Shown here one piece after another: positions 1 through 64,000 of a stretch of DNA of 64,000 nt. The stretch's first letter is position 1. Every line of letters starts with the position of its first letter. Origin of the DNA: Collimonas arenae (GTDB lineage: Bacteria; Pseudomonadota; Gammaproteobacteria; Burkholderiales; Burkholderiaceae_D); assembly GCF_000786695.1 (NCBI RefSeq), contig NZ_CP009962.1:4774001-4838000 (forward strand), in the 5' to 3' direction. The notes below the pieces were generated by a model that did not search any database, had not been told where the DNA came from, and worked only from the letters and a program-made list of their open reading frames with translations. A program made the position numbers and the translations under genes.

Positions 1-2212
1 CATATTCGGTGTAGCGATATTTTCCATATTTGCTGCCATGGCCATAACGCCCCGGACGCATTCTCAAGCCGTTGAACAATATTCCCTTGTTGCTCATGCC
101 GGCTTGCTGTAAGCGCTTCAGCGACTCCTTGATTTCGCCCATGGTACTGACATTGGCGCGGACAACCATATAGATTGCACCTGCCTGACGCGCGACAATC
201 AGGCTATCGGATACCGCCAGCACCGGCGGTGCATCCAGCATCACATAATCATAGTCCGGCGCTAAGGATTGCAGCAGCTTTGCGAAATTTTCATGCATCA
301 GCAATTCAGCAGGATTGGGCGGCAAATTACCGGTGGAAAGAAAATCCAGGTTTTCTATCACATCGCGTCGCAAGCTTTGTTCCACGGTATTGGCGCCGGC
401 GACCAGTTCCGACAGGCCATTTTCACGCGCGAAACCGAAATACTGATGCAGTTGGCCTTTGCGCATGTCAACATCGACTAGCAGTACGCGCTTGCCCGCA
501 GCAGCCAGTACCACCGCCACATTGGCCGAGATAAACGATTTTCCCAATCCCGGCGTAGGGCCGGTAATCAGCAAGATATTGCTTGCTGCGTCCAGCATAG
601 AAAATTGTAAGGCAGTGCGGAAACTGCGCAGGCTTTCAACCGCAAGATCGGTCGGGTCGACTTGCGCCAGAAGCAAATTCTTTGACGCCTTGGCAACGAT
701 CTCGACATATAACTCTTCCTGTTTTTTACTGTGTGGGATAGTGGCATAAACGCTCAAGCCCAGCGCTTGTTCCAGCTCATGCGGACTATCGATACCGCCA
801 TACAGCATTTTCCTCAGCGCCGCGCACATCACGCCTAGAACCAAGCCAAGAAAAACCGATAAGGCAATTATCACGCCGCGCCGCGGCGCTACCGAATGCT
901 CAGGCACGACAGCGGCATCAACCAGGCGCACATTGCCGACCTTACCCGACTTGGCCACACGCGTCTGCTGCGCCGTCTTCAGCAAGGCGCTATACAGGTC
1001 AGTGTTGACCTTTATATCCCGCGTCAGGCGCAGCGTATCCTGCTCCAGCTTCGGCAGACCTTTGATCTGTTCACCAATACTGCGCATTTCGATGCTGATA
1101 TCTTTCATCTGCCGATCCAGACCGACAACCGCCGGATGATCGCTGGTGAATCGGACCAACAACTCCTCCCTCTTCTGCCTCAACTCTACCAGCTTGGTCT
1201 GGGCCGCTACCGATTGCTGCAACGCTAACTTGGCTTCTTCACCCAAGTCGATGGTCCCATGCATGTTGCGGAATTGATTGTATTTGCTTTCGGACTGCTC
1301 CAGTTCGCGCTTGATCTCCGGCAGTTGTTCGTTCAGGAAAACCAGGGATTTTTCATATTCCTCAGAGATGCGCTCGACGTTCTGGCGTACATATTCGTGT
1401 CCAATTTCGTTGAGGATGTTGCTGGTCAAACGCGGATTCTCCCCCGTTAGCGTAATACCGATAATGCCTGACTGCTTTCCCTTTTCTGAAATCAGCATGG
1501 CGCCCTGCAATTTTCGTATGGTATCCAGCCGCGATTTGCGCGTCAGCAAAAATTGGGTTCCCGGCTTGGCAACGATCTTCGCTACCGTCAGCTCGATCTC
1601 GCCATGGCTGTTGTTGGCTTTCAGCGGCGTCCCGACCTTTCCCTGCAAGTTGATGTCGGCATCGTCATCCTTCAAAAGGAATTGGCCACTGGGTTCGACT
1701 GTCAGAACAAAATTGCGATTTTGCAGCGCTTCCGATACATTGAATAAAGCCACCTCAATGCGCTCCGCACCCCAGGCATAGCCACCATAGCCGAACAAGC
1801 CGGGATTGGAAAGCTGCGGCCAGCGGCCTGACCACCAGGCGCCAAACAAGGGAAAATGCTTGGGACGCGCATCGACATACAATTGCAGCGTATCTACCGC
1901 GCGCGACACCACCAGACGCGAACGCAACAATTCCATTTCCGAGTTAGCGGCCGCCTTCACGTCCAGCAACGCAGAAACGCCGCCTAACAGACTCTTAGAA
2001 GAGTTAGGTCCATCTTCCACTTGTACCAGAATGTCTGCGGAATATGTAGGCTTGACGCTAAAGGCATAGATCGCTCCCAGCAAAGTAACCGCCATGGTAA
2101 TGCTGACAATCAGCCAGCGATGGTCGAACAACAGATCCAGACAGGCTGCCAGATCGATTTCGTTTTCATGTTGCGGCTCGCCGGAGGATACCGCTTGTAT
2201 TGGTGCGTTCAT
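1..2212 (-). CDS. Exopolysaccharide tyrosine autokinase / chain-length determinant (Wzc/EpsB type), C-terminus cut by window edge
   Basis: About 737 residues are visible, reading leftward from an ATG at 2212; the end lies outside the window. It starts with a Wzz-type domain and a membrane segment near residues 33-50 (LIVSITMAVTLLGAIYAF). A long periplasmic, partly coiled-coil part follows, then a second membrane segment near residue 446 (GVIIALSVFLGLVLG). The cytoplasmic bacterial tyrosine kinase domain has Walker A GPTPGVGKS (about residue 549), Walker A' LLVDVDMRKG and Walker B DYVMLDAPP (about residue 657). The last visible residues are tyrosine-rich (GSKYGKYRYTEY), as expected for the autophosphorylated tail. 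It sits in the inner membrane and controls polysaccharide polymerisation and export together with the phosphatase and export lipoprotein encoded just upstream, 2 bp and one gene away. The family call is firm; the polymer is unknown. Confidence 0.93.
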   Translation of the reverse strand, partial: MNAPIQAVSSGEPQHENEIDLAACLDLLFDHRWLIVSITMAVTLLGAIYAFSVKPTYSADILVQVEDGPNSSKSLLGGVSALLDVKAAANSEMELLRSRLVVSRAVDTLQLYVDARPKHFPLFGAWWSGRWPQLSNPGLFGYGGYAWGAERIEVALFNVSEALQNRNFVLTVEPSGQFLLKDDDADINLQGKVGTPLKANNSHGEIELTVAKIVAKPGTQFLLTRKSRLDTIRKLQGAMLISEKGKQSGIIGITLTGENPRLTSNILNEIGHEYVRQNVERISEEYEKSLVFLNEQLPEIKRELEQSESKYNQFRNMHGTIDLGEEAKLALQQSVAAQTKLVELRQKREELLVRFTSDHPAVVGLDRQMKDISIEMRSIGEQIKGLPKLEQDTLRLTRDIKVNTDLYSALLKTAQQTRVAKSGKVGNVRLVDAAVVPEHSVAPRRGVIIALSVFLGLVLGVMCAALRKMLYGGIDSPHELEQALGLSVYATIPHSKKQEELYVEIVAKASKNLLLAQVDPTDLAVESLRSFRTALQFSMLDAASNILLITGPTPGLGKSFISANVAVVLAAAGKRVLLVDVDMRKGQLHQYFGFARENGLSELVAGANTVEQSLRRDVIENLDFLSTGNLPPNPAELLMHENFAKLLQSLAPDYDYVMLDAPPVLAVSDSLIVARQAGAIYMVVRANVSTMGEIKESLKRLQQAGMSNKGILFNGLRMRPGRYGHGSKYGKYRYTEY

Positions 2213-2214
2213 TG

Positions 2215-2715
2215 TTATATTGAGTTTGAATTTACAGCAACGGCATTTGAAACAACACGTTGTCTGGTTGTGTTCGTTTCTTCAGTACGCTGGATTTTTC
2301 TAGACAGTTCGCCCACCCCTTGCGCGATCAACTGATAGGTCCGCTGAAAACTAGCGAAATCTTCCTTATAGGGATCAGGAATTTCATATTTTCCTGTTTC
2401 GCCGAGCAGTAATACCTTGCCCTTAGCCGACGCGTACAGCATCTCGATATGCCGTTTTTGGTCCCGCTCCATGGTCAGGATCAGATTGGCTTGGCTGATC
2501 ATCCAGCCGGCCAGGCTCTGTGCTCGGTGCGCCTGGATATCGATGCCCTGCTGCTGCATAATGCGCACCGCGGACGGATCAGCCGCATGTCCCACCAGCG
2601 CACCGATCCCGGCCGAACGTATGGTTTTCTGCGGAAAATCACGTCTCAGCAAGGCTTCCGCCATCGGGCTACGACAGATATTGCCGATGCAGACTACCAG
2701 TATGTGATCGATCAT
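2215..2715 (-). CDS. Low-molecular-weight protein-tyrosine phosphatase (Wzb type)
   Basis: This is a 166-residue cytoplasmic phosphatase. The P-loop CIGNICRS at residues 9-16 is the C-x5-R signature, and the general-acid aspartate lies in IPDPYKED about two thirds along. I chose the ATG at 2715, not the longer reading frame, because the family starts just before the P-loop and this ATG overlaps the stop codon of the upstream export gene by 4 bp, a classic coupled arrangement. Its stop is 2 bp before the kinase start. It should dephosphorylate the tyrosine cluster of the adjacent autokinase and so cycle polysaccharide export. The C-terminal part after about residue 145 (rich in Thr, Asn, Val) looks poorly conserved. 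Confidence 0.93.
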   Translation of the reverse strand: MIDHILVVCIGNICRSPMAEALLRRDFPQKTIRSAGIGALVGHAADPSAVRIMQQQGIDIQAHRAQSLAGWMISQANLILTMERDQKRHIEMLYASAKGKVLLLGETGKYEIPDPYKEDFASFQRTYQLIAQGVGELSRKIQRTEETNTTRQRVVSNAVAVNSNSI

Positions 2716-3833
2716 TTTCCCGCCTGCACCGCGTTGGTAACGGATAGCGCGCTTGGCAGAATCAAGCTCATCACCCGGCTCCACGCCGCCAGCTTGGAAG
2801 CGTCTACATACACCACGTCCTTCGCTTGCAATTCAAAGTTCTCCGCCAGTGCGAAAGCTACAGGTGAACTGGCGTCGAGGTGGTATACCAGCGGCTTGTC
2901 CGCGCCGGCATTGCGCACCACGTATACGCTGCCGGCATTGCTGCTCAGCACATTAACTCCGCCGGCCTCTCCCAACGCTTCATTCAGGCTCAGGCGGCCA
3001 TTGCGCAACGTCAGCGTGACCGGCTTGCTGACTTCGCCTAGCACAAAGACTTTGCTTTCTTCCCGTGCCAGTACATTCACCACATCGCCGTTATCTAGCA
3101 TGATGCCGGCCAGATCGACCTTGTGTTGCAGCAGCAGCGGCAGGTCGATACGGTAGCTCTTGCCACCGCGGTTGATGCTGATCTGGCTTTGATCGCCGCT
3201 AGGCAAGATGCCGCCGGCACTGTTAAGCGCTTGCGGCAAGGTCATGGGAATATCAGTGATGGGCTGGATCCCCGGTGTTTTCACTTCGCCTTCGATATAG
3301 ACGCGCTGGCTGCGATAAGCCTGCACGCGCAAGGTCAGGTCAGGCTTCTTGACGTAGCGCGCCAGTTTTCCAGCCAAAAGATCGCGCGCTTGCTGCTCGG
3401 TCAGGCCGGCCAGTTTGGTCGGCCCAATATATGGGAATTGCACCAAACCATTGCTATCGATGACATAGCCCGGCGGCGTAGTGCCGCTGTCTATGCTAGA
3501 TGAGGCATTCGGTGTAGCCATCGCCGGCGTCGACAGTTCCGGATGATCCCACACCACGACCGACAGAATATCGCCGCTCGCTATGCGGTATGGCGTCGCC
3601 TTGGTAATCAGCAGACTGAGGTCTTGTCCCGTTTTCCGTTCACGCAGCACCCGCTCGTCCTGCACCAGTTGCGCAGTGATCGGCATGATCGTCGGCACCG
3701 AGCCGATCGCTTTCCGGTCCGATTCAACCTGCTCGCTCATATGCATCCCTGGCGCATATGCACATGCTGCGAGCAAAGAAATCAGGCTCGCTATTGTCGC
3801 CAGCTTTAAATGTGTGCTTCTCAAAAAAAACAT
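2712..3833 (-). CDS. Polysaccharide export outer-membrane lipoprotein (Wza/EpsA type)
   Basis: A 373-residue protein with a lipoprotein signal: a hydrophobic stretch ending LLAAC, with Cys near residue 23. A Poly_export domain follows (GDILSVVVWDHPEL near residues 87-100), then SLBB-type domains (VYIEGEVKTPG and VFVLGEVSKPV). A C-terminal hydrophobic stretch matches the position of the membrane-crossing helix of Wza. It should form the octameric outer-membrane channel for the exopolysaccharide. It is the first gene of the visible operon, followed with a 4 bp overlap by the phosphatase and then by the autokinase, the usual wza-wzb-wzc order. The upstream 700 bp is AT-rich and would hold the promoter. 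Confidence 0.93.
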   Translation of the reverse strand: MFFLRSTHLKLATIASLISLLAACAYAPGMHMSEQVESDRKAIGSVPTIMPITAQLVQDERVLRERKTGQDLSLLITKATPYRIASGDILSVVVWDHPELSTPAMATPNASSSIDSGTTPPGYVIDSNGLVQFPYIGPTKLAGLTEQQARDLLAGKLARYVKKPDLTLRVQAYRSQRVYIEGEVKTPGIQPITDIPMTLPQALNSAGGILPSGDQSQISINRGGKSYRIDLPLLLQHKVDLAGIMLDNGDVVNVLAREESKVFVLGEVSKPVTLTLRNGRLSLNEALGEAGGVNVLSSNAGSVYVVRNAGADKPLVYHLDASSPVAFALAENFELQAKDVVYVDASKLAAWSRVMSLILPSALSVTNAVQAGK

Positions 3834-4574
3834 GAAATTGTCAATCCTATAGTACCAACCCTATGAAGCTTGCTGCCACTCAAGCACTAAGGCCTGTTCG
3901 CAATTAGCAAAATGTGTTTGCATTTGGTATTTGAATACGCGCGTATCATCACCGAAATGAATCGACATAGTCCAATGTTAAAAAATGTAGTTTGCAATTG
4001 TTTTCAAATAAATTCCGTAAGAAACATTTACGCCTTCTTTGAAGCAGACCCTATTTCATTGGTACGTGTCTATATGGAGTGCGACGCGTCTTTGGTGATC
4101 CGCGTGAAGCCGGAGAGACCTGTGGTAAACATCGCGTGGCCCGCCTCATGCACACTCATAAGATCAACCATTTTGTCCAATACAATTGGGCAAACTCCCC
4201 TCAAATTAACCACCCACAACAATCTTCTTTTTGGGAAAGAAATTGCGCTTCATTGATGACGCATTTTTGAGCCGAGATTGCATGTCCTGCGTGCTCTCTC
4301 CAGCATCGTGCGAATACCGGTCAATTCCATTGAATCAAAATCCAAAAGGTAATGACCTGAATAGCAAGTTATCGGTGACGTCAGTTCGCTCGCAGAAAGT
4401 TAAAGCGGAGCGTTTGCCAAAGCGCTCTGCTCTCAACCCTTTGAAGCACGAAATGAAACTAGTCAATTCCTAGCCAGAATGCCGCCGGGAAGCGACGCCA
4501 TATTTCAATCCTCTGGCATTGCACAAGAACATCGCCTGTCACCCGCAGTTGGTGCCGGACGCTCAGGTAAAAAT
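3834..4574. other. Gene-poor AT-rich region upstream of the exopolysaccharide operon
   Basis: No convincing gene is present in these 740 bases. Short open frames have no family resemblance and no good ribosome binding site. The stretch 3850-4050 is AT-rich and must contain the minus-strand promoter of the exopolysaccharide operon, but I could not fix a single promoter. The right part adjoins the truncated recombinase and may belong to the same mobile-element scar. Confidence 0.5.
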
Positions 4575-4979
4575 GTGAGCATTGGGTATGCGCGTGTGTC
4601 GACCGATGAGCAAAATCTGCAACTTCAGATCGACGCACTGACGCGCGCAGGATGTGAGCGAATATCCACCGATCAAGGCATCTCGGAAGCCGATTTCTCT
4701 CGACCAGGTCTGGATGCAGCGCTGGATAAACTGGCTCCCGGAGATTCACTGATAGTGTGGCGACTAGATCGGCTCGGTCGCTCACAGAGCAAGCTGATTG
4801 ATCTGATCACACACCTCGATAGCCGCAAAATCCAATTCGCCTCAATGATGGAATCAATCAATACCAACTCATCACGCGGAGTATTGATTTTTCATATCAT
4901 GGCCGCATTGGCTCAGTTCGAGCGCAGTCTTATCAGCGAGCGTACGCGCGCCGGCACCTTCGTGACCAGGTCTCCTTGA
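4575..4979 (+). pseudogene. Truncated serine recombinase (resolvase/invertase family), DNA-binding domain missing
   Basis: About 134 residues. The catalytic domain of the Tn3-resolvase/Hin family is clear: IGYARVSTDEQNL with the nucleophile Ser in YARVS, then DRLGRS and the E-helix ending AALAQFERSLISERTRAG. Normal members continue for about 45-50 residues with a helix-turn-helix; here the frame ends RAGTFVTRSP and stops. I chose GTG 4575 over an upstream ATG (4479) because homologues start right before IGYARVS and an AGG lies about 7 bases upstream. It abuts an IS21-type transposase fragment in another frame, so the 3' end was probably replaced by a recombination event. It is unlikely to act as a site-specific recombinase without the DNA-binding end. 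Confidence 0.85.
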
Positions 4980-5332
4980 GGGAGATTACCTGGCGTTTGG
5001 GAATCTCCAGAAACACCGTCAGACGCTATCTACGCTCAGAAAGCGTAGAGCCGGCTTATCGGGATCGACGCACTCCCAGTGCTCTTGATCAGTACGCCTT
5101 CAAACTTTCGTCCTGGCTTAAAACAGAAGCGACAAAATCTCAAAAACAGCGGCGCAGCTTAAAACAGATCCATGCTGATTTATCTGTACTAGGCTTTGAG
5201 GGATCCTACGACCGGGTTGCCGCCTTTGCGCGACAGTGGCGAGTGGATCAGTTGGATAGGGTCAATTCTGCTAGCAAAGGAACAGTGACAGAGAGGAAAT
5301 GTATTTTTGATGTCGAATATCAAACAAATTAA
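4943..5332 (+). pseudogene. Fragment of IS21-family transposase IstA
   Basis: The reading frame contains a helix-turn-helix (VSLREITWRLGISRNTVRRY), then a segment typical of the IS21 IstA N-terminal region (KLSSWLKTEATKSQKQRRSL, followed by LKQIHADL and YDRVAAFARQWR). Full IstA proteins go on for several hundred residues through an integrase catalytic domain; here homology ends after FARQWR and the frame closes at 5332. The first residues are also missing, since the frame runs without a stop into the resolvase sequence. The only start would be TTG 4976. No istB partner or terminal inverted repeats are visible. This is a dead remnant, recognised from family memory and not by a search. Confidence 0.72.
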
Positions 5333-5433
5333 ACATTTATCCCTAGAACATGAGACGAGAGTTCAGAGTTAGAGTAATTAAGTTCAGAGTTAAAAGAAAT
5401 CCGACAATTAATCCTCGCGGACAGCAATGCGGG

Positions 5434-5461
5434 CTTGAAAAATCAACAGAGCGTCCCTATA
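5434..5461 (+). promoter_or_regulatory. Sigma-32-like heat-shock promoter of groESL
   Basis: A -35 like CTTGAA at 5434-5439 and a -10 like CCCTATA at 5455-5461, 15 bases apart, resemble the known sigma-32 consensus (CTTGAA / CCCCATnT). The -10 ends one base before the CIRCE operator, so repressor binding would cover the start site. Confidence 0.7.
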
Positions 5462-5462
5462 C

Positions 5463-5489
5463 TTAGCACTCGTTAGGAGAGAGTGCTAA
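5463..5489 (+). promoter_or_regulatory. CIRCE operator (HrcA binding site)
   Basis: A perfect inverted repeat TTAGCACTC, 9 bases, GAGTGCTAA. This is exactly the CIRCE consensus bound by the HrcA repressor. It lies between the heat-shock promoter and groES, which implies dual control: sigma-32 activation plus HrcA repression. Confidence 0.97.
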
Positions 5490-5614
5490 CAATCTCCCCG
5501 AACTATCCAGTCACTGTGCGGCGCATCTCTATAGCAAAGCAGAACGGTGGTGTTCCACTTTGCTGCGATGTTGCTGCAAATACAAATAACCTGTTGAATC
5601 TTAAGGAGTCACAT

Positions 5615-5908
5615 ATGAATCTTCGTCCTTTGCACGATCGCGTTATCGTCAAGCGTCTCGACCAGGAAACCAAAACTGCATCCGGTATCGTGCTGCCTGA
5701 CGCGGCTGCTGAAAAGCCGGATCAAGGTGAAGTGCTGGCTGTCGGTAACGGCAAGATTCTGGAAGACGGCAAGGTCCGTCCGCTGGCAGTCAAGGTTGGC
5801 GATCGCGTTCTGTTCGGCAAATATTCCGGTCAAGCAGTCAAGCTCGACGGCGTGGAATATCTGGTAATGCGCGAAGAAGACCTGTTTGCCGTAGTTGAAG
5901 GCAAGTAA
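5615..5908 (+). CDS. groES: Co-chaperonin GroES
   Basis: A 97-residue GroES of normal length: [14 protein letters not shown] at the N-terminus, the mobile loop around [14 protein letters not shown] that docks onto GroEL, and [13 protein letters not shown] at the end. The start is the ATG at 5615 behind AAGGAG; the longer frame upstream contains the operator and leader and is not coding. The protein forms the heptameric lid of the chaperonin in the cytoplasm. groEL follows after 102 bases, and both should be transcribed from the promoter/CIRCE region. Confidence 0.98.
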
Positions 5909-5956
5909 TTCCGGTTCAACCGGAATTACCGGACTGATCAGCGCCTGCGCTTTTAA

Positions 5957-7663
<1,707 letters not shown>

Positions 7664-7705
7664 TTGCGGCGGGGCCGGTATATCCGGTCCGTTGTCCTGC
7701 TTTGA

Positions 7706-7739
7706 AAAGCCTGCGATGGGTAACCATCGTGGGCTTTTT
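7706..7739 (+). terminator. Rho-independent terminator of groESL
   Basis: The stem AAAGCCTGCGATGG / CCATCGTGGGCTTT around a short TAA-type loop is followed by a T-run, 43 bases after the groEL stop. Confidence 0.85.
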
Positions 7740-7928
7740 CTATTGAAGCCCCCGGTTCGAGATTTTGCGTGCTCAATACAGATGCATATACTTGGCGGTT
7801 ATAAAGCCATGTCTAAATGTTCCTTCCCATGTGTAACAAACGCTTATAAAATAGGCACCTACTAAAAAAACATAATGGCGGCGAGATTGTTGATGTTTAT
7901 GCAATCAGCTGCCTTTTTTCATTCTGAA

Positions 7929-8978
7929 ATGATAGAAATCAAAGCAGTCACCCAGCGCTTCAATGGCGCACGCGGGCCGGTCGATGCGGTGCGCGATGTT
8001 AGCCTTGCGATCCGCAAGGGCGAGATCTTCGGCATCATCGGCCGCAGCGGCGCCGGCAAAAGCACGCTGGTGCGTTGCCTTAACCTGCTGAACCGCCCTA
8101 CTTCCGGCGCCATTATTGTCGACGGCAAAGACATGACTACGCTCAACGCAGAGCAGTTGCGCAGCGCACGGCGCGAGATCGGCATGATTTTCCAGCATTT
8201 CAACCTGCTGTCGTCGCGTACCGTCTACGACAATATCGCGCTGCCGCTGGAGCTGGCTGGCCTATCCAAGGCAGAGATTGCGAAGAAGGTCACGCCGCTA
8301 CTGGAGCTGGTCGGCCTGACCGCGCTCAAGGATAGTTATCCGGCGCAAATCAGCGGCGGCCAAAAGCAGCGTGTCGGTATTGCACGTGCATTGGCCAATG
8401 AGCCGAAAGTCTTGCTGTCGGATGAAGCCACTTCTGCGCTTGATCCGGAAACCACGCGCTCCATCCTGGAGCTGCTGCGCAAAATCAATCGTGAGCTGGG
8501 CCTGACCATCGTCCTGATCACGCATCAGATGGAAGTCATCAAGATGATCTGCGACCGCATGGCGGTAATGGAAAGCGGCGAAGTGATTGAAACCGGTGAA
8601 GTGCTGGAGCTGTTCCGTTCGCCTAAGCATGAGGTGACGCGCGCCCTGATTGGCGATGTGATAGCGCAGGAGCTGCCGCAAGGCGTATTGCAGCGCCTGC
8701 GAGCACGGCTGGCGCAAAGCGACGCCGGCAGCGGCACCGATCATCTGTTCCGCTTTGCATTTACGGGCTCTGGCGTCGACCAGCCTTTGCTGTCGGAAGC
8801 GGTGCGCAAGTTCGACCTGGATTTCAATATCTTGCATGGCCAGATTGATGAAATACAAGGACAAGCGTTTGGCTCGCTAGCGATCCTGGCCAACGGCACC
8901 ACTGAAAACATCCAGGCCGCCATGGCTTATCTGACCGCCCAGGGCGTCACCGTCGAGGAATTGAACCATGTCATCTGA
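7929..8978 (+). CDS. metN: Methionine ABC importer, ATP-binding subunit MetN
   Basis: 349 residues from ATG 7929 ([11 protein letters not shown]). Walker A is GRSGAGKST, the ABC signature is [15 protein letters not shown], and Walker B runs into [12 protein letters not shown]. The last 80 residues form the NIL ligand-binding domain that senses methionine in this family. I prefer this start over an upstream ATG at 7875 because family members begin with the MIEI-type strand. metI overlaps its end by 11 bp and metQ follows, the standard metNIQ importer. No S-box, Met-box or riboswitch was recognised in the 190 bases upstream. Confidence 0.95.
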
Positions 8979-9621
8979 AATGCTTGATCTGTTTTTATCG
9001 TCATTCGGGGAAACCCTGATGATGGTCGGCATCTCCGGCATCCTCGGCGCCCTGCTTGGCGTGCCGCTGGGAATTGCCCTCCACCTGACCGGCCGCGAAG
9101 GCGTTTTGCCGCATCCGATTTTCAACCGCGTTGCGGGGCTGATCGTGAATGCCGTCCGCTCGACGCCATTCATCATCTTGCTGGTAGCGGTGATTCCCTT
9201 CACCCGTTTTTTCGTCGGCACCTCGATCGGCACCGCAGCCGCGATCGTACCTTTGACGATTGCTTCCGCGCCCTTCATCGCGCGGCTGGTGGAAACCGCC
9301 TTGCGCGAGGTCGACCGCGGCTTGATCGAAGCAGCGCAGGCGATGGGAGCGACTACCTGGCAAATCGTCTACAAGGTATTGGTGCCAGAAGCGTTCGCGG
9401 GAATTGTGGCCGGCCTGACGATTACGTTTGTGAGCCTGGTAGGTTACTCTGCGATGGCCGGCGCGATTGGCGGCGGCGGGCTGGGTGACCTGGGGATACG
9501 CTATGGCTATCAGCGTTTCTTGCCTGAGGTGATGCTGCTGGTGGTAGTGATATTGATTGTGTTTGTGCAGCTGGTACAGACACTGGGCGACATCCTGGTG
9601 CGCCGCCTCAGCCATCGCTGA
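8968..9621 (+). CDS. metI: Methionine ABC importer, permease MetI
   Basis: A 217-residue inner-membrane protein with about five hydrophobic helices. The binding-protein-dependent transport signature is seen in [22 protein letters not shown], here at about residues 130-152, which contacts MetN. The [18 protein letters not shown] stretch is typical of MetI. The start overlaps the metN stop by 11 bp, indicating translational coupling. Confidence 0.95.
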
Positions 9622-9682
9622 TTGTTGAAATCCTGGACAGCTTTGCTACACAGGATTCGTCATGATTTTTGAAAGGAAGAAA

Positions 9683-10489
9683 ATGAATCGTCGTCAATTA
9701 ATACAATTTTTTGCCGGACTGAGCGTGATCGCTGGTTTCGGCGCGGCTCCTTTTGCGGCCTCGGCGCAAGACAAGCCGATCAAGATCGGAGTTACCGGCG
9801 GCCCGCACGCGCAGATCATGGAAGTCGTCAAGAAAGTGGCGGCCAAGGACGGCTTGAACATCCAGATCGTCGAATTCAGCGACTATGTGCAGCCCAACGC
9901 AGCATTGGCCGCAGGTGACCTGGATGCCAACAGCTATCAGCATCTGCCTTACCTTGAAGCGCAGATCAAGGATCGCGGATACAAGCTGGTGAATGTCGGC
10001 TACACCATCACTTTCCCGATGGGCGTGTACTCGAAGAAAATCAAATCGCTCAAGGACCTGAAAAACGGCGCGCGTATCGGCATTCCGAATGATCCGACCA
10101 ACGGCGGCCGTGCCCTGTTGCTGTTGCAGACGCAAGGTTTGCTGAAGCTGAAAGCCGATGCTGGCCTGAAAGCGACGCCGCTGGATATCGCCGACAATCC
10201 GAAGAAACTGAAGATTGTCGAGATCGACGCAGCACAATTGCCGCGCTCGCTAGATGACCTGGATGCCGCTGCAATCAACGGCAACTACGCAGAATCGGCT
10301 GGCCTGGACCCGACCAAGGACGGCATCGCCATCGAAGCTGCAAAAGGGCCTTATGCCAACGTGATCGCAGTACGCGCCGCAGACAAGGACAAGCCTTGGG
10401 TAGCCAAACTGGTGAAGGCTTACCATAGCCAGGAAGTGAAACAGTACGTTATGACACAGTTCAAGAGCTCGGTGATTTCCGCCTGGTAA
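9683..10489 (+). CDS. metQ: Methionine ABC importer, substrate-binding protein MetQ (NlpA family)
   Basis: 268 residues. ATG 9683 is preceded by AAAGGAAG; an in-frame ATG at 9662 lacks a comparable site. The N-terminus is a cleavable signal peptide (RRQLIQFFAGLSVIAGFG, then APFAASAQ) without a lipobox cysteine, so the protein is probably periplasmic and not lipid-anchored, unlike E. coli MetQ. NlpA-family motifs include IKIGVTGGPHAQI, DANSYQHLPYL and GARIGIPNDPTNGGRALLLL. It would bind methionine and deliver it to MetNI. Confidence 0.94.
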   Translation: MNRRQLIQFFAGLSVIAGFGAAPFAASAQDKPIKIGVTGGPHAQIMEVVKKVAAKDGLNIQIVEFSDYVQPNAALAAGDLDANSYQHLPYLEAQIKDRGYKLVNVGYTITFPMGVYSKKIKSLKDLKNGARIGIPNDPTNGGRALLLLQTQGLLKLKADAGLKATPLDIADNPKKLKIVEIDAAQLPRSLDDLDAAAINGNYAESAGLDPTKDGIAIEAAKGPYANVIAVRAADKDKPWVAKLVKAYHSQEVKQYVMTQFKSSVISAW

Positions 10490-10505
10490 TCGGACACCGG
10501 ATATG

Positions 10506-10544
10506 AAAAAGCCCGCGCTGCTAATACAGCGCGGGCTTTTTTTT
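10506..10544 (+). terminator. Terminator of metNIQ
   Basis: The inverted repeat AGCCCGCGCTG / CAGCGCGGGCT is followed by eight T residues and starts 17 bases after the metQ stop. A run of A on the other side makes it potentially bidirectional. Confidence 0.9.
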
Positions 10545-10570
10545 GTTCCCAGGAAAATCGCGTGGCCAAT

Positions 10571-10609
10571 AAAAAACGCAATGACATTCATTCGAAGTCA
10601 TTGCGTTTT
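10571..10609 (-). terminator. Terminator of the first giant adhesin gene
   Basis: The stem AACGCAATGAC / GTCATTGCGTT, read on the minus strand, ends in a run of six T residues. It lies about 50 bases past the adhesin stop codon and faces the metQ terminator tail to tail. Confidence 0.85.
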
Positions 10610-10658
10610 CATTTGCTACCCGGCGAAATACATTACTCCGAATACCAAGGCCAAGCGC

Positions 10659-13600
10659 TTACTTCCACTTGAAACCGTAGCCAAGGCTTATACCGGCATT
10701 GTGACCGGTAGTGCTGACCCCGGCCCCCCAGGCGCTCATGCCGGTTTTGCTGATGGACTTGAACTGCAGAGCCAGCGCGCCATAACCCTGATATGAGCCG
10801 ATACCGACGCCCACCCCCTTTTCGCCCGCATCCAGAGTCGGCATTACTGCACCCGTCATCGCCATGCTCATGGCGATGCCCGAGTAAGCAATCCGTTGCA
10901 CATTCCCGATCTGGTTCTGTACGTTATTCAGCTGGGACACATTCACGGCATCTGTCGGGTTGATACCTGGCGCAACATTGGTGATACGACGCTCGCTGCC
11001 GGCTGAGCCGACCGATACTGTATTTGCCTGGTCGGCCACCGAGTAGGCGCCCAATGCAACCGAATTGTTCGCCGTCGCTTGCGCACCGGCTCCCATCGCC
11101 ACGGCATCGTTACCCGAAGCCAGGGCGTTATTACCAATCGCCACGGTAGGATCGCCAGTCGCCCTGGCGTTATAGCCAATCGCGACCGAACCGGCTTGCG
11201 ACGCCAGAGCCCGGAAACCTACAGCGGTCGTATTGGTGTCGGTGGCCTGTGCGTTCGAACCTATTGCCGTCGCGCCATCCTTGGTCGCCTGCGCACACAG
11301 GCCGGAACCGGTAGCGTCCACGCCATTCACGCTGCCGCAAGTCGCCGCCGTCACGTTGTTGATCGCCGTACCGGAAGTGCCACGGGTCTGTACTGTGCCA
11401 TCACTATTCGCCCCACCAATGGTGGTCGCGGCAATCGTTGCACCGTTCGCGGCGGCGGCATTGGACGCATCCACCAATGGCTTCAATGCCGTCGACAAGG
11501 ACGTTGCGCCGTTCGTGATATTGCTCAATCCGCTCGACAGCGAAGTGACCTGGCTCAAGCCGGTCGACAGTGACGAAATGCCTGTCGACAAAGAGGAAAT
11601 GCCGCTCGAGGTCGATGAAGACAGAGACGTGACATTACCGTTGGTGGTCGACAAGCCCGTCGACAAAGAATTGACGTTCGACGTGTTGCTCGACAGACCC
11701 GTCGACAGTGAATTGATACTGCTGATGTTGGTGGACAAGCCGGTCGAGGTTGAAGTCGACAAGGAGTTGACGTTGCTGTTGGTGCTGCTCAAGCCGGTCG
11801 ACAATGAATTAATGCCGCTCGTCACCGTGCTCAATCCACTTGAAGTCGACGACGACAAAGACGACAACTGGCCGAAGTTAACCGCATCTGTTGGTCGCGT
11901 ACCCGCTGCAACGTTGGTAAGAATGACTGGTGCAGTAGCGCCAGCGCCTCCTAACGTAACACTCGAATGAGCAGCATTATCGTATTGAACCGAATTCGCA
12001 ACTCCTGTTGACAAGGATGCGATACCAGTTGATGTCGACGTCGACAACAATGTCACGTTGCTGTTCGTTGTGCTCAACCCCGTGGACAGCGAGACGATGC
12101 CGGTCGACAGTGACGTTACATTGCTGTTGATGCCGCTCAAGCCAGTCGACAGCGAGGTCACTGTACTGTTGGTGGTGCTCAGACCGGTCGACAAGGAGCC
12201 AATGTTGCTGGCGTTGGTGCTAATGCCTGTTGATGCCGAAGTCGACAACGACGTCACATTGCTGTTGGTGGTGCTCAAGCCAGTCGACAACGAACCGATG
12301 TTGCTGGCATTGGTGCTGATGCCTGTCGATGTTGACGTCGACAACGAGGTCACATTGCTGTTGGTGGTGCTCAATCCGGTCGACAGCGAACCGATGTTGC
12401 TGGCGTTGGTGCTGATGCCGGTCGAGGTCGACGTGGACAACGACGTCACATTGCTATTGGTCGTGCTCAGGCCGGTCGACAGCGAGCCGATGTTGCTGGC
12501 GTTAGTGCTGATACCGGTCGATGCCGACGTCGACAGCGATGTCACGTTACTGTTGGTGGTGCTCAGGCCAGTCGACAGCGAACCAATATTGCTGGCGTTG
12601 GTGCTGATTCCCGTCGAGGTCGACGTCGACAACGACGTCACATTGCTGTTGGTCGTGCTCAGGCCGGTTGACAGCGAACCAATGTTGCTGGCGTTGGTGC
12701 TGATCCCTGTCGATGCTGAAGTCGACAACGATGTCACATTGCTGTTGGTGGTGCTCAAACCAGTCGACAACGAACCGATGTTGCTGGCGTTCGTGCTGAT
12801 ACCTGTCGATGTTGACGTCGACAGCGAGGTCACATTGCTGTTGGTCGTGCTCAGACCGGTGGACAAGGAACCGATGTTGCTGGCGTTGGTGCTGATCCCA
12901 GTCGAGGCTGAAGTCGACAGCGAGGTTACGTTGCTGTTGGTGGTGCTCAGACCGGTCGACAGCGAACCGATGTTGCTGGCGTTGGTGCTGATACCGGTTG
13001 AGGTCGACGTCGACAGCGACGTCACGTTGCTGTTCGTTGTACTCAGACCTGTCGACAGCGAACCGATGTTGCTGGCGTTGGTGCTGATGCCGGTTGAGGT
13101 CGACGTCGACAGCGACGTCACATTGCTGTTGGTCGTGCTCAAGCCGGTCGACAACGAACCGATGTTGCTGGCATTGGTGCTGATCCCAGTCGAGGCTGAA
13201 GTCGACAGCGATGACACATTGCTGTTGGTCGTGCTCAAGCCAGTCGACAACGAACCGATGTTGCTGGCGTTGGTGCTGATCCCTGTCGAGGTCGACGTCG
13301 ACAACGACGTCACGTTGCTGTTGGTCGTGCTCAACCCAGTTGACAACGAGCCGATATTGCTGGCATTGGTGCTGATCCCTGTCGATGTCGACGTCGACAG
13401 CGAGGTCACATTGCTGTTGGTCGTGCTCAAGCCGGTCGATAAGGAGCCGATGTTGCTGGCGTTGGTACTGATGCCGGTCGAAGCCGATGTCGACAGCGAC
13501 GTCACGTTGCTGTTGGTCGTGCTCAAGCCTGTGGACAGCGAACCAATGTTGCTGGCGTTGGTGCTGATGCCGGTCGAAGTCGACGTCGACAGCGAGGTCA

Positions 13601-16600
13601 CATTGCTGTTGGTCGTGCTCAAGCCGGTCGACAACGAACCGATGTTGCTGGCGTTGGTGCTGATGCCGGTCGAGGTCGAGGTCGACAACGACGTCACGTT
13701 GCTGTTGGTCGTGCTCAGACCGGTGGACAAGGAACCGATATTGCTGGCGTTGGTGCTAATCCCTGTCGAGGTTGACGTCGACAGCGAGGTCACATTGCTG
13801 TTGGTGGTGCTCAAACCAGTCGACAGCGAACCAATATTGCTAGCGTTGGTGCTGATCCCTGTTGATGTCGAAGTCGACAGCGACGTTACGTTGCTATTGG
13901 TGGTGCTCAAACCAGTCGACAGCGAACCGATATTGCTGGCGTTGGTGCTAATCCCTGTCGAGGTTGACGTCGACAGCGAGGTCACATTGCTGTTGGTGGT
14001 GCTCAAACCAGTCGACAGCGAACCAATATTGCTAGCGTTGGTGCTGATCCCTGTTGATGTCGACGTCGACAGCGACGTTACGTTGCTATTGGTGGTGCTC
14101 AAACCGGTCGACAGCGAACCGATATTGCTGGCGTTGGTGCTGATGCCGGTCGATGTCGATGTCGACAACGACGTCACGTTGCTGTTGGTCGTGCTCAATC
14201 CGGTCGACAGCGAACCGATATTGCTGGCGTTGGTGCTGATGCCGGTCGAAGTCGATGTCGACAGCGATGTCACGTTACTGTTGGTGGTGCTCAGGCCGGT
14301 CGACAAAGAACCTATATTGCTGGCGTTGGTGCTGATGCCAGTCGAGGCGGACGTCGACAGCGAAGTCACATTGCTATTGGTGGTGCTCAAACCAGTCGAC
14401 AGCGAACCGATATTGCTGGCGTTGGTGCTGATGCCGGTCGATGTCGATGTCGACAACGACGTCACGTTGCTGTTGGTCGTGCTCAATCCAGTCGACAGCG
14501 AACCGATATTGCTGGCGTTGGTGCTGATGCCAGTCGAGGCGGACGTCGACAGCGACGTCACATTGCTATTGGTCGTGCTCAAACCAGTCGACAGCGAACC
14601 AATGTTGCTGGCGTTGGTGCTGATCCCTGTCGATGTCGAAGTCGACAGCGAGGTCACGTTGCTGTTCGTTGTACTCAGACCTGTCGACAGCGAACCGATG
14701 TTGCTGGCGTTAGTACTGATGCCGGTCGATGCCGAAGTCGACAGCGAGGTCACGTTGCTGTTTGTCGTGCTCAGGCCAGTGGACAACGAACCAATATTGC
14801 TGGCGTTGGTGCTGATCCCTGTCGAGGTCGAGGTCGACAACGACGTCACGTTGCTGTTGGTCGTGCTCAGACCGGTGGACAAGGAACCGATATTGCTGGC
14901 GTTGGTGCTGATGCCGGTCGAAGCCGATGTCGACAGCGACGTCACGTTGCTGTTGGTCGTGCTCAAACCAGTCGACAACGAACCGATGTTACTGGCGTTG
15001 GTGCTGATCCCTGTGGAAGTTGACGTCGACAGCGAGGTTACGTTGCTGTTGGTGGTGCTCAGGCCGGTCGACAACGAACCGATGTTGCTGGCGTTGGTGC
15101 TAATCCCGGTCGAAGTTGAAGTCGAGAGCGACGTCACGTTGCTGTTGGTGGCGCTCAGACCGGTCGACAACGAACCGATATTGCTGGCGTTGGTGCTAAT
15201 GCCCGTTGAGGCGGACGTCGACAGCGAGGACACATTGCTATTGGTGGTGCTCAAACCAGTCGACAATGAACCGATGTTGCTGGCGTTGGTGCTGATGCCA
15301 GTCGATGTCGAAGTCGACAACGACGTCACATTGCTATTGGTTGTGCTCAGGCCAGTCGACAGCGAAGTAATACCGGTCGACGCCGAGGTCGACAATGAAG
15401 TCACGTTGCTGTTGGTCGTGCTCAAGCTACTTGAAGTAGACGACGATAAAGATGACAGTTGGCTGAAATTAACGGCATCAGTTGCGTTCGCCCCAGGTGC
15501 AACATTAGTGAGGGTAACTGGAGCTGTAGCACTTGCACCGCCCAGCGTGACGCTTGTGTGACTAGGACTATCATATTGAACTGAATTAGCAATTCCAGTT
15601 GAAGCCGATGTCGACAAGGAAGTCACATTGCTATTAGTGATGCTCAGGCCCGTCGACAGTGAAGTGATACCGGTCGATGTCGAGGTAGATAACGAAGTCA
15701 CGTTGCTACTGGTGGTACTCAAGCCAGTGGACAACGAAGTGATGCCAGTCGAGGCCGAGGTAGATAACGAAGTCACATTGCTATTGGTGGTGCTCAGGCC
15801 AGTCGACAGCGAAGTAATGCCAGTCGAGGCAGATGTCGACAACGAAGTCACATTGCTATTGGTCGTGCTCAAGCCAGTGGACAACGAAGTGATGCCAGTC
15901 GAAGCCGAAGTCGACAAGGAAGTCACGTTGCTATTGGTGGTGCTCAAGCCAGTGGACAACGAGGTGATGCCGGTCGAGGCAGACGTCGACAAGGACGTCA
16001 CATTGCTATTGGTCGTGCTCAGGCCAGTTGACAACGAAGTGATACCAGTCGAGGCCGAGGTAGACAACGAAGTCACGTTGCTATTGGTGGTGCTCAGGCC
16101 AGTCGACAACGAGGTGATACCGGTCGAAGCCGAGGTCGACAAAGACGTGACGTTGCTATTAGTCGTGCTCAGGCCAGTCGACAACGAGGTGATGCCGGTC
16201 GAAGCAGAGGCCGACAAAGACGTCACGTTGCTATTGGTGGTGCTCAGGCCGGTCGACAACGAAGTGATGCCGGTCGAAGCCGACGTCGACAGTAAAGTCA
16301 CATTGCTGTTAGTCGTGCTCAAGCCAGTCGACAGCGAAGTGATGCCAGTCGACGCTGATGTCGACAACGAAGTCACGTTGCTATTAGTCGTGCTCAGGCC
16401 AGTCGACAACGAGGTGATGCCGGTCGAAGCAGAGGCCGACAAAGACGTCACGTTGCTATTGGTGGTGCTCAGGCCGGTCGACAACGAAGTGATGCCGGTC
16501 GAAGCCGACGTCGACAGTAAAGTCACATTGCTGTTAGTCGTGCTCAAGCCAGTCGACAGCGAAGTGATGCCAGTCGACGCTGATGTCGACAACGAAGTCA

Positions 16601-18359
16601 CGTTGCTATTAGTCGTGCTCAGGCCCGTCGACAGCGAAGTGATGCCAGTCGAGGCCGATGTCGACAAAGAAGTCACATTGCTATTGGTCGTGCTCAGGCC
16701 AGTTGACAACGAAGTGATACCAGTCGAAGCTGAGGTCGACAAGGACGTTACGTTGCTATTGGTGGTACTCAAGCCAGTCGACAACGAGGTGATACCAGTC
16801 GAAGCCGAGGTCGACAAGGAAGTCACATTGCTGTTGGTCGTGCTCAGGCCAGTAGACAACGAGGTAATCCCGGTCGAGGCAGAAGTCGACAACGACGTCA
16901 CATTGCTATTGGTCGTGCTCAGGCCGGTCGACAACGAAGTGATACCAGTCGAGGCCGAGGTCGACAACGAAGTCATGTTGCTATTGGTCGTACTCAAGCC
17001 AGTCGATAGCGAAGTGATACCGGTCGACGCAGAGGTCGACAGCGAGGTCACATTGCTATTGGTGGTGCTCAAACCAGTCGACAGCGAGGTGATGCCGGTC
17101 GAGGTCGACGTCGACAAGGACGTCACATTGCTATTGGTCGTGCTCAGGCCGGTCGACAACGAAGTGATGCCGGTCGAAGCCGAGGTCGACAAGGAAGTAA
17201 TCCCGGTCGAGGCAGATGTCGACAACGAAGTCACGTTGCTATTAGTCGTGCTCAAGCCAGTGGACAACGAGGTAATGCCGGTCGATGCCGAGGTCGACAG
17301 CGAAGTCACATTGCTATTAGTCGTGCTCAAGCCAGTCGACAACGAAGTGATGCCGGTCGACACCGAGGTCGACAGCGAACCGATTTTGCTGGCGTTGGTG
17401 CTGATACCAGTCGAGGCCGAAGTCGACAAGGAAGTCACGTTGCTATTGGTCGTACTCAAGCCAGTGGACAACGAGGTGATGCCAGTCGAGGCAGATGTCG
17501 ACAAGGAAGTCACATTGCTGTTGGTCGTGCTCAGGCCGGTCGACAACGAAGTGATACCGGTCGAGGCTGAGGTCGACAACGAAGTCACATTGCTGTTCGT
17601 GGTACTCAAGCCAGTGGACAACGAGGTAATGCCGGTCGATGCCGAGGTCGACAACGAAGTCACATTGCTGTTCGTCGTGCTCAGACCAGTCGACAATGAA
17701 GTGATCCCAGTCGAGGCAGAGGTCGACAACGAAGTCACATTGCTGTTCGTCGTGCTCAGACCAGTCGACAATGAAGTGATCCCAGTCGAGGCAGAGGTCG
17801 ACAACGAAGTCACATTGCTGTTCGTCGTGCTCAGACCAGTCGACAATGAAGTGATCCCAGTCGAGGCAGAGGTCGACAACGAAGTCAGCTGGCTGACATT
17901 CACAGCATCGGTATTCGCTATACCGGCAGCTACACTAGTTAATCTCTGACCATTCAGGCTTAAACCATTGATGACCGAGCCTGTACTGTTTACATTGATT
18001 TGCCCACCAATGGAAATGCTCGTGGGGTCAGTAGCACTAGTCCCCACGCCCGGCGTGTAGAAAAGGACCCGGTTGGTCTGGGTTGTGGCATTGCTAATGC
18101 TGCAACCCGCATTGAGGGCAACCTGAACAGTTCCACCGTCCGCAACCTGGCTACAGGAGGTGTCGTTGTTGTCATTCACGTATATGCCGCCCCCGGCATA
18201 GGCTGCGCCGGGCAGCAAAAACTCAGCAAGCGCTATCGATGCAGCCGCAACCGCAGCCGTCTTTGTGCTGCTGCGTTTGCCACGCGCTTTTGCATTTTCG
18301 GACACAGCGATCCAGGTACCGAGTGTTTCGTTATAGACGGTGCGGTAAATTTTATTCAT
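10659..18359 (-). CDS. Giant trimeric autotransporter adhesin (YadA/Hia-like), copy 1, 2566 residues
   Basis: This is an outer-membrane trimeric autotransporter. The N-terminus has the extended signal peptide region (MNKIYRTVY, WIAVSENAKARGKR) and a hydrophobic part with cleavage after PGAAYA. A short non-repetitive domain and a neck (DAVNVSQL) follow. The stalk first uses mainly 25-residue units (to about residue 915), then an internal neck-like module (VQYD, TLGG, DAVNFSQL), then mainly 32-residue units to about residue 2120, and a second such module. YadA-type head repeats follow (TAVGFRALASQAGSVAIGYN, VAIGNNALASGNDAVAMG), then a neck (NPTDAVNVSQLN) and the YadA anchor (SGIAMSMAM, IGSYQGYGALALQF). 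It ends GYGFKWK, so the last residue is Lys, not the usual aromatic. No Shine-Dalgarno is visible before the ATG. Long open frames on the opposite strand are composition artefacts. Confidence 0.95.
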   Translation of the reverse strand: MNKIYRTVYNETLGTWIAVSENAKARGKRSSTKTAAVAAASIALAEFLLPGAAYAGGGIYVNDNNDTSCSQVADGGTVQVALNAGCSISNATTQTNRVLFYTPGVGTSATDPTSISIGGQINVNSTGSVINGLSLNGQRLTSVAAGIANTDAVNVSQLTSLSTSASTGITSLSTGLSTTNSNVTSLSTSASTGITSLSTGLSTTNSNVTSLSTSASTGITSLSTGLSTTNSNVTSLSTSASTGITSLSTGLSTTNSNVTSLSTSASTGITSLSTGLSTTNSNVTSLSTSASTGITSLSTGLSTTNSNVTSLSTSASTGISTNASKIGSLSTSVSTGITSLSTGLSTTNSNVTSLSTSASTGITSLSTGLSTTNSNVTSLSTSASTGITSLSTSASTGITSLSTGLSTTNSNVTSLSTSTSTGITSLSTGLSTTNSNVTSLSTSASTGITSLSTGLSTTNSNMTSLSTSASTGITSLSTGLSTTNSNVTSLSTSASTGITSLSTGLSTTNSNVTSLSTSASTGITSLSTGLSTTNSNVTSLSTSASTGITSLSTGLSTTNSNVTSLSTSASTGITSLSTGLSTTNSNVTSLSTSASTGITSLSTGLSTTNSNVTLLSTSASTGITSLSTGLSTTNSNVTSLSASASTGITSLSTGLSTTNSNVTSLSTSASTGITSLSTGLSTTNSNVTLLSTSASTGITSLSTGLSTTNSNVTSLSASASTGITSLSTGLSTTNSNVTSLSTSASTGITSLSTGLSTTNSNVTSLSTSASTGITSLSTGLSTTNSNVTSLSTSASTGITSLSTGLSTTNSNVTSLSTSASTGITSLSTGLSTTNSNVTSLSTSASTGITSLSTGLSTTNSNVTSLSTSASTGITSLSTGLSTTSSNVTSLSTSTSTGITSLSTGLSITNSNVTSLSTSASTGIANSVQYDSPSHTSVTLGGASATAPVTLTNVAPGANATDAVNFSQLSSLSSSTSSSLSTTNSNVTSLSTSASTGITSLSTGLSTTNSNVTSLSTSTSTGISTNASNIGSLSTGLSTTNSNVSSLSTSASTGISTNASNIGSLSTGLSATNSNVTSLSTSTSTGISTNASNIGSLSTGLSTTNSNVTSLSTSTSTGISTNASNIGSLSTGLSTTNSNVTSLSTSASTGISTNASNIGSLSTGLSTTNSNVTSLSTSTSTGISTNASNIGSLSTGLSTTNSNVTSLSTSASTGISTNASNIGSLSTGLSTTNSNVTSLSTSTSTGISTNASNIGSLSTGLSTTNSNVTSLSTSASTGISTNASNIGSLSTGLSTTNSNVTSLSTSTSTGISTNASNIGSLSTGLSTTNSNVTSLSTSASTGISTNASNIGSLSTGLSTTNSNVTSLSTSTSTGISTNASNIGSLSTGLSTTNSNVTSLSTSTSTGISTNASNIGSLSTGLSTTNSNVTSLSTSTSTGISTNASNIGSLSTGLSTTNSNVTSLSTSTSTGISTNASNIGSLSTGLSTTNSNVTSLSTSTSTGISTNASNIGSLSTGLSTTNSNVTSLSTSTSTGISTNASNIGSLSTGLSTTNSNVTSLSTSTSTGISTNASNIGSLSTGLSTTNSNVTSLSTSTSTGISTNASNIGSLSTGLSTTNSNVTSLSTSASTGISTNASNIGSLSTGLSTTNSNVTSLSTSTSTGISTNASNIGSLSTGLSTTNSNVTSLSTSTSTGISTNASNIGSLSTGLSTTNSNVSSLSTSASTGISTNASNIGSLSTGLSTTNSNVTSLSTSTSTGISTNASNIGSLSTGLSTTNSNVTSLSTSTSTGISTNASNIGSLSTGLSTTNSNVTSLSTSASTGISTNASNIGSLSTGLSTTNSNVTSLSTSTSTGISTNASNIGSLSTGLSTTNSNVTSLSTSASTGISTNASNIGSLSTGLSTTNSNVTSLSTSTSTGISTNASNIGSLSTGLSTTNSNVTSLSTSASTGISTNASNIGSLSTGLSTTNSNVTSLSTSTSTGISTNASNIGSLSTGLSTTNSNVTSLSTSTSTGISTNASNIGSLSTGLSTTNSNVTSLSTSASTGISTNASNIGSLSTGLSTTNSTVTSLSTGLSGINSNVTSLSTGIVSLSTGLSTTNSNVTLLSTSTSTGIASLSTGVANSVQYDNAAHSSVTLGGAGATAPVILTNVAAGTRPTDAVNFGQLSSLSSSTSSGLSTVTSGINSLSTGLSSTNSNVNSLSTSTSTGLSTNISSINSLSTGLSSNTSNVNSLSTGLSTTNGNVTSLSSSTSSGISSLSTGISSLSTGLSQVTSLSSGLSNITNGATSLSTALKPLVDASNAAAANGATIAATTIGGANSDGTVQTRGTSGTAINNVTAATCGSVNGVDATGSGLCAQATKDGATAIGSNAQATDTNTTAVGFRALASQAGSVAIGYNARATGDPTVAIGNNALASGNDAVAMGAGAQATANNSVALGAYSVADQANTVSVGSAGSERRITNVAPGINPTDAVNVSQLNNVQNQIGNVQRIAYSGIAMSMAMTGAVMPTLDAGEKGVGVGIGSYQGYGALALQFKSISKTGMSAWGAGVSTTGHNAGISLGYGFKWK
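10857..11294 (-). repeat. Head/neck coding segment shared with copy 2 (apparently identical, about 438 bp)
   Basis: By eye this stretch matches 19265-19702 without a difference; sequence on both sides diverges (anchor C-terminus on one side, head upstream on the other). It encodes the YadA-type head repeats, the neck and the first anchor helix. Confidence 0.85.
11880..12010 (-). other. Second internal neck-like module in adhesin copy 1
   Basis: Encodes VQYD, a TLGG-type strand, VILTNVAAG and DAVNFGQL at about residues 2115-2160, interrupting the stalk repeats. It is the counterpart of the module at about residue 925 and of the module in copy 2 (20260-20400). Confidence 0.75.
12030..15420 (-). 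repeat. Stalk repeats of 32 residues (96 bp) in adhesin copy 1
   Basis: Tandem 96 bp units encode a segment starting SLSTSTSTGISTNASNIG and ending LSTTNSNVT; the sixth residue alternates between Thr and Ala. 18 of 32 residues are Ser or Thr and none is charged. Units are highly conserved in protein but vary at synonymous sites. Confidence 0.9.
15440..15600 (-). other. First internal neck-like module in adhesin copy 1
   Basis: At about residues 920-970 the repeats are interrupted by VQYDSPSHTSVTLGG, then VTLTNVAPG and DAVNFSQL. It separates the 25-residue stalk section from the 32-residue stalk section. Confidence 0.75.
15610..17910 (-). repeat. Stalk repeats of 25 residues (75 bp) in adhesin copy 1
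   Basis: Tandem 75 bp units encode a segment starting SLSTSASTGITSLST and ending GLSTTNSNVT. A 225 bp block (three units with unusual Leu and Ala variants) at about 16180-16400 recurs at about 16405-16625, and three consecutive identical 75 bp units lie at about 17670-17890, both signs of recent expansion. Confidence 0.9.
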
Positions 18360-19066
18360 GGTTGGCTTTATACAAAAGTAAATGCGGCTTGCAATAAGGG
18401 ATCCGATGGATCGCGCGGAAACTGCTAACGGAAAAGACTAGGCGGAAAATAAAAAGCGACTTGCGGAGAGCAAACGCTGCGCGGTTCCAAGGGAAAATGC
18501 GATGCCTACAAAAAAAACAAGGCTGGAAAGCCGCGTCAATTTTTGTTTTGCAATGTTAAAAATCACACTACAAGCCAGCGATGGCTCAATGCTTGTCACT
18601 TGATGCAATTTGTTCATATTCCCCCCTGGAAAATTAAGCGTTGCTCCAACCGCAAAGAACTCTTTAATCGCATCAAAGGTGACGGAATCAATTAAACGGG
18701 TCTATTTCTTCCCTACTGCCGCTTTACATTGAAGAGCTCTGATAATTCATGAGACAGCCGAAATTTATCACCGCCTCTTGTTTTAATTTTCACAACTTAA
18801 CAATCTTTGACATTACGTAACATTTATTAACACTTTGATTTCCGCAGGCCAATTATCTGTCTCATCAACACCACTAAAACTGCTACGCAGCAACTAATAT
18901 TTCGGCCTCAAATTCCCCAAAAAGAAAATGCCAAATAACCGCGTAGAAATAATTATTACGTTCGAGCTATAAAAACCCAGCAATGAACAAGTCATCGCTG
19001 GGTTTTGTTTTAGGTTTCCGTACTGCTTATCCCATACGGCTTGCAATCAATTGCTGCTCAATGAAA
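18360..19066 (-). promoter_or_regulatory. Leader and control region of adhesin copy 1
   Basis: About 700 bases without a gene. Reading leftward it should contain the promoter and a long leader for copy 1. Three blocks resemble the region before copy 2: 18357-18392 (29/36 matches with 30761-30796), 18736-18766 (24/31 with 31111-31141) and 18796-18828 (26/33 with 31168-31200). The right end holds the terminator of copy 2. No promoter could be assigned with confidence. Confidence 0.6.
18970..19006 (-). terminator. Terminator of the second giant adhesin gene
   Basis: The stem AAAACCCAGC / GCTGGGTTTT with an imperfect inner stem reads on the minus strand into a run of T; it starts about 60 bases after the copy 2 stop codon. 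Confidence 0.8.
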
Positions 19067-22000
19067 TTACCAGAGCTTGAAATCGACCCCGGCAGATACG
19101 CCCCAGGCGCTGCCGGTCGTACTGACGCCAACACCCCAGGTATTGTTGCCGCTGCGGTTTTTCGCGCGGAACTGCAACGCTAACGCGCCATAACCTTGGT
19201 AAGAACCAATGCCCACGCCAACCCGGCCTTCACCTGGCTCCAGCGCAGAAGTCACCGCGCCCGACATCGCCATGCTCATGGCGATGCCCGAGTAAGCAAT
19301 CCGTTGCACATTCCCGATCTGGTTCTGTACGTTATTCAGCTGGGACACATTCACGGCATCTGTCGGGTTGATACCTGGCGCAACATTGGTGATACGACGC
19401 TCGCTGCCGGCTGAGCCGACCGATACTGTATTTGCCTGGTCGGCCACCGAGTAGGCGCCCAATGCAACCGAATTGTTCGCCGTCGCTTGCGCACCGGCTC
19501 CCATCGCCACGGCATCGTTACCCGAAGCCAGGGCGTTATTACCAATCGCCACGGTAGGATCGCCAGTCGCCCTGGCGTTATAGCCAATCGCGACCGAACC
19601 GGCTTGCGACGCCAGAGCCCGGAAACCTACAGCGGTCGTATTGGTGTCGGTGGCCTGTGCGTTCGAACCTATTGCCGTCGCGCCATCCTTGGTCGCCTGC
19701 GCGCACAGGCCGGTACCGGTAGCGTCCACGCCACTCACGCTGCTGCAGGTCGCTGCCGTCACGTTGTTGATTGCCGTGCCGGAAGTGCCGCGTGTCTGAA
19801 CCGAGCCGTTGCTGTTGGCGCCGCCAATGGTCGTGCCGCCCAGCGTTCCCCCTGTCGCCGTCGCGTTCTTGGAAGCATCCACCAGCGAAGTAAGCGTCGT
19901 CGACAAGGACGTTGCGCCGTTCGTGATATTGCTCAATCCGCTCGAGAGCGAAGTCACCTGGCTCAAGCCGGTCGACAAAGAGGAAATGCCGCTCGAGGTC
20001 GATGAAGACAGAGACGTGACATTACCGTTGGTGATCGACAAGCCCGTCGACAAAGAATTGACGTTCGACGTGTTGCTCGACAGCCCCGTCGACAGCGAAT
20101 TGATACTGCTGGTGTTGGTGGGCAAGCCGGTCGAGGTTGAAGTCGACAAGGAGTTGACGTTGCTATTGGTGTTGCTCAGACCAGTCGACAACGAATTGAT
20201 GCCACTCTTCACCGTGCTCAATCCACTTGATACCGACGACGACAAAGACGACAACTGGCCGAAGTTAACCGCATCCGTTGTCTGCTTACCCGCTGCAACG
20301 TTAGTAAGAATGACTGGTGCAGTAGCGCCAGCGCCTCCTAACGTAACACTCGTGTGAGCAGGATTATCGTACTGAACTGAATTCGCAACTCCCGTTGACA
20401 ACATTGCCACGTTGCTGTTCGTTGTGCTCAACCCAGTGGACAGCGAAACGACGCCCGTCGACAGCGAAGTCACATTGCTGTTGGTGGTGCTTACGCCGGT
20501 TGATAACGAACCGATATTGCTGTTCGTGGTACTCAAGCCAGTCGACAGCGAGGTCACTGTACTGTTGGTGGTGCTCAGCCCCGTCGACAGCGAACCGATA
20601 TTGCTGGCATTGGTGCTGATGCCGGTCGAGGTCGAAGTCGACAGCGAAGTCACGTTGCTATTGGTCGTGCTCAGCCCGGTCGATAACGAACCGATATTGC
20701 TGGCGTTAGTGCTGATCCCGGTTGAGGTCGAAGTCGACAGCGAAGTCACGTTGCTGTTGGTCGTGCTCAAACCAGTCGACAACGAACCAATATTGCTGGC
20801 GTTAGTGCTGATCCCTGTTGATGTCGAAGTCGACAGCGACGTCACGTTGCTATTGGTGGTGCTCAAACCAGTCGACAGCGAACCGATATTGCTGGCGTTG
20901 GTGCTGATGCCGGTCGAAGTCGACGTCGACAGCGAGGTCACGTTGCTGTTGGTCGTGCTCAATCCGGTCGACAGCGAACCGATATTGCTGGCGTTGGTGC
21001 TGATGCCGGTCGAAGTCGATGTCGACAGCGATGTCACGTTACTGTTGGTGGTGCTCAGGCCGGTCGACAACGAACCGATGTTGCTGGCGCTGGTGCTGAT
21101 CCCTGTGGAAGTTGACGTCGACAGCGAGGTCACGTTGCTATTGGTGGTACTCAAGCCAGTCGACAGCGAACCGATGTTGCTGGCGTTGGTGCTGATCCCT
21201 GTCGATGTCGAAGTCGACAACGAGGTCACATTGCTATTGGTGGTACTCAAGCCAGTCGACAAGGAAGTGATGCCCGTCGAAGCAGAAGTCGACAACGAAG
21301 TCACATTACTATTGGTCGTGCTCAGGCCAGTCGACAAGGAAGTCACGTTGCTATTGGTCGTGCTCAAACCAGTCGACAGTGATGTGATACCGGTCGATGC
21401 CGAAGTCGACAAGGAAGTGACATTGCTATTGGTCGTGCTCAAGCCAGTGGACAGCGAGCCGATATTGCTAGCGTTGGTGCTGATCCCTGTCGAGGCGGAC
21501 GTCGACAGCGAGGTCACGTTGCTATTGGTCGTGCTCAGACCAGTCGACAACGAACCGATGTTGCTGGCGTTCGTGCTGATCCCTGTCGATGCTGAAGTCG
21601 ACAACGATGTCACATTGCTATTGGTGGTGCTCAAACCAGTCGACAGCGAACCAATGTTACTGGCATTCGTGCTGATCCCTGTCGACGCCGAAGTCGACAA
21701 CGACGTGACGTTGCTGTTGGTGGTGCTCAGGCCAGTCGACAACGAACCAATGTTGCTGGCGTTAGTGCTGATGCCGGTCGAAGTCGATGTCGACAGCGAT
21801 GTCACGTTACTGTTGGTGGTGCTCAGGCCAGTCGACAGCGAGGTAATACCAGTCGAGATCGAGGTCGACAATGACGCCACATTACTATTTGTTGCGCTTA
21901 AGCCAGTCGACAGCGAAGTAATACCGGTCGAGGCAGAAGTCGACAACGACGTCACATTGCTATTGGTGGTGCTCAAACCAGTCGACAACGAACCGATATT

Positions 22001-25000
22001 GCTGGCGTTGGTGCTGATCCCTGTCGAGGCTGAAGTCGACAACGACGTTACGCTGCTGTTGGTCGTGCTCAAGCCAGTTGACAACGAGCCGATATTGCTG
22101 GCATTGGTGCTGATCCCTGTCGATGTTGAGGTCGACAGCGATGTCACGTTGCTATTGGTGGTGCTCAAGCCAGTCGACAGCGAACCGATGTTGCTGGCGT
22201 TGGTGCTGATACCGGTCGAGGTCGAGGTCGACAACGAGGTCACATTGCTATTGGTGGTACTCAAGCCAGTCGACAAGGAAGTGATGCCCGTCGAAGCTGA
22301 CGTCGACAACGAAGTCACATTGCTATTAGTCGTGCTCAGGCCAGTCGACAGTGATGTGATACCGGTCGATGCCGAAGTCGACAAGGAAGTGACATTGCTA
22401 TTGGTCGTGCTCAGGCCGGTCGACAACGAACCGATGTTGCTGGCATTGGTGCCGATGCCCGTTGAAGTTGAAGTCGACAACGAAGCCACATTGCTATTGG
22501 TCGTGCTCAGACCCGTCGACAACGAGCCAATATTGCTGGCGTTGATGCTGATCCCTGTCGAGGTCGAGGTCGACAACGAGGTAATACCGGTCGACAACGA
22601 GGTCACGTTGCTATTGGTCGTGCTCAAGCCCGTCGACAACGAACCAATATTGCTGGCGTTGGTGCTGATTCCGGTCGAGGTCGACGTCGACAATGAAGTC
22701 ACATTGCTATTGGTCGTGCTCAGACCCGTCGACAACGAACCGATATTGCTGGCGTTGGTGCTGATGCCCGTTGAGGTCGATGTCGACAACGAGGCCACAT
22801 TGCTATTGGTGGTGCTCAAGCCAGTGGACAAGGAACCGATATTGCTGGCGTTGGTGCTGATCCCTGTTGATGTCGAAGTCGACAGCGAAGTCACATTGCT
22901 ATTGGTGGTGCTCAAGCCAGTGGACAGCGAACCGATGATGCTGGCGTTTGTGCTGATGCCAGTCGATGTTGATGTCGACAGCGAGGTCACGTTGCTATTG
23001 GTCGTGCTCAAGCCAGTCGACAACGAACCAATGTTGCTGGCGTTGGTGCTGATTCCGGTCGAGGTCGACGTCGACAATGAAGTCACATTGCTATTAGTCG
23101 TACTCACGCCAGTCGACAGCGAGGTGATACCGGTAGAAGTCGACGTCGACAGCGACGTCACATTGCTATTGGTGGCGCTCAAACCAGTCGACAACGAGGT
23201 GATACCAGTCGAGGTCGATGTCGACAGCGAGGTCACATTGCTGTTGGTCGTGCTCAAACCAGTCGACAGTGATGTGATACCGGTCGATGCCGAAGTCGAC
23301 AAGGAAGTGACATTGCTATTGGTCGTGCTCAGGCCGGTCGACAACGAACCGATGTTGCTGGCGTTGGTGCTGATCCCGGTCGACGTCGAAGTCGACAGCG
23401 AGGTCACGTTGCTGTTGGTTGTGCTCAAACCAGTCGACAACGAACCGATGTTGCTGGCGTTGGTGCTGATCCCTGTCGATGCTGAAGTCGACAACGATGT
23501 TACATTGCTATTGGTGGTGCTCAAGCCAGTCGACAACGAACCGATGTTGCTGGCGTTGGTGCTGACCCCTGTCGATGCTGAAGCCGACAACGATGTTACA
23601 TTGCTATTGGTGGTGCTCAAGCCAGTCGACAACGAACCGATGTTGCTGGCGTTGGTGCTGATACCAGTCGAGGTCGAAGTCGACAGCGAGGTCACGTTGC
23701 TGTTGGTCGTGCTCAGGCCGGTCGACAAGGAACCGATGTTGCTGGCGTTGGTGCTGATACCAGTCGAGGTCGAAGTCGACAGCGAGGTCACGTTGCTGTT
23801 GGTCGTGCTCAGGCCGGTCGACAAGGAACCGATGTTGCTGGCGTTGGTGCTGATCCCGGTCGACGTCGATGTCGACAGCGAGGTCACATTGCTGTTGGTC
23901 GTGCTCAGGCCGGTGGACAATGAACCGATGTTGCTGGCGTTGGTGCTGATGCCTGTCGAGGTCGAAGTCGACAACGACGACACATTGCTATAGGTGGTGC
24001 TCAAGCCAGTCGACAGCGAACCGATGTTGCTGGCGTTGGTGCTGATCCCTGTCGATGTCGAAGTCGACAACGAGGTCACATTGCTATTGGTGGTACTCAA
24101 GCCAGTCGACAGCGAACCGATGTTGCTGGCGTTGGTGCTGATCCCTGTCGATGTCGAAGTCGACAACGAGGTCACATTGCTATTGGTGGTACTCAAGCCA
24201 GTCGACAAGGAAGTGATGCCCGTCGAAGCAGAAGTCGACAACGAAGTCACATTACTATTGGTCGTGCTCAAACCAGTCGACAGTGATGTGATACCGGTCG
24301 ATGCCGAAGTCGACAAGGAAGTGACATTGCTATTGGTCGTGCTCAAGCCAGTGGACAGCGAGCCGATATTGCTGGCGTTGGTGCTGATCCCTGTCGAGGC
24401 GGACGTCGACAGCGAGGTCACGTTGCTATTGGTCGCGCTCAAACCAGTCGACAGCGAAGTGATGCCGGTCGAAGCTGACGTCGACAACGAAGTCACATTG
24501 CTATTAGTCGTGCTCAGGCCAGTCGACAACGAAGCGATGCCGGTCGAAGCCGATATCGACAACGAAGTCACATTGCTATTAGTCGTGCTCACGCCAGTCG
24601 ACAGCGAGGTGATACCGGTCGAAGTCGACGTCGACAGCGACGTCACATTGCTATTGGTGGCGCTCAAACCAGTCGACAACGAGGTGATACCAGTCGAGGT
24701 CGATGTCGACAGCGAGGTCACATTGCTGTTGGTCGTGCTCAAGCCGGTGGACAAGGAACCGATGTTGCTGGCGTTGGTGCTGATCCCGGTCGACGTCGAA
24801 GTCGACAGCGAGGTCACGTTGCTGTTGGTTGTGCTCAAACCAGTCGACAACGAACCAATATTGCTGGCGTTGGTGCTGATCCCCGTCGAGGTCGAAGTCG
24901 ACAACGATGTCACATTGCTGTTGATGGTGCTCAGACCCGTCGACAGCGAACCAATGTTGCTGGCGTTGGTGCTGATGCCGGTCGAGGTCGAAGTCGACAG

Positions 25001-28000
25001 CGAGGTCACATTGCTATTGGTCGTGCTCAGGCCTGTGGACAGCGAACCAATGTTGCTGGCGTTGGTGCTGATCCCTGTTGATGTCGAAGTCGACAGCGAG
25101 GTCACGTTGCTATTGGTCGTGCTCAGACCAGTCGACAACGAACCAATGTTGCTGGCGTTGGTGCTGATCCCTGTCGATGCTGAAGTCGACAACGAGGTCA
25201 CATTGCTATTGGTGGTGCTCAAACCAGTCGACAGCGAACCAATGTTGCTGGCGTTGGTGCTGATACCAGTCGATGTCGAGGTCGACAACGATGTCACATT
25301 GCTGTTGGTCGTGCTCAAGCCAGTTGACAACGAGCCGATATTGCTGGCATTGGTGCTGATCCCTGTCGATGTTGAGGTCGACAGCGATGTCACGTTGCTA
25401 TTGGTGGTGCTCAAGCCAGTCGACAGCGAACCGATGTTGCTGGCGTTGGTGCTGATACCGGTCGAGGTCGAGGTCGACAACGAGGTCACATTGCTATTGG
25501 TGGTACTCAAGCCAGTCGACAAGGAAGTGATGCCCGTCGAAGCTGACGTCGACAACGAAGTCACATTGCTATTAGTCGTGCTCAGGCCAGTCGACAGTGA
25601 TGTGATACCGGTCGATGCCGAAGTCGACAAGGAAGTGACATTGCTATTGGTCGTGCTCAGGCCGGTCGACAACGAACCAATGTCGCTGGCATTGGTGCTG
25701 ATGCCCGTTGAAGTTGAAGTCGACAACGAAGCCACATTGCTATTGGTCGTGCTCAGACCCGTCGACAACGAGCCAATATTGCTGGCGTTGATGCTGATCC
25801 CTGTCGAGGTCGAGGTCGACAACGAGGTAATACCGGTCGACAACGAGGTCACGTTGCTATTGGTCGTGCTCAAGCCCGTCGACAGCGAAGTGATGCCTGT
25901 CGAGGCAGATGTCGACAACGACGTCACATTGCTGTTGGTCGTACTCAAGCCGGTCGACAACGAACCGATATTGCTGGCGTTGGTGCTGATGCCCGTTGAG
26001 GTCGATGTCGACAGCGAGGCCACATTGCTATTGGTGGTGCTCAGGCCAGTGGACAAGGAACCGATATTGCTGGCGTTGGCGCTGATCCCTGTCGATGTCG
26101 ATGTCGACAACGAGGTCACGTTGCTATTGGTCGTGCTCAAGCCAGTCGACAACGAACCAATATTGCTGGCGTTGGTGCTGATTTCGGTCGAGGTCGACGT
26201 CGACAATGAAGTCACATTGCTGTTGGTCGTGCTCAAACCAGTCGACAGCGAGCCAATATTGCTGGCGTTGGTGCTGATCCCTGTCGAAGTTGAAGTCGAG
26301 AGCGACGTCACGTTGCTGTTCGTTGTGCTTAAACCAGTCGACAGCGAAGTGATGCCGGTCGAAGCTGACGTCGACAACGAAGTCACATTGCTATTAGTCG
26401 TGCTCAGGCCAGTCGACAGCGAAGTGATGCCTGTCGAAGCTGATGTCGACAAGGAAGTCACATTGCTGTTGGTCGTACTCAGGCCAGTAGACAACGAGGT
26501 GACCCCGGTCGAAGTTGAAGTCGAGAGCGACGTCACGTTGCTATTGGTCGTGCTCAAGCCGGTCGACAGCGAAGTGATGCCGGTCGAGGCCGAGGTCGAC
26601 AACGAAGTCACATTGCTATTAGTCGTGCTCACGCCAGTCGACAGCGAGGTGATACCGGTAGAAGTCGACGTCGACAGCGACGTCACATTGCTATTGGTGG
26701 CGCTCAAACCAGTCGACAACGAGGTGATACCAGTCGAGGTCGATGTCGACAGCGAGGTCACGTTGCTGTTGGTCGTGCTCAAGCCGGTGGACAAGGAACC
26801 GATATTGCTGACGTTGGTGCTGATGCCGGTCGATGCCGAAGTCGACAACGATGTCACGTTGCTATTGGTCGTGTTCAAACCAGTCGACAGCGAGCCAATA
26901 TTGCTGGCGTTGGCGCTGATCCCTGTTGATGTCGAAGTCGACAACGACGTGACGTTGCTGTTGGTGGTGCTCAGGCCAGTGGACAGCGAGCCAATGTTGC
27001 TGGCGTTTGTGCTGATGCCGGTTGATGTCGACGTCGACAACGAAGCCACGTTGCTATTGGTGGTGCTCAAGCCAGTGGACAACGAACCAATGTTGCTGGC
27101 GTTGGTACTGATCCCTGTCGAGGCTGAAGTCGACAGCGACGTCACATTGCTATTGGTCGTGCTCAGGCCAGTCGACAGCGAGGTGATACCGGTCGACGCC
27201 GAAGTCGACAAGGAAGTCACGTTGCTATTGGTCGTGCTCAAACCAGTCGACAGTGATGTGATACCGGTCGATGCCGAAGTCGACAAGGAAGTGACATTGC
27301 TATTGGTCGTGCTCAAGCCGGTGGACAGCGAACCGATGTTGCTGGCGTTGGTGTTGATGCCGATCGAGGTTGAAGTCGACAGCGAAGTCACGTTGCTGTT
27401 GGTGGTGCTCAAGCCAGTGGACAACGAACCAATATTGCTGGCGTTCGTGCTGATACCGGTCGATGTTGACGTCGACAGCGAGGTCACATTGCTGTTGGTC
27501 GTGCTCAAGCCAGTGGACAACGAACCGATGTTGCTGGCGTTCGTGCTGATGCCCGTCGAGGTCGACGTCGACAACGAAGTCACGTTGCTGTTTGTCGTGC
27601 TCAGGCCAGTCGACAACGAACCGATGTTGCTGGCGTTGGTACTGATGCCGGTCGAGGTCGAAGTCGACAGCGAAGTCACATTGCTGTTGGTGGTGCTCAG
27701 GCCGGTCGACAACGAACCGATGTTGCTGGCGTTGGTACTGATGCCGGTCGATGTTGACGTCGACAGCGAGGTCACATTGCTGTTGGTCGTGCTCAAGCCA
27801 GTGGACAACGAACCGATGTTGCTGGCGTTCGTGCTGATGCCCGTCGAGGTCGACATCGACAACGAAGTCACGTTGCTGTTTGTCGTGCTCAGGCCAGTCG
27901 ACAACGAACCAATATTGCTGGCGTTGGTGCTGATGCCGGTCGATGCCGAAGTCGACAGCGAGGTCACATTGCTGTTGGTCGTGCTCAAGCCAGTCGACAA

Positions 28001-30763
28001 CGAACCAATGTTGCTGGCGTTGGTGCTGATCCCTGTCGATGCTGAAGTCGACAACGATGTCACATTGCTGTTGGTCGTGCTCAAGCCAGTGGACAACGAA
28101 CCGATGTTGCTGGCGTTGGTACTGATCCCTGTCGAGGCTGAAGTCGACAGCGACGTCACATTGCTATTGGTCGTGCTCAGGCCAGTCGATAGCGAAGTCA
28201 CATTACTATTGACCGAGCTCAACCCTGTTGACAACGAAGTGATTCCCGTCGATGCAGAAGTCGACAACGACGTCACGTTGCTATTGGTCGTGCTCAGGCC
28301 AGTCGACAGCGAAGTCACATTGCTGTTGGTCGTGCTCAGGCCCGTTGACAACGAAGTGATACTAGTCGAAGCCGATGTCGACAGCGACGTCACGTTGCTG
28401 TTGGTGATGCTCAAGCCAGTCGACAGTGAAGTGATGCCGGTCGACGCCGATGTAGACAACGAAGTCACATTGCTATTAATCGTGCTCACGCCAGTCGACA
28501 GCGAGGTGATACCGGTCGAAGTCGACGTCGACAGCGACGTCACATTGCTATTGGTGGCGCTCAAACCAGTCGACAACGAGGTGATACCAGTCGAAGTCGA
28601 GGTCGACAAGGAAGTCACATTGCTGTTGGTCGTGCTCAAGCCAGTGGACAACGAACCGATATTGCTGGCGTTGGTGCTGATGCCAGTCGAGATCGAGGTC
28701 GACAATGACGCCACATTACTATTTGTTGCGCTTAAACCAGTCGACAGCGAAGTAATACCGGTCGAGGCAGAAGTCGACAACGACGTCACATTGCTATTGG
28801 TCGTGCTCAGGCCGGTCGACAACGAAGTGATACCAGTCGAGGCCGAGGTCGATAACGAAGTCATGTTGCTATTGGTCGTACTCAATCCAGTCGATAGCGA
28901 AGTGATGCCGGTCGACGCTGATGTCGACAGCGAACCGATTCTGCTGGCGTTGGTGCTAATCCCTGTTGATGTCGAAGTCGACAGCGAGGTCACGTTGCTG
29001 TTCGTGGTGCTCAGGCCAGTCGACAACGAAGTGATGCCGGTCGAGGCTGATGTCGACAACGACGTCACGTTGCTGTTGGTCGTACTCAAGCCGGTCGACA
29101 GCGAGGTGATGCCGGTCGAGGCTGATGTCGACAACGACGTCACGTTGCTGTTGGTCGTACTCAAGCCGGTCGACAGCGAGGTGATGCCGGTCGAGGCCGA
29201 CGTCGACAAGGACGTCACGTTGCTGTTGGCCGTGCTCAAGCCAGTGGACAACGAGCCAATGTTGCTGGCGTTCGTGCTGATGCCAGTCGATGTCGAGGTC
29301 GACAGCGAAGTCACATTGCTGTTCGTGGTGCTCAGGCCGGTCGACAACGAAGTGATACCGGTCGAGGCCGAGGTCGACAATGACGCCACATTACTATTTG
29401 TTGCGCTCAAGCCAGTCGACAACGAGGTAATACCGGTCGATGCCGAAGTCGACAAGGAAGTCACATTGCTATTAGTCGTGCTCAGACCAGTCGACAGCGA
29501 TGTGATGCCGGTCGAAGCCGAGGTCGACAAGGAAGTCACATTGCTATTAGTCGTGCTCAGGCCAGTCGACAATGAGCCGATGTTGCTGGCGTTGGTGCTA
29601 ATCCCGGTCGAAGTTGAAGTAGAGAGCGACGTCACGTTGCTGTTCGTTGTGCTTAAACCAGTCGACAGCGAAGTAATGCTGGTCGAGGCAGAAGTCGACA
29701 ACGACGTCACATTGCTATTGGTCGTGCTCAGGCCGGTCGACAACGAAGTGATACCAGTCGAGGCCGAGGTCGATAGCGAAGTGATGCCGGTCGACGCTGA
29801 TGTCGACAGCGAACCGATTCTGCTGGCGTTGGTGCTAATCCCTGTTGATGTCGAAGTCGACAGCGATGTCACGTTGCTGTTCGCGGTGCTCAGGCCAGTC
29901 GACAGCGAAGTGATACCGGTCGAGGCCGACGTCGACAAGGACGTCACGTTGCTGTTGGTCGTGCTCAGACCGGTTGACAACGAAGTGATGCCGGTCGAGG
30001 TTGATGTCGACAACGAAGTCACGTTGCTATTGGTCGTGCTCAGGCCCGCCGACAGCGAAGTGATACCGGTCGACGCTGAGGTCGACAACGAAGTCACGTT
30101 GCTATTGGTCGTGCTTAGGCCAGTCGACAGCGATGTGATACCGGTCGAGGTCGAGGTCGACAAGGACGTCACGTTGCTATTGGTGGTACTCAAGCCAGTG
30201 GACAACGAAGTGATGCCAGTCGAGGCCGAGGTAGATAACGAAGTCACATTGCTATTGGTCGTGCTCAGGCCAGTTGACAACGAAGTGATACCGGTCGAGG
30301 CAGATGTAGACAAGGACGTCGCATTGCTGTTGGTCGTACTCAAACCGGTCGACAGCGAAGTGATACCGGTCGAGGCCGACGTCGACAAGGACGTCACGTT
30401 GCTATTGGTCGTGCTCAAGCCTGTCGAGAGCGAACCAATGTTGCTGGCATTCGTACTGATACCGGTCGAAGTCAAAGTCGACAAACTAGTAAGGTAAAAC
30501 CTAGTGTTGTTAATATAGTTGACGCACGTAGAAGAGCCGTTATACAAGCTTCCCCCACTGCCTGCAGTACACACAGCTTCTGGCAGGGTCTGTGCAGATG
30601 CATTCTCTGGCGCAAACATAAATAACTGCGCAACGGCAGCGGCCGTTGCCAATACCGCAACCGCCGCCGAATTGCTACGCTTGCCGCGAGCAGCGGTATT
30701 TTCAGAGACAGCAACCCAGGTACCAAGGGTTTCGCTATATACGGTGCGGTAAATTTTATTCAT
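19067..30763 (-). CDS. Giant trimeric autotransporter adhesin (YadA/Hia-like), copy 2, 3898 residues
   Basis: A paralogue of copy 1. It has the same ESPR-type start (MNKIYRTVYSETLGTWVAV), a hydrophobic signal ending ENASA, and only a short non-repetitive piece before the stalk. The stalk runs from about residue 95 to about residue 3450 as an irregular mixture of 25- and 32-residue units. A neck-like module (VQYDNPAHTSVTLGG, TTDAVNFGQL) and a short stalk follow. The head repeats are identical in sequence to copy 1, and the YadA-type anchor ends VSAGVDFKLW with the expected aromatic residue. It should trimerise, insert its anchor in the outer membrane and project a fibre several hundred nanometres long (inference from length). 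The binding target is unknown. No Shine-Dalgarno is visible. Assembly of such repeats is error-prone, so exact unit number is uncertain. Confidence 0.94.
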   Translation of the reverse strand: MNKIYRTVYSETLGTWVAVSENTAARGKRSNSAAVAVLATAAAVAQLFMFAPENASAQTLPEAVCTAGSGGSLYNGSSTCVNYINNTRFYLTSLSTLTSTGISTNASNIGSLSTGLSTTNSNVTSLSTSASTGITSLSTGLSTTNSNATSLSTSASTGITSLSTGLSTTNSNVTSLSTSASTGITSLSTGLSTTNSNVTSLSTSTSTGITSLSTGLSTTNSNVTSLSTSASTGITSLSAGLSTTNSNVTSLSTSTSTGITSLSTGLSTTNSNVTSLSTSASTGITSLSTGLSTANSNVTSLSTSTSTGISTNASRIGSLSTSASTGITSLSTSASTGITSLSTGLSTTNSNVTSLSTSASTSITSLSTGLSTTNSNVTSLSTSTSTGISTNASNIGSLSTGLSTTNSNVTSLSTSASTGITSLSTGLSTTNSNVTSLSTSASTGITSLSTGLSATNSNVASLSTSASTGITSLSTGLSTTNSNVTSLSTSTSTGISTNASNIGSLSTGLSTANSNVTSLSTSASTGITSLSTGLSTTNSNVTSLSTSASTGITSLSTGLSTTNSNVTSLSTSASTGITSLSTGLSTTNSNVTSLSTSTSTGISTNASRIGSLSTSASTGITSLSTGLSTTNSNMTSLSTSASTGITSLSTGLSTTNSNVTSLSTSASTGITSLSTGLSATNSNVASLSTSISTGISTNASNIGSLSTGLSTTNSNVTSLSTSTSTGITSLSTGLSATNSNVTSLSTSTSTGITSLSTGVSTINSNVTSLSTSASTGITSLSTGLSITNSNVTSLSTSASTSITSLSTGLSTTNSNVTSLSTGLSTTNSNVTSLSTSASTGITSLSTGLSSVNSNVTSLSTGLSTTNSNVTSLSTSASTGISTNASNIGSLSTGLSTTNSNVTSLSTSASTGISTNASNIGSLSTGLSTTNSNVTSLSTSASTGISTNASNIGSLSTGLSTTNSNVTSLSMSTSTGISTNASNIGSLSTGLSTTNSNVTSLSTSTSTGISTNASNIGSLSTGLSTTNSNVTSLSTSTSTGISTNASNIGSLSTGLSTTNSNVTSLSTSTSTGISTNASNIGSLSTGLSTTNSNVTSLSTSTSTGISTNASNIGSLSTGLSTTNSNVTSLSTSTSIGINTNASNIGSLSTGLSTTNSNVTSLSTSASTGITSLSTGLSTTNSNVTSLSTSASTGITSLSTGLSTTNSNVTSLSTSASTGISTNASNIGSLSTGLSTTNSNVASLSTSTSTGISTNASNIGSLSTGLSTTNSNVTSLSTSTSTGISANASNIGSLSTGLNTTNSNVTSLSTSASTGISTNVSNIGSLSTGLSTTNSNVTSLSTSTSTGITSLSTGLSATNSNVTSLSTSTSTGITSLSTGVSTTNSNVTSLSTSASTGITSLSTGLSTTNSNVTSLSTSTSTGVTSLSTGLSTTNSNVTSLSTSASTGITSLSTGLSTTNSNVTSLSTSASTGITSLSTGLSTTNSNVTSLSTSTSTGISTNASNIGSLSTGLSTTNSNVTSLSTSTSTEISTNASNIGSLSTGLSTTNSNVTSLSTSTSTGISANASNIGSLSTGLSTTNSNVASLSTSTSTGISTNASNIGSLSTGLSTTNSNVTSLSTSASTGITSLSTGLSTTNSNVTSLSTGITSLSTSTSTGISINASNIGSLSTGLSTTNSNVASLSTSTSTGISTNASDIGSLSTGLSTTNSNVTSLSTSASTGITSLSTGLSTTNSNVTSLSTSASTGITSLSTGLSTTNSNVTSLSTSTSTGISTNASNIGSLSTGLSTTNSNVTSLSTSTSTGISTNASNIGSLSTGLSTTNSNVTSLSTSTSTGISTNASNIGSLSTGLSTTNSNVTSLSTSASTGISTNASNIGSLSTGLSTTNSNVTSLSTSTSTGISTNASNIGSLSTGLSTTNSNVTSLSTSTSTGISTNASNIGSLSTGLSTINSNVTSLSTSTSTGISTNASNIGSLSTGLSTTNSNVTSLSTSTSTGISTNASNIGSLSTGLSTTNSNVTSLSTSTSTGITSLSTGLSATNSNVTSLSTSTSTGITSLSTGVSTTNSNVTSLSISASTGIASLSTGLSTTNSNVTSLSTSASTGITSLSTGLSATNSNVTSLSTSASTGISTNASNIGSLSTGLSTTNSNVTSLSTSASTGITSLSTGLSTTNSNVTSLSTSASTGITSLSTGLSTTNSNVTSLSTSTSTGISTNASNIGSLSTGLSTTNSNVTSLSTSTSTGISTNASNIGSLSTGLSTTYSNVSSLSTSTSTGISTNASNIGSLSTGLSTTNSNVTSLSTSTSTGISTNASNIGSLSTGLSTTNSNVTSLSTSTSTGISTNASNIGSLSTGLSTTNSNVTSLSTSTSTGISTNASNIGSLSTGLSTTNSNVTSLSASASTGVSTNASNIGSLSTGLSTTNSNVTSLSTSASTGISTNASNIGSLSTGLSTTNSNVTSLSTSTSTGISTNASNIGSLSTGLSTTNSNVTSLSTSASTGITSLSTGLSTTNSNVTSLSTSTSTGITSLSTGLSATNSNVTSLSTSTSTGITSLSTGVSTTNSNVTSLSTSTSTGISTNASNIGSLSTGLSTTNSNVTSLSTSTSTGISTNASIIGSLSTGLSTTNSNVTSLSTSTSTGISTNASNIGSLSTGLSTTNSNVASLSTSTSTGISTNASNIGSLSTGLSTTNSNVTSLSTSTSTGISTNASNIGSLSTGLSTTNSNVTSLSTGITSLSTSTSTGISINASNIGSLSTGLSTTNSNVASLSTSTSTGIGTNASNIGSLSTGLSTTNSNVTSLSTSASTGITSLSTGLSTTNSNVTSLSTSASTGITSLSTGLSTTNSNVTSLSTSTSTGISTNASNIGSLSTGLSTTNSNVTSLSTSTSTGISTNASNIGSLSTGLSTTNSSVTSLSTSASTGISTNASNIGSLSTGLSTTNSNVTSLSTSASTGITSLSTGLSATNSNVASLSTSISTGITSLSTGLSTTNSNVTSLSTSTSTGISTNASNIGSLSTGLSTTNSNVTSLSTSASTGISTNASNIGSLSTGLSTTNSNVTSLSTSASTGISTNASNIGSLSTGLSTTNSNVTSLSTSASTGISTNASNIGSLSTGLSTTNSNVTSLSTSASTGITSLSTGLSTTNSNVTSLSTGLSTTNSNVTSLSTSASTGITSLSTGLSTTNSNVTSLSTSTSTGISTNASNIGSLSTGLSTTNSNVTSLSTSTSTGISTSASNIGSLSTGLSTTNSNVTSLSTSTSTGISTNASNIGSLSTGLSTTNSNVTSLSTSTSTGISTNASNIGSLSTGLSTTNSNVTSLSTSTSTGISTNASNIGSLSTGLSTTNSNVTSLSTSTSTGISTNASNIGSLSTGLSTTNSNVTSLSTSTSTGISTNASNIGSLSTGLSTTNSTVTSLSTGLSTTNSNIGSLSTGVSTTNSNVTSLSTGVVSLSTGLSTTNSNVAMLSTGVANSVQYDNPAHTSVTLGGAGATAPVILTNVAAGKQTTDAVNFGQLSSLSSSVSSGLSTVKSGINSLSTGLSNTNSNVNSLSTSTSTGLPTNTSSINSLSTGLSSNTSNVNSLSTGLSITNGNVTSLSSSTSSGISSLSTGLSQVTSLSSGLSNITNGATSLSTTLTSLVDASKNATATGGTLGGTTIGGANSNGSVQTRGTSGTAINNVTAATCSSVSGVDATGTGLCAQATKDGATAIGSNAQATDTNTTAVGFRALASQAGSVAIGYNARATGDPTVAIGNNALASGNDAVAMGAGAQATANNSVALGAYSVADQANTVSVGSAGSERRITNVAPGINPTDAVNVSQLNNVQNQIGNVQRIAYSGIAMSMAMSGAVTSALEPGEGRVGVGIGSYQGYGALALQFRAKNRSGNNTWGVGVSTTGSAWGVSAGVDFKLW
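19265..19702 (-). repeat. Head/neck coding segment shared with copy 1
   Basis: The partner of 10857-11294, offset 8408 bp. The identity stops abruptly at both ends, which fits gene conversion between the tandem copies. Confidence 0.85.
20470..30480 (-). repeat. 10 kb stalk repeat array of adhesin copy 2 (mixed 75 bp and 96 bp units)
   Basis: The array mixes the two unit types of copy 1 without the clean separation seen there. Higher-order duplications are visible: about 22062-22638 recurs at about 25308-25884 with only a few differences, and much of 21160-21530 recurs near 24090-24440. Nearly every unit contains one or more GTCGAC palindromes. Confidence 0.9.
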
Positions 30764-31489
30764 GAATGGCTCTAAGCAAAAGTCACTGCGGCTTGCTGCA
30801 CCAGATCAGACTGATCGAACAAGCGAGATCACATGGAAATGGGGACACTGAAAATGAAGCACTACTAAAGACTGCTAAATGGATGGCCGGCAGGTGTCAT
30901 TTAGCCTCCGGCACGATGGCGCGAACCTGCCGCAACTATTTCGACGCTTGTAAGCGAGATTTTGAAAAAACTTATTTTGTGAAATTCATGCATCTCTTTA
31001 CCCTGGAATTTGTTGCTTCCACGACCACAAAAAATTCAACCTCATCACATCAGAAAGCGGAGGCTCAGACAGCCTGGCTGCTTGATTCAGAGACTGATCG
31101 AAAATTTGACGCTCAGATAACTTGTAAGACAGGCGGAATTTGGTGCCGCTTTTCGCGCTTTACTCAAAGTAACAATATTGGACTTTAAGTAACATTTGTT
31201 GATGCCTTAAATTCTTTTTACAGACCAATTTGCTGCTTAAGTACTACCGAATCCACACCAGCACTGCCTTGAATTTATTTTGGCGTTTTGCTGAAGTGGA
31301 GATATTCCGGGTCACGAGGCATTCGCTGAATCCGAATCGTCTCGACAGTTCGCCAACATTCCAATTTGAACATCAATAAATGTCCAAACTCATGATTTCT
31401 GGGAAGTGCCAAATGTTAATTTCAATTAATATTTATGTCATCTAAATAAGTTCCCCAAAGTCGCCAATAAACAACAAATTTATTCATAT

Positions 31490-31666
31490 ATGACTATTGA
31501 AAAAAATGAGAAAGATGGGTTATCGCACTTAGAATTGATCGTATTTTTTTCTAAAAAAATCTATAAGTCATTATTTATAATGATAAATTTTAGTTATATG
31601 AAATTAAAATATCTAAAACAAATAATTTCCACAAGGAAAGCTTCTCAGCAAAAAATAGTTGACTGA
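31490..31666 (+). CDS. Doubtful small ORF, 58 residues, in AT-rich DNA
   Basis: The frame starts MTIEKNEKDGLSHLE, has a hydrophobic/aromatic middle (LIVFFSKKIYKSLFIMINF) and a basic end (STRKASQQKIVD). I do not recognise it. No ribosome binding site is visible, and low GC makes chance open frames in this stretch more tolerable for start but not for stop codons, so 58 codons without a stop is mildly unusual. It could equally be non-coding leader or foreign DNA. Confidence 0.15.
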   Translation: MTIEKNEKDGLSHLELIVFFSKKIYKSLFIMINFSYMKLKYLKQIISTRKASQQKIVD

Positions 31667-32042
31667 TTTGAAAATTAAACATGCTATGAGGAAATAAAAA
31701 GGTCGCTTATTTCTTTTTGGAAATGATAAATATGTTTCCTGGAGGGAATTAATCGAAATTGGGCAGTTTATTACCATGGATGTAACAAACGATGCTGCAA
31801 CACGATCGATAGCACCTGACAGATGGCGTATCGTCTAGCTTGAACTTCAACCGCGTGCCGTAAAGATCCATCATTGTCTGGATATTGGTGCGGCCATTTA
31901 TCGGTGGCAGGCTGCAGTTGAGACAGCGACGAGCTGATGAAAGAAGGCCTTGGCCACGCGATATTCCAGCGCTGCCAAAGGAAGGGGAAATGTTACGTTG
32001 ATTGATAACTCGACAACTGCGAATGAGTCTGGCGCGGACAAT

Positions 32043-32077
32043 AAAAAACCCGCAATAACGTCGTCATTGCGGGTTTC
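32043..32077 (-). terminator. Terminator after the YlqF-type GTPase gene
   Basis: The stem AAACCCGCAATGACG / CGTTATTGCGGGTTT on the minus strand is followed by a run of T; it begins about 18 bases past the gene's stop. Confidence 0.85.
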
Positions 32078-32094
32078 AGCTCGGTCAAGATGTT

Positions 32095-33030
32095 TTATCG
32101 GTTGTTGTCCTGTTCATCCCGCTCGGCTTTTTCAGCTTCTGCTTCCGCCTGGCGCCTTGCTATTTCCTCCTGATAAAGGGCCAGCAATGCCGCGCGTGTT
32201 TGCGGGGTCTCCAAACTGATGCGGCCAATCGCGCCCGTACGGTAATCTTGCAGCAGAGTGTGGGCGGCTTTCTCCAGATCTAGGTCGCCGCCTTTGAGGC
32301 GGAAACCACGACGCAGCGCCACGCCTTCGATAACGCTGACGCCGTCGATACCTTCGGTCTTGATGCCATAACGCGCTGTCAGCAACGGCGCATAGCGCAG
32401 CAATAATTCATCGGCCAAGAATGTCGCAACCTCTTCCTCGATCAACGCGTTGCTGCCGATGGCGTGGCTGGCCGCCAGCATCAGGCCGTCGCTCGGATGA
32501 GCGATCTTGGGCCACAACATACCGGGAGTATCGATCAGGACCATATTGTTGCCCAGGTACAGGCGCTGCTGCACCTTGGTTACTGCCGGTTCGTCGCCGA
32601 CGGCTGCCACGCGCCGCTTCAGCAGTGCATTCATCAAGGTCGACTTGCCGACGTTGGGAATGCCCATGATCATCATGCGCAAGGGCTTCAGCGGCGTGCC
32701 GCGGTGCGGCGCCAGCGCCAGGCACAAACCCGGGATCTTGGCGACATCCGACGGCTTCTTGCAGCTCAGTGCCACGGCATGCACGTCTTTTTGGGCGTTG
32801 TAAAAATTAATCCAGGCCTGAGTAGCGACAGGATCGGCGAGATCGCTCTTGTTGAGGATTTTCAGGCAAGGGCGCTGGCGAAACACGCGCAGCTGTTCGA
32901 TCATGGGATTGCAACTGGCTTGCGGCAAGCGACCGTCCAGCACTTCGATCACGAGATCGACCTTCTCCATAGCTTCCGCCGCCTTCTTGCGGGCGGCGTT
33001 CATATGACCTGGGAACCATTGTATGGACAT
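32095..33030 (-). CDS. ylqF: Ribosome biogenesis GTPase YlqF/RbgA-like (circularly permuted)
   Basis: 311 residues. The GTPase motifs appear in permuted order: G4 (KILNKSDLAD) comes before G1 (GIPNVGKSTLMN) and G3 (DTPGMLWPK), as in YlqF/RbgA. The N-terminal IQWFPGHMNAARK is also typical. The family assists maturation of the large ribosomal subunit. The C-terminus ends in a Glu/Ala/Lys-rich helix. A gene for a deacetylase-like enzyme lies 162 bases upstream on the same strand; a weak promoter-like TACAAT occurs in that gap. No functional link between them is evident. Confidence 0.93.
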   Translation of the reverse strand: MSIQWFPGHMNAARKKAAEAMEKVDLVIEVLDGRLPQASCNPMIEQLRVFRQRPCLKILNKSDLADPVATQAWINFYNAQKDVHAVALSCKKPSDVAKIPGLCLALAPHRGTPLKPLRMMIMGIPNVGKSTLMNALLKRRVAAVGDEPAVTKVQQRLYLGNNMVLIDTPGMLWPKIAHPSDGLMLAASHAIGSNALIEEEVATFLADELLLRYAPLLTARYGIKTEGIDGVSVIEGVALRRGFRLKGGDLDLEKAAHTLLQDYRTGAIGRISLETPQTRAALLALYQEEIARRQAEAEAEKAERDEQDNNR

Positions 33031-33192
33031 GCGTTGTCTTGTCTGGCTAAAATAAACCGCTATTGTACGGACTTATTCTGCTTCTACCTCAACCCGGAGT
33101 CGCTTGCGTTGTATGAAGCGACGGCACAGATCGCCTTTTTACGAGGCCGACCACCGGCTACATTACCCAAAGGCAATTCGCTTGCCGGCCCA

Positions 33193-34131
33193 TTACTCCA
33201 GTTCGGCCAGCACTTTCATGTGTGCGACCACGCTACGCCCCAGAGCGGAAAGGTCGTAGCCACCCTCCAGGCAGCTGACAATCCGGCCTTGTGCGTGCTC
33301 TGCCGCGACCGCCATTATTTGTCGCGTAAGCCAAGTGTAGTCAGCTTCGACCAAACCCATCTGCGCCATGTCATCTTCTTTGTGCGCGTCGAAACCGGCG
33401 GATACAAAAATCATTTGCGGCCGGTGCGCCACCAGGGCTGGCAGCCAGTGCTCGGTCGCCAGCTGCCGCACTGCCTTCCCGTCGCTATAAGCGGGTAAGG
33501 GAATGTTGACCGCATTACTGCCGGTCGCCTCGGCGCCGCAGTACGGATAAAACGGGTGCTGGAAGAAACTCACCATCAGCACCCGCGGATCCTGCGCAAA
33601 AATCTCTTCGGTGCCATTGCCGTGGTGGACATCGAAATCAACGATGGCGACCCGTTCCAACCCGTGCACCTCCATCGCATGGCGAGCGGCCAGGGCGACG
33701 TTGTTGAACAGGCAAAATCCCATTGATACGGTGGATGTGGCGTGATGCCCCGGCGGGCGGACTGAACAGAAAGCGTTGTCGATCTCTCCCGCAATGACAG
33801 CGTCGGTGGCGGCCAGTGCCGCGCCGGCTGCGCGCAAGGCTGCTTGCCAGCTATGCGCATTGACCGCGGTGTCCGGATCAAGCTGAAAGGTAACTGCCGT
33901 ACCGGCCAGGGCCTGGCTATGCTGCCGCACCCGCGCGATCATCGCCGCGCTATGCACCCTCACCAGGTCGCTTTCCTGCGCCAGCGGCGCACTGCGATGA
34001 TCCAGCAACTGGTCGATACGACTGGTGATCAGCTGGTCTTCAATCGCCTGCAGTCTTGATGGCGATTCCGGATGGCCGACACCCATGTCGTGCAGCTTGC
34101 AATCGGGATGCGTATAGAAAGCAGTAGTCAA
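33193..34131 (-). CDS. Histone deacetylase-superfamily protein (acetoin utilisation/acetylpolyamine amidohydrolase-like)
   Basis: 312 residues with the zinc-dependent deacetylase signature: the paired His motif RPPGHHA, the metal ligands in DFDVHHGNGTEE, and GFDAHKEDDMAQMGL near the C-terminal end. The N-terminus (GVGHPESPSRLQAIED) matches the bacterial class II HDAC-like branch. The natural substrate cannot be read from sequence; small acetylated amines or protein lysines are both known for the family. It is transcribed away from the MoxR cluster, with a shared 155-base intergenic region. Confidence 0.9.
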   Translation of the reverse strand: MTTAFYTHPDCKLHDMGVGHPESPSRLQAIEDQLITSRIDQLLDHRSAPLAQESDLVRVHSAAMIARVRQHSQALAGTAVTFQLDPDTAVNAHSWQAALRAAGAALAATDAVIAGEIDNAFCSVRPPGHHATSTVSMGFCLFNNVALAARHAMEVHGLERVAIVDFDVHHGNGTEEIFAQDPRVLMVSFFQHPFYPYCGAEATGSNAVNIPLPAYSDGKAVRQLATEHWLPALVAHRPQMIFVSAGFDAHKEDDMAQMGLVEADYTWLTRQIMAVAAEHAQGRIVSCLEGGYDLSALGRSVVAHMKVLAELE

Positions 34132-34331
34132 TTGATCTCGCCAAAAGTCATGCTGGATATAGTGCTAGTGTACACGGGGGTGCAACCTTGGTTTGGGTTG
34201 TGCGAAATGACGCGGACTGCATTTCTGCACTCCGGATCAAGCTTAATAATATTTTCTCAAAGAAACTAGGTTAACTCAGGGGAAGTTTGTATGATTCTCT
34301 CTCCGGAATCGCACCCTTATCAAACAAATCC

Positions 34332-35252
34332 ATGTTCGCAAAAATCCACTCAGTAGCGCAGCAGGTCAGTCAGATCGTCGTCGGCAAGGACCATCAGATC
34401 CGCCAGGCATTGGTATGTCTGCTGGCTGGCGGACATTTATTGATCGAGGACGTGCCAGGCGTCGGCAAGACCACGCTGGCGCATGCGCTGGCGATTTCCC
34501 TGGGCTTGCGCTTCAATCGCCTGCAATTTACCAGCGATCTGCTGCCGGCGGATGTAGTCGGAATTTCCGTTTTCGACCGTGAAAAAAGCGGCTTTGTGTT
34601 TCATCCGGGGCCGGTATTCACTCAGGTGCTACTAGCCGACGAAATCAACCGGGCCACACCTAAAACCCAATCGGCATTGCTGGAGGCGATGGAAGAGCGC
34701 CAGGTCACCGCGGAAGGCGTAACACGCGACTTGCCGGAACCGTTCTTCGTCATCGCCACCCAGAACCCGGCGCACCAGGTCGGCACTTTCGCGTTGCCGG
34801 AATCGCAACTGGATCGCTTCCTGATGTGTCTGTCGCTAGGCTATCCGGATGCCGCCGCCGAACGGGCGCTACTCATGGGTGAAGACCGCCGCACCTTGCT
34901 CAAAGCGATTGTCCCGGTGATGCAAGCCGCTGAGCTGATCGAAGCCAGGCAGGCGCTGAAACTGATCCATACGTCCAGTGCACTGATCGATTATGTCCAG
35001 GCACTGGCTCATGCCTCGCGCCAGACTGGCCTGTTTGCCGAAGGCATGAGCCCGCGCGCCGCCATCGCGCTGTTGCAGGCGGCTCGTGCCTGGGCCGCGA
35101 TGGAGGGACGCAATCACGTCATTCCAGAAGATGTCCAGGCCGTGCTGGTGCCGGTGACTGCGCATCGCCTGCGTCCGCTCAAAGCCCATACCGGCAGTGC
35201 CTTGGGCGTGCGCGACCTGGTATTGCAACTGATGAAGTCGGTTGCGGTTTAA
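34332..35252 (+). CDS. MoxR-family AAA+ ATPase
   Basis: 306 residues from ATG 34332 (MFAKIHSVAQQVSQIVVGKD), the usual start of the family. Walker A is EDVPGVGKTTLAHAL and Walker B is VLLADEINRATPKTQSALLE. Sensor/arginine motifs follow, with a lid domain at the C-terminus. MoxR proteins act as chaperone-like ATPases for partner complexes, and here the partners are probably the DUF58 and transglutaminase proteins encoded directly downstream. A longer frame from TTG 34287 is possible. A short ATG frame with a good ribosome binding site overlaps this start (see findings). Confidence 0.92.
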   Translation: MFAKIHSVAQQVSQIVVGKDHQIRQALVCLLAGGHLLIEDVPGVGKTTLAHALAISLGLRFNRLQFTSDLLPADVVGISVFDREKSGFVFHPGPVFTQVLLADEINRATPKTQSALLEAMEERQVTAEGVTRDLPEPFFVIATQNPAHQVGTFALPESQLDRFLMCLSLGYPDAAAERALLMGEDRRTLLKAIVPVMQAAELIEARQALKLIHTSSALIDYVQALAHASRQTGLFAEGMSPRAAIALLQAARAWAAMEGRNHVIPEDVQAVLVPVTAHRLRPLKAHTGSALGVRDLVLQLMKSVAV

Positions 35253-35273
35253 CAGCAGAGCGCTCGCGTTGCC

Positions 35274-36275
35274 ATGCTGACGTCCCTGCGCAAGCAATTC
35301 CGCCACTGGCTGGACCAGTCCTTGTTCCAGCTGCGCGATGCCGAACCGGGCGAAGTGCTGCTCACCCAGCGCCGCGTATTCATCGTACCAAGCCGGCCGG
35401 GCCTGGCTTTTGCCTTCATGCTGGTGCTGCTGTTTTTGTGCTCCATCAACTACAACCTGAGTCTCGGCTTTGGCCTGACCTTCCTGCTGGCGGCATGCGC
35501 AGTCATCGACATGCATCTGACCTTCCGCAACCTGGCCTATCTGCAACTGGCGGCAGGAAAGGCTGCAGCTGTTTTTGCGGGCGAAGATGCGCTGTTCGAA
35601 CTCCATCTTAGCAATCGCCGCAAGCATGCGCGCTACGCCATCTGGCTCGGCTTCATCGGCCGTGGCTTGCCGGCCATCGAACGGCCGATGGATGTGCCGG
35701 CGCATGGCGTCAGCCATCTGACGCTGGCGGTGACCACCAGCCATCGCGGCTGGCAGCCGGCACCAAGAATACGTTTGCAAACCCGTTTTCCGCTTGGCCT
35801 GCTGCGCGCCTGGAGTTACTGGCAGCCGGACAGCAAGGCGCTGGTTTACCCGCAGCCTGAAGCGTCGATATCGACACCACCGTTGCCGCTGGCGCCAATC
35901 GAGAAAAGCGATGGCAATGGCGTCGCCGGCCACCAGGATTTTGCCGGCATCCGCTCTTACCAGAGCGGCGACTCGCCCAAGCATCTGGCCTGGCGTCAGA
36001 TCGCCAGGCTGGATACCGACATCGATCCTAAGCTGATCACCAAGCAATTCGAAGGCGGTGCGGTCAGCGACTTGTCGATTGACTATGCAGCGCTGCCATA
36101 TGGGATGACGGTTGAAGATAAACTCTCGCGCATGACGCGCTGGATACTGGAAGCTGAAGCGCGCCAGCTGCCGTATGCCTTCCGCCTCGGCGATCATTTC
36201 TACGCCGCCGCGCTGGGACCGGCACACCAGCGCGCCTGCCTGCGCGCGCTGGCTTTGTATGAGGGCAGGACATGA
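35274..36275 (+). CDS. DUF58 domain membrane protein
   Basis: 333 residues. Two close membrane helices lie near residues 42-82 (LAFAFMLVLLFLCSINYNL and GFGLTFLLAACAVIDMHL). An extracytoplasmic part follows, then the DUF58 core with its signature region GIRSYQSGDSPKHLAWRQIA near residue 225. It is 21 bases downstream of the MoxR gene and overlaps the transglutaminase gene by 4 bp. The MoxR-DUF58-transglutaminase set is a widespread cluster of poorly understood function, thought to concern envelope stress or surface protein handling. Confidence 0.9.
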   Translation: MLTSLRKQFRHWLDQSLFQLRDAEPGEVLLTQRRVFIVPSRPGLAFAFMLVLLFLCSINYNLSLGFGLTFLLAACAVIDMHLTFRNLAYLQLAAGKAAAVFAGEDALFELHLSNRRKHARYAIWLGFIGRGLPAIERPMDVPAHGVSHLTLAVTTSHRGWQPAPRIRLQTRFPLGLLRAWSYWQPDSKALVYPQPEASISTPPLPLAPIEKSDGNGVAGHQDFAGIRSYQSGDSPKHLAWRQIARLDTDIDPKLITKQFEGGAVSDLSIDYAALPYGMTVEDKLSRMTRWILEAEARQLPYAFRLGDHFYAAALGPAHQRACLRALALYEGRT

Positions 36276-38419
36276 AGCCAGCGCCCACCGCCGCCACCCT
36301 GCACCAGCTCAGGACCGAGCTGGAAAGCAAGCCGCTATTCCGCATTTCCAGTACCTATATGAAGACGCTGCCGCGCGACAAGAGCGATACCCTGCTGCTG
36401 CTCGGCGCTTGCAGCATGGTGTTGCTGCCGCATTTCCTGCATTTGTCCTGGTGGATTTCGTTACTCTGTGGCGGCCTGTTGTTATGGCGTGCCTGGATCA
36501 CCTTGCGCGGCCAACGGTTGCCGCCGATGTGGCTATTGCTGCCGCTGGCGGCGCTAGTCATGGGTGCAGTCCGTCTGGATTACGGTACCTGGTTCGGGCG
36601 TGATGCAGGGGTCGCCATGCTGACGCTGCTCCTGACTTTCAAGCTCTTGGAAATGCGTGCCCGCCGCGATCTGTTCGTGACGCTGTTGCTGAGCTTCTTT
36701 CTGCTGCTCACTACCTTCTTCTATTCGCAATCGATTTTGTCGCTAATCTGGATGATCGCTACGCTGGCGCTGCTGCTGACTGCGCAGTTATCGTTCCAGT
36801 ACACCGGCGCCGTACCGCCGCTCAGACAACGGCTGCGGCTGGGGGGCGTGATACTCGCCATGGCGTTGCCGCTGACGTTGGTCCTGTTCCTGGTGTTTCC
36901 ACGGATTCAGGGACCGCTGTGGGGATTGCCCGGCGATGCCCACGGCGGCCGCACGGGCTTGTCCGACAGCATGACGCCGGGAAATATCTCGCAACTGGCT
37001 TTATCCGACGATATCGCTTTCCGCGTCAAATTTGCCGAAGCGGCGCCCGCGCCCGCTAAACGCTACTGGCGTGGCGTGGTCTTGAATGATTTCGATGGCC
37101 GCACCTGGACCCAGGGAAGGTTCAGCCGCGCTGCGATCGACACGACTGAACACATGCAGCAAGTCTCCATGCCCGCCGCGTCCAACCCAAGTGGCTTATT
37201 AGCGCACCAGCAAATCACACTGGAACCGAATGGCCAGCGCTGGCTGTTTGCGCTGGAAACGCCGCAACTGGCGCCGCTCCTCGATGGCGCCCAGACACGA
37301 CTGACAGCGGATCACCAGATTCGCGCCGAACGGATCATCAATGAACGCGTGCGATACGATGTCGTATCCAACCTCGGCCCGGTACCTGCGACAGAATTCA
37401 CGACGAATGAGCAACAGCGGTCGCTGGCGCTGCCGCCCGGCTTCAATCCCAGGACCCAGGAATTTGCCGCGAGCTTGCGCAAAAAATGGCCGGATGACGC
37501 GGCGCTGGTGAACTCGGTCCTGAACTTCTTCCACCGCGAAAATTTCAGCTACACCTTGGAACCACCTTTGCTGGGCAAGAATAGCGTTGACGACTTCCTG
37601 TTTTCCAGCCGCGCCGGTTTTTGCGAACACTATGCAAGCTCCTTCGTGGTGCTGATGCGCGCCGCCGGAATTCCGGCGCGCGTAGTGACCGGTTACCAGG
37701 GTGGTGAAATCAATCCGGTCGACGACATGATGACCGTCCGCCAATCCGATGCCCACGCCTGGGCCGAGGTCTGGCTGCCGCCGCGCGGCTGGGTCAGGGC
37801 CGATCCTACCGCGGCGGTAGCGCCGAACCGGATCGAAACCCAGCTCAGCAATGTGTTACCCCGCTCTTTCTTTGGCGGTCTGCTCGATGCAGCTCCCGGT
37901 CAGAGCAATTGGTGGTCGGCCCTGAGCGGTGGCGTCGCTCTGTTGCGCGCCAATTGGGAGGCGCTGGGCAATGGCTGGAACCAGTGGGTGCTCAATTACA
38001 CGCCGGCCAGGCAAATGGGCTTCATGCATTGGCTGGGCTTGGACGAAATGGACTGGCGCACCCTAAGCATCCTGATGCTCGCCATCATCACAGTGGCCGT
38101 CGCCAGTGTGACGCTGCCTTTGCTGCTGGCGCGCAGCAAGAGCAAGCCGCTCGATACGGTATACTCCGCGCTGTGCGCCCAGATGGCGAGGCGTGGCCTG
38201 TCGCGGAACAAGCATGAAGGTCCAACGACTTATGGTCGCCGTCTGTGCGCCAGCGATTCGCCGTTGTCGCCTGCCGCCAAAATAGCGGTACAGCGCTTTA
38301 TGGCATTGTACGAAAACCTGCAATATGGCGCCGAATCAAGCGCGGCACATGGAACTGACCACAAGCCACCGGCGCCTTTAATTGCTCAACTAAAATTACT
38401 GCTCTCTCAATGTCGATGA
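36272..38419 (+). CDS. TgpA-like membrane transglutaminase (DUF3488 plus transglutaminase core)
   Basis: 715 residues. Several N-terminal membrane helices (about residues 40-205, for example LLLTFKLLEMRARRDLF between helices) form the DUF3488 part. A periplasmic transglutaminase-like domain follows with the Cys-His-Asp triad in RAGFCEHYASSFVVLMR, DAHAWAEVW and GWVRADPTA. A further C-terminal membrane helix near residue 600 and a cytoplasmic tail complete it. This matches Pseudomonas TgpA. It overlaps the DUF58 gene by 4 bp and the next gene by 10 bp. It probably cross-links or cleaves envelope proteins; the substrate is unknown. Confidence 0.92.
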   Translation: MKPAPTAATLHQLRTELESKPLFRISSTYMKTLPRDKSDTLLLLGACSMVLLPHFLHLSWWISLLCGGLLLWRAWITLRGQRLPPMWLLLPLAALVMGAVRLDYGTWFGRDAGVAMLTLLLTFKLLEMRARRDLFVTLLLSFFLLLTTFFYSQSILSLIWMIATLALLLTAQLSFQYTGAVPPLRQRLRLGGVILAMALPLTLVLFLVFPRIQGPLWGLPGDAHGGRTGLSDSMTPGNISQLALSDDIAFRVKFAEAAPAPAKRYWRGVVLNDFDGRTWTQGRFSRAAIDTTEHMQQVSMPAASNPSGLLAHQQITLEPNGQRWLFALETPQLAPLLDGAQTRLTADHQIRAERIINERVRYDVVSNLGPVPATEFTTNEQQRSLALPPGFNPRTQEFAASLRKKWPDDAALVNSVLNFFHRENFSYTLEPPLLGKNSVDDFLFSSRAGFCEHYASSFVVLMRAAGIPARVVTGYQGGEINPVDDMMTVRQSDAHAWAEVWLPPRGWVRADPTAAVAPNRIETQLSNVLPRSFFGGLLDAAPGQSNWWSALSGGVALLRANWEALGNGWNQWVLNYTPARQMGFMHWLGLDEMDWRTLSILMLAIITVAVASVTLPLLLARSKSKPLDTVYSALCAQMARRGLSRNKHEGPTTYGRRLCASDSPLSPAAKIAVQRFMALYENLQYGAESSAAHGTDHKPPAPLIAQLKLLLSQCR

Positions 38420-39540
38420 AATCAACTCTCCGCGCCCTTACTGCCGCCCAGCTGTGCGTCTTGGCAGTGGCGGTCGCCGCCAGTCCCAACCTGTTGGCGC
38501 AGCAAAGCACCGCTGTCAAGACCACCGCAGCCAAAGCTAGCGTACGCAAGGCCATGAACAATGCCGACGACGGCGAGTTCGCCAATTTCGCCGAATGGAA
38601 AGAGGTTTCCGCCTTCATCGACCAGATGGTCGAGAAACATGGTTTCGATCGTGCTGAACTGGTCACCATGTTTAACAAGGTGCGTTACGTCGACAGCGCG
38701 ATCCAGTTGATGAAGCCGGCGCCGGCCAGCAAGCCGAAAAACTGGGCAGCCTACCGCGCACGCTTTGTCGAACCGGTGCGTATCCAGGCTGGCGTGGAGT
38801 TCTGGAATACTTATGCCGACGCCTTACGCCGCGCCGAAGCGCAATACGGCGTGCCGGCTGAAATTATCGTCGGCATTATCGGCGTAGAAACGGTGTATGG
38901 CCGCAACGTCGGCAGTTTCAGAGTGATGGATGCCATTACCACGCTAGCATTCGACTACCCGAACACACCGACACGTGAAGCGCGCATGGCTTTTTTCCGC
39001 GGCGAACTGGAAAGCACGCTGCTGTATGCCAAGGAATCGGGGATCGATCCGTTTACCCTGCTAGGTTCATATGCCGGCGCAATCGGCTGGCCGCAGTTCA
39101 TGCCGAGCAGCATCCGGCAATACGGCGTGGATTTTGATGGCAAGGGTGTGATCGATCTGCGCAATTCTCCGATCGATGCGATTGGCAGCGTAGCCCATTA
39201 TCTGGCCGAGCATGGTTGGAAAACCGGTATGCCGATCGTGTTTCCGGTAACTTTGTCGACGGACACCAGTGCGGAGAACCGCTGGCAGGCATTTATCGGC
39301 CGAGGCCTGGAAGCGAAGTATTCGGTGGATGAACTGACGGCGGCCGGCGTGGTGCCGGGCGTAGTCCTGCCGAACGACATGCGGTTCGGCCTGATCGACC
39401 TGCAGAATGGCCAAAATCCCGCCGAGTATTGGATCGGCACCGATAATTTCTACGCCATCACGCAATACAATCGCAGTTTCTTTTACGCGATGTCGGTGGT
39501 CGACCTCGGACGTGCGGTCAGAGTAGCCCGCGAGCAGTAA
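38410..39540 (+). CDS. mltB: Lytic murein transglycosylase B
   Basis: 376 residues with an N-terminal signal peptide (AQLCVLAVAVAASPNLLAQ) lacking a lipobox. The MltB/SLT_2 domain shows the catalytic glutamate in IIGVETVYGRNVGSF, then SYAGAIGWPQFMPSSIR and LPNDMRFGLIDLQNG. It cleaves the glycan strand of peptidoglycan with formation of a 1,6-anhydro end. The 10 bp overlap with the transglutaminase gene suggests it is cotranscribed with the MoxR cluster, which ties that cluster to the cell envelope. Confidence 0.93.
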   Translation: MSMKSTLRALTAAQLCVLAVAVAASPNLLAQQSTAVKTTAAKASVRKAMNNADDGEFANFAEWKEVSAFIDQMVEKHGFDRAELVTMFNKVRYVDSAIQLMKPAPASKPKNWAAYRARFVEPVRIQAGVEFWNTYADALRRAEAQYGVPAEIIVGIIGVETVYGRNVGSFRVMDAITTLAFDYPNTPTREARMAFFRGELESTLLYAKESGIDPFTLLGSYAGAIGWPQFMPSSIRQYGVDFDGKGVIDLRNSPIDAIGSVAHYLAEHGWKTGMPIVFPVTLSTDTSAENRWQAFIGRGLEAKYSVDELTAAGVVPGVVLPNDMRFGLIDLQNGQNPAEYWIGTDNFYAITQYNRSFFYAMSVVDLGRAVRVAREQ

Positions 39541-39573
39541 TAACGGACTAGCGGCGCTGACAACCGCAAGCCG

Positions 39574-40110
39574 TCAGGGATTGCTGACTGCCAGTTCGAC
39601 TTCCACGGTCTGGTCATTGGCTGTCAGCCAGATCTGCGCGTCCTGGATAGTGCATTGAAGCTGCATGTTGCGCTGAGCGAAGCGGGTCAGCGCCTCGCTG
39701 CTGGCGGCGGCGATATTGATGACAGTCAGGTTGCGCGCGCGCGCCACCTTGCTGGCAATCTGACTCCACCAGATATGGCTGGTGCTGCTATAGCTGTACA
39801 CGATCACCTGCGCTGCACGGCCGCACGCTTTGAGGATGCGTTTTTCATCCGGCTGCCCGACTTCAATCCAGAGATCGATAGCGCCGGTCAGGTCCTTGGC
39901 CCATAAATCCGGTTCTTCCGCATCCGATAAGCCTTTGCCGAATACCAGGGCGGGGGATGCGTGGAGAGCAAATGCCAGCAGGCGCACCATCATGCGCTCA
40001 TCGGTTTCCGACGGATGACGGGCCAAAGTCAACGCGTGTTCCTGATAATAATGACGGTCCATATCTGCAATTTGCAGATCGGCTTTGAAAATAGTTGCTT
40101 TAAGGGCCAT
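39574..40110 (-). CDS. yaeQ: YaeQ family protein
   Basis: 178 residues from ATG 40110 (MALKATIFKADLQIADMDRH), the usual start of the family; the longer frame upstream is non-coding. Family features include ARHPSETDERMMVRLLAFAL, DLWAKDLTGAIDLWIEVGQP and VIVYSY. YaeQ has a PD-(D/E)XK-nuclease-like fold in known structures, but no clear biochemical role. It converges on mltB with 33 bases between the stops. Confidence 0.93.
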   Translation of the reverse strand: MALKATIFKADLQIADMDRHYYQEHALTLARHPSETDERMMVRLLAFALHASPALVFGKGLSDAEEPDLWAKDLTGAIDLWIEVGQPDEKRILKACGRAAQVIVYSYSSTSHIWWSQIASKVARARNLTVINIAAASSEALTRFAQRNMQLQCTIQDAQIWLTANDQTVEVELAVSNP

Positions 40111-40297
40111 AACGCCTATTGTTATATAAAGATGAATCAAACCCGGCGTGTTGCAGTCACGGGATCGGAAGAATAACCCGATTTCCCGGTACGGAAAACA
40201 AAATGACCACCGGTACGGCTCCACTGGCAGGGCTTGATGCTGCGGCACTCGTCCCTATATTTGTTTAAATTTTTTTGCAAACGTTATTACATAATCA

Positions 40298-40894
40298 ATG
40301 AAAACTGCTTCCTCATCAGCTGATAAGGCATTCACCGACGAAGTAATCGCTCACACCAAGGTGTGGTTGGAGCGCGCTGTGATCGGGCTCAATTTGTGCC
40401 CGTTTGCCAAGGCTGTTTTTATCAAGGACCAGATCCGCTATGTCGTCAGCAATGCGCAGACACCCGAAGAACTGGTCGCGGACCTGATCCGAGAGCTGGA
40501 ATTCTTGCAGGAAGCCGATCCCGAAAAGGTCGACACCACCTTGCTGATCCATCCTGATGTCCTGCGCAACTTCCTCGACTACAACGACTTTCTGGATGTC
40601 GCCGATGCCGCAGTCGAAGAACTTGATCTGGCCGGCGAGATTCAGGTAGCCAGCTTTCATCCCGAATATCAGTTTGCCGATACCGACATCGACGACATCA
40701 GCAACTACACCAATCGCGCGCCCTACCCGACTTTACATCTGTTACGAGAAATCAGCGTGGAGCGTGCGGTCGATGCCTTCCCGGATGCATCGGAAATATT
40801 CAACAAAAATATGCAAACCCTGCATCAGCTTGGATTGGACGGCTGGCAAAAAATAATGAGGGGAGACGCAAACAAGCCTGAATCGATGCTTTGA
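40298..40894 (+). CDS. DUF1415 domain protein
   Basis: 198 residues, soluble, with no signal peptide. It has the DUF1415 pattern: VIGLNLCPFAKAVF near the N-terminus, DTTLLIHPDVLRNFLDYNDFL in the middle and a FHPEYQFAD / NRAPYPTLHLLRE region. The family is conserved in proteobacteria and has no established function. It is divergent from yaeQ with 187 bases between. I saw no ribosome binding site better than a weak one before ATG 40298. Confidence 0.88.
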   Translation: MKTASSSADKAFTDEVIAHTKVWLERAVIGLNLCPFAKAVFIKDQIRYVVSNAQTPEELVADLIRELEFLQEADPEKVDTTLLIHPDVLRNFLDYNDFLDVADAAVEELDLAGEIQVASFHPEYQFADTDIDDISNYTNRAPYPTLHLLREISVERAVDAFPDASEIFNKNMQTLHQLGLDGWQKIMRGDANKPESML

Positions 40895-41271
40895 TTATTA
40901 CTTGATGTTGCAAAAATGGTATTTTTCGCGGTTTTTTACTGAAAGTTACCAAATAGTAATAGACATCGTAACAAGAAAATTTTAAATTGAGCTTGTGCAA
41001 CTTATTTGTATATTTGGTCACTAAACAAAGGTACCTTGTTTGTTACTAACCGAACGTACAACACGCTGTGCAATGTACCAAGCTGTATCAGTAGTTCCAT
41101 GAAGAAATAAATAGGGAGTTTCTTTATGATAAAAATGTGCTCAAAATCAGTATAAAATACGGCAATTATAAAATTGCCAACAAAAACTGGGAGGTGCACT
41201 TGGTAATAGTTTTGTACATATTGCACAACCACTTCCCATATATCAACTAGGATAAACGGAAACAATTGATT
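40895..41271. other. AT-rich intergenic region
   Basis: About 377 bases without a supported gene. The minus-strand frames here (up to 123 codons, for example 41002-41373) overlap the start of the next gene and have no family resemblance. The region presumably contains the promoter of the downstream gene; I could not assign it. Confidence 0.5.
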
Positions 41272-41607
41272 ATGACTAACACTACTCCAGACGCACCAAC
41301 CAGCAACAAGCTTGATGAACAAGTGACGTATGATCCAAATCACTTGCTGGATTCGCTCATCGACAAGTTGCATTTGAAAAACGATGCGGCCCTGTCGCGC
41401 TCACTTGAGGTGGCGCCACCGGTCATCAGCAAAATCCGCCACCGTCGTTTGCCGGTTGGCGCATCGCTGTTGATTCGCATGCACGAAGTCAGCGATCTGA
41501 CGATTCGTGAACTGCGCGCCTTGATGGGTGACCGCCGGGAAAAATTCCGTATCAGCGACAAGCAATTCAAGCCAAAGAGCAAGATCGAAGCCGAAAAACT
41601 GAAGTAA
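41272..41607 (+). CDS. Small predicted DNA-binding protein (Cro/CI-like helix-turn-helix)
   Basis: 111 residues from ATG 41272; a TTG two codons upstream is also in frame. The central part DAALSRSLEVAPPVISKIRH reads as a helix-turn-helix of the lambda-repressor-like type, followed by RLPVGASLLIRMHEVSDL and a basic tail rich in Lys. The N-terminus is polar. I do not recognise a named regulator. Similar small proteins seem common in Oxalobacteraceae and Burkholderiaceae (family memory). It stands alone between AT-rich DNA and the convergent cysM gene. Confidence 0.75.
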   Translation: MTNTTPDAPTSNKLDEQVTYDPNHLLDSLIDKLHLKNDAALSRSLEVAPPVISKIRHRRLPVGASLLIRMHEVSDLTIRELRALMGDRREKFRISDKQFKPKSKIEAEKLK

Positions 41608-41650
41608 TCGGCCTCAGGCTCCCCTGTCTAAAGCGCTGTTCGCAGTTGCT

Positions 41651-42553
41651 TTAGGCAGGGAAAACGCCGGTAGATAAATAGCGGTCGCCGCGATCGCAGA
41701 CGACAAAAACAATCGTCGCGTTTTCTACTTGCTGTGAAATCCGCAACGCCACTTCGCAAGCCCCCGCTGCGGATATCCCGCAGAAAATCCCCTCTTCACT
41801 CGCCAGCCTGCGCGCCATATGCTCTGACGCCGCCTGACTGACCGTTTCCGTCTGGTCAACCTTCGAATGATCGAATATTTTTGGCAAATACGCTTCCGGC
41901 CATTTACGGATGCCAGGAATTTGCGAGCCTTCTTCCGGCTGCGCACCGATGATGCGGATCGCCGGGTTCTGTTCCTTGAGGTAGGTGGAAACACCCATGA
42001 TGGTGCCAGTGGTACCCATGGCGCTGACGAAATGGGTAATCCGTCCTTCGGTATCGCGCCAGATTTCCGGGCCGGTGGTTTCGTAATGAGCCAACGGGTT
42101 GTCAGGATTGGCAAACTGATCCAGGATCAGGCCCTCACCATCTTTCTGCATTTTTTCGGCCAGGTCGCGGGCATATTCCATGCCGCCGGTCTTTGGCGTC
42201 AAGATGATCTTGGCACCATACGCTGCCATGCTCTGACGTCGTTCTTCACTCAGATTTTCCGGCATGAGCAGCACCATCTTGTAGCCGCGCATGGCAGCCA
42301 CCATCGCCAGAGCGATGCCGGTATTACCGCTGGTGGCTTCGATCAAGGTATCGCCGGGCTTGATCTGCCCGCGCATTTCGGCATGCTTGATCATCGACAA
42401 GGCCGGCCGGTCTTTCACGGAACCGGCGGGATTATTGCCTTCCATCTTGCCCAAGATTACATTATTGCGCTGTTCGGCATCGCTGCCGGGAATGCGTTTG
42501 AGTTGTACCAGAGGGGTATTGCCGATGGTGTCTTCGATAGTCAGATAAGGCAT
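41651..42553 (-). CDS. cysM: Cysteine synthase B
   Basis: 300 residues from ATG 42553 (MPYLTIEDTIGNTPLVQLKR). The PLP lysine sits in NPAGSVKDRPALSMI and the substrate-binding loop is EATSGNTGIALAM. The CysM type is suggested by the short length and the GTTGTIMG glycine loop. It makes cysteine from O-acetylserine and sulfide or thiosulfate in the cytoplasm. An in-frame ATG 11 codons upstream (42586) is possible; neither start has a strong ribosome binding site. A hairpin at 41622-41660 overlaps the stop codon. Confidence 0.93.
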   Translation of the reverse strand: MPYLTIEDTIGNTPLVQLKRIPGSDAEQRNNVILGKMEGNNPAGSVKDRPALSMIKHAEMRGQIKPGDTLIEATSGNTGIALAMVAAMRGYKMVLLMPENLSEERRQSMAAYGAKIILTPKTGGMEYARDLAEKMQKDGEGLILDQFANPDNPLAHYETTGPEIWRDTEGRITHFVSAMGTTGTIMGVSTYLKEQNPAIRIIGAQPEEGSQIPGIRKWPEAYLPKIFDHSKVDQTETVSQAASEHMARRLASEEGIFCGISAAGACEVALRISQQVENATIVFVVCDRGDRYLSTGVFPA

Positions 42554-42678
42554 AGTGTAATCAGGCGTCTTGTGCAAAGAGCTCATTTTAATATGAGACT
42601 TTATTACGCGTATGAAAGCCTGACAAAGCGCAGCCGGCGGCGCTGGATAACAACGCATTCTGCCGGAGGAGGAGAAAG

Positions 42679-42735
42679 CCCCCGGGAGCCGCAACGAGCC
42701 TGCATAAGCAGCAATTGCGCTGTGCGGCCCGGGGG
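42679..42735 (-). terminator. Large GC-rich inverted repeat downstream of comEA
   Basis: CCCCCGGGAGCCGCA (42679-42693) pairs with TGCGGCCCGGGGG (42723-42735) with a 2-base bulge. On the minus strand it is followed by the pyrimidine stretch CTTTCTCCTCC. It could be a terminator or mRNA-stabilising hairpin after comEA; the U-tract is weak. Confidence 0.4.
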
Positions 42736-42754
42736 AATGGCCAGTCTGGCGCCG

Positions 42755-43075
42755 CTACTTGGACTTGGCCACGGCCTTTACGCCCGTCTTGGCCGGCGGC
42801 GCTGTATCGCCTTTGGCCTTGCCATTCACCAGCAAACCGGCTTGCGACAGCTTGACAGAGTTCTTCTCGCCGATGCCCTTGACACGGCTTTCAAAGTCGC
42901 CCCAGTCCTTGAAATTGCCGCCTTTGGTGCGCTCATCAAGAACCCGCTTCGCCGTGGCCGAACCTATACCTTTGACGCTCTCCAAAGCCGCCTGGTCGCC
43001 CTTGTTAACGTCAACTTGAGCAAAGCTGGCCGAGGCCATCAGCATGCAAAATACCAGCAATAGTTTTTTCAGCAT
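42755..43075 (-). CDS. ComEA-like helix-hairpin-helix protein
   Basis: 106 residues from ATG 43075, preceded by GGGAGA. It has a signal peptide (MLKKLLLVFCMLMASASFAQ), then a compact helix-hairpin-helix DNA-binding domain (VNKGDQAALESVKGIGSATA and VKGIGEKNSVKLSQAG), and a Lys/Ala/Pro tail. Secreted single-domain proteins of this type bind incoming DNA in the periplasm during natural transformation. It stands apart from other competence genes here, so a role in DNA uptake is an inference from family only. Confidence 0.88.
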   Translation of the reverse strand: MLKKLLLVFCMLMASASFAQVDVNKGDQAALESVKGIGSATAKRVLDERTKGGNFKDWGDFESRVKGIGEKNSVKLSQAGLLVNGKAKGDTAPPAKTGVKAVAKSK

Positions 43076-43115
43076 TTCGTCTATCTCCCATAAATGTGAT
43101 GTCACTGAAAAGATC

Positions 43116-43139
43116 AATCAGACGCGAAAACGTCTGATT
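43116..43139 (-). terminator. Hairpin after the heptose kinase gene
   Basis: AATCAGACG and CGTCTGATT flank a 6-base loop, followed on the minus strand by GATCTTTT. A plausible but weak terminator, about 57 bases beyond the kinase stop and just before comEA. Confidence 0.45.
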
Positions 43140-43195
43140 AATTATAGTCATGACAACACGAGAAATTGACATTTACACCATAAACGAGAATTTAC

Positions 43196-44137
43196 TTAAC
43201 CAAATAATTCTTCGCGGCTGACCGTCGCCGTACCCAGCTTACCGACCACAATGCCACCTGCGCGATTGGCCAATGCAACAGCGTCGGCAATCGGCAATCC
43301 TGCGCCGAGCATCAGCGCCAGCGTCGCAATCACGGTATCGCCGGCGCCGGAAACGTCATACACCTCACGCGCCATCGCCGGGAAATGCGTGATTTCCTTC
43401 GCCGTGTACAAGCTCATGCCCTCTTCCGAACGGGTCAGCAACAAGGCTTCGAGCTGCAGCGATTCGCGCAGATTTTGTGCTTTGACAGTCAGCTCTTCTT
43501 CATTCTTCCAGTTACCGACGATATGCTTCATCTCCGACTTGTTAGGCGTCAAGACGCTGGCTCCCGTGTAGCGCGAGAAATCGTCGCCTTTGGGATCGAC
43601 CAGGATGCATTTGCCAGCCAGCTTGGCGGCGGCGATCATTTCCGCGACATTGACCAGGCTGCCTTTGGCGTAGTCGGACAATACCACCACCGGATACTGC
43701 GGCAACAAGGCATTGAAGCGGGTCAGCTTGTCGCGCAAGACGGCATCGGTCGGCGCTTCCTCGAAATCGATACGCAGCAATTGCTGCTGGCGACCGATCA
43801 CGCGCAGCTTGATGATGGTGGAGATGGTCGGGTCGCGCGTGAGGAAACTATCGACGCCCATTTCTTCCAGCATGCCATCGACGGTGTCACCGGCTTCATC
43901 CTGGCCAACCACACCCAGCAAGCCCGAACTGCCACCCAGGGTAGCAATATTGCGTGCGACGTTGGCGGCGCCGCCCAGTCGTTCTTCGCGCTTTTCAACG
44001 CGCACGATCGGCACCGGTGCTTCAGGCGATATGCGACTAACCTCGCCGAACCAGTAACGGTCCAGCATCACATCGCCGACCACCAGAATCTGCACATGCT
44101 TGAAGGAAGCTGGCAATGTATAGCTTTGCTTGGTCAT
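43196..44137 (-). CDS. hldA: D-glycero-beta-D-manno-heptose-7-phosphate kinase (single-domain RfaE/HldA type)
   Basis: 313 residues from ATG 44137; a GTG four codons upstream is also in frame. Ribokinase-family kinase: GDVMLDRYWFGEVSRISPEA near the N-terminus, GGAANVARNIATLGG, and the catalytic SGAGDTVIATLALML near the C-terminus. Only the kinase domain is present, with no nucleotidyltransferase, so this is the HldA arrangement with a separate HldC expected elsewhere. It phosphorylates heptose-7-phosphate at C1 for the LPS inner core. It is 17 bases downstream of the UDP-glucose dehydrogenase gene. Confidence 0.92.
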   Translation of the reverse strand: MTKQSYTLPASFKHVQILVVGDVMLDRYWFGEVSRISPEAPVPIVRVEKREERLGGAANVARNIATLGGSSGLLGVVGQDEAGDTVDGMLEEMGVDSFLTRDPTISTIIKLRVIGRQQQLLRIDFEEAPTDAVLRDKLTRFNALLPQYPVVVLSDYAKGSLVNVAEMIAAAKLAGKCILVDPKGDDFSRYTGASVLTPNKSEMKHIVGNWKNEEELTVKAQNLRESLQLEALLLTRSEEGMSLYTAKEITHFPAMAREVYDVSGAGDTVIATLALMLGAGLPIADAVALANRAGGIVVGKLGTATVSREELFG

Positions 44138-44154
44138 GATCTTATCCACGCGCC

Positions 44155-45537
44155 TTATTTACGCACCAGCGCCGAGCGGCCAATGCCGTGATATTCGAAA
44201 CCCAGCTCGCCCATCACTTCAGGCTCATACAAATTGCGGCCATCGAACACGATCGGCGCCTTGAGCAGTGTTTTGACTTGCTCAAAGTCTGGACTGCGGA
44301 AGGTCTTCCATTCCGTCACAATCAGCAAAGCATCTGCATTATTCAGTGCATCGGTCTGGTTGTCGCAAAAACGGATGCGCTCAAAGGCGCCAGGCGTGGC
44401 GGCAAGATCGAGCGCCAGCACACGCTTGGCTTCGGTCATGGCCACGGGGTCGTGCACCGCCACTGTGGCGCCGCGGCCGATCAATTCGTCCAGCAGCACA
44501 CGCGATGATGCTTCGCGCATGTCGTCGGTATTCGGCTTGAACGCCAGGCCCCACAAGGCAAAATGCTTGCCGCTCAGATCGGCGCCGAAACGCTCGCTGA
44601 TTTTTTGTCCCAGCACATGCTTCTGATTATTGTTGACCTGCTCCACGGCGCGCAGGATATGCAGTTCCTGACCATAGGCGCGTGCGGTGCGTTCCAGCGC
44701 TTGCACATCCTTCGGAAAGCAGGAGCCGCCGTAGCCGCAGCCAGCATACAGGAAGCTATAGCCGATACGCGGATCCGAGCCAATGCCGTGGCGTACCGCT
44801 TCAATATCAGCACCCACCTTGTCAGCGAGGTTGGCCAATTCGTTCATGAACGAGATGCGGGTCGCCAGCATGGCGTTCGCTGCATATTTGGTGAATTCGG
44901 CGGAGCGCACATCCATCCAGAAGGTGCGTTCGTGATTACGGTTGAATGGCAGGTACAGCTGCTTCATGAGCGCCTGCGCCTGCTGGCCGGAGGCGCTCTC
45001 GTCGCAGCCGATGACGATGCGGTCGGGCCGCATGAAATCGTCAACGGCGGCGCCTTCTTTCAGGAATTCCGGATTGGAGACAACGGAAAACTGGATCGCC
45101 GCGCCGGCCGGCTTGCGCGCATCCAACTCTTCCCGAATCGCCGTGCTAACCCTGTCTGCGGTCCCGACCGGTACGGTCGATTTGTCGACGATGACCTTGA
45201 AGCCGGTCATGTATTTACCGATGTTACGAGCTGCCGCCAATACGTATTGCAAGTCGGCTGAACCGTCTTCATCCGGCGGCGTGCCAACCGCAATGAACTG
45301 TACCTGACCGTGCGCCACGCTGGCGGCAATATCGGTGGAGAAATGCAGGCGTCCGGCAGCGCGGTTACGACTGACGATTTCAGCCAGGCCGGGCTCATGA
45401 ATAGGAATGCCGCCGCCATTCAACATAGCGATCTTGGCCTGATCGAGATCGAGGCAAAATACATCGTTGCCCAGTTCCGCCAAGCAAGCACCTGTAACCA
45501 AACCGACATAGCCGGTACCGATAATAGTAATTTTCAT
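44155..45537 (-). CDS. ugd: UDP-glucose 6-dehydrogenase
   Basis: 460 residues. The NAD-binding motif is [20 protein letters not shown] at the very N-terminus. The catalytic cysteine lies in [15 protein letters not shown], and the C-terminal UDP-binding domain includes [19 protein letters not shown]. It oxidises UDP-glucose to UDP-glucuronate in two NAD-dependent steps, feeding exopolysaccharide or LPS modification. It lies between lapB and the heptose kinase gene, forming an envelope-sugar group on the minus strand. Confidence 0.96.
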
Positions 45538-45590
45538 GTTGTTCCGAGCATGCGCTGCGCTGCCGCCATGGATATGGCAGGTCAGCAGGA

Positions 45591-46766
45591 TTAATTCATT
45601 ACGTTCAATTCTTCAGTACGACGCGGCGGGTAAGTTTCCCAACGGCTGCAACCCGGACACTGCCAGTAGAACTGGCGCGCCTTGAACCCGCAATGGCTGC
45701 ATTGATAGCGCGCCAGCTTCTGGGTATAGCCATGCACCAGGTTCTTGACCACCGACAGCTCAGAATGCATTTCCGGCGCTACTTTCATCAGACGCGCTTC
45801 CAGCAATTTATCCAGGCCCAGCAAAGTCGGCGTGCGTCGCAATTCGTCGCCCACCAGTTGATTAGTAGCCTCAACGCCATCCAACTCCAGCACTGCCTTG
45901 AACACTACTTCCAGCAAATCAATGGAAGAAGCTTCAGCCAGGTAGGAGCGCAGCAGGTTGACGCCCTCATGCGGCCGACCGACAGCACGATAGCCATCCA
46001 TCAGGCGCTGCGCCACCAGCGCCACGTGCAGCACGCTTTGCTGCTCCACCCGGCGCCAGGCGTGCAAGGCGGCTTCGACGTCGCCCTGCGCCAAATGCAC
46101 ATCGCCCAGCAACATAGTGGCGCGCACACTGTTACGGTCATTGCCCAGCGCTTTCTCCAGCAATGACATGGCTTGCTCGGGATGGCCGTCGACCAGTTCA
46201 TCCTGCGCCAGTTCGCAATAGAACTGGGCAATCTCCTTCTGCCGCCCGCCAGCCCCGGACTGTTGCAAGGTCTGGGCCGCTTCGATGGCGCGCAGCCACT
46301 CTTTCTCGCGCTGGTAGATTTCCAACAAGGCGCGTCCGGCCTGCGCTCCGTATTGGCTTCCTGCCAGCAAATGGAAGCTCTCTTCGGCACGGTCCAGCAG
46401 ACCGGCCTTCAGATAGTCTTGACCAAGTTCGTATTGAGCGTGCAGACGATGTTCCTGCGCCAGGTCTGGACGGGCCAGCAAATTCTGGTGCACCCGGATC
46501 GCGCGCTCGGTTTCACCGCGACGGCGAAACAGGTTGCCGAGCGCGAAATGCAACTCTGCTGTTTCCGGATCGAGCTTGACGATTTCGATGAAGGCATCGA
46601 TGGCCTTGTCGGGTTGCTCGTTAAGCAGAAAATTCAAACCCTTGAAATAGCCCCGAGGCAAACTGCGAGACTCAGATATCAACTGGTTAATATCAACTCG
46701 CGCGGCAATCCAGCCTAGTCCAAAAAAGACCGGGATGCCGAGTAACCACCAAATTTCAAATTCCAT
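45591..46766 (-). CDS. lapB: LPS assembly protein LapB (YciM)
   Basis: 391 residues: one N-terminal membrane helix ([20 protein letters not shown]), a series of TPR helices through most of the protein, and a C-terminal rubredoxin-type metal knuckle with CSHCG and CPGC. LapB adapts FtsH to degrade LpxC and so tunes lipopolysaccharide synthesis. lapA lies 116 bases upstream on the same strand and ugd and the heptose kinase gene lie downstream. Confidence 0.95.
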
Positions 46767-46882
46767 ACGGGCTATGCTTTATGCGTGACCGGGATCTTCG
46801 CGAAGACCCAGTGTGAAAATGCCGGCAAATTGAAGTTACCGTCGCAATGACCGCGGCTCACCCAATTTGATACTAAGCGGCA

Positions 46883-47197
46883 TTATATATTCTTGACGCT
46901 GTCCGGTTGCGGGGCTTGCGCCTCTGCCAGTCGTTGCGCTTCTTGCTCTTTTTGCATGGAGGTCAGGACTTTTTTAGTCTTTGCCGCATTACGACGGTGA
47001 CGGAATACCGATGGCGCCATCGCCAGTACGCCAAGGATCGCACCGAAGACGAAGAAGCCTAGCAGGAACAACACCAGCGGCCCTTGCATGATGGTGCCTG
47101 GGAAGAACTGGAGATCGACGTTGCCTTTGTTCTGCAGCGCGAAACCGAAAAATACGACAAACAGCAGGATCGAAAGAATTCTGGAAATGATTTTCAT
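46883..47197 (-). CDS. lapA: LapA family (DUF1049) inner-membrane protein
   Basis: 104 residues. Two hydrophobic helices (ISRILSILLFVVFFGFALQ and GPLVLFLLGFFVFGAILGVL) are separated by the conserved NKGNVDLQFFPG; a basic/polar cytoplasmic tail rich in Gln and Ala follows. It is the usual partner encoded before lapB. GGAAAGG precedes the ATG. A strong terminator lies between ihfB and this gene, so lapA-lapB probably have their own promoter. Confidence 0.92.
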   Translation of the reverse strand: MKIISRILSILLFVVFFGFALQNKGNVDLQFFPGTIMQGPLVLFLLGFFVFGAILGVLAMAPSVFRHRRNAAKTKKVLTSMQKEQEAQRLAEAQAPQPDSVKNI

Positions 47198-47350
47198 GAT
47201 GCCTTTCCGTGTGATTGGGTAATGGTGGCTAACTTAAGCAAGGTCAAGCCAGATAAATTTGCAGTCGCTTGGTTTTGTTGTTGCCATTTTTGCAAATTCT
47301 CACCTAATACACAAACAATATAACTTTAAATGATGCGAAATTGTACGTGA

Positions 47351-47378
47351 AAAAAAACGGCATCCGAAGATGCCGTTT
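47351..47378 (-). terminator. Terminator of ihfB
   Basis: The perfect stem AAACGGCATC / GATGCCGTTT with a CGAA (minus strand TTCG) loop runs into eight T residues on the minus strand, about 40 bases after the ihfB stop. Confidence 0.93.
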
Positions 47379-47418
47379 CGATTTTGCTCGCGCGTAAATG
47401 TAACTCCGCCTTTACAAC

Positions 47419-47724
47419 TCAGTCTTCTTGAATCGGTTGCCCGACCATCGCATCGACTCGTTCGCGTAATTCCTTGCCAGGCTTGAAATGCGGCACCCGT
47501 TTTTCAGGCACCATCACTTTGTCGCCGGACTTGGGATTACGCCCGATCCGTGGCGGCCGCCGATTCAGCGCAAAACTGCCGAATCCACGAATCTCGATAC
47601 GCTGGCCGGTTGCCAAAGCATCCGCCATTGCATCGAGTATGGTTTTCACCGCGTAATCCGCATCCTTGGCTACCAGTTGCGGATAACGCTCGGCCAAGCG
47701 GGCAATCAGCTCCGACTTTGTCAT
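47419..47724 (-). CDS. ihfB: Integration host factor beta subunit
   Basis: 101 residues, normal length. It has the bacterial DNA-bending protein signature [17 protein letters not shown], with the Pro-containing arm [20 protein letters not shown]. It pairs with IHF-alpha to bend DNA. It is 35 bases downstream of rpsA, the arrangement usual in proteobacteria, and is closed by a strong terminator. Confidence 0.97.
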
Positions 47725-47759
47725 TAGCTTTACTCGCTCAGTTAAATGTTACTTGCTGC

Positions 47760-49478
<1,719 letters not shown>

Positions 49479-49685
49479 AGTTTTGACTAGTTGTGACAGT
49501 ATTGCCGCCTTATCTATGCAAAGTACCTTTAACAAACCACTTAAAGCAGTACTTACTAAGATGCGGTCAATATTGGGTTAGGTTTTTCAACGTCCGGCCA
49601 GACTTTGCGTCAAACCGGACACCAAGGTGCTGCAAAAAAACAACAAATAATGTTACTGCTTGAGGCTAAAACACTTACTTCTCAT

Positions 49686-50357
49686 TCAGGACGACTTGGC
49701 AGATGCATACCAGCTAAGTACTTGTTCGACCGCCTGATCAGCGGTCATCGCAGAGGTATCCAGCAAATGCGCCCCTTCCGCAGCCTTTAACGGTGCCGAG
49801 CTGCGGTTGCTATCGCGCGCATCACGCTCCGTCAAATCCTTTGAGAGGTCTTCCATATTAGCAGAAAAACCCTTGTCAATCAATTGCTTATAGCGCCGTT
49901 GGGCCCTGGCCTCGACGCTAGCGGTCAAAAACACTTTCAGACCGGCATGGGGGAAGATCACCGTCCCCATATCGCGACCGTCGGCGACCAGCCCCGGGGG
50001 TTGCCGGAAACTCAATTGCAAGCCATACAAGGCTTGTCGAACCGTTGGTATTGCAGCAATTTTTGACGCCATATTACCAACCTCTTCGGCCCGGATATCA
50101 TTGGTCACGTCCTCGTTCGCCAGGAAGATATGAGCACCGTTGAAATGGCAATGCAGGTGCTCCGCGGCCTTGGCCAAGGCGTGCTCATCGTCCAGCGGCG
50201 TATTGCGACGCAGTACGGATAATGCGGTCAAACGATACAGCGCGCCGGAATCGAGATAATGAAAACCCAGGTGTTGTGCAACCTTTTGCGCTACGGTGCC
50301 TTTACCGGATGCCGTTGGGCCATCGATGGCGATGACAGGAATATGGGAGCTAGGCAT
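49686..50357 (-). CDS. cmk: Cytidylate kinase
   Basis: 223 residues. The P-loop is [20 protein letters not shown] at the N-terminus; the CMP-binding region includes [16 protein letters not shown], and [18 protein letters not shown] is typical. It phosphorylates CMP and dCMP. In related genomes cmk lies directly after aroA; here a large helicase gene separates them. Confidence 0.96.
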
Positions 50358-50413
50358 AGAGGTACTCGATTATTATTGAATTGGAAGTGCCATCGGCAAT
50401 TGGAAAATAAGTA

Positions 50414-53400
50414 TTACTCTGACAAGGGTGCGAAAATTGCCTGCAAATCATCCTGGGTCAGACCGATATTCTGTGCTTCATCCCCTTCGGGCGACAACAT
50501 TGCCTGCGCCAGGTCAGCTTTCTTTTGCTGCAGCAGCTGAATGCTTTCTTCCACCGTACCCTTGGCGATCAGCTTGTACACAAACACCGGCTTGTCCTGG
50601 CCGATACGCCAGGCGCGGTCGGTTGCCTGGCTTTCGGCCGCGGGATTCCACCAAGGATCGTAATGGATCACGGTATCCGCTGCGGTCAGGTTCAGGCCGA
50701 CGCCGCCGGCCTTGAGACTGATCAGGAACACCGGCACTTCACCATCCTGGAATTTACGTACCGCCTCTGCCCGGTCTTGCGTGGCGCCGGTCAGCAACGT
50801 ATAGCCGATATCACGCTCGCGCAGCTCGTCGGCAATCAGCGCCAGCATACTGGTAAATTGCGAGAAAACCAGAATCCGCCGGTCCTCCTGGCGCAACTCG
50901 TCGACCATTTCCAGCAGCTCCTGCAACTTGGCAGATGGCATTTCTGCCTGCGCTGCCTCAACTTCCGGCTGGTCCGTCTTGAGCAAGCGCGGATCGCAGC
51001 AAGCCTGGCGCAGTTTCAGCAGCGCCTCAAGAATCACGATATGGCTGCGCGCTACGCCTTTCTTGGCGATTTCCTCGCGTACCTTTTTATCCATCACCAG
51101 GCGCACGTTTTCGTAGAGATCCCGTTGCGCCCCGGTCAAGGTCACGCTGCGCAGCATCTCAGTCTTTGGCGGCAGTTCCTTTGCCACTTTGTCTTTGGTC
51201 CTGCGCAGCAGGAAGGGCTTGATGCGGCGGCTTAACAATGCTCGCCGGGTCGCGTCGCTCTGCTTTTCGATCGGGTGGCGGAAATCGCGGTTAAAGGTTT
51301 TTTCGTCACCCAGCAAGCCCGGCAACAGGAAATGGAATTGCGCCCACAGCTCGCCCAGATGATTCTCTACCGGCGTGCCGGTGAGACACAGCCGATGCCG
51401 CGCATTCAACAACGCCGCGCTTTGCGCCACCTTGGAACGTGGATTCTTGATGTAATGCGCTTCGTCCAGAATCAGCAAATGAAAAACTTGTTCACGCCAG
51501 CGTTCTTCATCGCGCGGCAACAAGGCATAGGTAGTCAGTATCAAATCGCATTCCGCGATCTGGTCGAACTGTTCCAGCCGCTGCTTCCCTTGCAACACCA
51601 GCACGCGCAGATCCGGGGCAAAGCGTGCTGCTTCCTGCAGCCAGTTATCCATCAGGCTGGTGGGCGCAATCACTAGCGCCGGCGCCGTCAGGCGACCGCT
51701 TTGCTTCTCGATCAGGATATGCGCCAAGGTCTGTACAGTCTTGCCCAGCCCCATGTCGTCGGCCAGGATGCCGGCCAGATCGTATTCGCGCAGGAACTGC
51801 ATCCACGCCACACCTTGCAACTGATAGTCGCGCAGCGTCGCCTGCAGCCTAGGCGGCGCCAGCACTTGCCTGATGCCGCCAAAGGTATGCAGCTTTTGTC
51901 CCATGCTACGCAGACGGTCGCCGCCAACCCAGCGCAGCTTGTTGCCAGCATCCAGCTCGGCCAGACGCGCCGCATCGAGCGCAGACAGGCGCACCGGACC
52001 TTCGGTTTTTTCAGCGAAATACAACTCACCCAGGGTATTCAGGATCGGCTTGATACGGCCCCAGGGCATGGCGACATGCATGCCATCGGCAAGGCGCACC
52101 AGCAATTCATCCTGGTCGTCGCGCAGGGCCATGGTGCGCGGATCGAAATCCTGCGGCGCATGGCGAATCAAGTCGACCAGCAACGGTAGCAGCGATATGC
52201 GCTGATGGTTGACCACGATACCCATTTGCAGGTCAAAGGAGCTGCCGCCGGCATCATCGGCCGCGTCGTCAATCTCGGCATACCAGTCTTCCACCTCGGC
52301 TACATCGAAACGATATTCGGCGCGCTTGTCGATTTGCCAGCCTTGCGCTATCAACTGCGGCACGCCCACTTTCGCAAAGCGCAGCCAGGCTGACTGGTCC
52401 GGCAGCATGAACATGCCTGGCATCATGGCCAATGGATGTTGCGTACCTTCCAGCGCTTGCAAGCCGAGCTCCTGCAATGTCCGCTGTAGAGTGGCTTCAG
52501 CGGCCTGATCCCGCATGATCTGTTCAATCCCGGCCGGCGTATTGCGGCACAGCGCAGTACTAAATCGGGCAGAGGCGATAGCACCGTCATAGCGGAAATG
52601 CAGTTCGGCAAAATCCTGCATCAGCGGATTGCTGACGCTGGGCAGATTACCCAACACCAGCAGCGGTTGCGGCGCGATATCCCTGCGCACCGCCTGCGCC
52701 ACTTGCGGCGGAAACGGTATCACGTCACTCAAACCCTGCGTCAGCAGTTGCTGGGCAACCGTCAGGCGATTTTCCGGATCGAGCATGGGCGCCTGGATCA
52801 CCAGATCGTTCAACGCTTTATTAGTAATCCGGTTATCGCGGTGCGACAACAGCAGTTCGCCACAAGAGAGATTATCGATATACCAAGGCGGCTCGGTGGG
52901 CAGCATGTAATCGAGACTCTTGCGCAGCGTTGCCGAAGGCTCCGCCCCATCGGTTTCCGCCTCGAATTGCCAACCCAGCTGCCATAGATCCAGTGCTGCA
53001 TCGCGGCCGTCATCCGGTGCTTCATGCCAAGTCAGGCTAGCACGGCGCGGCGCGGCCAGCTGCAAAGGATAGGCGGTGCCCTTTGCAAGATCGGACAGGG
53101 AATTAGCCCACAGCAAACGCTGTTGCTGCAGCAGTGCGCGCAACAGTTGCGCGCCGAGTTCTCCGCTCAACTCACAGGCGGCGTGCTGCGCATGGTTACC
53201 ATCGTTCTGGGCCACAAAAAGACCGATCAGGTCACGGTCTTCCGAACGCAGGAATAACGTCGGATCTGCCAACAAGCGCGGCACATCCGTAATCGGTTGA
53301 GCGGATAAGAACTGGCCGTTCGGTCTCGGTTGCGCCTTGCACAAATGCAGCACAGCCTTCTTTCCGTTGTAGGCAGCAGACAGGACGAACACCACCTGGT

Positions 53401-53884
53401 GCGTAGCGACTTTCTGGCGCAAGCCAGTCTGGGGGACCGCCGATACAGCACCCGCAATTTCGCTCTGGACCCGCGTCAACCATGCTTCCATGGGACGCGC
53501 CAGCGGCGGTGACGGTGGCAGAACAACTTTGGCGACAGGCTTGGCCACAACGACAGCGGGCTCCGGCGCGCGCAACCTACCGGTCGCAATCGTGATCTGA
53601 TCAGAGGAAGGCCGCTGCAGATATTCAATCAACGCTGCTGCCACATGCTTGCAGTTGGAACCGACGGGACAGGAACAGACGCTATCGATATCCGGCGCAT
53701 CGCGGAATACCGACAGGGTTATTTCTTGCTGGTAGACGTTGCTTCCACTACCTTGAACGGTGGCGTTGAGAACGTCGCCATCCTGTTCAACCGCCAGCAC
53801 ACGCCGCTGACGCACGTATTCCTGGCCGCGATCAAAGGTTGCCTGATGCAACACGTCGCGCACATCGGCAAGTGTCAAATTCAT
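50414..53884 (-). CDS. SWIM zinc finger / SNF2-family helicase
   Basis: 1156 residues. Residues 1-75 contain a SWIM-type finger (CSCPVGSNCKHVAAAL). A long middle region of unclear fold follows. The C-terminal 500 residues form a Swi2/Snf2 ATPase: motif I ILADDMGLGKTVQTLAHI, DEAH box LLILDEAHYIKNPRSK, motif III LCLTGTPVENHLGELW, motif V SLKAGGVGLNLTAADT and motif VI DRAWRIGQDKPV. Such proteins translocate on DNA or remodel nucleoprotein; the bacterial target is unknown. It starts 15 bases after aroA and ends 56 bases before cmk, all on the same strand, so it appears to be part of the aromatic/cmk/rpsA operon. Confidence 0.93.
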   Translation of the reverse strand: MNLTLADVRDVLHQATFDRGQEYVRQRRVLAVEQDGDVLNATVQGSGSNVYQQEITLSVFRDAPDIDSVCSCPVGSNCKHVAAALIEYLQRPSSDQITIATGRLRAPEPAVVVAKPVAKVVLPPSPPLARPMEAWLTRVQSEIAGAVSAVPQTGLRQKVATHQVVFVLSAAYNGKKAVLHLCKAQPRPNGQFLSAQPITDVPRLLADPTLFLRSEDRDLIGLFVAQNDGNHAQHAACELSGELGAQLLRALLQQQRLLWANSLSDLAKGTAYPLQLAAPRRASLTWHEAPDDGRDAALDLWQLGWQFEAETDGAEPSATLRKSLDYMLPTEPPWYIDNLSCGELLLSHRDNRITNKALNDLVIQAPMLDPENRLTVAQQLLTQGLSDVIPFPPQVAQAVRRDIAPQPLLVLGNLPSVSNPLMQDFAELHFRYDGAIASARFSTALCRNTPAGIEQIMRDQAAEATLQRTLQELGLQALEGTQHPLAMMPGMFMLPDQSAWLRFAKVGVPQLIAQGWQIDKRAEYRFDVAEVEDWYAEIDDAADDAGGSSFDLQMGIVVNHQRISLLPLLVDLIRHAPQDFDPRTMALRDDQDELLVRLADGMHVAMPWGRIKPILNTLGELYFAEKTEGPVRLSALDAARLAELDAGNKLRWVGGDRLRSMGQKLHTFGGIRQVLAPPRLQATLRDYQLQGVAWMQFLREYDLAGILADDMGLGKTVQTLAHILIEKQSGRLTAPALVIAPTSLMDNWLQEAARFAPDLRVLVLQGKQRLEQFDQIAECDLILTTYALLPRDEERWREQVFHLLILDEAHYIKNPRSKVAQSAALLNARHRLCLTGTPVENHLGELWAQFHFLLPGLLGDEKTFNRDFRHPIEKQSDATRRALLSRRIKPFLLRRTKDKVAKELPPKTEMLRSVTLTGAQRDLYENVRLVMDKKVREEIAKKGVARSHIVILEALLKLRQACCDPRLLKTDQPEVEAAQAEMPSAKLQELLEMVDELRQEDRRILVFSQFTSMLALIADELRERDIGYTLLTGATQDRAEAVRKFQDGEVPVFLISLKAGGVGLNLTAADTVIHYDPWWNPAAESQATDRAWRIGQDKPVFVYKLIAKGTVEESIQLLQQKKADLAQAMLSPEGDEAQNIGLTQDDLQAIFAPLSE

Positions 53885-53899
53885 GCGCGGCCTGTCGGG

Positions 53900-55240
53900 T
53901 TACAGTAATTTCTGTTCGGCGATTTGCGCGAACACAGTGAAATAATCCGGAAAGGTCTTGGCCACACATTGCGGGTCATTAATGCGCACCGTGGTCCCGC
54001 GCCGCGCCGCGCCATCTAGCGCAGCCAATGAAAAACACATCGCCATCCGGTGATCGTCATAAGTGTCGATGGTCGCTGCCTGCAATTGCGCAGGAGGAGT
54101 CACGCGCAAGTAATCGCTTCCCTCTTCGATGGTCGCGCCGAGCTTGCGCAATTCGGTCGCCATGGCGTTCAGGCGATCGGTTTCCTTGACCCGCCAGCTG
54201 GCGATATTGCGCAGCGTACTAGTGCCTTCGGCGTACAGCGCGGCAATCGCGATCGTCATGGCGGCATCCGGGATATGGTTGAAATCAGCGTCGATGGCCT
54301 TCAGCGCGCCGTTCGAAGACACTTCGATCCAGTTGTCACCCATGGTGATGCTGGCGCCCATCTGTTCCAGTGCTTCGACAAAACGCACGTCGCCCTGGAT
54401 GCTATCCTTGCCGACGCCTTCAACGCGAAGCGGTCCACCTGCAATCGCACCGGCCGCCAGGAAATACGATGCGGTCGAAGCATCGCCTTCGACGTGAATC
54501 GACTTCGGACTTTGATATTGCGCGCCGGCGGCGACGGTGAATGATTGCCAGCCCTCACGCATGACCGTCACACCGAAGCGTTGCATCAGATTCAGAGTAA
54601 TCTCGATGTAAGGCTTGGAAATCAGTTCGCCGATAACCTCTATCGTCACCGCCTCATTCTTCGCCATCAAAGGCGCAGCCATCAGCAGCGCCGTCAGGAA
54701 TTGGCTGGAAACATTGCCGCGCACCTGAATGCGCTGGCTATGCAGTTGTCCGCGCTGGATATGCAAAGGCGGGAAACCGGTCACGCCGGTATAGGCAATC
54801 TTGGTGCCGACGGCGTTCAAGGCATCGACGAGATCGCCGATAGGCCGTTCATGCATGCGCGCCACGCCATGCACTGCATAGTCGCCGCCCATCGCCGCCA
54901 ACGCTGCCGTCAGCGGGCGGATAGCGGTACCTGCATTACCCATGAACAGATCAGCCTGATGCACAGGGAAGGCCCCGCCGCTGCCATGTACTGTGTAGGT
55001 CTGCGTAGCTTCAGTCTGTTCCCAGATCACGCCCAATTGTTTGAGCGCCATCAGCATCACCAAGGTATCGTCAGATGCCAACAGGTCATGGATTTGCGTC
55101 GTCCCGTTGGCCAACGCTGCCAGCAGCAAGGTGCGGTTGGAAATGCTTTTTGAACCCGGCAGCCGGACCGAACCGTGTACTTGCGCTACAGGATGCAAAT
55201 CGATATATTCGGGATAAGTTTGCTTGCGTTGAATAGTCAT
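53900..55240 (-). CDS. aroA: 3-phosphoshikimate 1-carboxyvinyltransferase (EPSP synthase)
   Basis: 446 residues. The shikimate-phosphate site [17 protein letters not shown] is near residue 28, [12 protein letters not shown] follows, then [20 protein letters not shown] and [15 protein letters not shown]. It joins phosphoenolpyruvate to shikimate-3-phosphate, the sixth shikimate step. The sequence looks like the class I (glyphosate-sensitive) type because of the NAGTAIRP motif. Start and stop codons overlap by 1 bp with tyrA. Confidence 0.96.
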
Positions 55241-56139
55241 TAGTCGCCACCTTCCTTGTTCTGTTGTTCCGCTGCCTCGATGGCGCTGATCCAGTTGTGC
55301 CTAGCCTGTTGCGCGTTGCTGTAGATCGCTTCCAGCGCGGGGCCGTCACCAGCTGCCAGCAAGCCACGCATGCGCGTCAACTGCAGCAGGTAAGCGTCCA
55401 GCTCGCCCAGCAAGGCGCTCTGGTTTGCCAGCGATATATCGCGCCACATTTCCGGCGATGAACCGGCGATACGCGTGAAATCGCGAAAGCCGCTGGCCGC
55501 ATATTGAAATAACGAAGCCGCATGCGGCTTGTTGGCGATGTCGTCCACCAGCGCATACGCCAGCACATGCGGCAAATGACTGACCGCGGCAAACACGGCA
55601 TCGTGCTGTTGCGCAGACAGGCGATGAATCAATGCGCCGCACTGCTGCCATGCCGCCGCGACCCGCGCCACATCAGCTTCGGAATTTTCCGGCAACGGCG
55701 CCAACACCACTTTCTTGCCGACATACAGTTCTGCCAGAGCAGCCTCAGGCCCATTCTGTTCACGGCCGGCGATTGGATGACCCGGCACAAACTGAGCGAT
55801 CTTGCTACCCAGCGCAGCACGTGCCGCCAGCGCCACATCGGACTTGGTGCTGCCGGCATCGGTGACGATGGCGCCAGCTTGCAAATGCGGTGCGATGCTG
55901 ACCAGGATAGCGCCGGTTTGCGCCACCGGCGCTGCGATCAGGATCAGATCAGCGCCGGTTACCGCATCAGCCACATTGGCGGCAATAGCATCGATGATTC
56001 CCAATTGCCGGGCGCGCTGCAGAGTCGTCAGCTGGCGTCCGACGCCGACAATCTGTTCCACCGCATCGGCTTTTTTCATAGCCAGGGCAAACGAACCACC
56101 AATCAGCCCGACACCAAAAATAGCGATTTTCTTGAACAC
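55240..56139 (-). CDS. tyrA: Prephenate dehydrogenase
   Basis: 299 residues. It has the N-terminal NAD(P) motif [15 protein letters not shown], the catalytic His region [14 protein letters not shown] and [14 protein letters not shown]. It lacks a chorismate mutase domain and has no ACT domain, so it is the single-function form. It converts prephenate to 4-hydroxyphenylpyruvate for tyrosine. It lies between hisC and aroA in the aromatic run and overlaps aroA by 1 bp. Confidence 0.95.
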
Positions 56140-56176
56140 GAGTATTGCTTTAATAAAGATTGATCGAAACCGCCGT

Positions 56177-57283
56177 TCAGGCCAGCAGTTTTTTCAGAGC
56201 GTCGATAAATGCTGCGTTTTCGCTTGGCAAGCCGATAGTGATGCGCAACCATTGCGGCAGGCCATAATTGCCGACCGGCCGCACAATGATCCCCTGCTTC
56301 AGCAAAGCCAGATTGACGCGCGCTCCTGCGCCTTCATCTTCCCCTACTTTGACCATGACAAAATTGCCGAACGACGGCACATATTCCAAACCCAGCTCAT
56401 CAAAAGTTTGCGTCAATTGCAGGTAGCCGTCGCGATTCAACTGCGCGCTGCGCTGCAAGAACGCGGTATCGTTCAAGGCAGCCACGGCAGCAGCTTGCGC
56501 CAGCGAGTTGACATTGAATGGCTGACGAATACGGTTCAGCAAATCGGTGATCACCGGTTGCGCGATGCCGAAGCCGATACGCAAACCGGCCAGACCGTAT
56601 GCTTTCGACATCGTGCGCGACACCAGCAGGTTCGGATATTTGCGGACCCAGGAAATCGATTCGTACTGCACTTCTGGCGGCAAGTATTCGTTATAGGCCT
56701 CGTCCAGCACGACCACAATGTGCGGCGGCACGCGCGCCAGGAAAGCTTCCAGCTCGGCCGCCGGAATGAAGCTGCCGGTAGGATTATTCGGATTAGCGAT
56801 AAAGATCAGCTTGGTATCGGCGGTGATCGCATTGGCCATCGCTTCCAGGTCGTGACCGTAGTCCTTGGCTTTGACCACGATAGCGCGCGCACCCACCGCC
56901 TGCGTCGCCAACGCGTACACGACGAACGAATATTCCGCATACATGGCGGCTTGCCCGGCCTGGACGAAAGCATGCGTCGCCAGTTCCAGGATGTCGTTGC
57001 TACCGTTACCCAGCGTGATCCATTCCGCTGGAACATCGTACTTGGCGGTGATCACGGCCTTCAACTCAAAGCCGTTAGCGTCCGGATAACGACCGATATC
57101 GGCGACAGCCTTTTGCATCGCCAGCTTGGCCGACTCCGGCATGCCCAGCGGATTTTCATTGGACGCCAGTTTGATGATCTTGGCTTCGTCCAGGCCGAAT
57201 TCGCGAGCGACTTCGGCAATCGGCTTGCCGCCTTGATACGGGGCGATAGCGCGCACATACTCTGGACCAAATTTAATTGACAT
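56177..57283 (-). CDS. hisC: Histidinol-phosphate aminotransferase family protein (probably aromatic aminotransferase role)
   Basis: 368 residues, a fold-type I PLP enzyme. LASNENPLGMPESAK lies near the N-terminus, FIANPNNPTGSF and VLDEAYNEYL in the middle, and the PLP lysine in VSRTMSKAYGLAGLRIGFG. It has the HisC signature, but its position between pheA and tyrA suggests that this copy also, or mainly, transaminates aromatic keto acids or prephenate. Gene order supports that; sequence alone cannot decide. If a second hisC exists in a his operon, this one is the aromatic copy. Confidence 0.9.
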   Translation of the reverse strand: MSIKFGPEYVRAIAPYQGGKPIAEVAREFGLDEAKIIKLASNENPLGMPESAKLAMQKAVADIGRYPDANGFELKAVITAKYDVPAEWITLGNGSNDILELATHAFVQAGQAAMYAEYSFVVYALATQAVGARAIVVKAKDYGHDLEAMANAITADTKLIFIANPNNPTGSFIPAAELEAFLARVPPHIVVVLDEAYNEYLPPEVQYESISWVRKYPNLLVSRTMSKAYGLAGLRIGFGIAQPVITDLLNRIRQPFNVNSLAQAAAVAALNDTAFLQRSAQLNRDGYLQLTQTFDELGLEYVPSFGNFVMVKVGEDEGAGARVNLALLKQGIIVRPVGNYGLPQWLRITIGLPSENAAFIDALKKLLA

Positions 57284-57356
57284 TGTCTGCTTTCAGGACG
57301 AAATATTGAAACGAAATAACAAGATAAAGAAATAAGGGGACGTGGATCAGGCCGCT

Positions 57357-58430
57357 TTAAAAACTGCGCGGATACGACCCCAGCAGCTTGTAGAACGCAG
57401 CGTTCTGCTGCAATTCTTCCAGCGCCTTGGCGACCTGTTCATCGGCGGCATGGCCTTCGACGTCGACATAGAAATAGTATTCCCATGCGCCCATGCGTGC
57501 CGGCCGCGATTCAAAGCGCGTCATCGATACGCCGTGTTTGGCGAGCGGCGCCAGCAGCTTATAGACCGCGCCAGCCTTGTTCGCCACCGACAGTACCAGC
57601 GAAGTCTGATCCTTGCCGCTAGCCCCGTTTTTCAGTCGGCCAACCACGGCAAAGCGGGTGCGGTTGTGCGGATCATCCTGGATATTGGCGCTGACCACTT
57701 GCAAGTCGTATTTTTGCGCAGCCATTTCGCCGGCGATCGCCGCCACTGCGACATTTTCGCTGGCGATGCGCGCCGCTTCGGCATTCGAAGCAACTGCCTG
57801 CCGTTCGATATTAGGATAGTGCTGATTCAGCCAGGCATTGCATTGCGCCAGCGCTTGCGAGTGCGCGCAAATACGGGTGATGGCATCCATCGTCCCCTCT
57901 TTGGTCATCAGGCTGTGATGCACCGGGATAGAAACTTCACCGCTAATGTTAAGCGTGGTTTGCAACAACAGATCAAGGGTGCGGTTGATCACGCCTTCGG
58001 ACGAATTTTCGATAGGCGCCACGCCAAAGTCGGCCGTACCTGCTTCCGTCGCGCGGAATACCTCATCAATCGAAACGCAAGGCAAACCCTCGACCGCATG
58101 GCCGAACTGCTGATACACCGCCTGCTCGCTGAAGGTGCCGGCTGGGCCCAGATAAGCCACCGTGACGCGCTTTTCCAGCGCGCGGCACGCAGACATCACT
58201 TCGCGGAAAATGGTCTGCACGTCGGCGCCTTGCAGCGGACCGGGATTGCGTTCAGCGACCTTGAGCAAGACTTGCGCCTCGCGCTCCGGGCGAAACACCG
58301 GTGCATTGGTTTCGGCTTTGACGTGACCGACTTCCTGCGCAATTTGCGCACGGCGATTCAGCAACGCCAGGATTTCCGCGTCGATCGCGTCAATCTGCTG
58401 ACGCAAGGGTAGGAGTTTGTCTTCGCTCAT
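57357..58430 (-). CDS. pheA: Bifunctional chorismate mutase / prephenate dehydratase
   Basis: 357 residues in three domains. An AroQ-type chorismate mutase covers residues 1-90 (LRQQIDAIDAEILALLNRRA). The prephenate dehydratase follows with VAYLGPAGTFSEQAVYQQFG and the ENSSEGVINRTLD site. A C-terminal ACT domain has the phenylalanine-sensing ESRPARMGAWEYYFYVD. It makes phenylpyruvate from chorismate and should be feedback-inhibited by phenylalanine. serC is 88 bases upstream and hisC is 73 bases downstream. Confidence 0.96.
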   Translation of the reverse strand: MSEDKLLPLRQQIDAIDAEILALLNRRAQIAQEVGHVKAETNAPVFRPEREAQVLLKVAERNPGPLQGADVQTIFREVMSACRALEKRVTVAYLGPAGTFSEQAVYQQFGHAVEGLPCVSIDEVFRATEAGTADFGVAPIENSSEGVINRTLDLLLQTTLNISGEVSIPVHHSLMTKEGTMDAITRICAHSQALAQCNAWLNQHYPNIERQAVASNAEAARIASENVAVAAIAGEMAAQKYDLQVVSANIQDDPHNRTRFAVVGRLKNGASGKDQTSLVLSVANKAGAVYKLLAPLAKHGVSMTRFESRPARMGAWEYYFYVDVEGHAADEQVAKALEELQQNAAFYKLLGSYPRSF

Positions 58431-58518
58431 GTTAGCTCTGTATTTCTATCTCAGGTTCTACTACTGCTTCTACTGCCGGCCCAACCAGACGTCGGCAATT
58501 GCGTGCAGAAAAAGCGCG

Positions 58519-59625
58519 TTAGCCGCGCTGCTTCTCAAATTCCTTCAGATAAGCGACCAATGCCTGGACACCTTCCAAGGGCATTGCGTTGTAAATCGAA
58601 GCACGCATGCCGCCCACCGATTTATGTCCCTTCAGTTGCAACAATCCCTGCTCTTTCGCCCCCGTCAGAAACGCCTCATTCAGCGCTTCATTCGCAAGAA
58701 AGAACGGCACGTTCATGCGCGAACGGCAGTTGCTGGCGATTTTGGTGCGGTAAAAATCGGTGGAATCCAGGTAGTCGTACAGCAACGCCGCCTTGGCGAT
58801 ATTCCGTTGCTCCATCGCTGTGACGCCGCCCTGGCGCTTGAGCCACTGGAACACCAGCCCTGCGATATAGATCGCATAGGTTGGCGGCGTGTTGTACATC
58901 GAATCATTGTCGGCGACGATTTTCCAGTTGAAGGCGGAAGGGCAGGCTGGCAAAGCATGGCCGAGCAAATCTTCGCGCACCACCACCAGCGTCAGGCCGG
59001 CCGGTCCGATATTCTTTTGTGCGCCGCCATAGATCACGCCATATTTGGATACATCCACCATGCGCGACAGGATATGTGACGACATGTCGGCGACCAAGGG
59101 AGCACCATTGGTATCGACACCGATATCGGGTGTAAATTGGTACTCGACGCCGTCTATCGTTTCATTGCTGCAGATATGCACGTACGCCGGATCCTTAGAC
59201 AGCTGCCAGCTTTCACGCGCGGGAATTTGCGCATAGTGACTCTCTTCGGAAGAAGCCGCAACATTGACATTGCCATAGCGCCGCGCTTCTTTCAGCGACT
59301 TGGTCGACCAGGAACCGGTGTTGATATAGTCGCTGGTAGCAGGCTGTGCTCTGCCATTGCGCCCCAGAAGATTGAGCGGAACAATCGCATTCTCGGCAAT
59401 CGCGCCGCCCTGCATGAACAACAGCTTGTAATTGTCCGGCACGCCAAGCAGCTCGCGGAAATCGTATTGCGCTGCGGCCAGGATCGACATGAATTCCTTG
59501 CCGCGATGGCTCATTTCCATCACGGACATACCACTACCTTGCCAGTCCAGCATTTCGGCGGCAGCTTGCTGCAACACCTCTTTCGGTAATACGGCAGGAC
59601 CAGCAGAAAAATTATAGATTGGCAT
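58519..59625 (-). CDS. serC: Phosphoserine aminotransferase
   Basis: 368 residues. It starts [18 protein letters not shown], with [16 protein letters not shown] and the PLP lysine in [20 protein letters not shown]. The C-terminal [20 protein letters not shown] is typical. It makes 3-phosphoserine for serine and a PLP precursor. It lies between gyrA and pheA as in most Burkholderiales. Confidence 0.96.
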
Positions 59626-59748
59626 GATGAATATCGTCAGATAAAGAACCGGAATTGCAGAGACTACGCAGAAATGCTGATGCTTTGAAAACTATGGTCC
59701 AACAGATGGCGTTACTGTGATGCGATATCGATAAAATCCAGAACAACA

Positions 59749-59773
59749 CGCGGCTCAGCCAGGCTGAGCCGCG
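59749..59773 (-). terminator. Perfect 12-bp hairpin after gyrA
   Basis: CGCGGCTCAGCC and GGCTGAGCCGCG are separated by one base. It lies 8 bases after the gyrA stop codon on the minus strand. Only a weak T-rich tail (TGTTGTT) follows, so it could terminate partially or stabilise the gyrA message. Confidence 0.6.
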
Positions 59774-59781
59774 CTACTGCA

Positions 59782-62466
59782 TTACTCTGTCGACGCGTCG
59801 GGAGCATCACCTGCTTCGGTGTTGCCGCCTGTTTCAGCATCGGTACCGGTCGCATCCGCAGCGTCCGTTGCTTCAGCCACGTCGACTTCGGCATCGGATT
59901 CGACCACACGCTGCAAACCGCTCAGCTTGGTGCCGTCTTCCACCGCGATCAGCGTCACGCCTTGGGTGGCGCGGCCCATTTCACGAATCTCCGCAACACG
60001 GGTACGGATCAGGACGCCACCAGTGGTGATCAGGATGATCTCGTCGCTAGGCTCAACCAGCGTCGCTGCAACAACCTTGCCGTTGCGCTCGCTGGTCTGG
60101 ATCGCGATCATGCCCTTGGTGCCGCGGCCATGGCGGGTGTACTCGGTGATCGGAGTACGTTTTCCGAAGCCATTTTCAGTCGCCGTCAATACCGATTGCT
60201 GTTCGTTTTCCGCGACCAGCAAAGCGATGACCTGTTGGCCCTCTTCCAGGTTCATGCCGCGCACGCCACGTGCAGTACGACCCATCGGACGCACATCGTT
60301 TTCATCGAAGCGCACTGCCTTGCCGGAATCGGAGAACAGCATCACGTCATGCTGGCCGTCGGTCAGCGCGGCGCCGATCAGGAAATCACCTTCATCCAGA
60401 TCGACCGCGATAATGCCAGCCTTGCGTGGGTTGCTAAAGTCGGACAACGGCGTCTTCTTGACGGTACCGAGGCTGGTCGACATGAAGACATAACGGTCTT
60501 CAGGGAACGAGCGGTTGGCGCCGGACAATGGCAATACCACGGTGATTTTTTCGCCGTCCTGCAGCGGGAACATATTGACGATCGGCTTGCCGCGCGAATT
60601 GCGCGAGCCCTGCGGGAGTTCCCAGATCTTCAGCCAGTACAGGCGGCCGCGATTACTAAAGCACAAGATGTAATCATGGGTATTGCCGACGAACAGCTGG
60701 TCGATCCAGTCATCTTCTTTGGTCGCCATCGCTTGCTTGCCGCGACCGCCACGTTTTTGCGCGCGGTATTCGGACACAGGCTGCGACTTCATGTAGCCGG
60801 TGTGTGACAAGGTCACAACCATGTCTTGGGGCGTGATCAAGTCTTCCGTACCCAGGTCGGTCGGATTCAATTCGATTTGCGAACGACGTTCATCTTTGTT
60901 GCCGATGCCGTATTCGTTCTTGGCAGCGGTCATTTCATCAGTGATGATGACGGTGACGCGTTCCGGCTTGGCCAGGATGTCCAGCAAATCGGCGATCTGC
61001 GCCATCACGTCTTTGTATTCGTTGACGATCTTGTCTTGTTCCAGACCAGTCAGGCGTTGCAAACGCATCTGCAGGATTTCCTGCGCCTGGTCATCCGACA
61101 GCTTGTACAAACCGTCAGTCTGGATGCCGTAATGCTTAGGCAGGTTTTCCGGACGGAAGGCTTCGACGCCACCAACTTCGTCGCCAGTACGAGCCAGCAT
61201 TTCGCGCACCATGGAAGAATCCCAGGCGCGCGCCATCAGTTCGGATTTCGCGACCGGCGGCGTCGGCGCAGCCTTGATCAGCGCGATGAAATCATCGATG
61301 TTCGCCAGCGCTACCGCCAGACCTTCCAGCACGTGGCCGCGTTCGCGCGCCTTGCGCAATTCGAACACGGTACGGCGCGTCACCACTTCACGACGATGCG
61401 ACAGGAAGCATTCCAACATCTGCTTCAGGTTCAGCAACTTAGGCTGGCCATCCACCAGCGCCACCATGTTCATGCCGAACGTGTCTTGCAGCTGCGTTTG
61501 CTTGTACAGGTTGTTGAGCACCACTTCGGCCACTTCGCCGCGCTTGAGCTCGATCACCACACGCATGCCGGACTTGTCCGATTCGTCGCGCAGGTCGGAA
61601 ATACCTTCCAGCTTCTTGTCACGCACCAGCTCGGCGATACGTTCCAGCAGCGCCTTCTTGTTTACCTGGTACGGCAGTTCGTCGATGATGATCGCGGTGC
61701 GGCCTTCACGTCCGAATTCTTCGAAGTGGGTCTTGGCGCGCATCACCACGCGACCACGGCCGGTGCGGTAACCATCGCGTACACCGGACACGCCGTAAAT
61801 GATGCCGGCGGTCGGGAAGTCCGGCGCCGGGATGATTTCGATCAGCTCGTCGATCGTGCAATCGGCGTTGCGCAACACGTGCAGCGCGCCATCGATCACT
61901 TCTGTCAGGTTGTGCGGCGGAATGTTGGTCGCCATACCCACCGCGATCCCGGACGAACCGTTGATCAGCAGGTTGGGAATACGGGTCGGCAATACCGATG
62001 GCTCTTTTTCCTTGCCGTCGTAGTTCGGCACGAAATCGACGGTTTCCTTGTCGAGGTCGGCCAGCAGTTCGCCGGCGATCTTGTCGAGGCGGCACTCGGT
62101 GTAACGCATCGCTGCCGCGCCGTCGCCATCGATCGAGCCGAAGTTGCCTTGGCCGTCGACCAGCATATAACGCAGCGAAAACGGCTGCGCCATCCGCACC
62201 AGCGTGTCGTAAATCGAGGCGTCGCCGTGCGGGTGGTATTTACCCATGGTTTCACCGACCACGCGCGCGCATTTGACGAACGGGCGATTCCAGACATTGT
62301 TCATTTCATGCATCGCGAACAAGACCCGGCGGTGCACCGGCTTGAGGCCGTCGCGCACATCCGGCAATGCACGGCCGACGATCACGCTCATGGCGTAATC
62401 GAGATAGCTCTTGCGCATTTCTTCTTCGAGGGAAATCGGGATTGTTTCTTTAGCGAATTGATCCAT
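59782..62466 (-). CDS. gyrA: DNA gyrase subunit A
   Basis: 894 residues. The catalytic tyrosine lies in [10 protein letters not shown], and the GyrA box QKRGGRGKQ and six-bladed C-terminal domain are present. Numbering at the N-terminus equals E. coli: the quinolone region reads [18 protein letters not shown], so position 83 is Ala and position 87 is Asp. An acidic, low-complexity tail of about 35 residues (rich in Asp, Ala, Glu, Thr) ends the protein. With GyrB it introduces negative supercoils. It heads the minus-strand run toward serC; the 263 bases upstream are shared with the divergent OmpA gene. Confidence 0.97.
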
Positions 62467-62729
62467 TTAGCGAGTCGGCCAATCTTAACTTGGGTTGATC
62501 AATATAGAACCAGCGTTCATTGCCGATCTGCCGGCTGGCGGCGGAATACAGTTTAAAACGAAGGTACAACCGCGTGATTTTAGCACGCGAGAGTGGCAGT
62601 TCTGGCTTTTCAGGCAAGGCAGAGCGGCTGAAAACCTGCCGGGTCAAAAAAATATGTTTAAATGCCGCCTTGCCCGGCTTTTAGGAACTGTCCCATTCGT
62701 TCCTCGCCATTTCTATCAGGAAATAATTT
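62467..62729. promoter_or_regulatory. Divergent intergenic region gyrA / OmpA-family gene
   Basis: 263 bases that must hold both promoters. An AT-rich TCAAAAAAATATGTTTAAATG stretch near 62644-62663 is a candidate for the OmpA side. I could not define -35/-10 pairs with confidence. Confidence 0.4.
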
Positions 62730-63404
62730 ATGCGTCATACCATTGCGCTGAGTCTGTTGTTAGGCTCGGCTTGCGGCTTTGCAGCCCACTCCGGCTTTGC
62801 CCAAACCACCGACATCCAAGCCAACCGTGAAAAAAGTGCCTATCTGCAAGATGGCCGCGGCCCGGTAGTACGCAGCCAGGATGGCTTGTGCTGGCGCTCC
62901 GGTTATTGGGACGCCAGTGATGCAGTCGCCGGCTGCGACGGCGAGCTGATATCCCCAGTCATGAAAGTAACTGCACCGGCGCTCGCCGTCGTGCCAGAAA
63001 TTGCCAACGATCAACCTACGGCGCCGACTCTTATTGCCCGATGTGAATTTACCTTATCCAGCGATAGCACTTTCAGCTTCGGAAAAGCGATACTGAGCAA
63101 AACAGCCAAACAAAATATTGATAAAAATGCCATATCAAAACTGGCGGATTGCGGCACAGCCAAAGTTATATTGGTAACCGGCTACACCGATCACCTTGGG
63201 ACAGACGGCTATAACCAGAAGTTATCAACACAACGTGCCGCCAGCGTCGCCAAGTATCTGAAAAGCAAAGGCGTGACCAACAAAATAGAGGTCGTTGGCG
63301 CCGGTTCAGCCGATCCGATAGTGACTTGCAGCAACAAATTAGATCATCAAAAACGCATCGCATGCCTCAGCCCGAACCGCAGAGTGATAATCAAAATACA
63401 ATAA
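62730..63404 (+). CDS. OmpA-family outer-membrane/peptidoglycan-binding protein
   Basis: 224 residues. Signal peptide LSLLLGSACGFAAHSGFAQ; a short N-terminal part with GLCWRSGYWD and AGCDGEL (a Cys pair); a linker; then the OmpA C-terminal domain with CEFTLSSDSTFSFGKAIL, VTGYTDHLGTDGYNQKLS and TQRAASVAKYLKSKGV, which contains the Asp and Arg that grip diaminopimelate. No eight-stranded barrel is present. It probably links outer membrane or periplasm to peptidoglycan. A paralogue follows after 285 bases. Confidence 0.92.
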   Translation: MRHTIALSLLLGSACGFAAHSGFAQTTDIQANREKSAYLQDGRGPVVRSQDGLCWRSGYWDASDAVAGCDGELISPVMKVTAPALAVVPEIANDQPTAPTLIARCEFTLSSDSTFSFGKAILSKTAKQNIDKNAISKLADCGTAKVILVTGYTDHLGTDGYNQKLSTQRAASVAKYLKSKGVTNKIEVVGAGSADPIVTCSNKLDHQKRIACLSPNRRVIIKIQ

Positions 63405-63689
63405 AACCAAAATAAAATAGATACTTTCCTTGCGCCGATGTAATATGTCGGCCGTGGTGATGTTTTCATAATGTTATGTTGTATGAAAACAACGAAGCAG
63501 GCAAAACGTGTGCTGGATCATTTGGCATCCTTCGCTAGCGCTTGAAGCCTGTGGCAGAATGGTGGTCAAGTTCATTGCGTGTGGTCAATCCCACACGTAA
63601 CGGCCTGAACCACGTGGTACTATCCAATTTTTGATGTCGTATATTAGTTGCGCAGTTAATCTGCGGATATCTCAACCGAGAGGAGAAAC
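63405..63689. other. Intergenic region between the two OmpA-family genes
   Basis: 285 bases without a supported gene. A short inverted repeat GTGTGG / CCCACAC lies near 63577-63594. TATATT near 63641-63646 may be a -10 for the second gene. No clear terminator follows the first gene. Confidence 0.4.
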
Positions 63690-64000
63690 ATGAATAAATT
63701 AGCAAAACTCGTCTTCGCTGCGTCCGCAGTCGTCGCACTCTCTGCCTCCGCGCAGGAAATCAAAGATATCCAGGCACCTACCCCAAACAGCGCCTATGTG
63801 CAAAGCTCCAACGGCGTGATCGCACGTGACCCGTACGGTCTGTGCTGGCATACCGGTTACTGGACACCAGCTGACTCGGTTCCAGGTTGCGACGGCGAAA
63901 TCGCTCAAGCTGCACCTGCTCCAGCAGCACCAGCTCCAGCACCAGTCGTTCCAGCACCAGCTCCAGTATCGCAAAAGGTTACTTTTGCTGCTGACGCATT
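63690..64000 (+). CDS. OmpA-family protein, second copy, cut by window edge
   Basis: 103 residues are visible. ATG 63690 is preceded by AGGAG. A signal peptide (MNKLAKLVFAASAVVALSASA) is followed by the same GLCWHTGYW and PGCDGE cysteine motifs as the first copy. A Pro/Ala-rich linker (APAPAAPAPAPVVPAPAPV) and the start of the OmpA C-terminal domain (KVTFAADA) follow. The first copy lacks the Pro/Ala linker. It is the more typical OmpA of the group and probably highly expressed. Confidence 0.92.
   Translation, partial: MNKLAKLVFAASAVVALSASAQEIKDIQAPTPNSAYVQSSNGVIARDPYGLCWHTGYWTPADSVPGCDGEIAQAAPAPAAPAPAPVVPAPAPVSQKVTFAADA

Follow-up and report, generated by a model that had tools for sequence, protein, structure and literature searches.

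Two adjoining giant genes of Collimonas arenae probably (we put the probability at about 0.65) encode long type Vc fibres in which neutral coiled-coil spacers carry exchangeable tips. By domain content and similarity both products are type Vc trimeric autotransporter adhesins (TAAs), presumably assembling as trimers. Neither the membrane-proximal head nor the SLST stalk is new. If our reading is right, the pair provides a clean natural case, in a soil bacterium and not an animal pathogen, of a giant-fibre tip evolving apart from stalk and base, and a rare example of a coiled coil, thousands of residues long with hardly any charged side chains, in which salt bridges cannot stabilise the helix.

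Domain organisation of the gene pair

The genes lie on the minus strand of the window, the whole 64,000-nucleotide stretch that was analysed, in a chromosome assembled as a single contig of 5,603,532 bases. A sequence-only reading had placed two adjoining ORFs of 2566 and 3898 codons here, each with an ESPR (extended signal peptide) and a YadA anchor, and we recovered the ORFs exactly as claimed, together with both domains. The ESPR scored 69.8 bits (gene 1) and 62.1 bits (gene 2) with PF13018, and the anchor profile PF03895, run against the genome, passed its cut-off at 23.7 and 26.5 bits, while the whole-protein Pfam search left it slightly below (18.7 and 20.3 vs 22.7). Pfam also found YadA_stalk (PF05662) in gene 1; the listing for gene 2 is without it. 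The features are as follows.

10659..18359, minus strand: gene 1 (P0001), TAA of 2566 residues; ORF with ESPR, YadA_stalk and YadA_anchor
18198..18359, minus strand: gene 1 ESPR/extended signal peptide, residues 1-54, putative end point; PF13018
17886..18197, minus strand: gene 1 distal tip with Cys69/Cys86 and neck, residues 55-158; identity to other tips
12060..17882, minus strand: gene 1 SLST stalk array of 25- and 32-residue units; TRF, unit counts, hydrophobic period
15456..15587, minus strand: gene 1 QYD...TLGG...AVNFSQL insert in the array, residues 925-968, neck-like by reading of the sequence; second copy near residue 2125
10995..11273, minus strand: gene 1 membrane-proximal YadA-type beta-roll head, residues ~2363-2455; 7O23, 3S6L, AlphaFold strands
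10662..10886, minus strand: gene 1 end of anchor helix and four-strand membrane anchor, residues ~2492-2566; PF03895, four strands in the model
19067..30763, minus strand: gene 2 (P0002), giant TAA of 3898 residues; ORF with ESPR and YadA_anchor
30593..30763, minus strand: gene 2 ESPR/extended signal peptide, residues 1-57, putative end point; PF13018
30491..30592, minus strand: gene 2 34-residue tip with Cys65/Cys80, residues 58-91; ungapped identity to other genomes
20444..30490, minus strand: gene 2 SLST stalk array, residues 92-3440; TRF, unit count, charge count
19403..19681, minus strand: gene 2 membrane-proximal YadA-type beta-roll, residues ~3695-3787; same segment as gene 1 in alignment
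19070..19294, minus strand: gene 2 anchor, residues ~3824-3898; PF03895
18360..19066, no strand: intergenic stretch, upstream DNA of gene 1; collinear with the upstream DNA of the middle TAA in other species
30764..32094, no strand: AT-rich stretch upstream of gene 2; conservation patchy

No terminator was found between the two genes (shuffles gave a mean of 1.3), and the window contains neither tRNAs nor Rfam matches at gathering thresholds.

The YadA-type head proposed near the membrane end is a left-handed beta-roll, which in gene 1 matches the solved BpaC head (7O23, E 2.1e-34) and the BoaA head (3S6L, E 2.6e-24). An AlphaFold model from a 14-row alignment shows the gene 1 roll as short strands (pLDDT blocks 54-84) and four strands in the anchor. 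The anatomy of a reversed YadA layout is confirmed, but it is not peculiar to this locus, as membrane-proximal beta-rolls are published for BpaC, BoaA and AtaA. The class of BpaC-like C-terminal heads, as proposed in PMC9543794, is defined by a position next to the membrane, a hydrophilic core and a strong negative charge. Both rolls adjoin the anchor; judged by alignment, the core is occupied mainly by A/V/I, the YadA pattern, and is not hydrophilic, and the gene 1 roll carries 4 Asp, 0 Glu, 2 Arg and 0 Lys.

Distal tips are conserved and appear to be exchanged

Copy 2 had been described as almost lacking a distal head, and indeed 34 residues separate its signal (putative end) from the first SLST repeat. 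That the tip would be mostly stalk proved incorrect: copy 2 ends in a conserved 34-residue tip with two cysteines and copy 1 in a tip of 104 residues. In ungapped counts over 34 positions, on which the tip comparison rests, the gene 2 tip is identical at 23-26 positions to tips in four other species (G004, G006, G007 and G009) vs 4-5 positions for the tips of G003 and G011. Gapped identity of a 35-residue tip was discarded as misleading, reaching 54% and 66% even against the unrelated long tips of the latter two genomes. The 34-residue tip occurs in 6 of 15 genomes of the genus; of 399 genomes sampled across the order, 2 have it, and these too belong to the genus. A search of a 5.8-billion-protein set returned 129 candidates, none at E 0.001, a negative that says little because five further copies exist in the genus genomes.

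The TAA base is present in 12 genomes of the genus, and the cluster holds one copy in G002, two here and three in six genomes. At the giant locus sister species carry either the 34-residue two-cysteine tip or a beta-roll head, and the pairs G003/G004 (flank 94.3% identical) and G006/G011 (flank 90.8%) each differ in tip type. The tip of gene 1 is 75-83% identical to the tips of other-locus TAAs in G003, G004, G006 and G011, compared with 37-49% for the middle genes of the cluster. Gene 1 combines this other-locus-type tip with a cluster-type base, and the DNA upstream of it keeps the collinear order of the cluster; the intergenic stretch matches at 68-71% over 593-857 bases in G003, G004, G006, G007, G008 and G011.

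AU tests were applied to groups named only after identity tables and trees (of the "quick" kind) had been inspected. On the N parts, for which 190 of 1066 columns were kept, the rejected groupings were G006+G011 (p 5e-57), G003+G004 (2e-5), G009+G002 (0.0014) and that of gene 1 plus the middle genes (1e-7); on the C-terminal parts they were G003+G011 (4e-4) and that of gene 1 plus the other-locus genes (0.024). Two further mosaics were sought and not upheld: the C-terminal data failed to reject G009 with the giants (p 0.54) and the four other-locus genes together (p 0.61). The trees give gene 1 no firm place among the cluster bases, and since arrays of different species no longer align, the position of a recombination joint within the stalk cannot be fixed. 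From these sequence comparisons, genes and species seem to have exchanged tips.

Tip differences could also reflect old allelic lineages sorted by descent, combined with repeated duplication and loss of TAA genes instead of recombination between loci. The variable copy number of the cluster (one to three bases) and the abundance of TAA genes, with 14 YadA-type anchors found by a profile search of this genome, fit such a history. We consider it unlikely, however, as sister pairs match in flanks and C-terminus and differ in tip, and as the N and C parts of gene 1 follow different families although the DNA upstream is collinear with the cluster; every such gene must contain a joint.

The stalk is almost free of charge and its units are under selection

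The stalk, earlier called Ser/Thr-only, is Ser/Thr-rich (56% Ser+Thr), but "only" was an overstatement, the remainder being mostly N, L, G, I, A and V. Gene 2 has 8 K/R/D/E in 3506 stalk residues, and none of the 209 proteins returned by our searches contains a 200-residue window as charge-poor. Uniqueness of the charge-free stalk to Collimonas was ruled out: in a search at E 1e-12, 3 of 399 genomes matched, two from the genus and the third, G363, from another family, with a similar array in a stretch that holds 1961 N. The array of gene 2 comprises 53 units of 32 and 40 units of 25 residues, and TRF resolved that of gene 1 into periods of 96 and 75, repeated 33.6 and 30.3 times. The peptide ISTNASNI is repeated in both genes, with 51 copies in gene 2 and 33 in gene 1; G009 has 22, and the five other giants scanned have none.

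In their DNA the units are nearly all distinct (35 of 40, 51 of 53, 23 of 25 and 33 of 33), and their synonymous divergence is high (pS 0.45-0.49, ~0.47), yet pN/pS is 0.023-0.078, a pattern indicating that strong selection holds the unit peptides near one sequence. The two genes contain 216 and 131 GTCGAC hexamers, which were not taken for a special DNA signal since their abundance follows from Leu NTG, Ser TCG and Thr ACN codons.

Stalk DNA is shared between unlinked genes. Between 5 and 20% of the stalk 30-mers of both genes recur in each of six of the 12 other TAAs of the genome, and the longest exact runs shared with unlinked genes of the same genome measure 197 and 158 bases, whereas no gene tested from another genome shares a run above 53. 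Stalk DNA common to every TAA of the genome was ruled out, as the other six (o1, o4, L049, L050, L051 and one on a small contig) contain at most 2% of the 30-mers and share stalk DNA with the pair at not above about the between-species level. Among cluster genes of other genomes the fraction is 0-1% in G002, G003, G004, G006, G007 and G011 and 4-5% in G009. Given the high synonymous divergence among units, most of this exchange is old.

Repeats of this composition might themselves be the adhesive surface, their Ser/Thr/Asn side chains, bare or glycosylated, being nonspecifically sticky and the tip merely a cap. The shortness of the gene 2 tip, the Ser/Thr content, the strong selection on the unit peptides and the concentration of N-x-S/T sequons in the stalk (101 of 115 and 171 of 186) all agree with this, as does a GT41 glycosyltransferase on the 41-kb contig of the genome. 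The GT41 family, however, is found in just 4 of the 12 genus genomes with the TAA base, and mere caps would not need to be conserved and exchanged as the tips are, which leaves adhesion by the repeats a minor possibility. A search of the genome with TIGR04414 (AAH/TibC-type heptosyltransferase) gave no match, its control matching E. coli only and below the cut-off, and HMW1C_N likewise gave none, an absence that carries no weight as the control was equally silent. Glycosylation as the main function was set aside on the lack of a TIGR04414 match and the confinement of GT41 to the 41-kb contig in this genome and to 4 of 12 base-bearing genomes, and is retained solely as part of this alternative.

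The stalk shows coiled-coil periodicity

All seven stalks examined have a hydrophobic period of 3.56-3.60 residues (3.56 in both genes), with a power of 14.9-17.0; shuffled sequences (20 per stalk) did not exceed 2.02, and the power at beta-like periods stayed at or below 5.75. Placed on a helix, the L/I/V residues span 86 degrees in the 25-residue unit and 90 degrees in the 32-residue unit, and random placements were equally tight in 34 and 7 of 5000 cases. Hydrophobic residues are arranged in units of 11 and 7 in coiled-coil fashion: SLS motifs are spaced by 7, 11, 14, 18 or 25 residues in 240 of 242 cases in gene 2 and 137 of 142 in gene 1, and there are 109 and 67 candidate starts of 11-residue segments. 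From period and spacing we infer that the stalk is a coiled coil. A trimeric halide-binding coiled coil with I/V at a and Asn at d ([I/V]xxNxxx) is described in PMC12933892; the ISTNASNI peptides counted above are candidates for this pattern.

Matches to solved structures were weak and of low complexity, the best being reovirus sigma-1 at 2.9e-4, and were set aside. A single-sequence AlphaFold monomer of gene 2 residues 57-260 builds the stalk from beta strands (pLDDT 58.8 on average, ~50-82 in the stalk blocks), while the model from the 14-row alignment renders the SLST part as helix or coil (pLDDT mostly <50), so that neither settles the fold. A Ser/Thr-rich beta rod (beta-solenoid or beta-prism) would accord with the modelled strands and with the alternating S-x-S-x pattern in SLSTSASTG, and Ser, Thr, Gly and Asn disfavour helix. 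Such a rod is nevertheless distinctly improbable in view of the hydrophobic period in all seven stalks, the 7/11 spacing and the low-confidence helix or coil of the alignment-based model, and 11-residue coiled-coil segments have been solved in the TAA NadA3 (PMC6191539).

Judged from the assembled sequence, the array size is no obvious assembly error. Although the repeats are tandem and contigs of draft Collimonas genomes break off close to arrays or within them (L009-L011), it is hardly credible that the lengths are artefacts, as nearly all units diverge in DNA, the longest exact repeats inside genes 1 and 2 are 379 and 251 bases, the chromosome is in one contig and the giant has counterparts of similar length (3431-3998 codons) in six other genomes.

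Model of fibre assembly and tip exchange

In the fibre model that we favour, three chains would thread their own anchor barrel, after which the SLST array would wind into a long, trimeric and almost uncharged coiled coil in which segments of 11 and 7 residues alternate. The N-terminal tip would thereby be carried to the far end, ~0.5 micrometre out for gene 2 and ~0.3 micrometre for gene 1 on the assumption that each helical residue adds 0.148 nm. The stalk would act as a neutral spacer and the tip (34 residues in gene 2, ~100 in gene 1) as the likely contact part, with fungal hyphae or other soil surfaces as conceivable targets. A cassette of ESPR and tip, sometimes with promoter DNA, would move between loci and lineages onto the base of another fibre, the SLST stalk common to these genes being the likely downstream joint.

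More tentatively, the Collimonas TAA set may follow one plan, in which the charge-free, exactly phased 11+7n stalk, constant in peptide and passing its DNA between unlinked loci, is both half-micrometre spacer and common splice joint, by which small tips from other loci could move onto another base. This is possible rather than probable; if true, a soil-dwelling, fungus-feeding bacterium changes what its longest fibres hold while leaving the fibres unchanged.

Comparison with known systems

The architecture of BoaA and BoaB, as described in PMC2955633, includes serine-rich SLST repeats, a C-terminal beta-roll, a YadA anchor and, as paralogues, near-identical C-termini, but BoaA has additional N-terminal beta-roll repeats; its solved head 3S6L is the membrane-proximal roll (PMC9543794). 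BCAM2418 of Burkholderia cenocepacia is likewise described as a long TAA whose extensive serine-rich repeats vary in size and bear an SLST signature (PMC7142374). BpaC shares the membrane-proximal left-handed roll ending in an ERRITNVA...DAVNV neck (PMC9543794), but its roll is long with a hydrophilic core, much of 7O23 consisting of S/T/N-A-x-G layers, in contrast to the short roll of the pair with A-I-G/V-A-I-G layers as in YadA. AtaA of Acinetobacter Tol 5 is also a giant TAA (3,630 aa), with a tip head, a membrane-proximal Chead and a fibre of 225 nm (PMC4910087); unlike gene 2 it has a full distal head. NadA3, like the pair, intersperses 11-residue coiled-coil segments among heptads, but by the same structural account (PMC6191539) it has two of them vs the 109 and 67 candidate starts found here. 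Periscope proteins, as defined in PMC9704523, are monomeric chains of individually folding, near-identical repeats, a definition that excludes TAAs.

The badA island of Bartonella henselae is a TAA island in which repeats are proposed to favour reshuffling and neighbouring copies exchange anchors (PMC8859334). There the N-terminal part is conserved while stalk and anchor vary within the species, as described in that work; in the Collimonas cluster the tip varies and flanks and base stay.

The gene pair and its setting

The host genome consists of a chromosome of 5.60 Mb, of which the window covers 4,774,001-4,838,000, and a second contig of 41 kb, and a genome profile search identified 14 YadA anchors in it. 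Neighbouring trimeric autotransporter adhesin (TAA) genes occur at three places, with anchors at 2.345/2.354, 2.844/2.854 and 4.785/4.793 Mb. The two genes studied here are classed as TAAs:

10659-18359, (-), gene 1, TAA, open reading frame of 2566 residues
19067-30763, (-), gene 2 (the giant), TAA, open reading frame of 3898 residues, adjacent to gene 1

Both encode, in this order, an ESPR signal, a short N-terminal tip, a long stalk of SLST repeats, a short YadA-type beta-roll and the YadA anchor. The sequence-only reading had placed a head beside the anchor and regarded this layout as the reverse of that of YadA; the head is indeed there, but the layout has already been published. Passages in the literature describe membrane-adjacent beta-rolls as the C-terminal head of BpaC (PMC9543794) and the Chead of AtaA (PMC4910087), and SLST repeats in BoaA and BoaB (PMC2955633) and in BCAM2418 (PMC7142374). 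BoaA also has a beta-roll adjoining the membrane (3S6L), as in genes 1 and 2. Long TAAs with a related base (C-terminal part) are common in Burkholderiales, with 2007-4322 residues among the 120 of 2189 matches listed, in a search that admitted only about 1411-4490 residues. The size and layout of the pair are therefore ordinary. All 12 named loci matched by the base of gene 1 belong to Collimonas, which places the organism in this genus or close beside it.

Two cysteines 14 residues apart precede the membrane-proximal roll (residues 2341/2355 in gene 1 and 3673/3687 in gene 2) and are present in every one of the 14 Collimonas rows aligned; among the 120 of 2189 relatives listed, none has a cysteine in the last 320 residues. 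Antisense open frames run through both arrays on the (+) strand (23994-30497, 20412-23993, 12058-15561 and 15628-17949; 2167, 1193, 1167 and 773 codons); they are a by-product of the repeat and easily mis-annotated. A Cpn60-family chaperonin gene (6011-7663, (+)) lies beside the TAA cluster, its score of 272.6 bits being apparently low for an ordinary GroEL, and a polysaccharide export gene with Poly_export and SLBB domains (2712-3833, (-)) is located nearby. The 41-kb contig (C2, stretch L052) carries a TPR and GT41 glycosyltransferase gene (469-2352) and, a few genes apart, a TAA of 758 residues (5194-7470), surrounded by ssb, OmpA-like and VirB10/VirB11-like (conjugation) genes; GT41 and the anchor were named by profile, the others from their translations.

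The cluster across the genus

The base was found at E 1e-40 in 12 of 15 genus genomes. Three bases stand in a row in G003, G004, G006, G007, G008 and G011, two in the own genome (G000) and one in G002. Where the fetched stretches reach, the flanks are kept: the cluster sits between a gene for an NlpA/MetQ-like lipoprotein and one for a GTPase. The giant occupies the upstream end in the own genome and in the five genomes that have that gene complete (frames of 3435-4012); some cluster genes are incomplete in the assemblies, namely the downstream one of G004 (frame 987) and that of G008 (with N). The middle gene of G011 is out of frame in its N part from the ESPR on (L087, about 16216), an apparent frame break in the assembly.

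Tips and bases with different histories

The giant carries a 34-residue two-cysteine tip in G000, G004, G006, G007 and G009, a tip also present at a contig end in G012, and a YadA-type beta-roll tip of about 236-286 residues in G003 and G011, as does the single gene of G002. G003 has the roll and G004 the two-cysteine tip although their flanks are 94.3% and their C-termini 95% identical, and the same holds for G011 and G006, respectively, although flank and C-terminus are 90.8% and 98% identical. In AU tests, whose groups were picked with the identities already known and which used trees of a quick kind, grouping of the N parts was rejected for G006 with G011 (p 5e-57) and for G003 with G004 (p 2e-5), as was grouping of the C parts of G003 and G011 (p 4e-4). 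The point at which identity drops lies at about +100 bases in G007/G011 and about -600 in G003/G004; since it differs between pairs, promoter DNA sometimes appears to move with the tip.

Gene 1, judged by the comparisons below, is a mosaic of an N part of the type found at other loci and a cluster-type base. The TAAs most similar to it in signal (74-80%) and tip (75-83%) lie at other loci in G003, G004, G006 and G011, e.g. the G003 TAA at 2.99 Mb (G003 cluster at 4.78 Mb), whereas identity to the cluster middle genes is 52-57% for the signal, leaving out one of the five (that of G011, 20%, its N part being out of frame as cut), and 37-49% for the tip. For its C-terminus, however, identity is 85-90% with the middle genes and 91% with that of G002, versus 65-76% with the other-locus genes. 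Upstream of gene 1, about 250-500 bases can be aligned with the middle genes, compared with only 101-111 bases, at a different distance from the start, for two of the other-locus genes. Grouping gene 1 with the middle genes was rejected for the N part (1e-7), and grouping it with the other-locus genes was rejected, not strongly, for the C part (0.024).

The N part of G009 as sister of that of G002 was rejected as well (AU, p 0.0014). A mosaic base in G009 (p 0.54) and in four other-locus genes (p 0.61) was not upheld by AU tests of the C parts. Aligned to the gene 1 tip, those of two own-genome TAAs, L045 and L046, give 57% (o5) and 41% (o6); unrelated tips score as high as o6.

Stalk DNA shared between loci

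Sharing was measured as codon-phased 30-mers of the two stalks compared. Between genes 1 and 2, 18-24% of the stalk 30-mers recur in each other, and 5-20% recur in each of six of 12 other own-genome TAAs (o2, o3 and o5-o8), all at least 0.05 Mb from the pair; the remaining six (o1, o4, L049, L050, L051 and the small-contig TAA) share at most 2%. Cluster genes of G002, G003, G004, G006, G007 and G011 share 0-1% and those of G009 4-5%; conversely, the giant's stalk contains up to 3% of the 30-mers of a foreign cluster gene (4% for G009). The longest exact runs with unlinked genes are 197 and 158 bases, while no run with another genome's gene exceeds 53. Stalk DNA has thus moved between some loci of the own genome, whereas the giant's C-terminal part tracks orthology, at 90-92% identity to five orthologues, 82% to G009 and 86% to gene 1. 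In the other genomes, at most 1% of the 30-mers of the giant's stalk occur in the stalks of neighbouring genes, so that it hardly overlaps with theirs; free sharing with the giant is thus a trait of this genome and not of the genus.

Elsewhere in the own genome, stalks share exact runs of 227 bases (the neighbouring L042 and L043) and 427 bases (the unlinked L047 and L048); the C-terminal 262 residues of the unlinked L043 and L047 (2.35 and 3.14 Mb) are almost identical (branches 0.0037 and 0.0036).

Within a gene, roughly every second synonymous site differs between units (pS 0.45-0.49), but the encoded peptide hardly changes, with pN/pS of 0.054 and 0.078 in gene 2 and 0.023 and 0.046 in gene 1. 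Distinct at the DNA level are 35 of 40 and 51 of 53 units in gene 2 and 23 of 25 and 33 of 33 in gene 1. The arrays are old repetition kept by purifying selection rather than recent slippage. In both arrays serine codons depend on position, TCN being used in the SLSTS(A/T)S part and AGY at unit positions 19 and 23 (25-residue unit) or 12, 16, 26 and 30 (32-residue unit), with a similar split in G003, G006 and G011; this points to common descent of the units.

A nearly charge-free stalk

The stalk contains 8 K/R/D/E in 3506 residues in gene 2 and 6 in 2107 in gene 1. As seven counterparts in other genus genomes are similarly poor (12-39 in 2665-3572 stalk residues), low charge is common to the genus. 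Windows of 200 residues with at most 1% charged residues occur in none, and with at most 2.5% in 11, of 209 comparison proteins (non-independent, chosen by similarity and from among the matches listed, four of them lacking the neck motif and probably no TAAs), versus 88% and 77% of windows in genes 2 and 1. A similar array in G363, a genome of another family, indicates that the stalk type is not confined to Collimonas. This charge-poor SLST array (L125, 3250-13948, (-)) has an ESPR-like start and an anchor-like end; the stretch contains 1961 N, and its pieces were read separately.

The units are built as 11+7+7 (25 residues) or 11+7+7+7 (32 residues), and the hydrophobic period is 3.56-3.60 residues in all seven stalks tested, which would be compatible with a slightly left-handed coiled coil. 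Segments of 11 residues are described in the solved structure of NadA3 (PMC6191539). The extra heptad I-STN-ASN matches [I/V]xxNxxx, described as a halide site (PMC12933892), and is thus a candidate for such a site; it is present in 51 copies in gene 2, 33 in gene 1 and 22 in G009, and in none of the other five giants scanned. A single-sequence AlphaFold model counted against the coiled coil, drawing the stalk as beta strands (stalk blocks at about pLDDT 50-82). An alignment-based model of gene 1, covering its last 467 residues, shows helix or coil in the SLST part, mostly at pLDDT <50, together with a beta-roll and the four strands of the anchor, both at about pLDDT 54-84.

Proposed mechanism and comparison with known systems

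The best supported reading of the sequences is that the predicted coiled-coil stalk would serve as a neutral, very long spacer presenting a small tip, and that tips may be transferred between bases as cassettes. The ESPR/promoter region would form the upstream joint of the cassette, and the SLST stalk, being common to these genes, is the likely downstream joint; the arrays no longer align, hence its position inside the stalk cannot be fixed. At an assumed 0.148 nm per residue, predicted fibre lengths are about 0.5 (gene 2) and 0.3 micrometre (gene 1), values calculated from the genes, whereas 225 nm is given for AtaA in a published passage. Fungal hyphae are a plausible putative target, as Collimonas fungivorans is described as requiring physical attachment to hyphae to feed on them (PMC8398733).

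Among the literature matches listed, judged by title and start of abstract and with subscription papers mostly outside, we found neither tip exchange in Collimonas nor a charge-free TAA stalk, and the combination of the two may be a new variation among TAAs. Recombination among TAAs has been reported for Brucellaceae in a passage of PMC7688925. The nearest published behaviour to the tip exchange seen here is, from the cited passages, that of the badA island; there, a conserved N-terminal part is combined with a stalk and anchor that undergo reshuffling within a species (PMC8859334).
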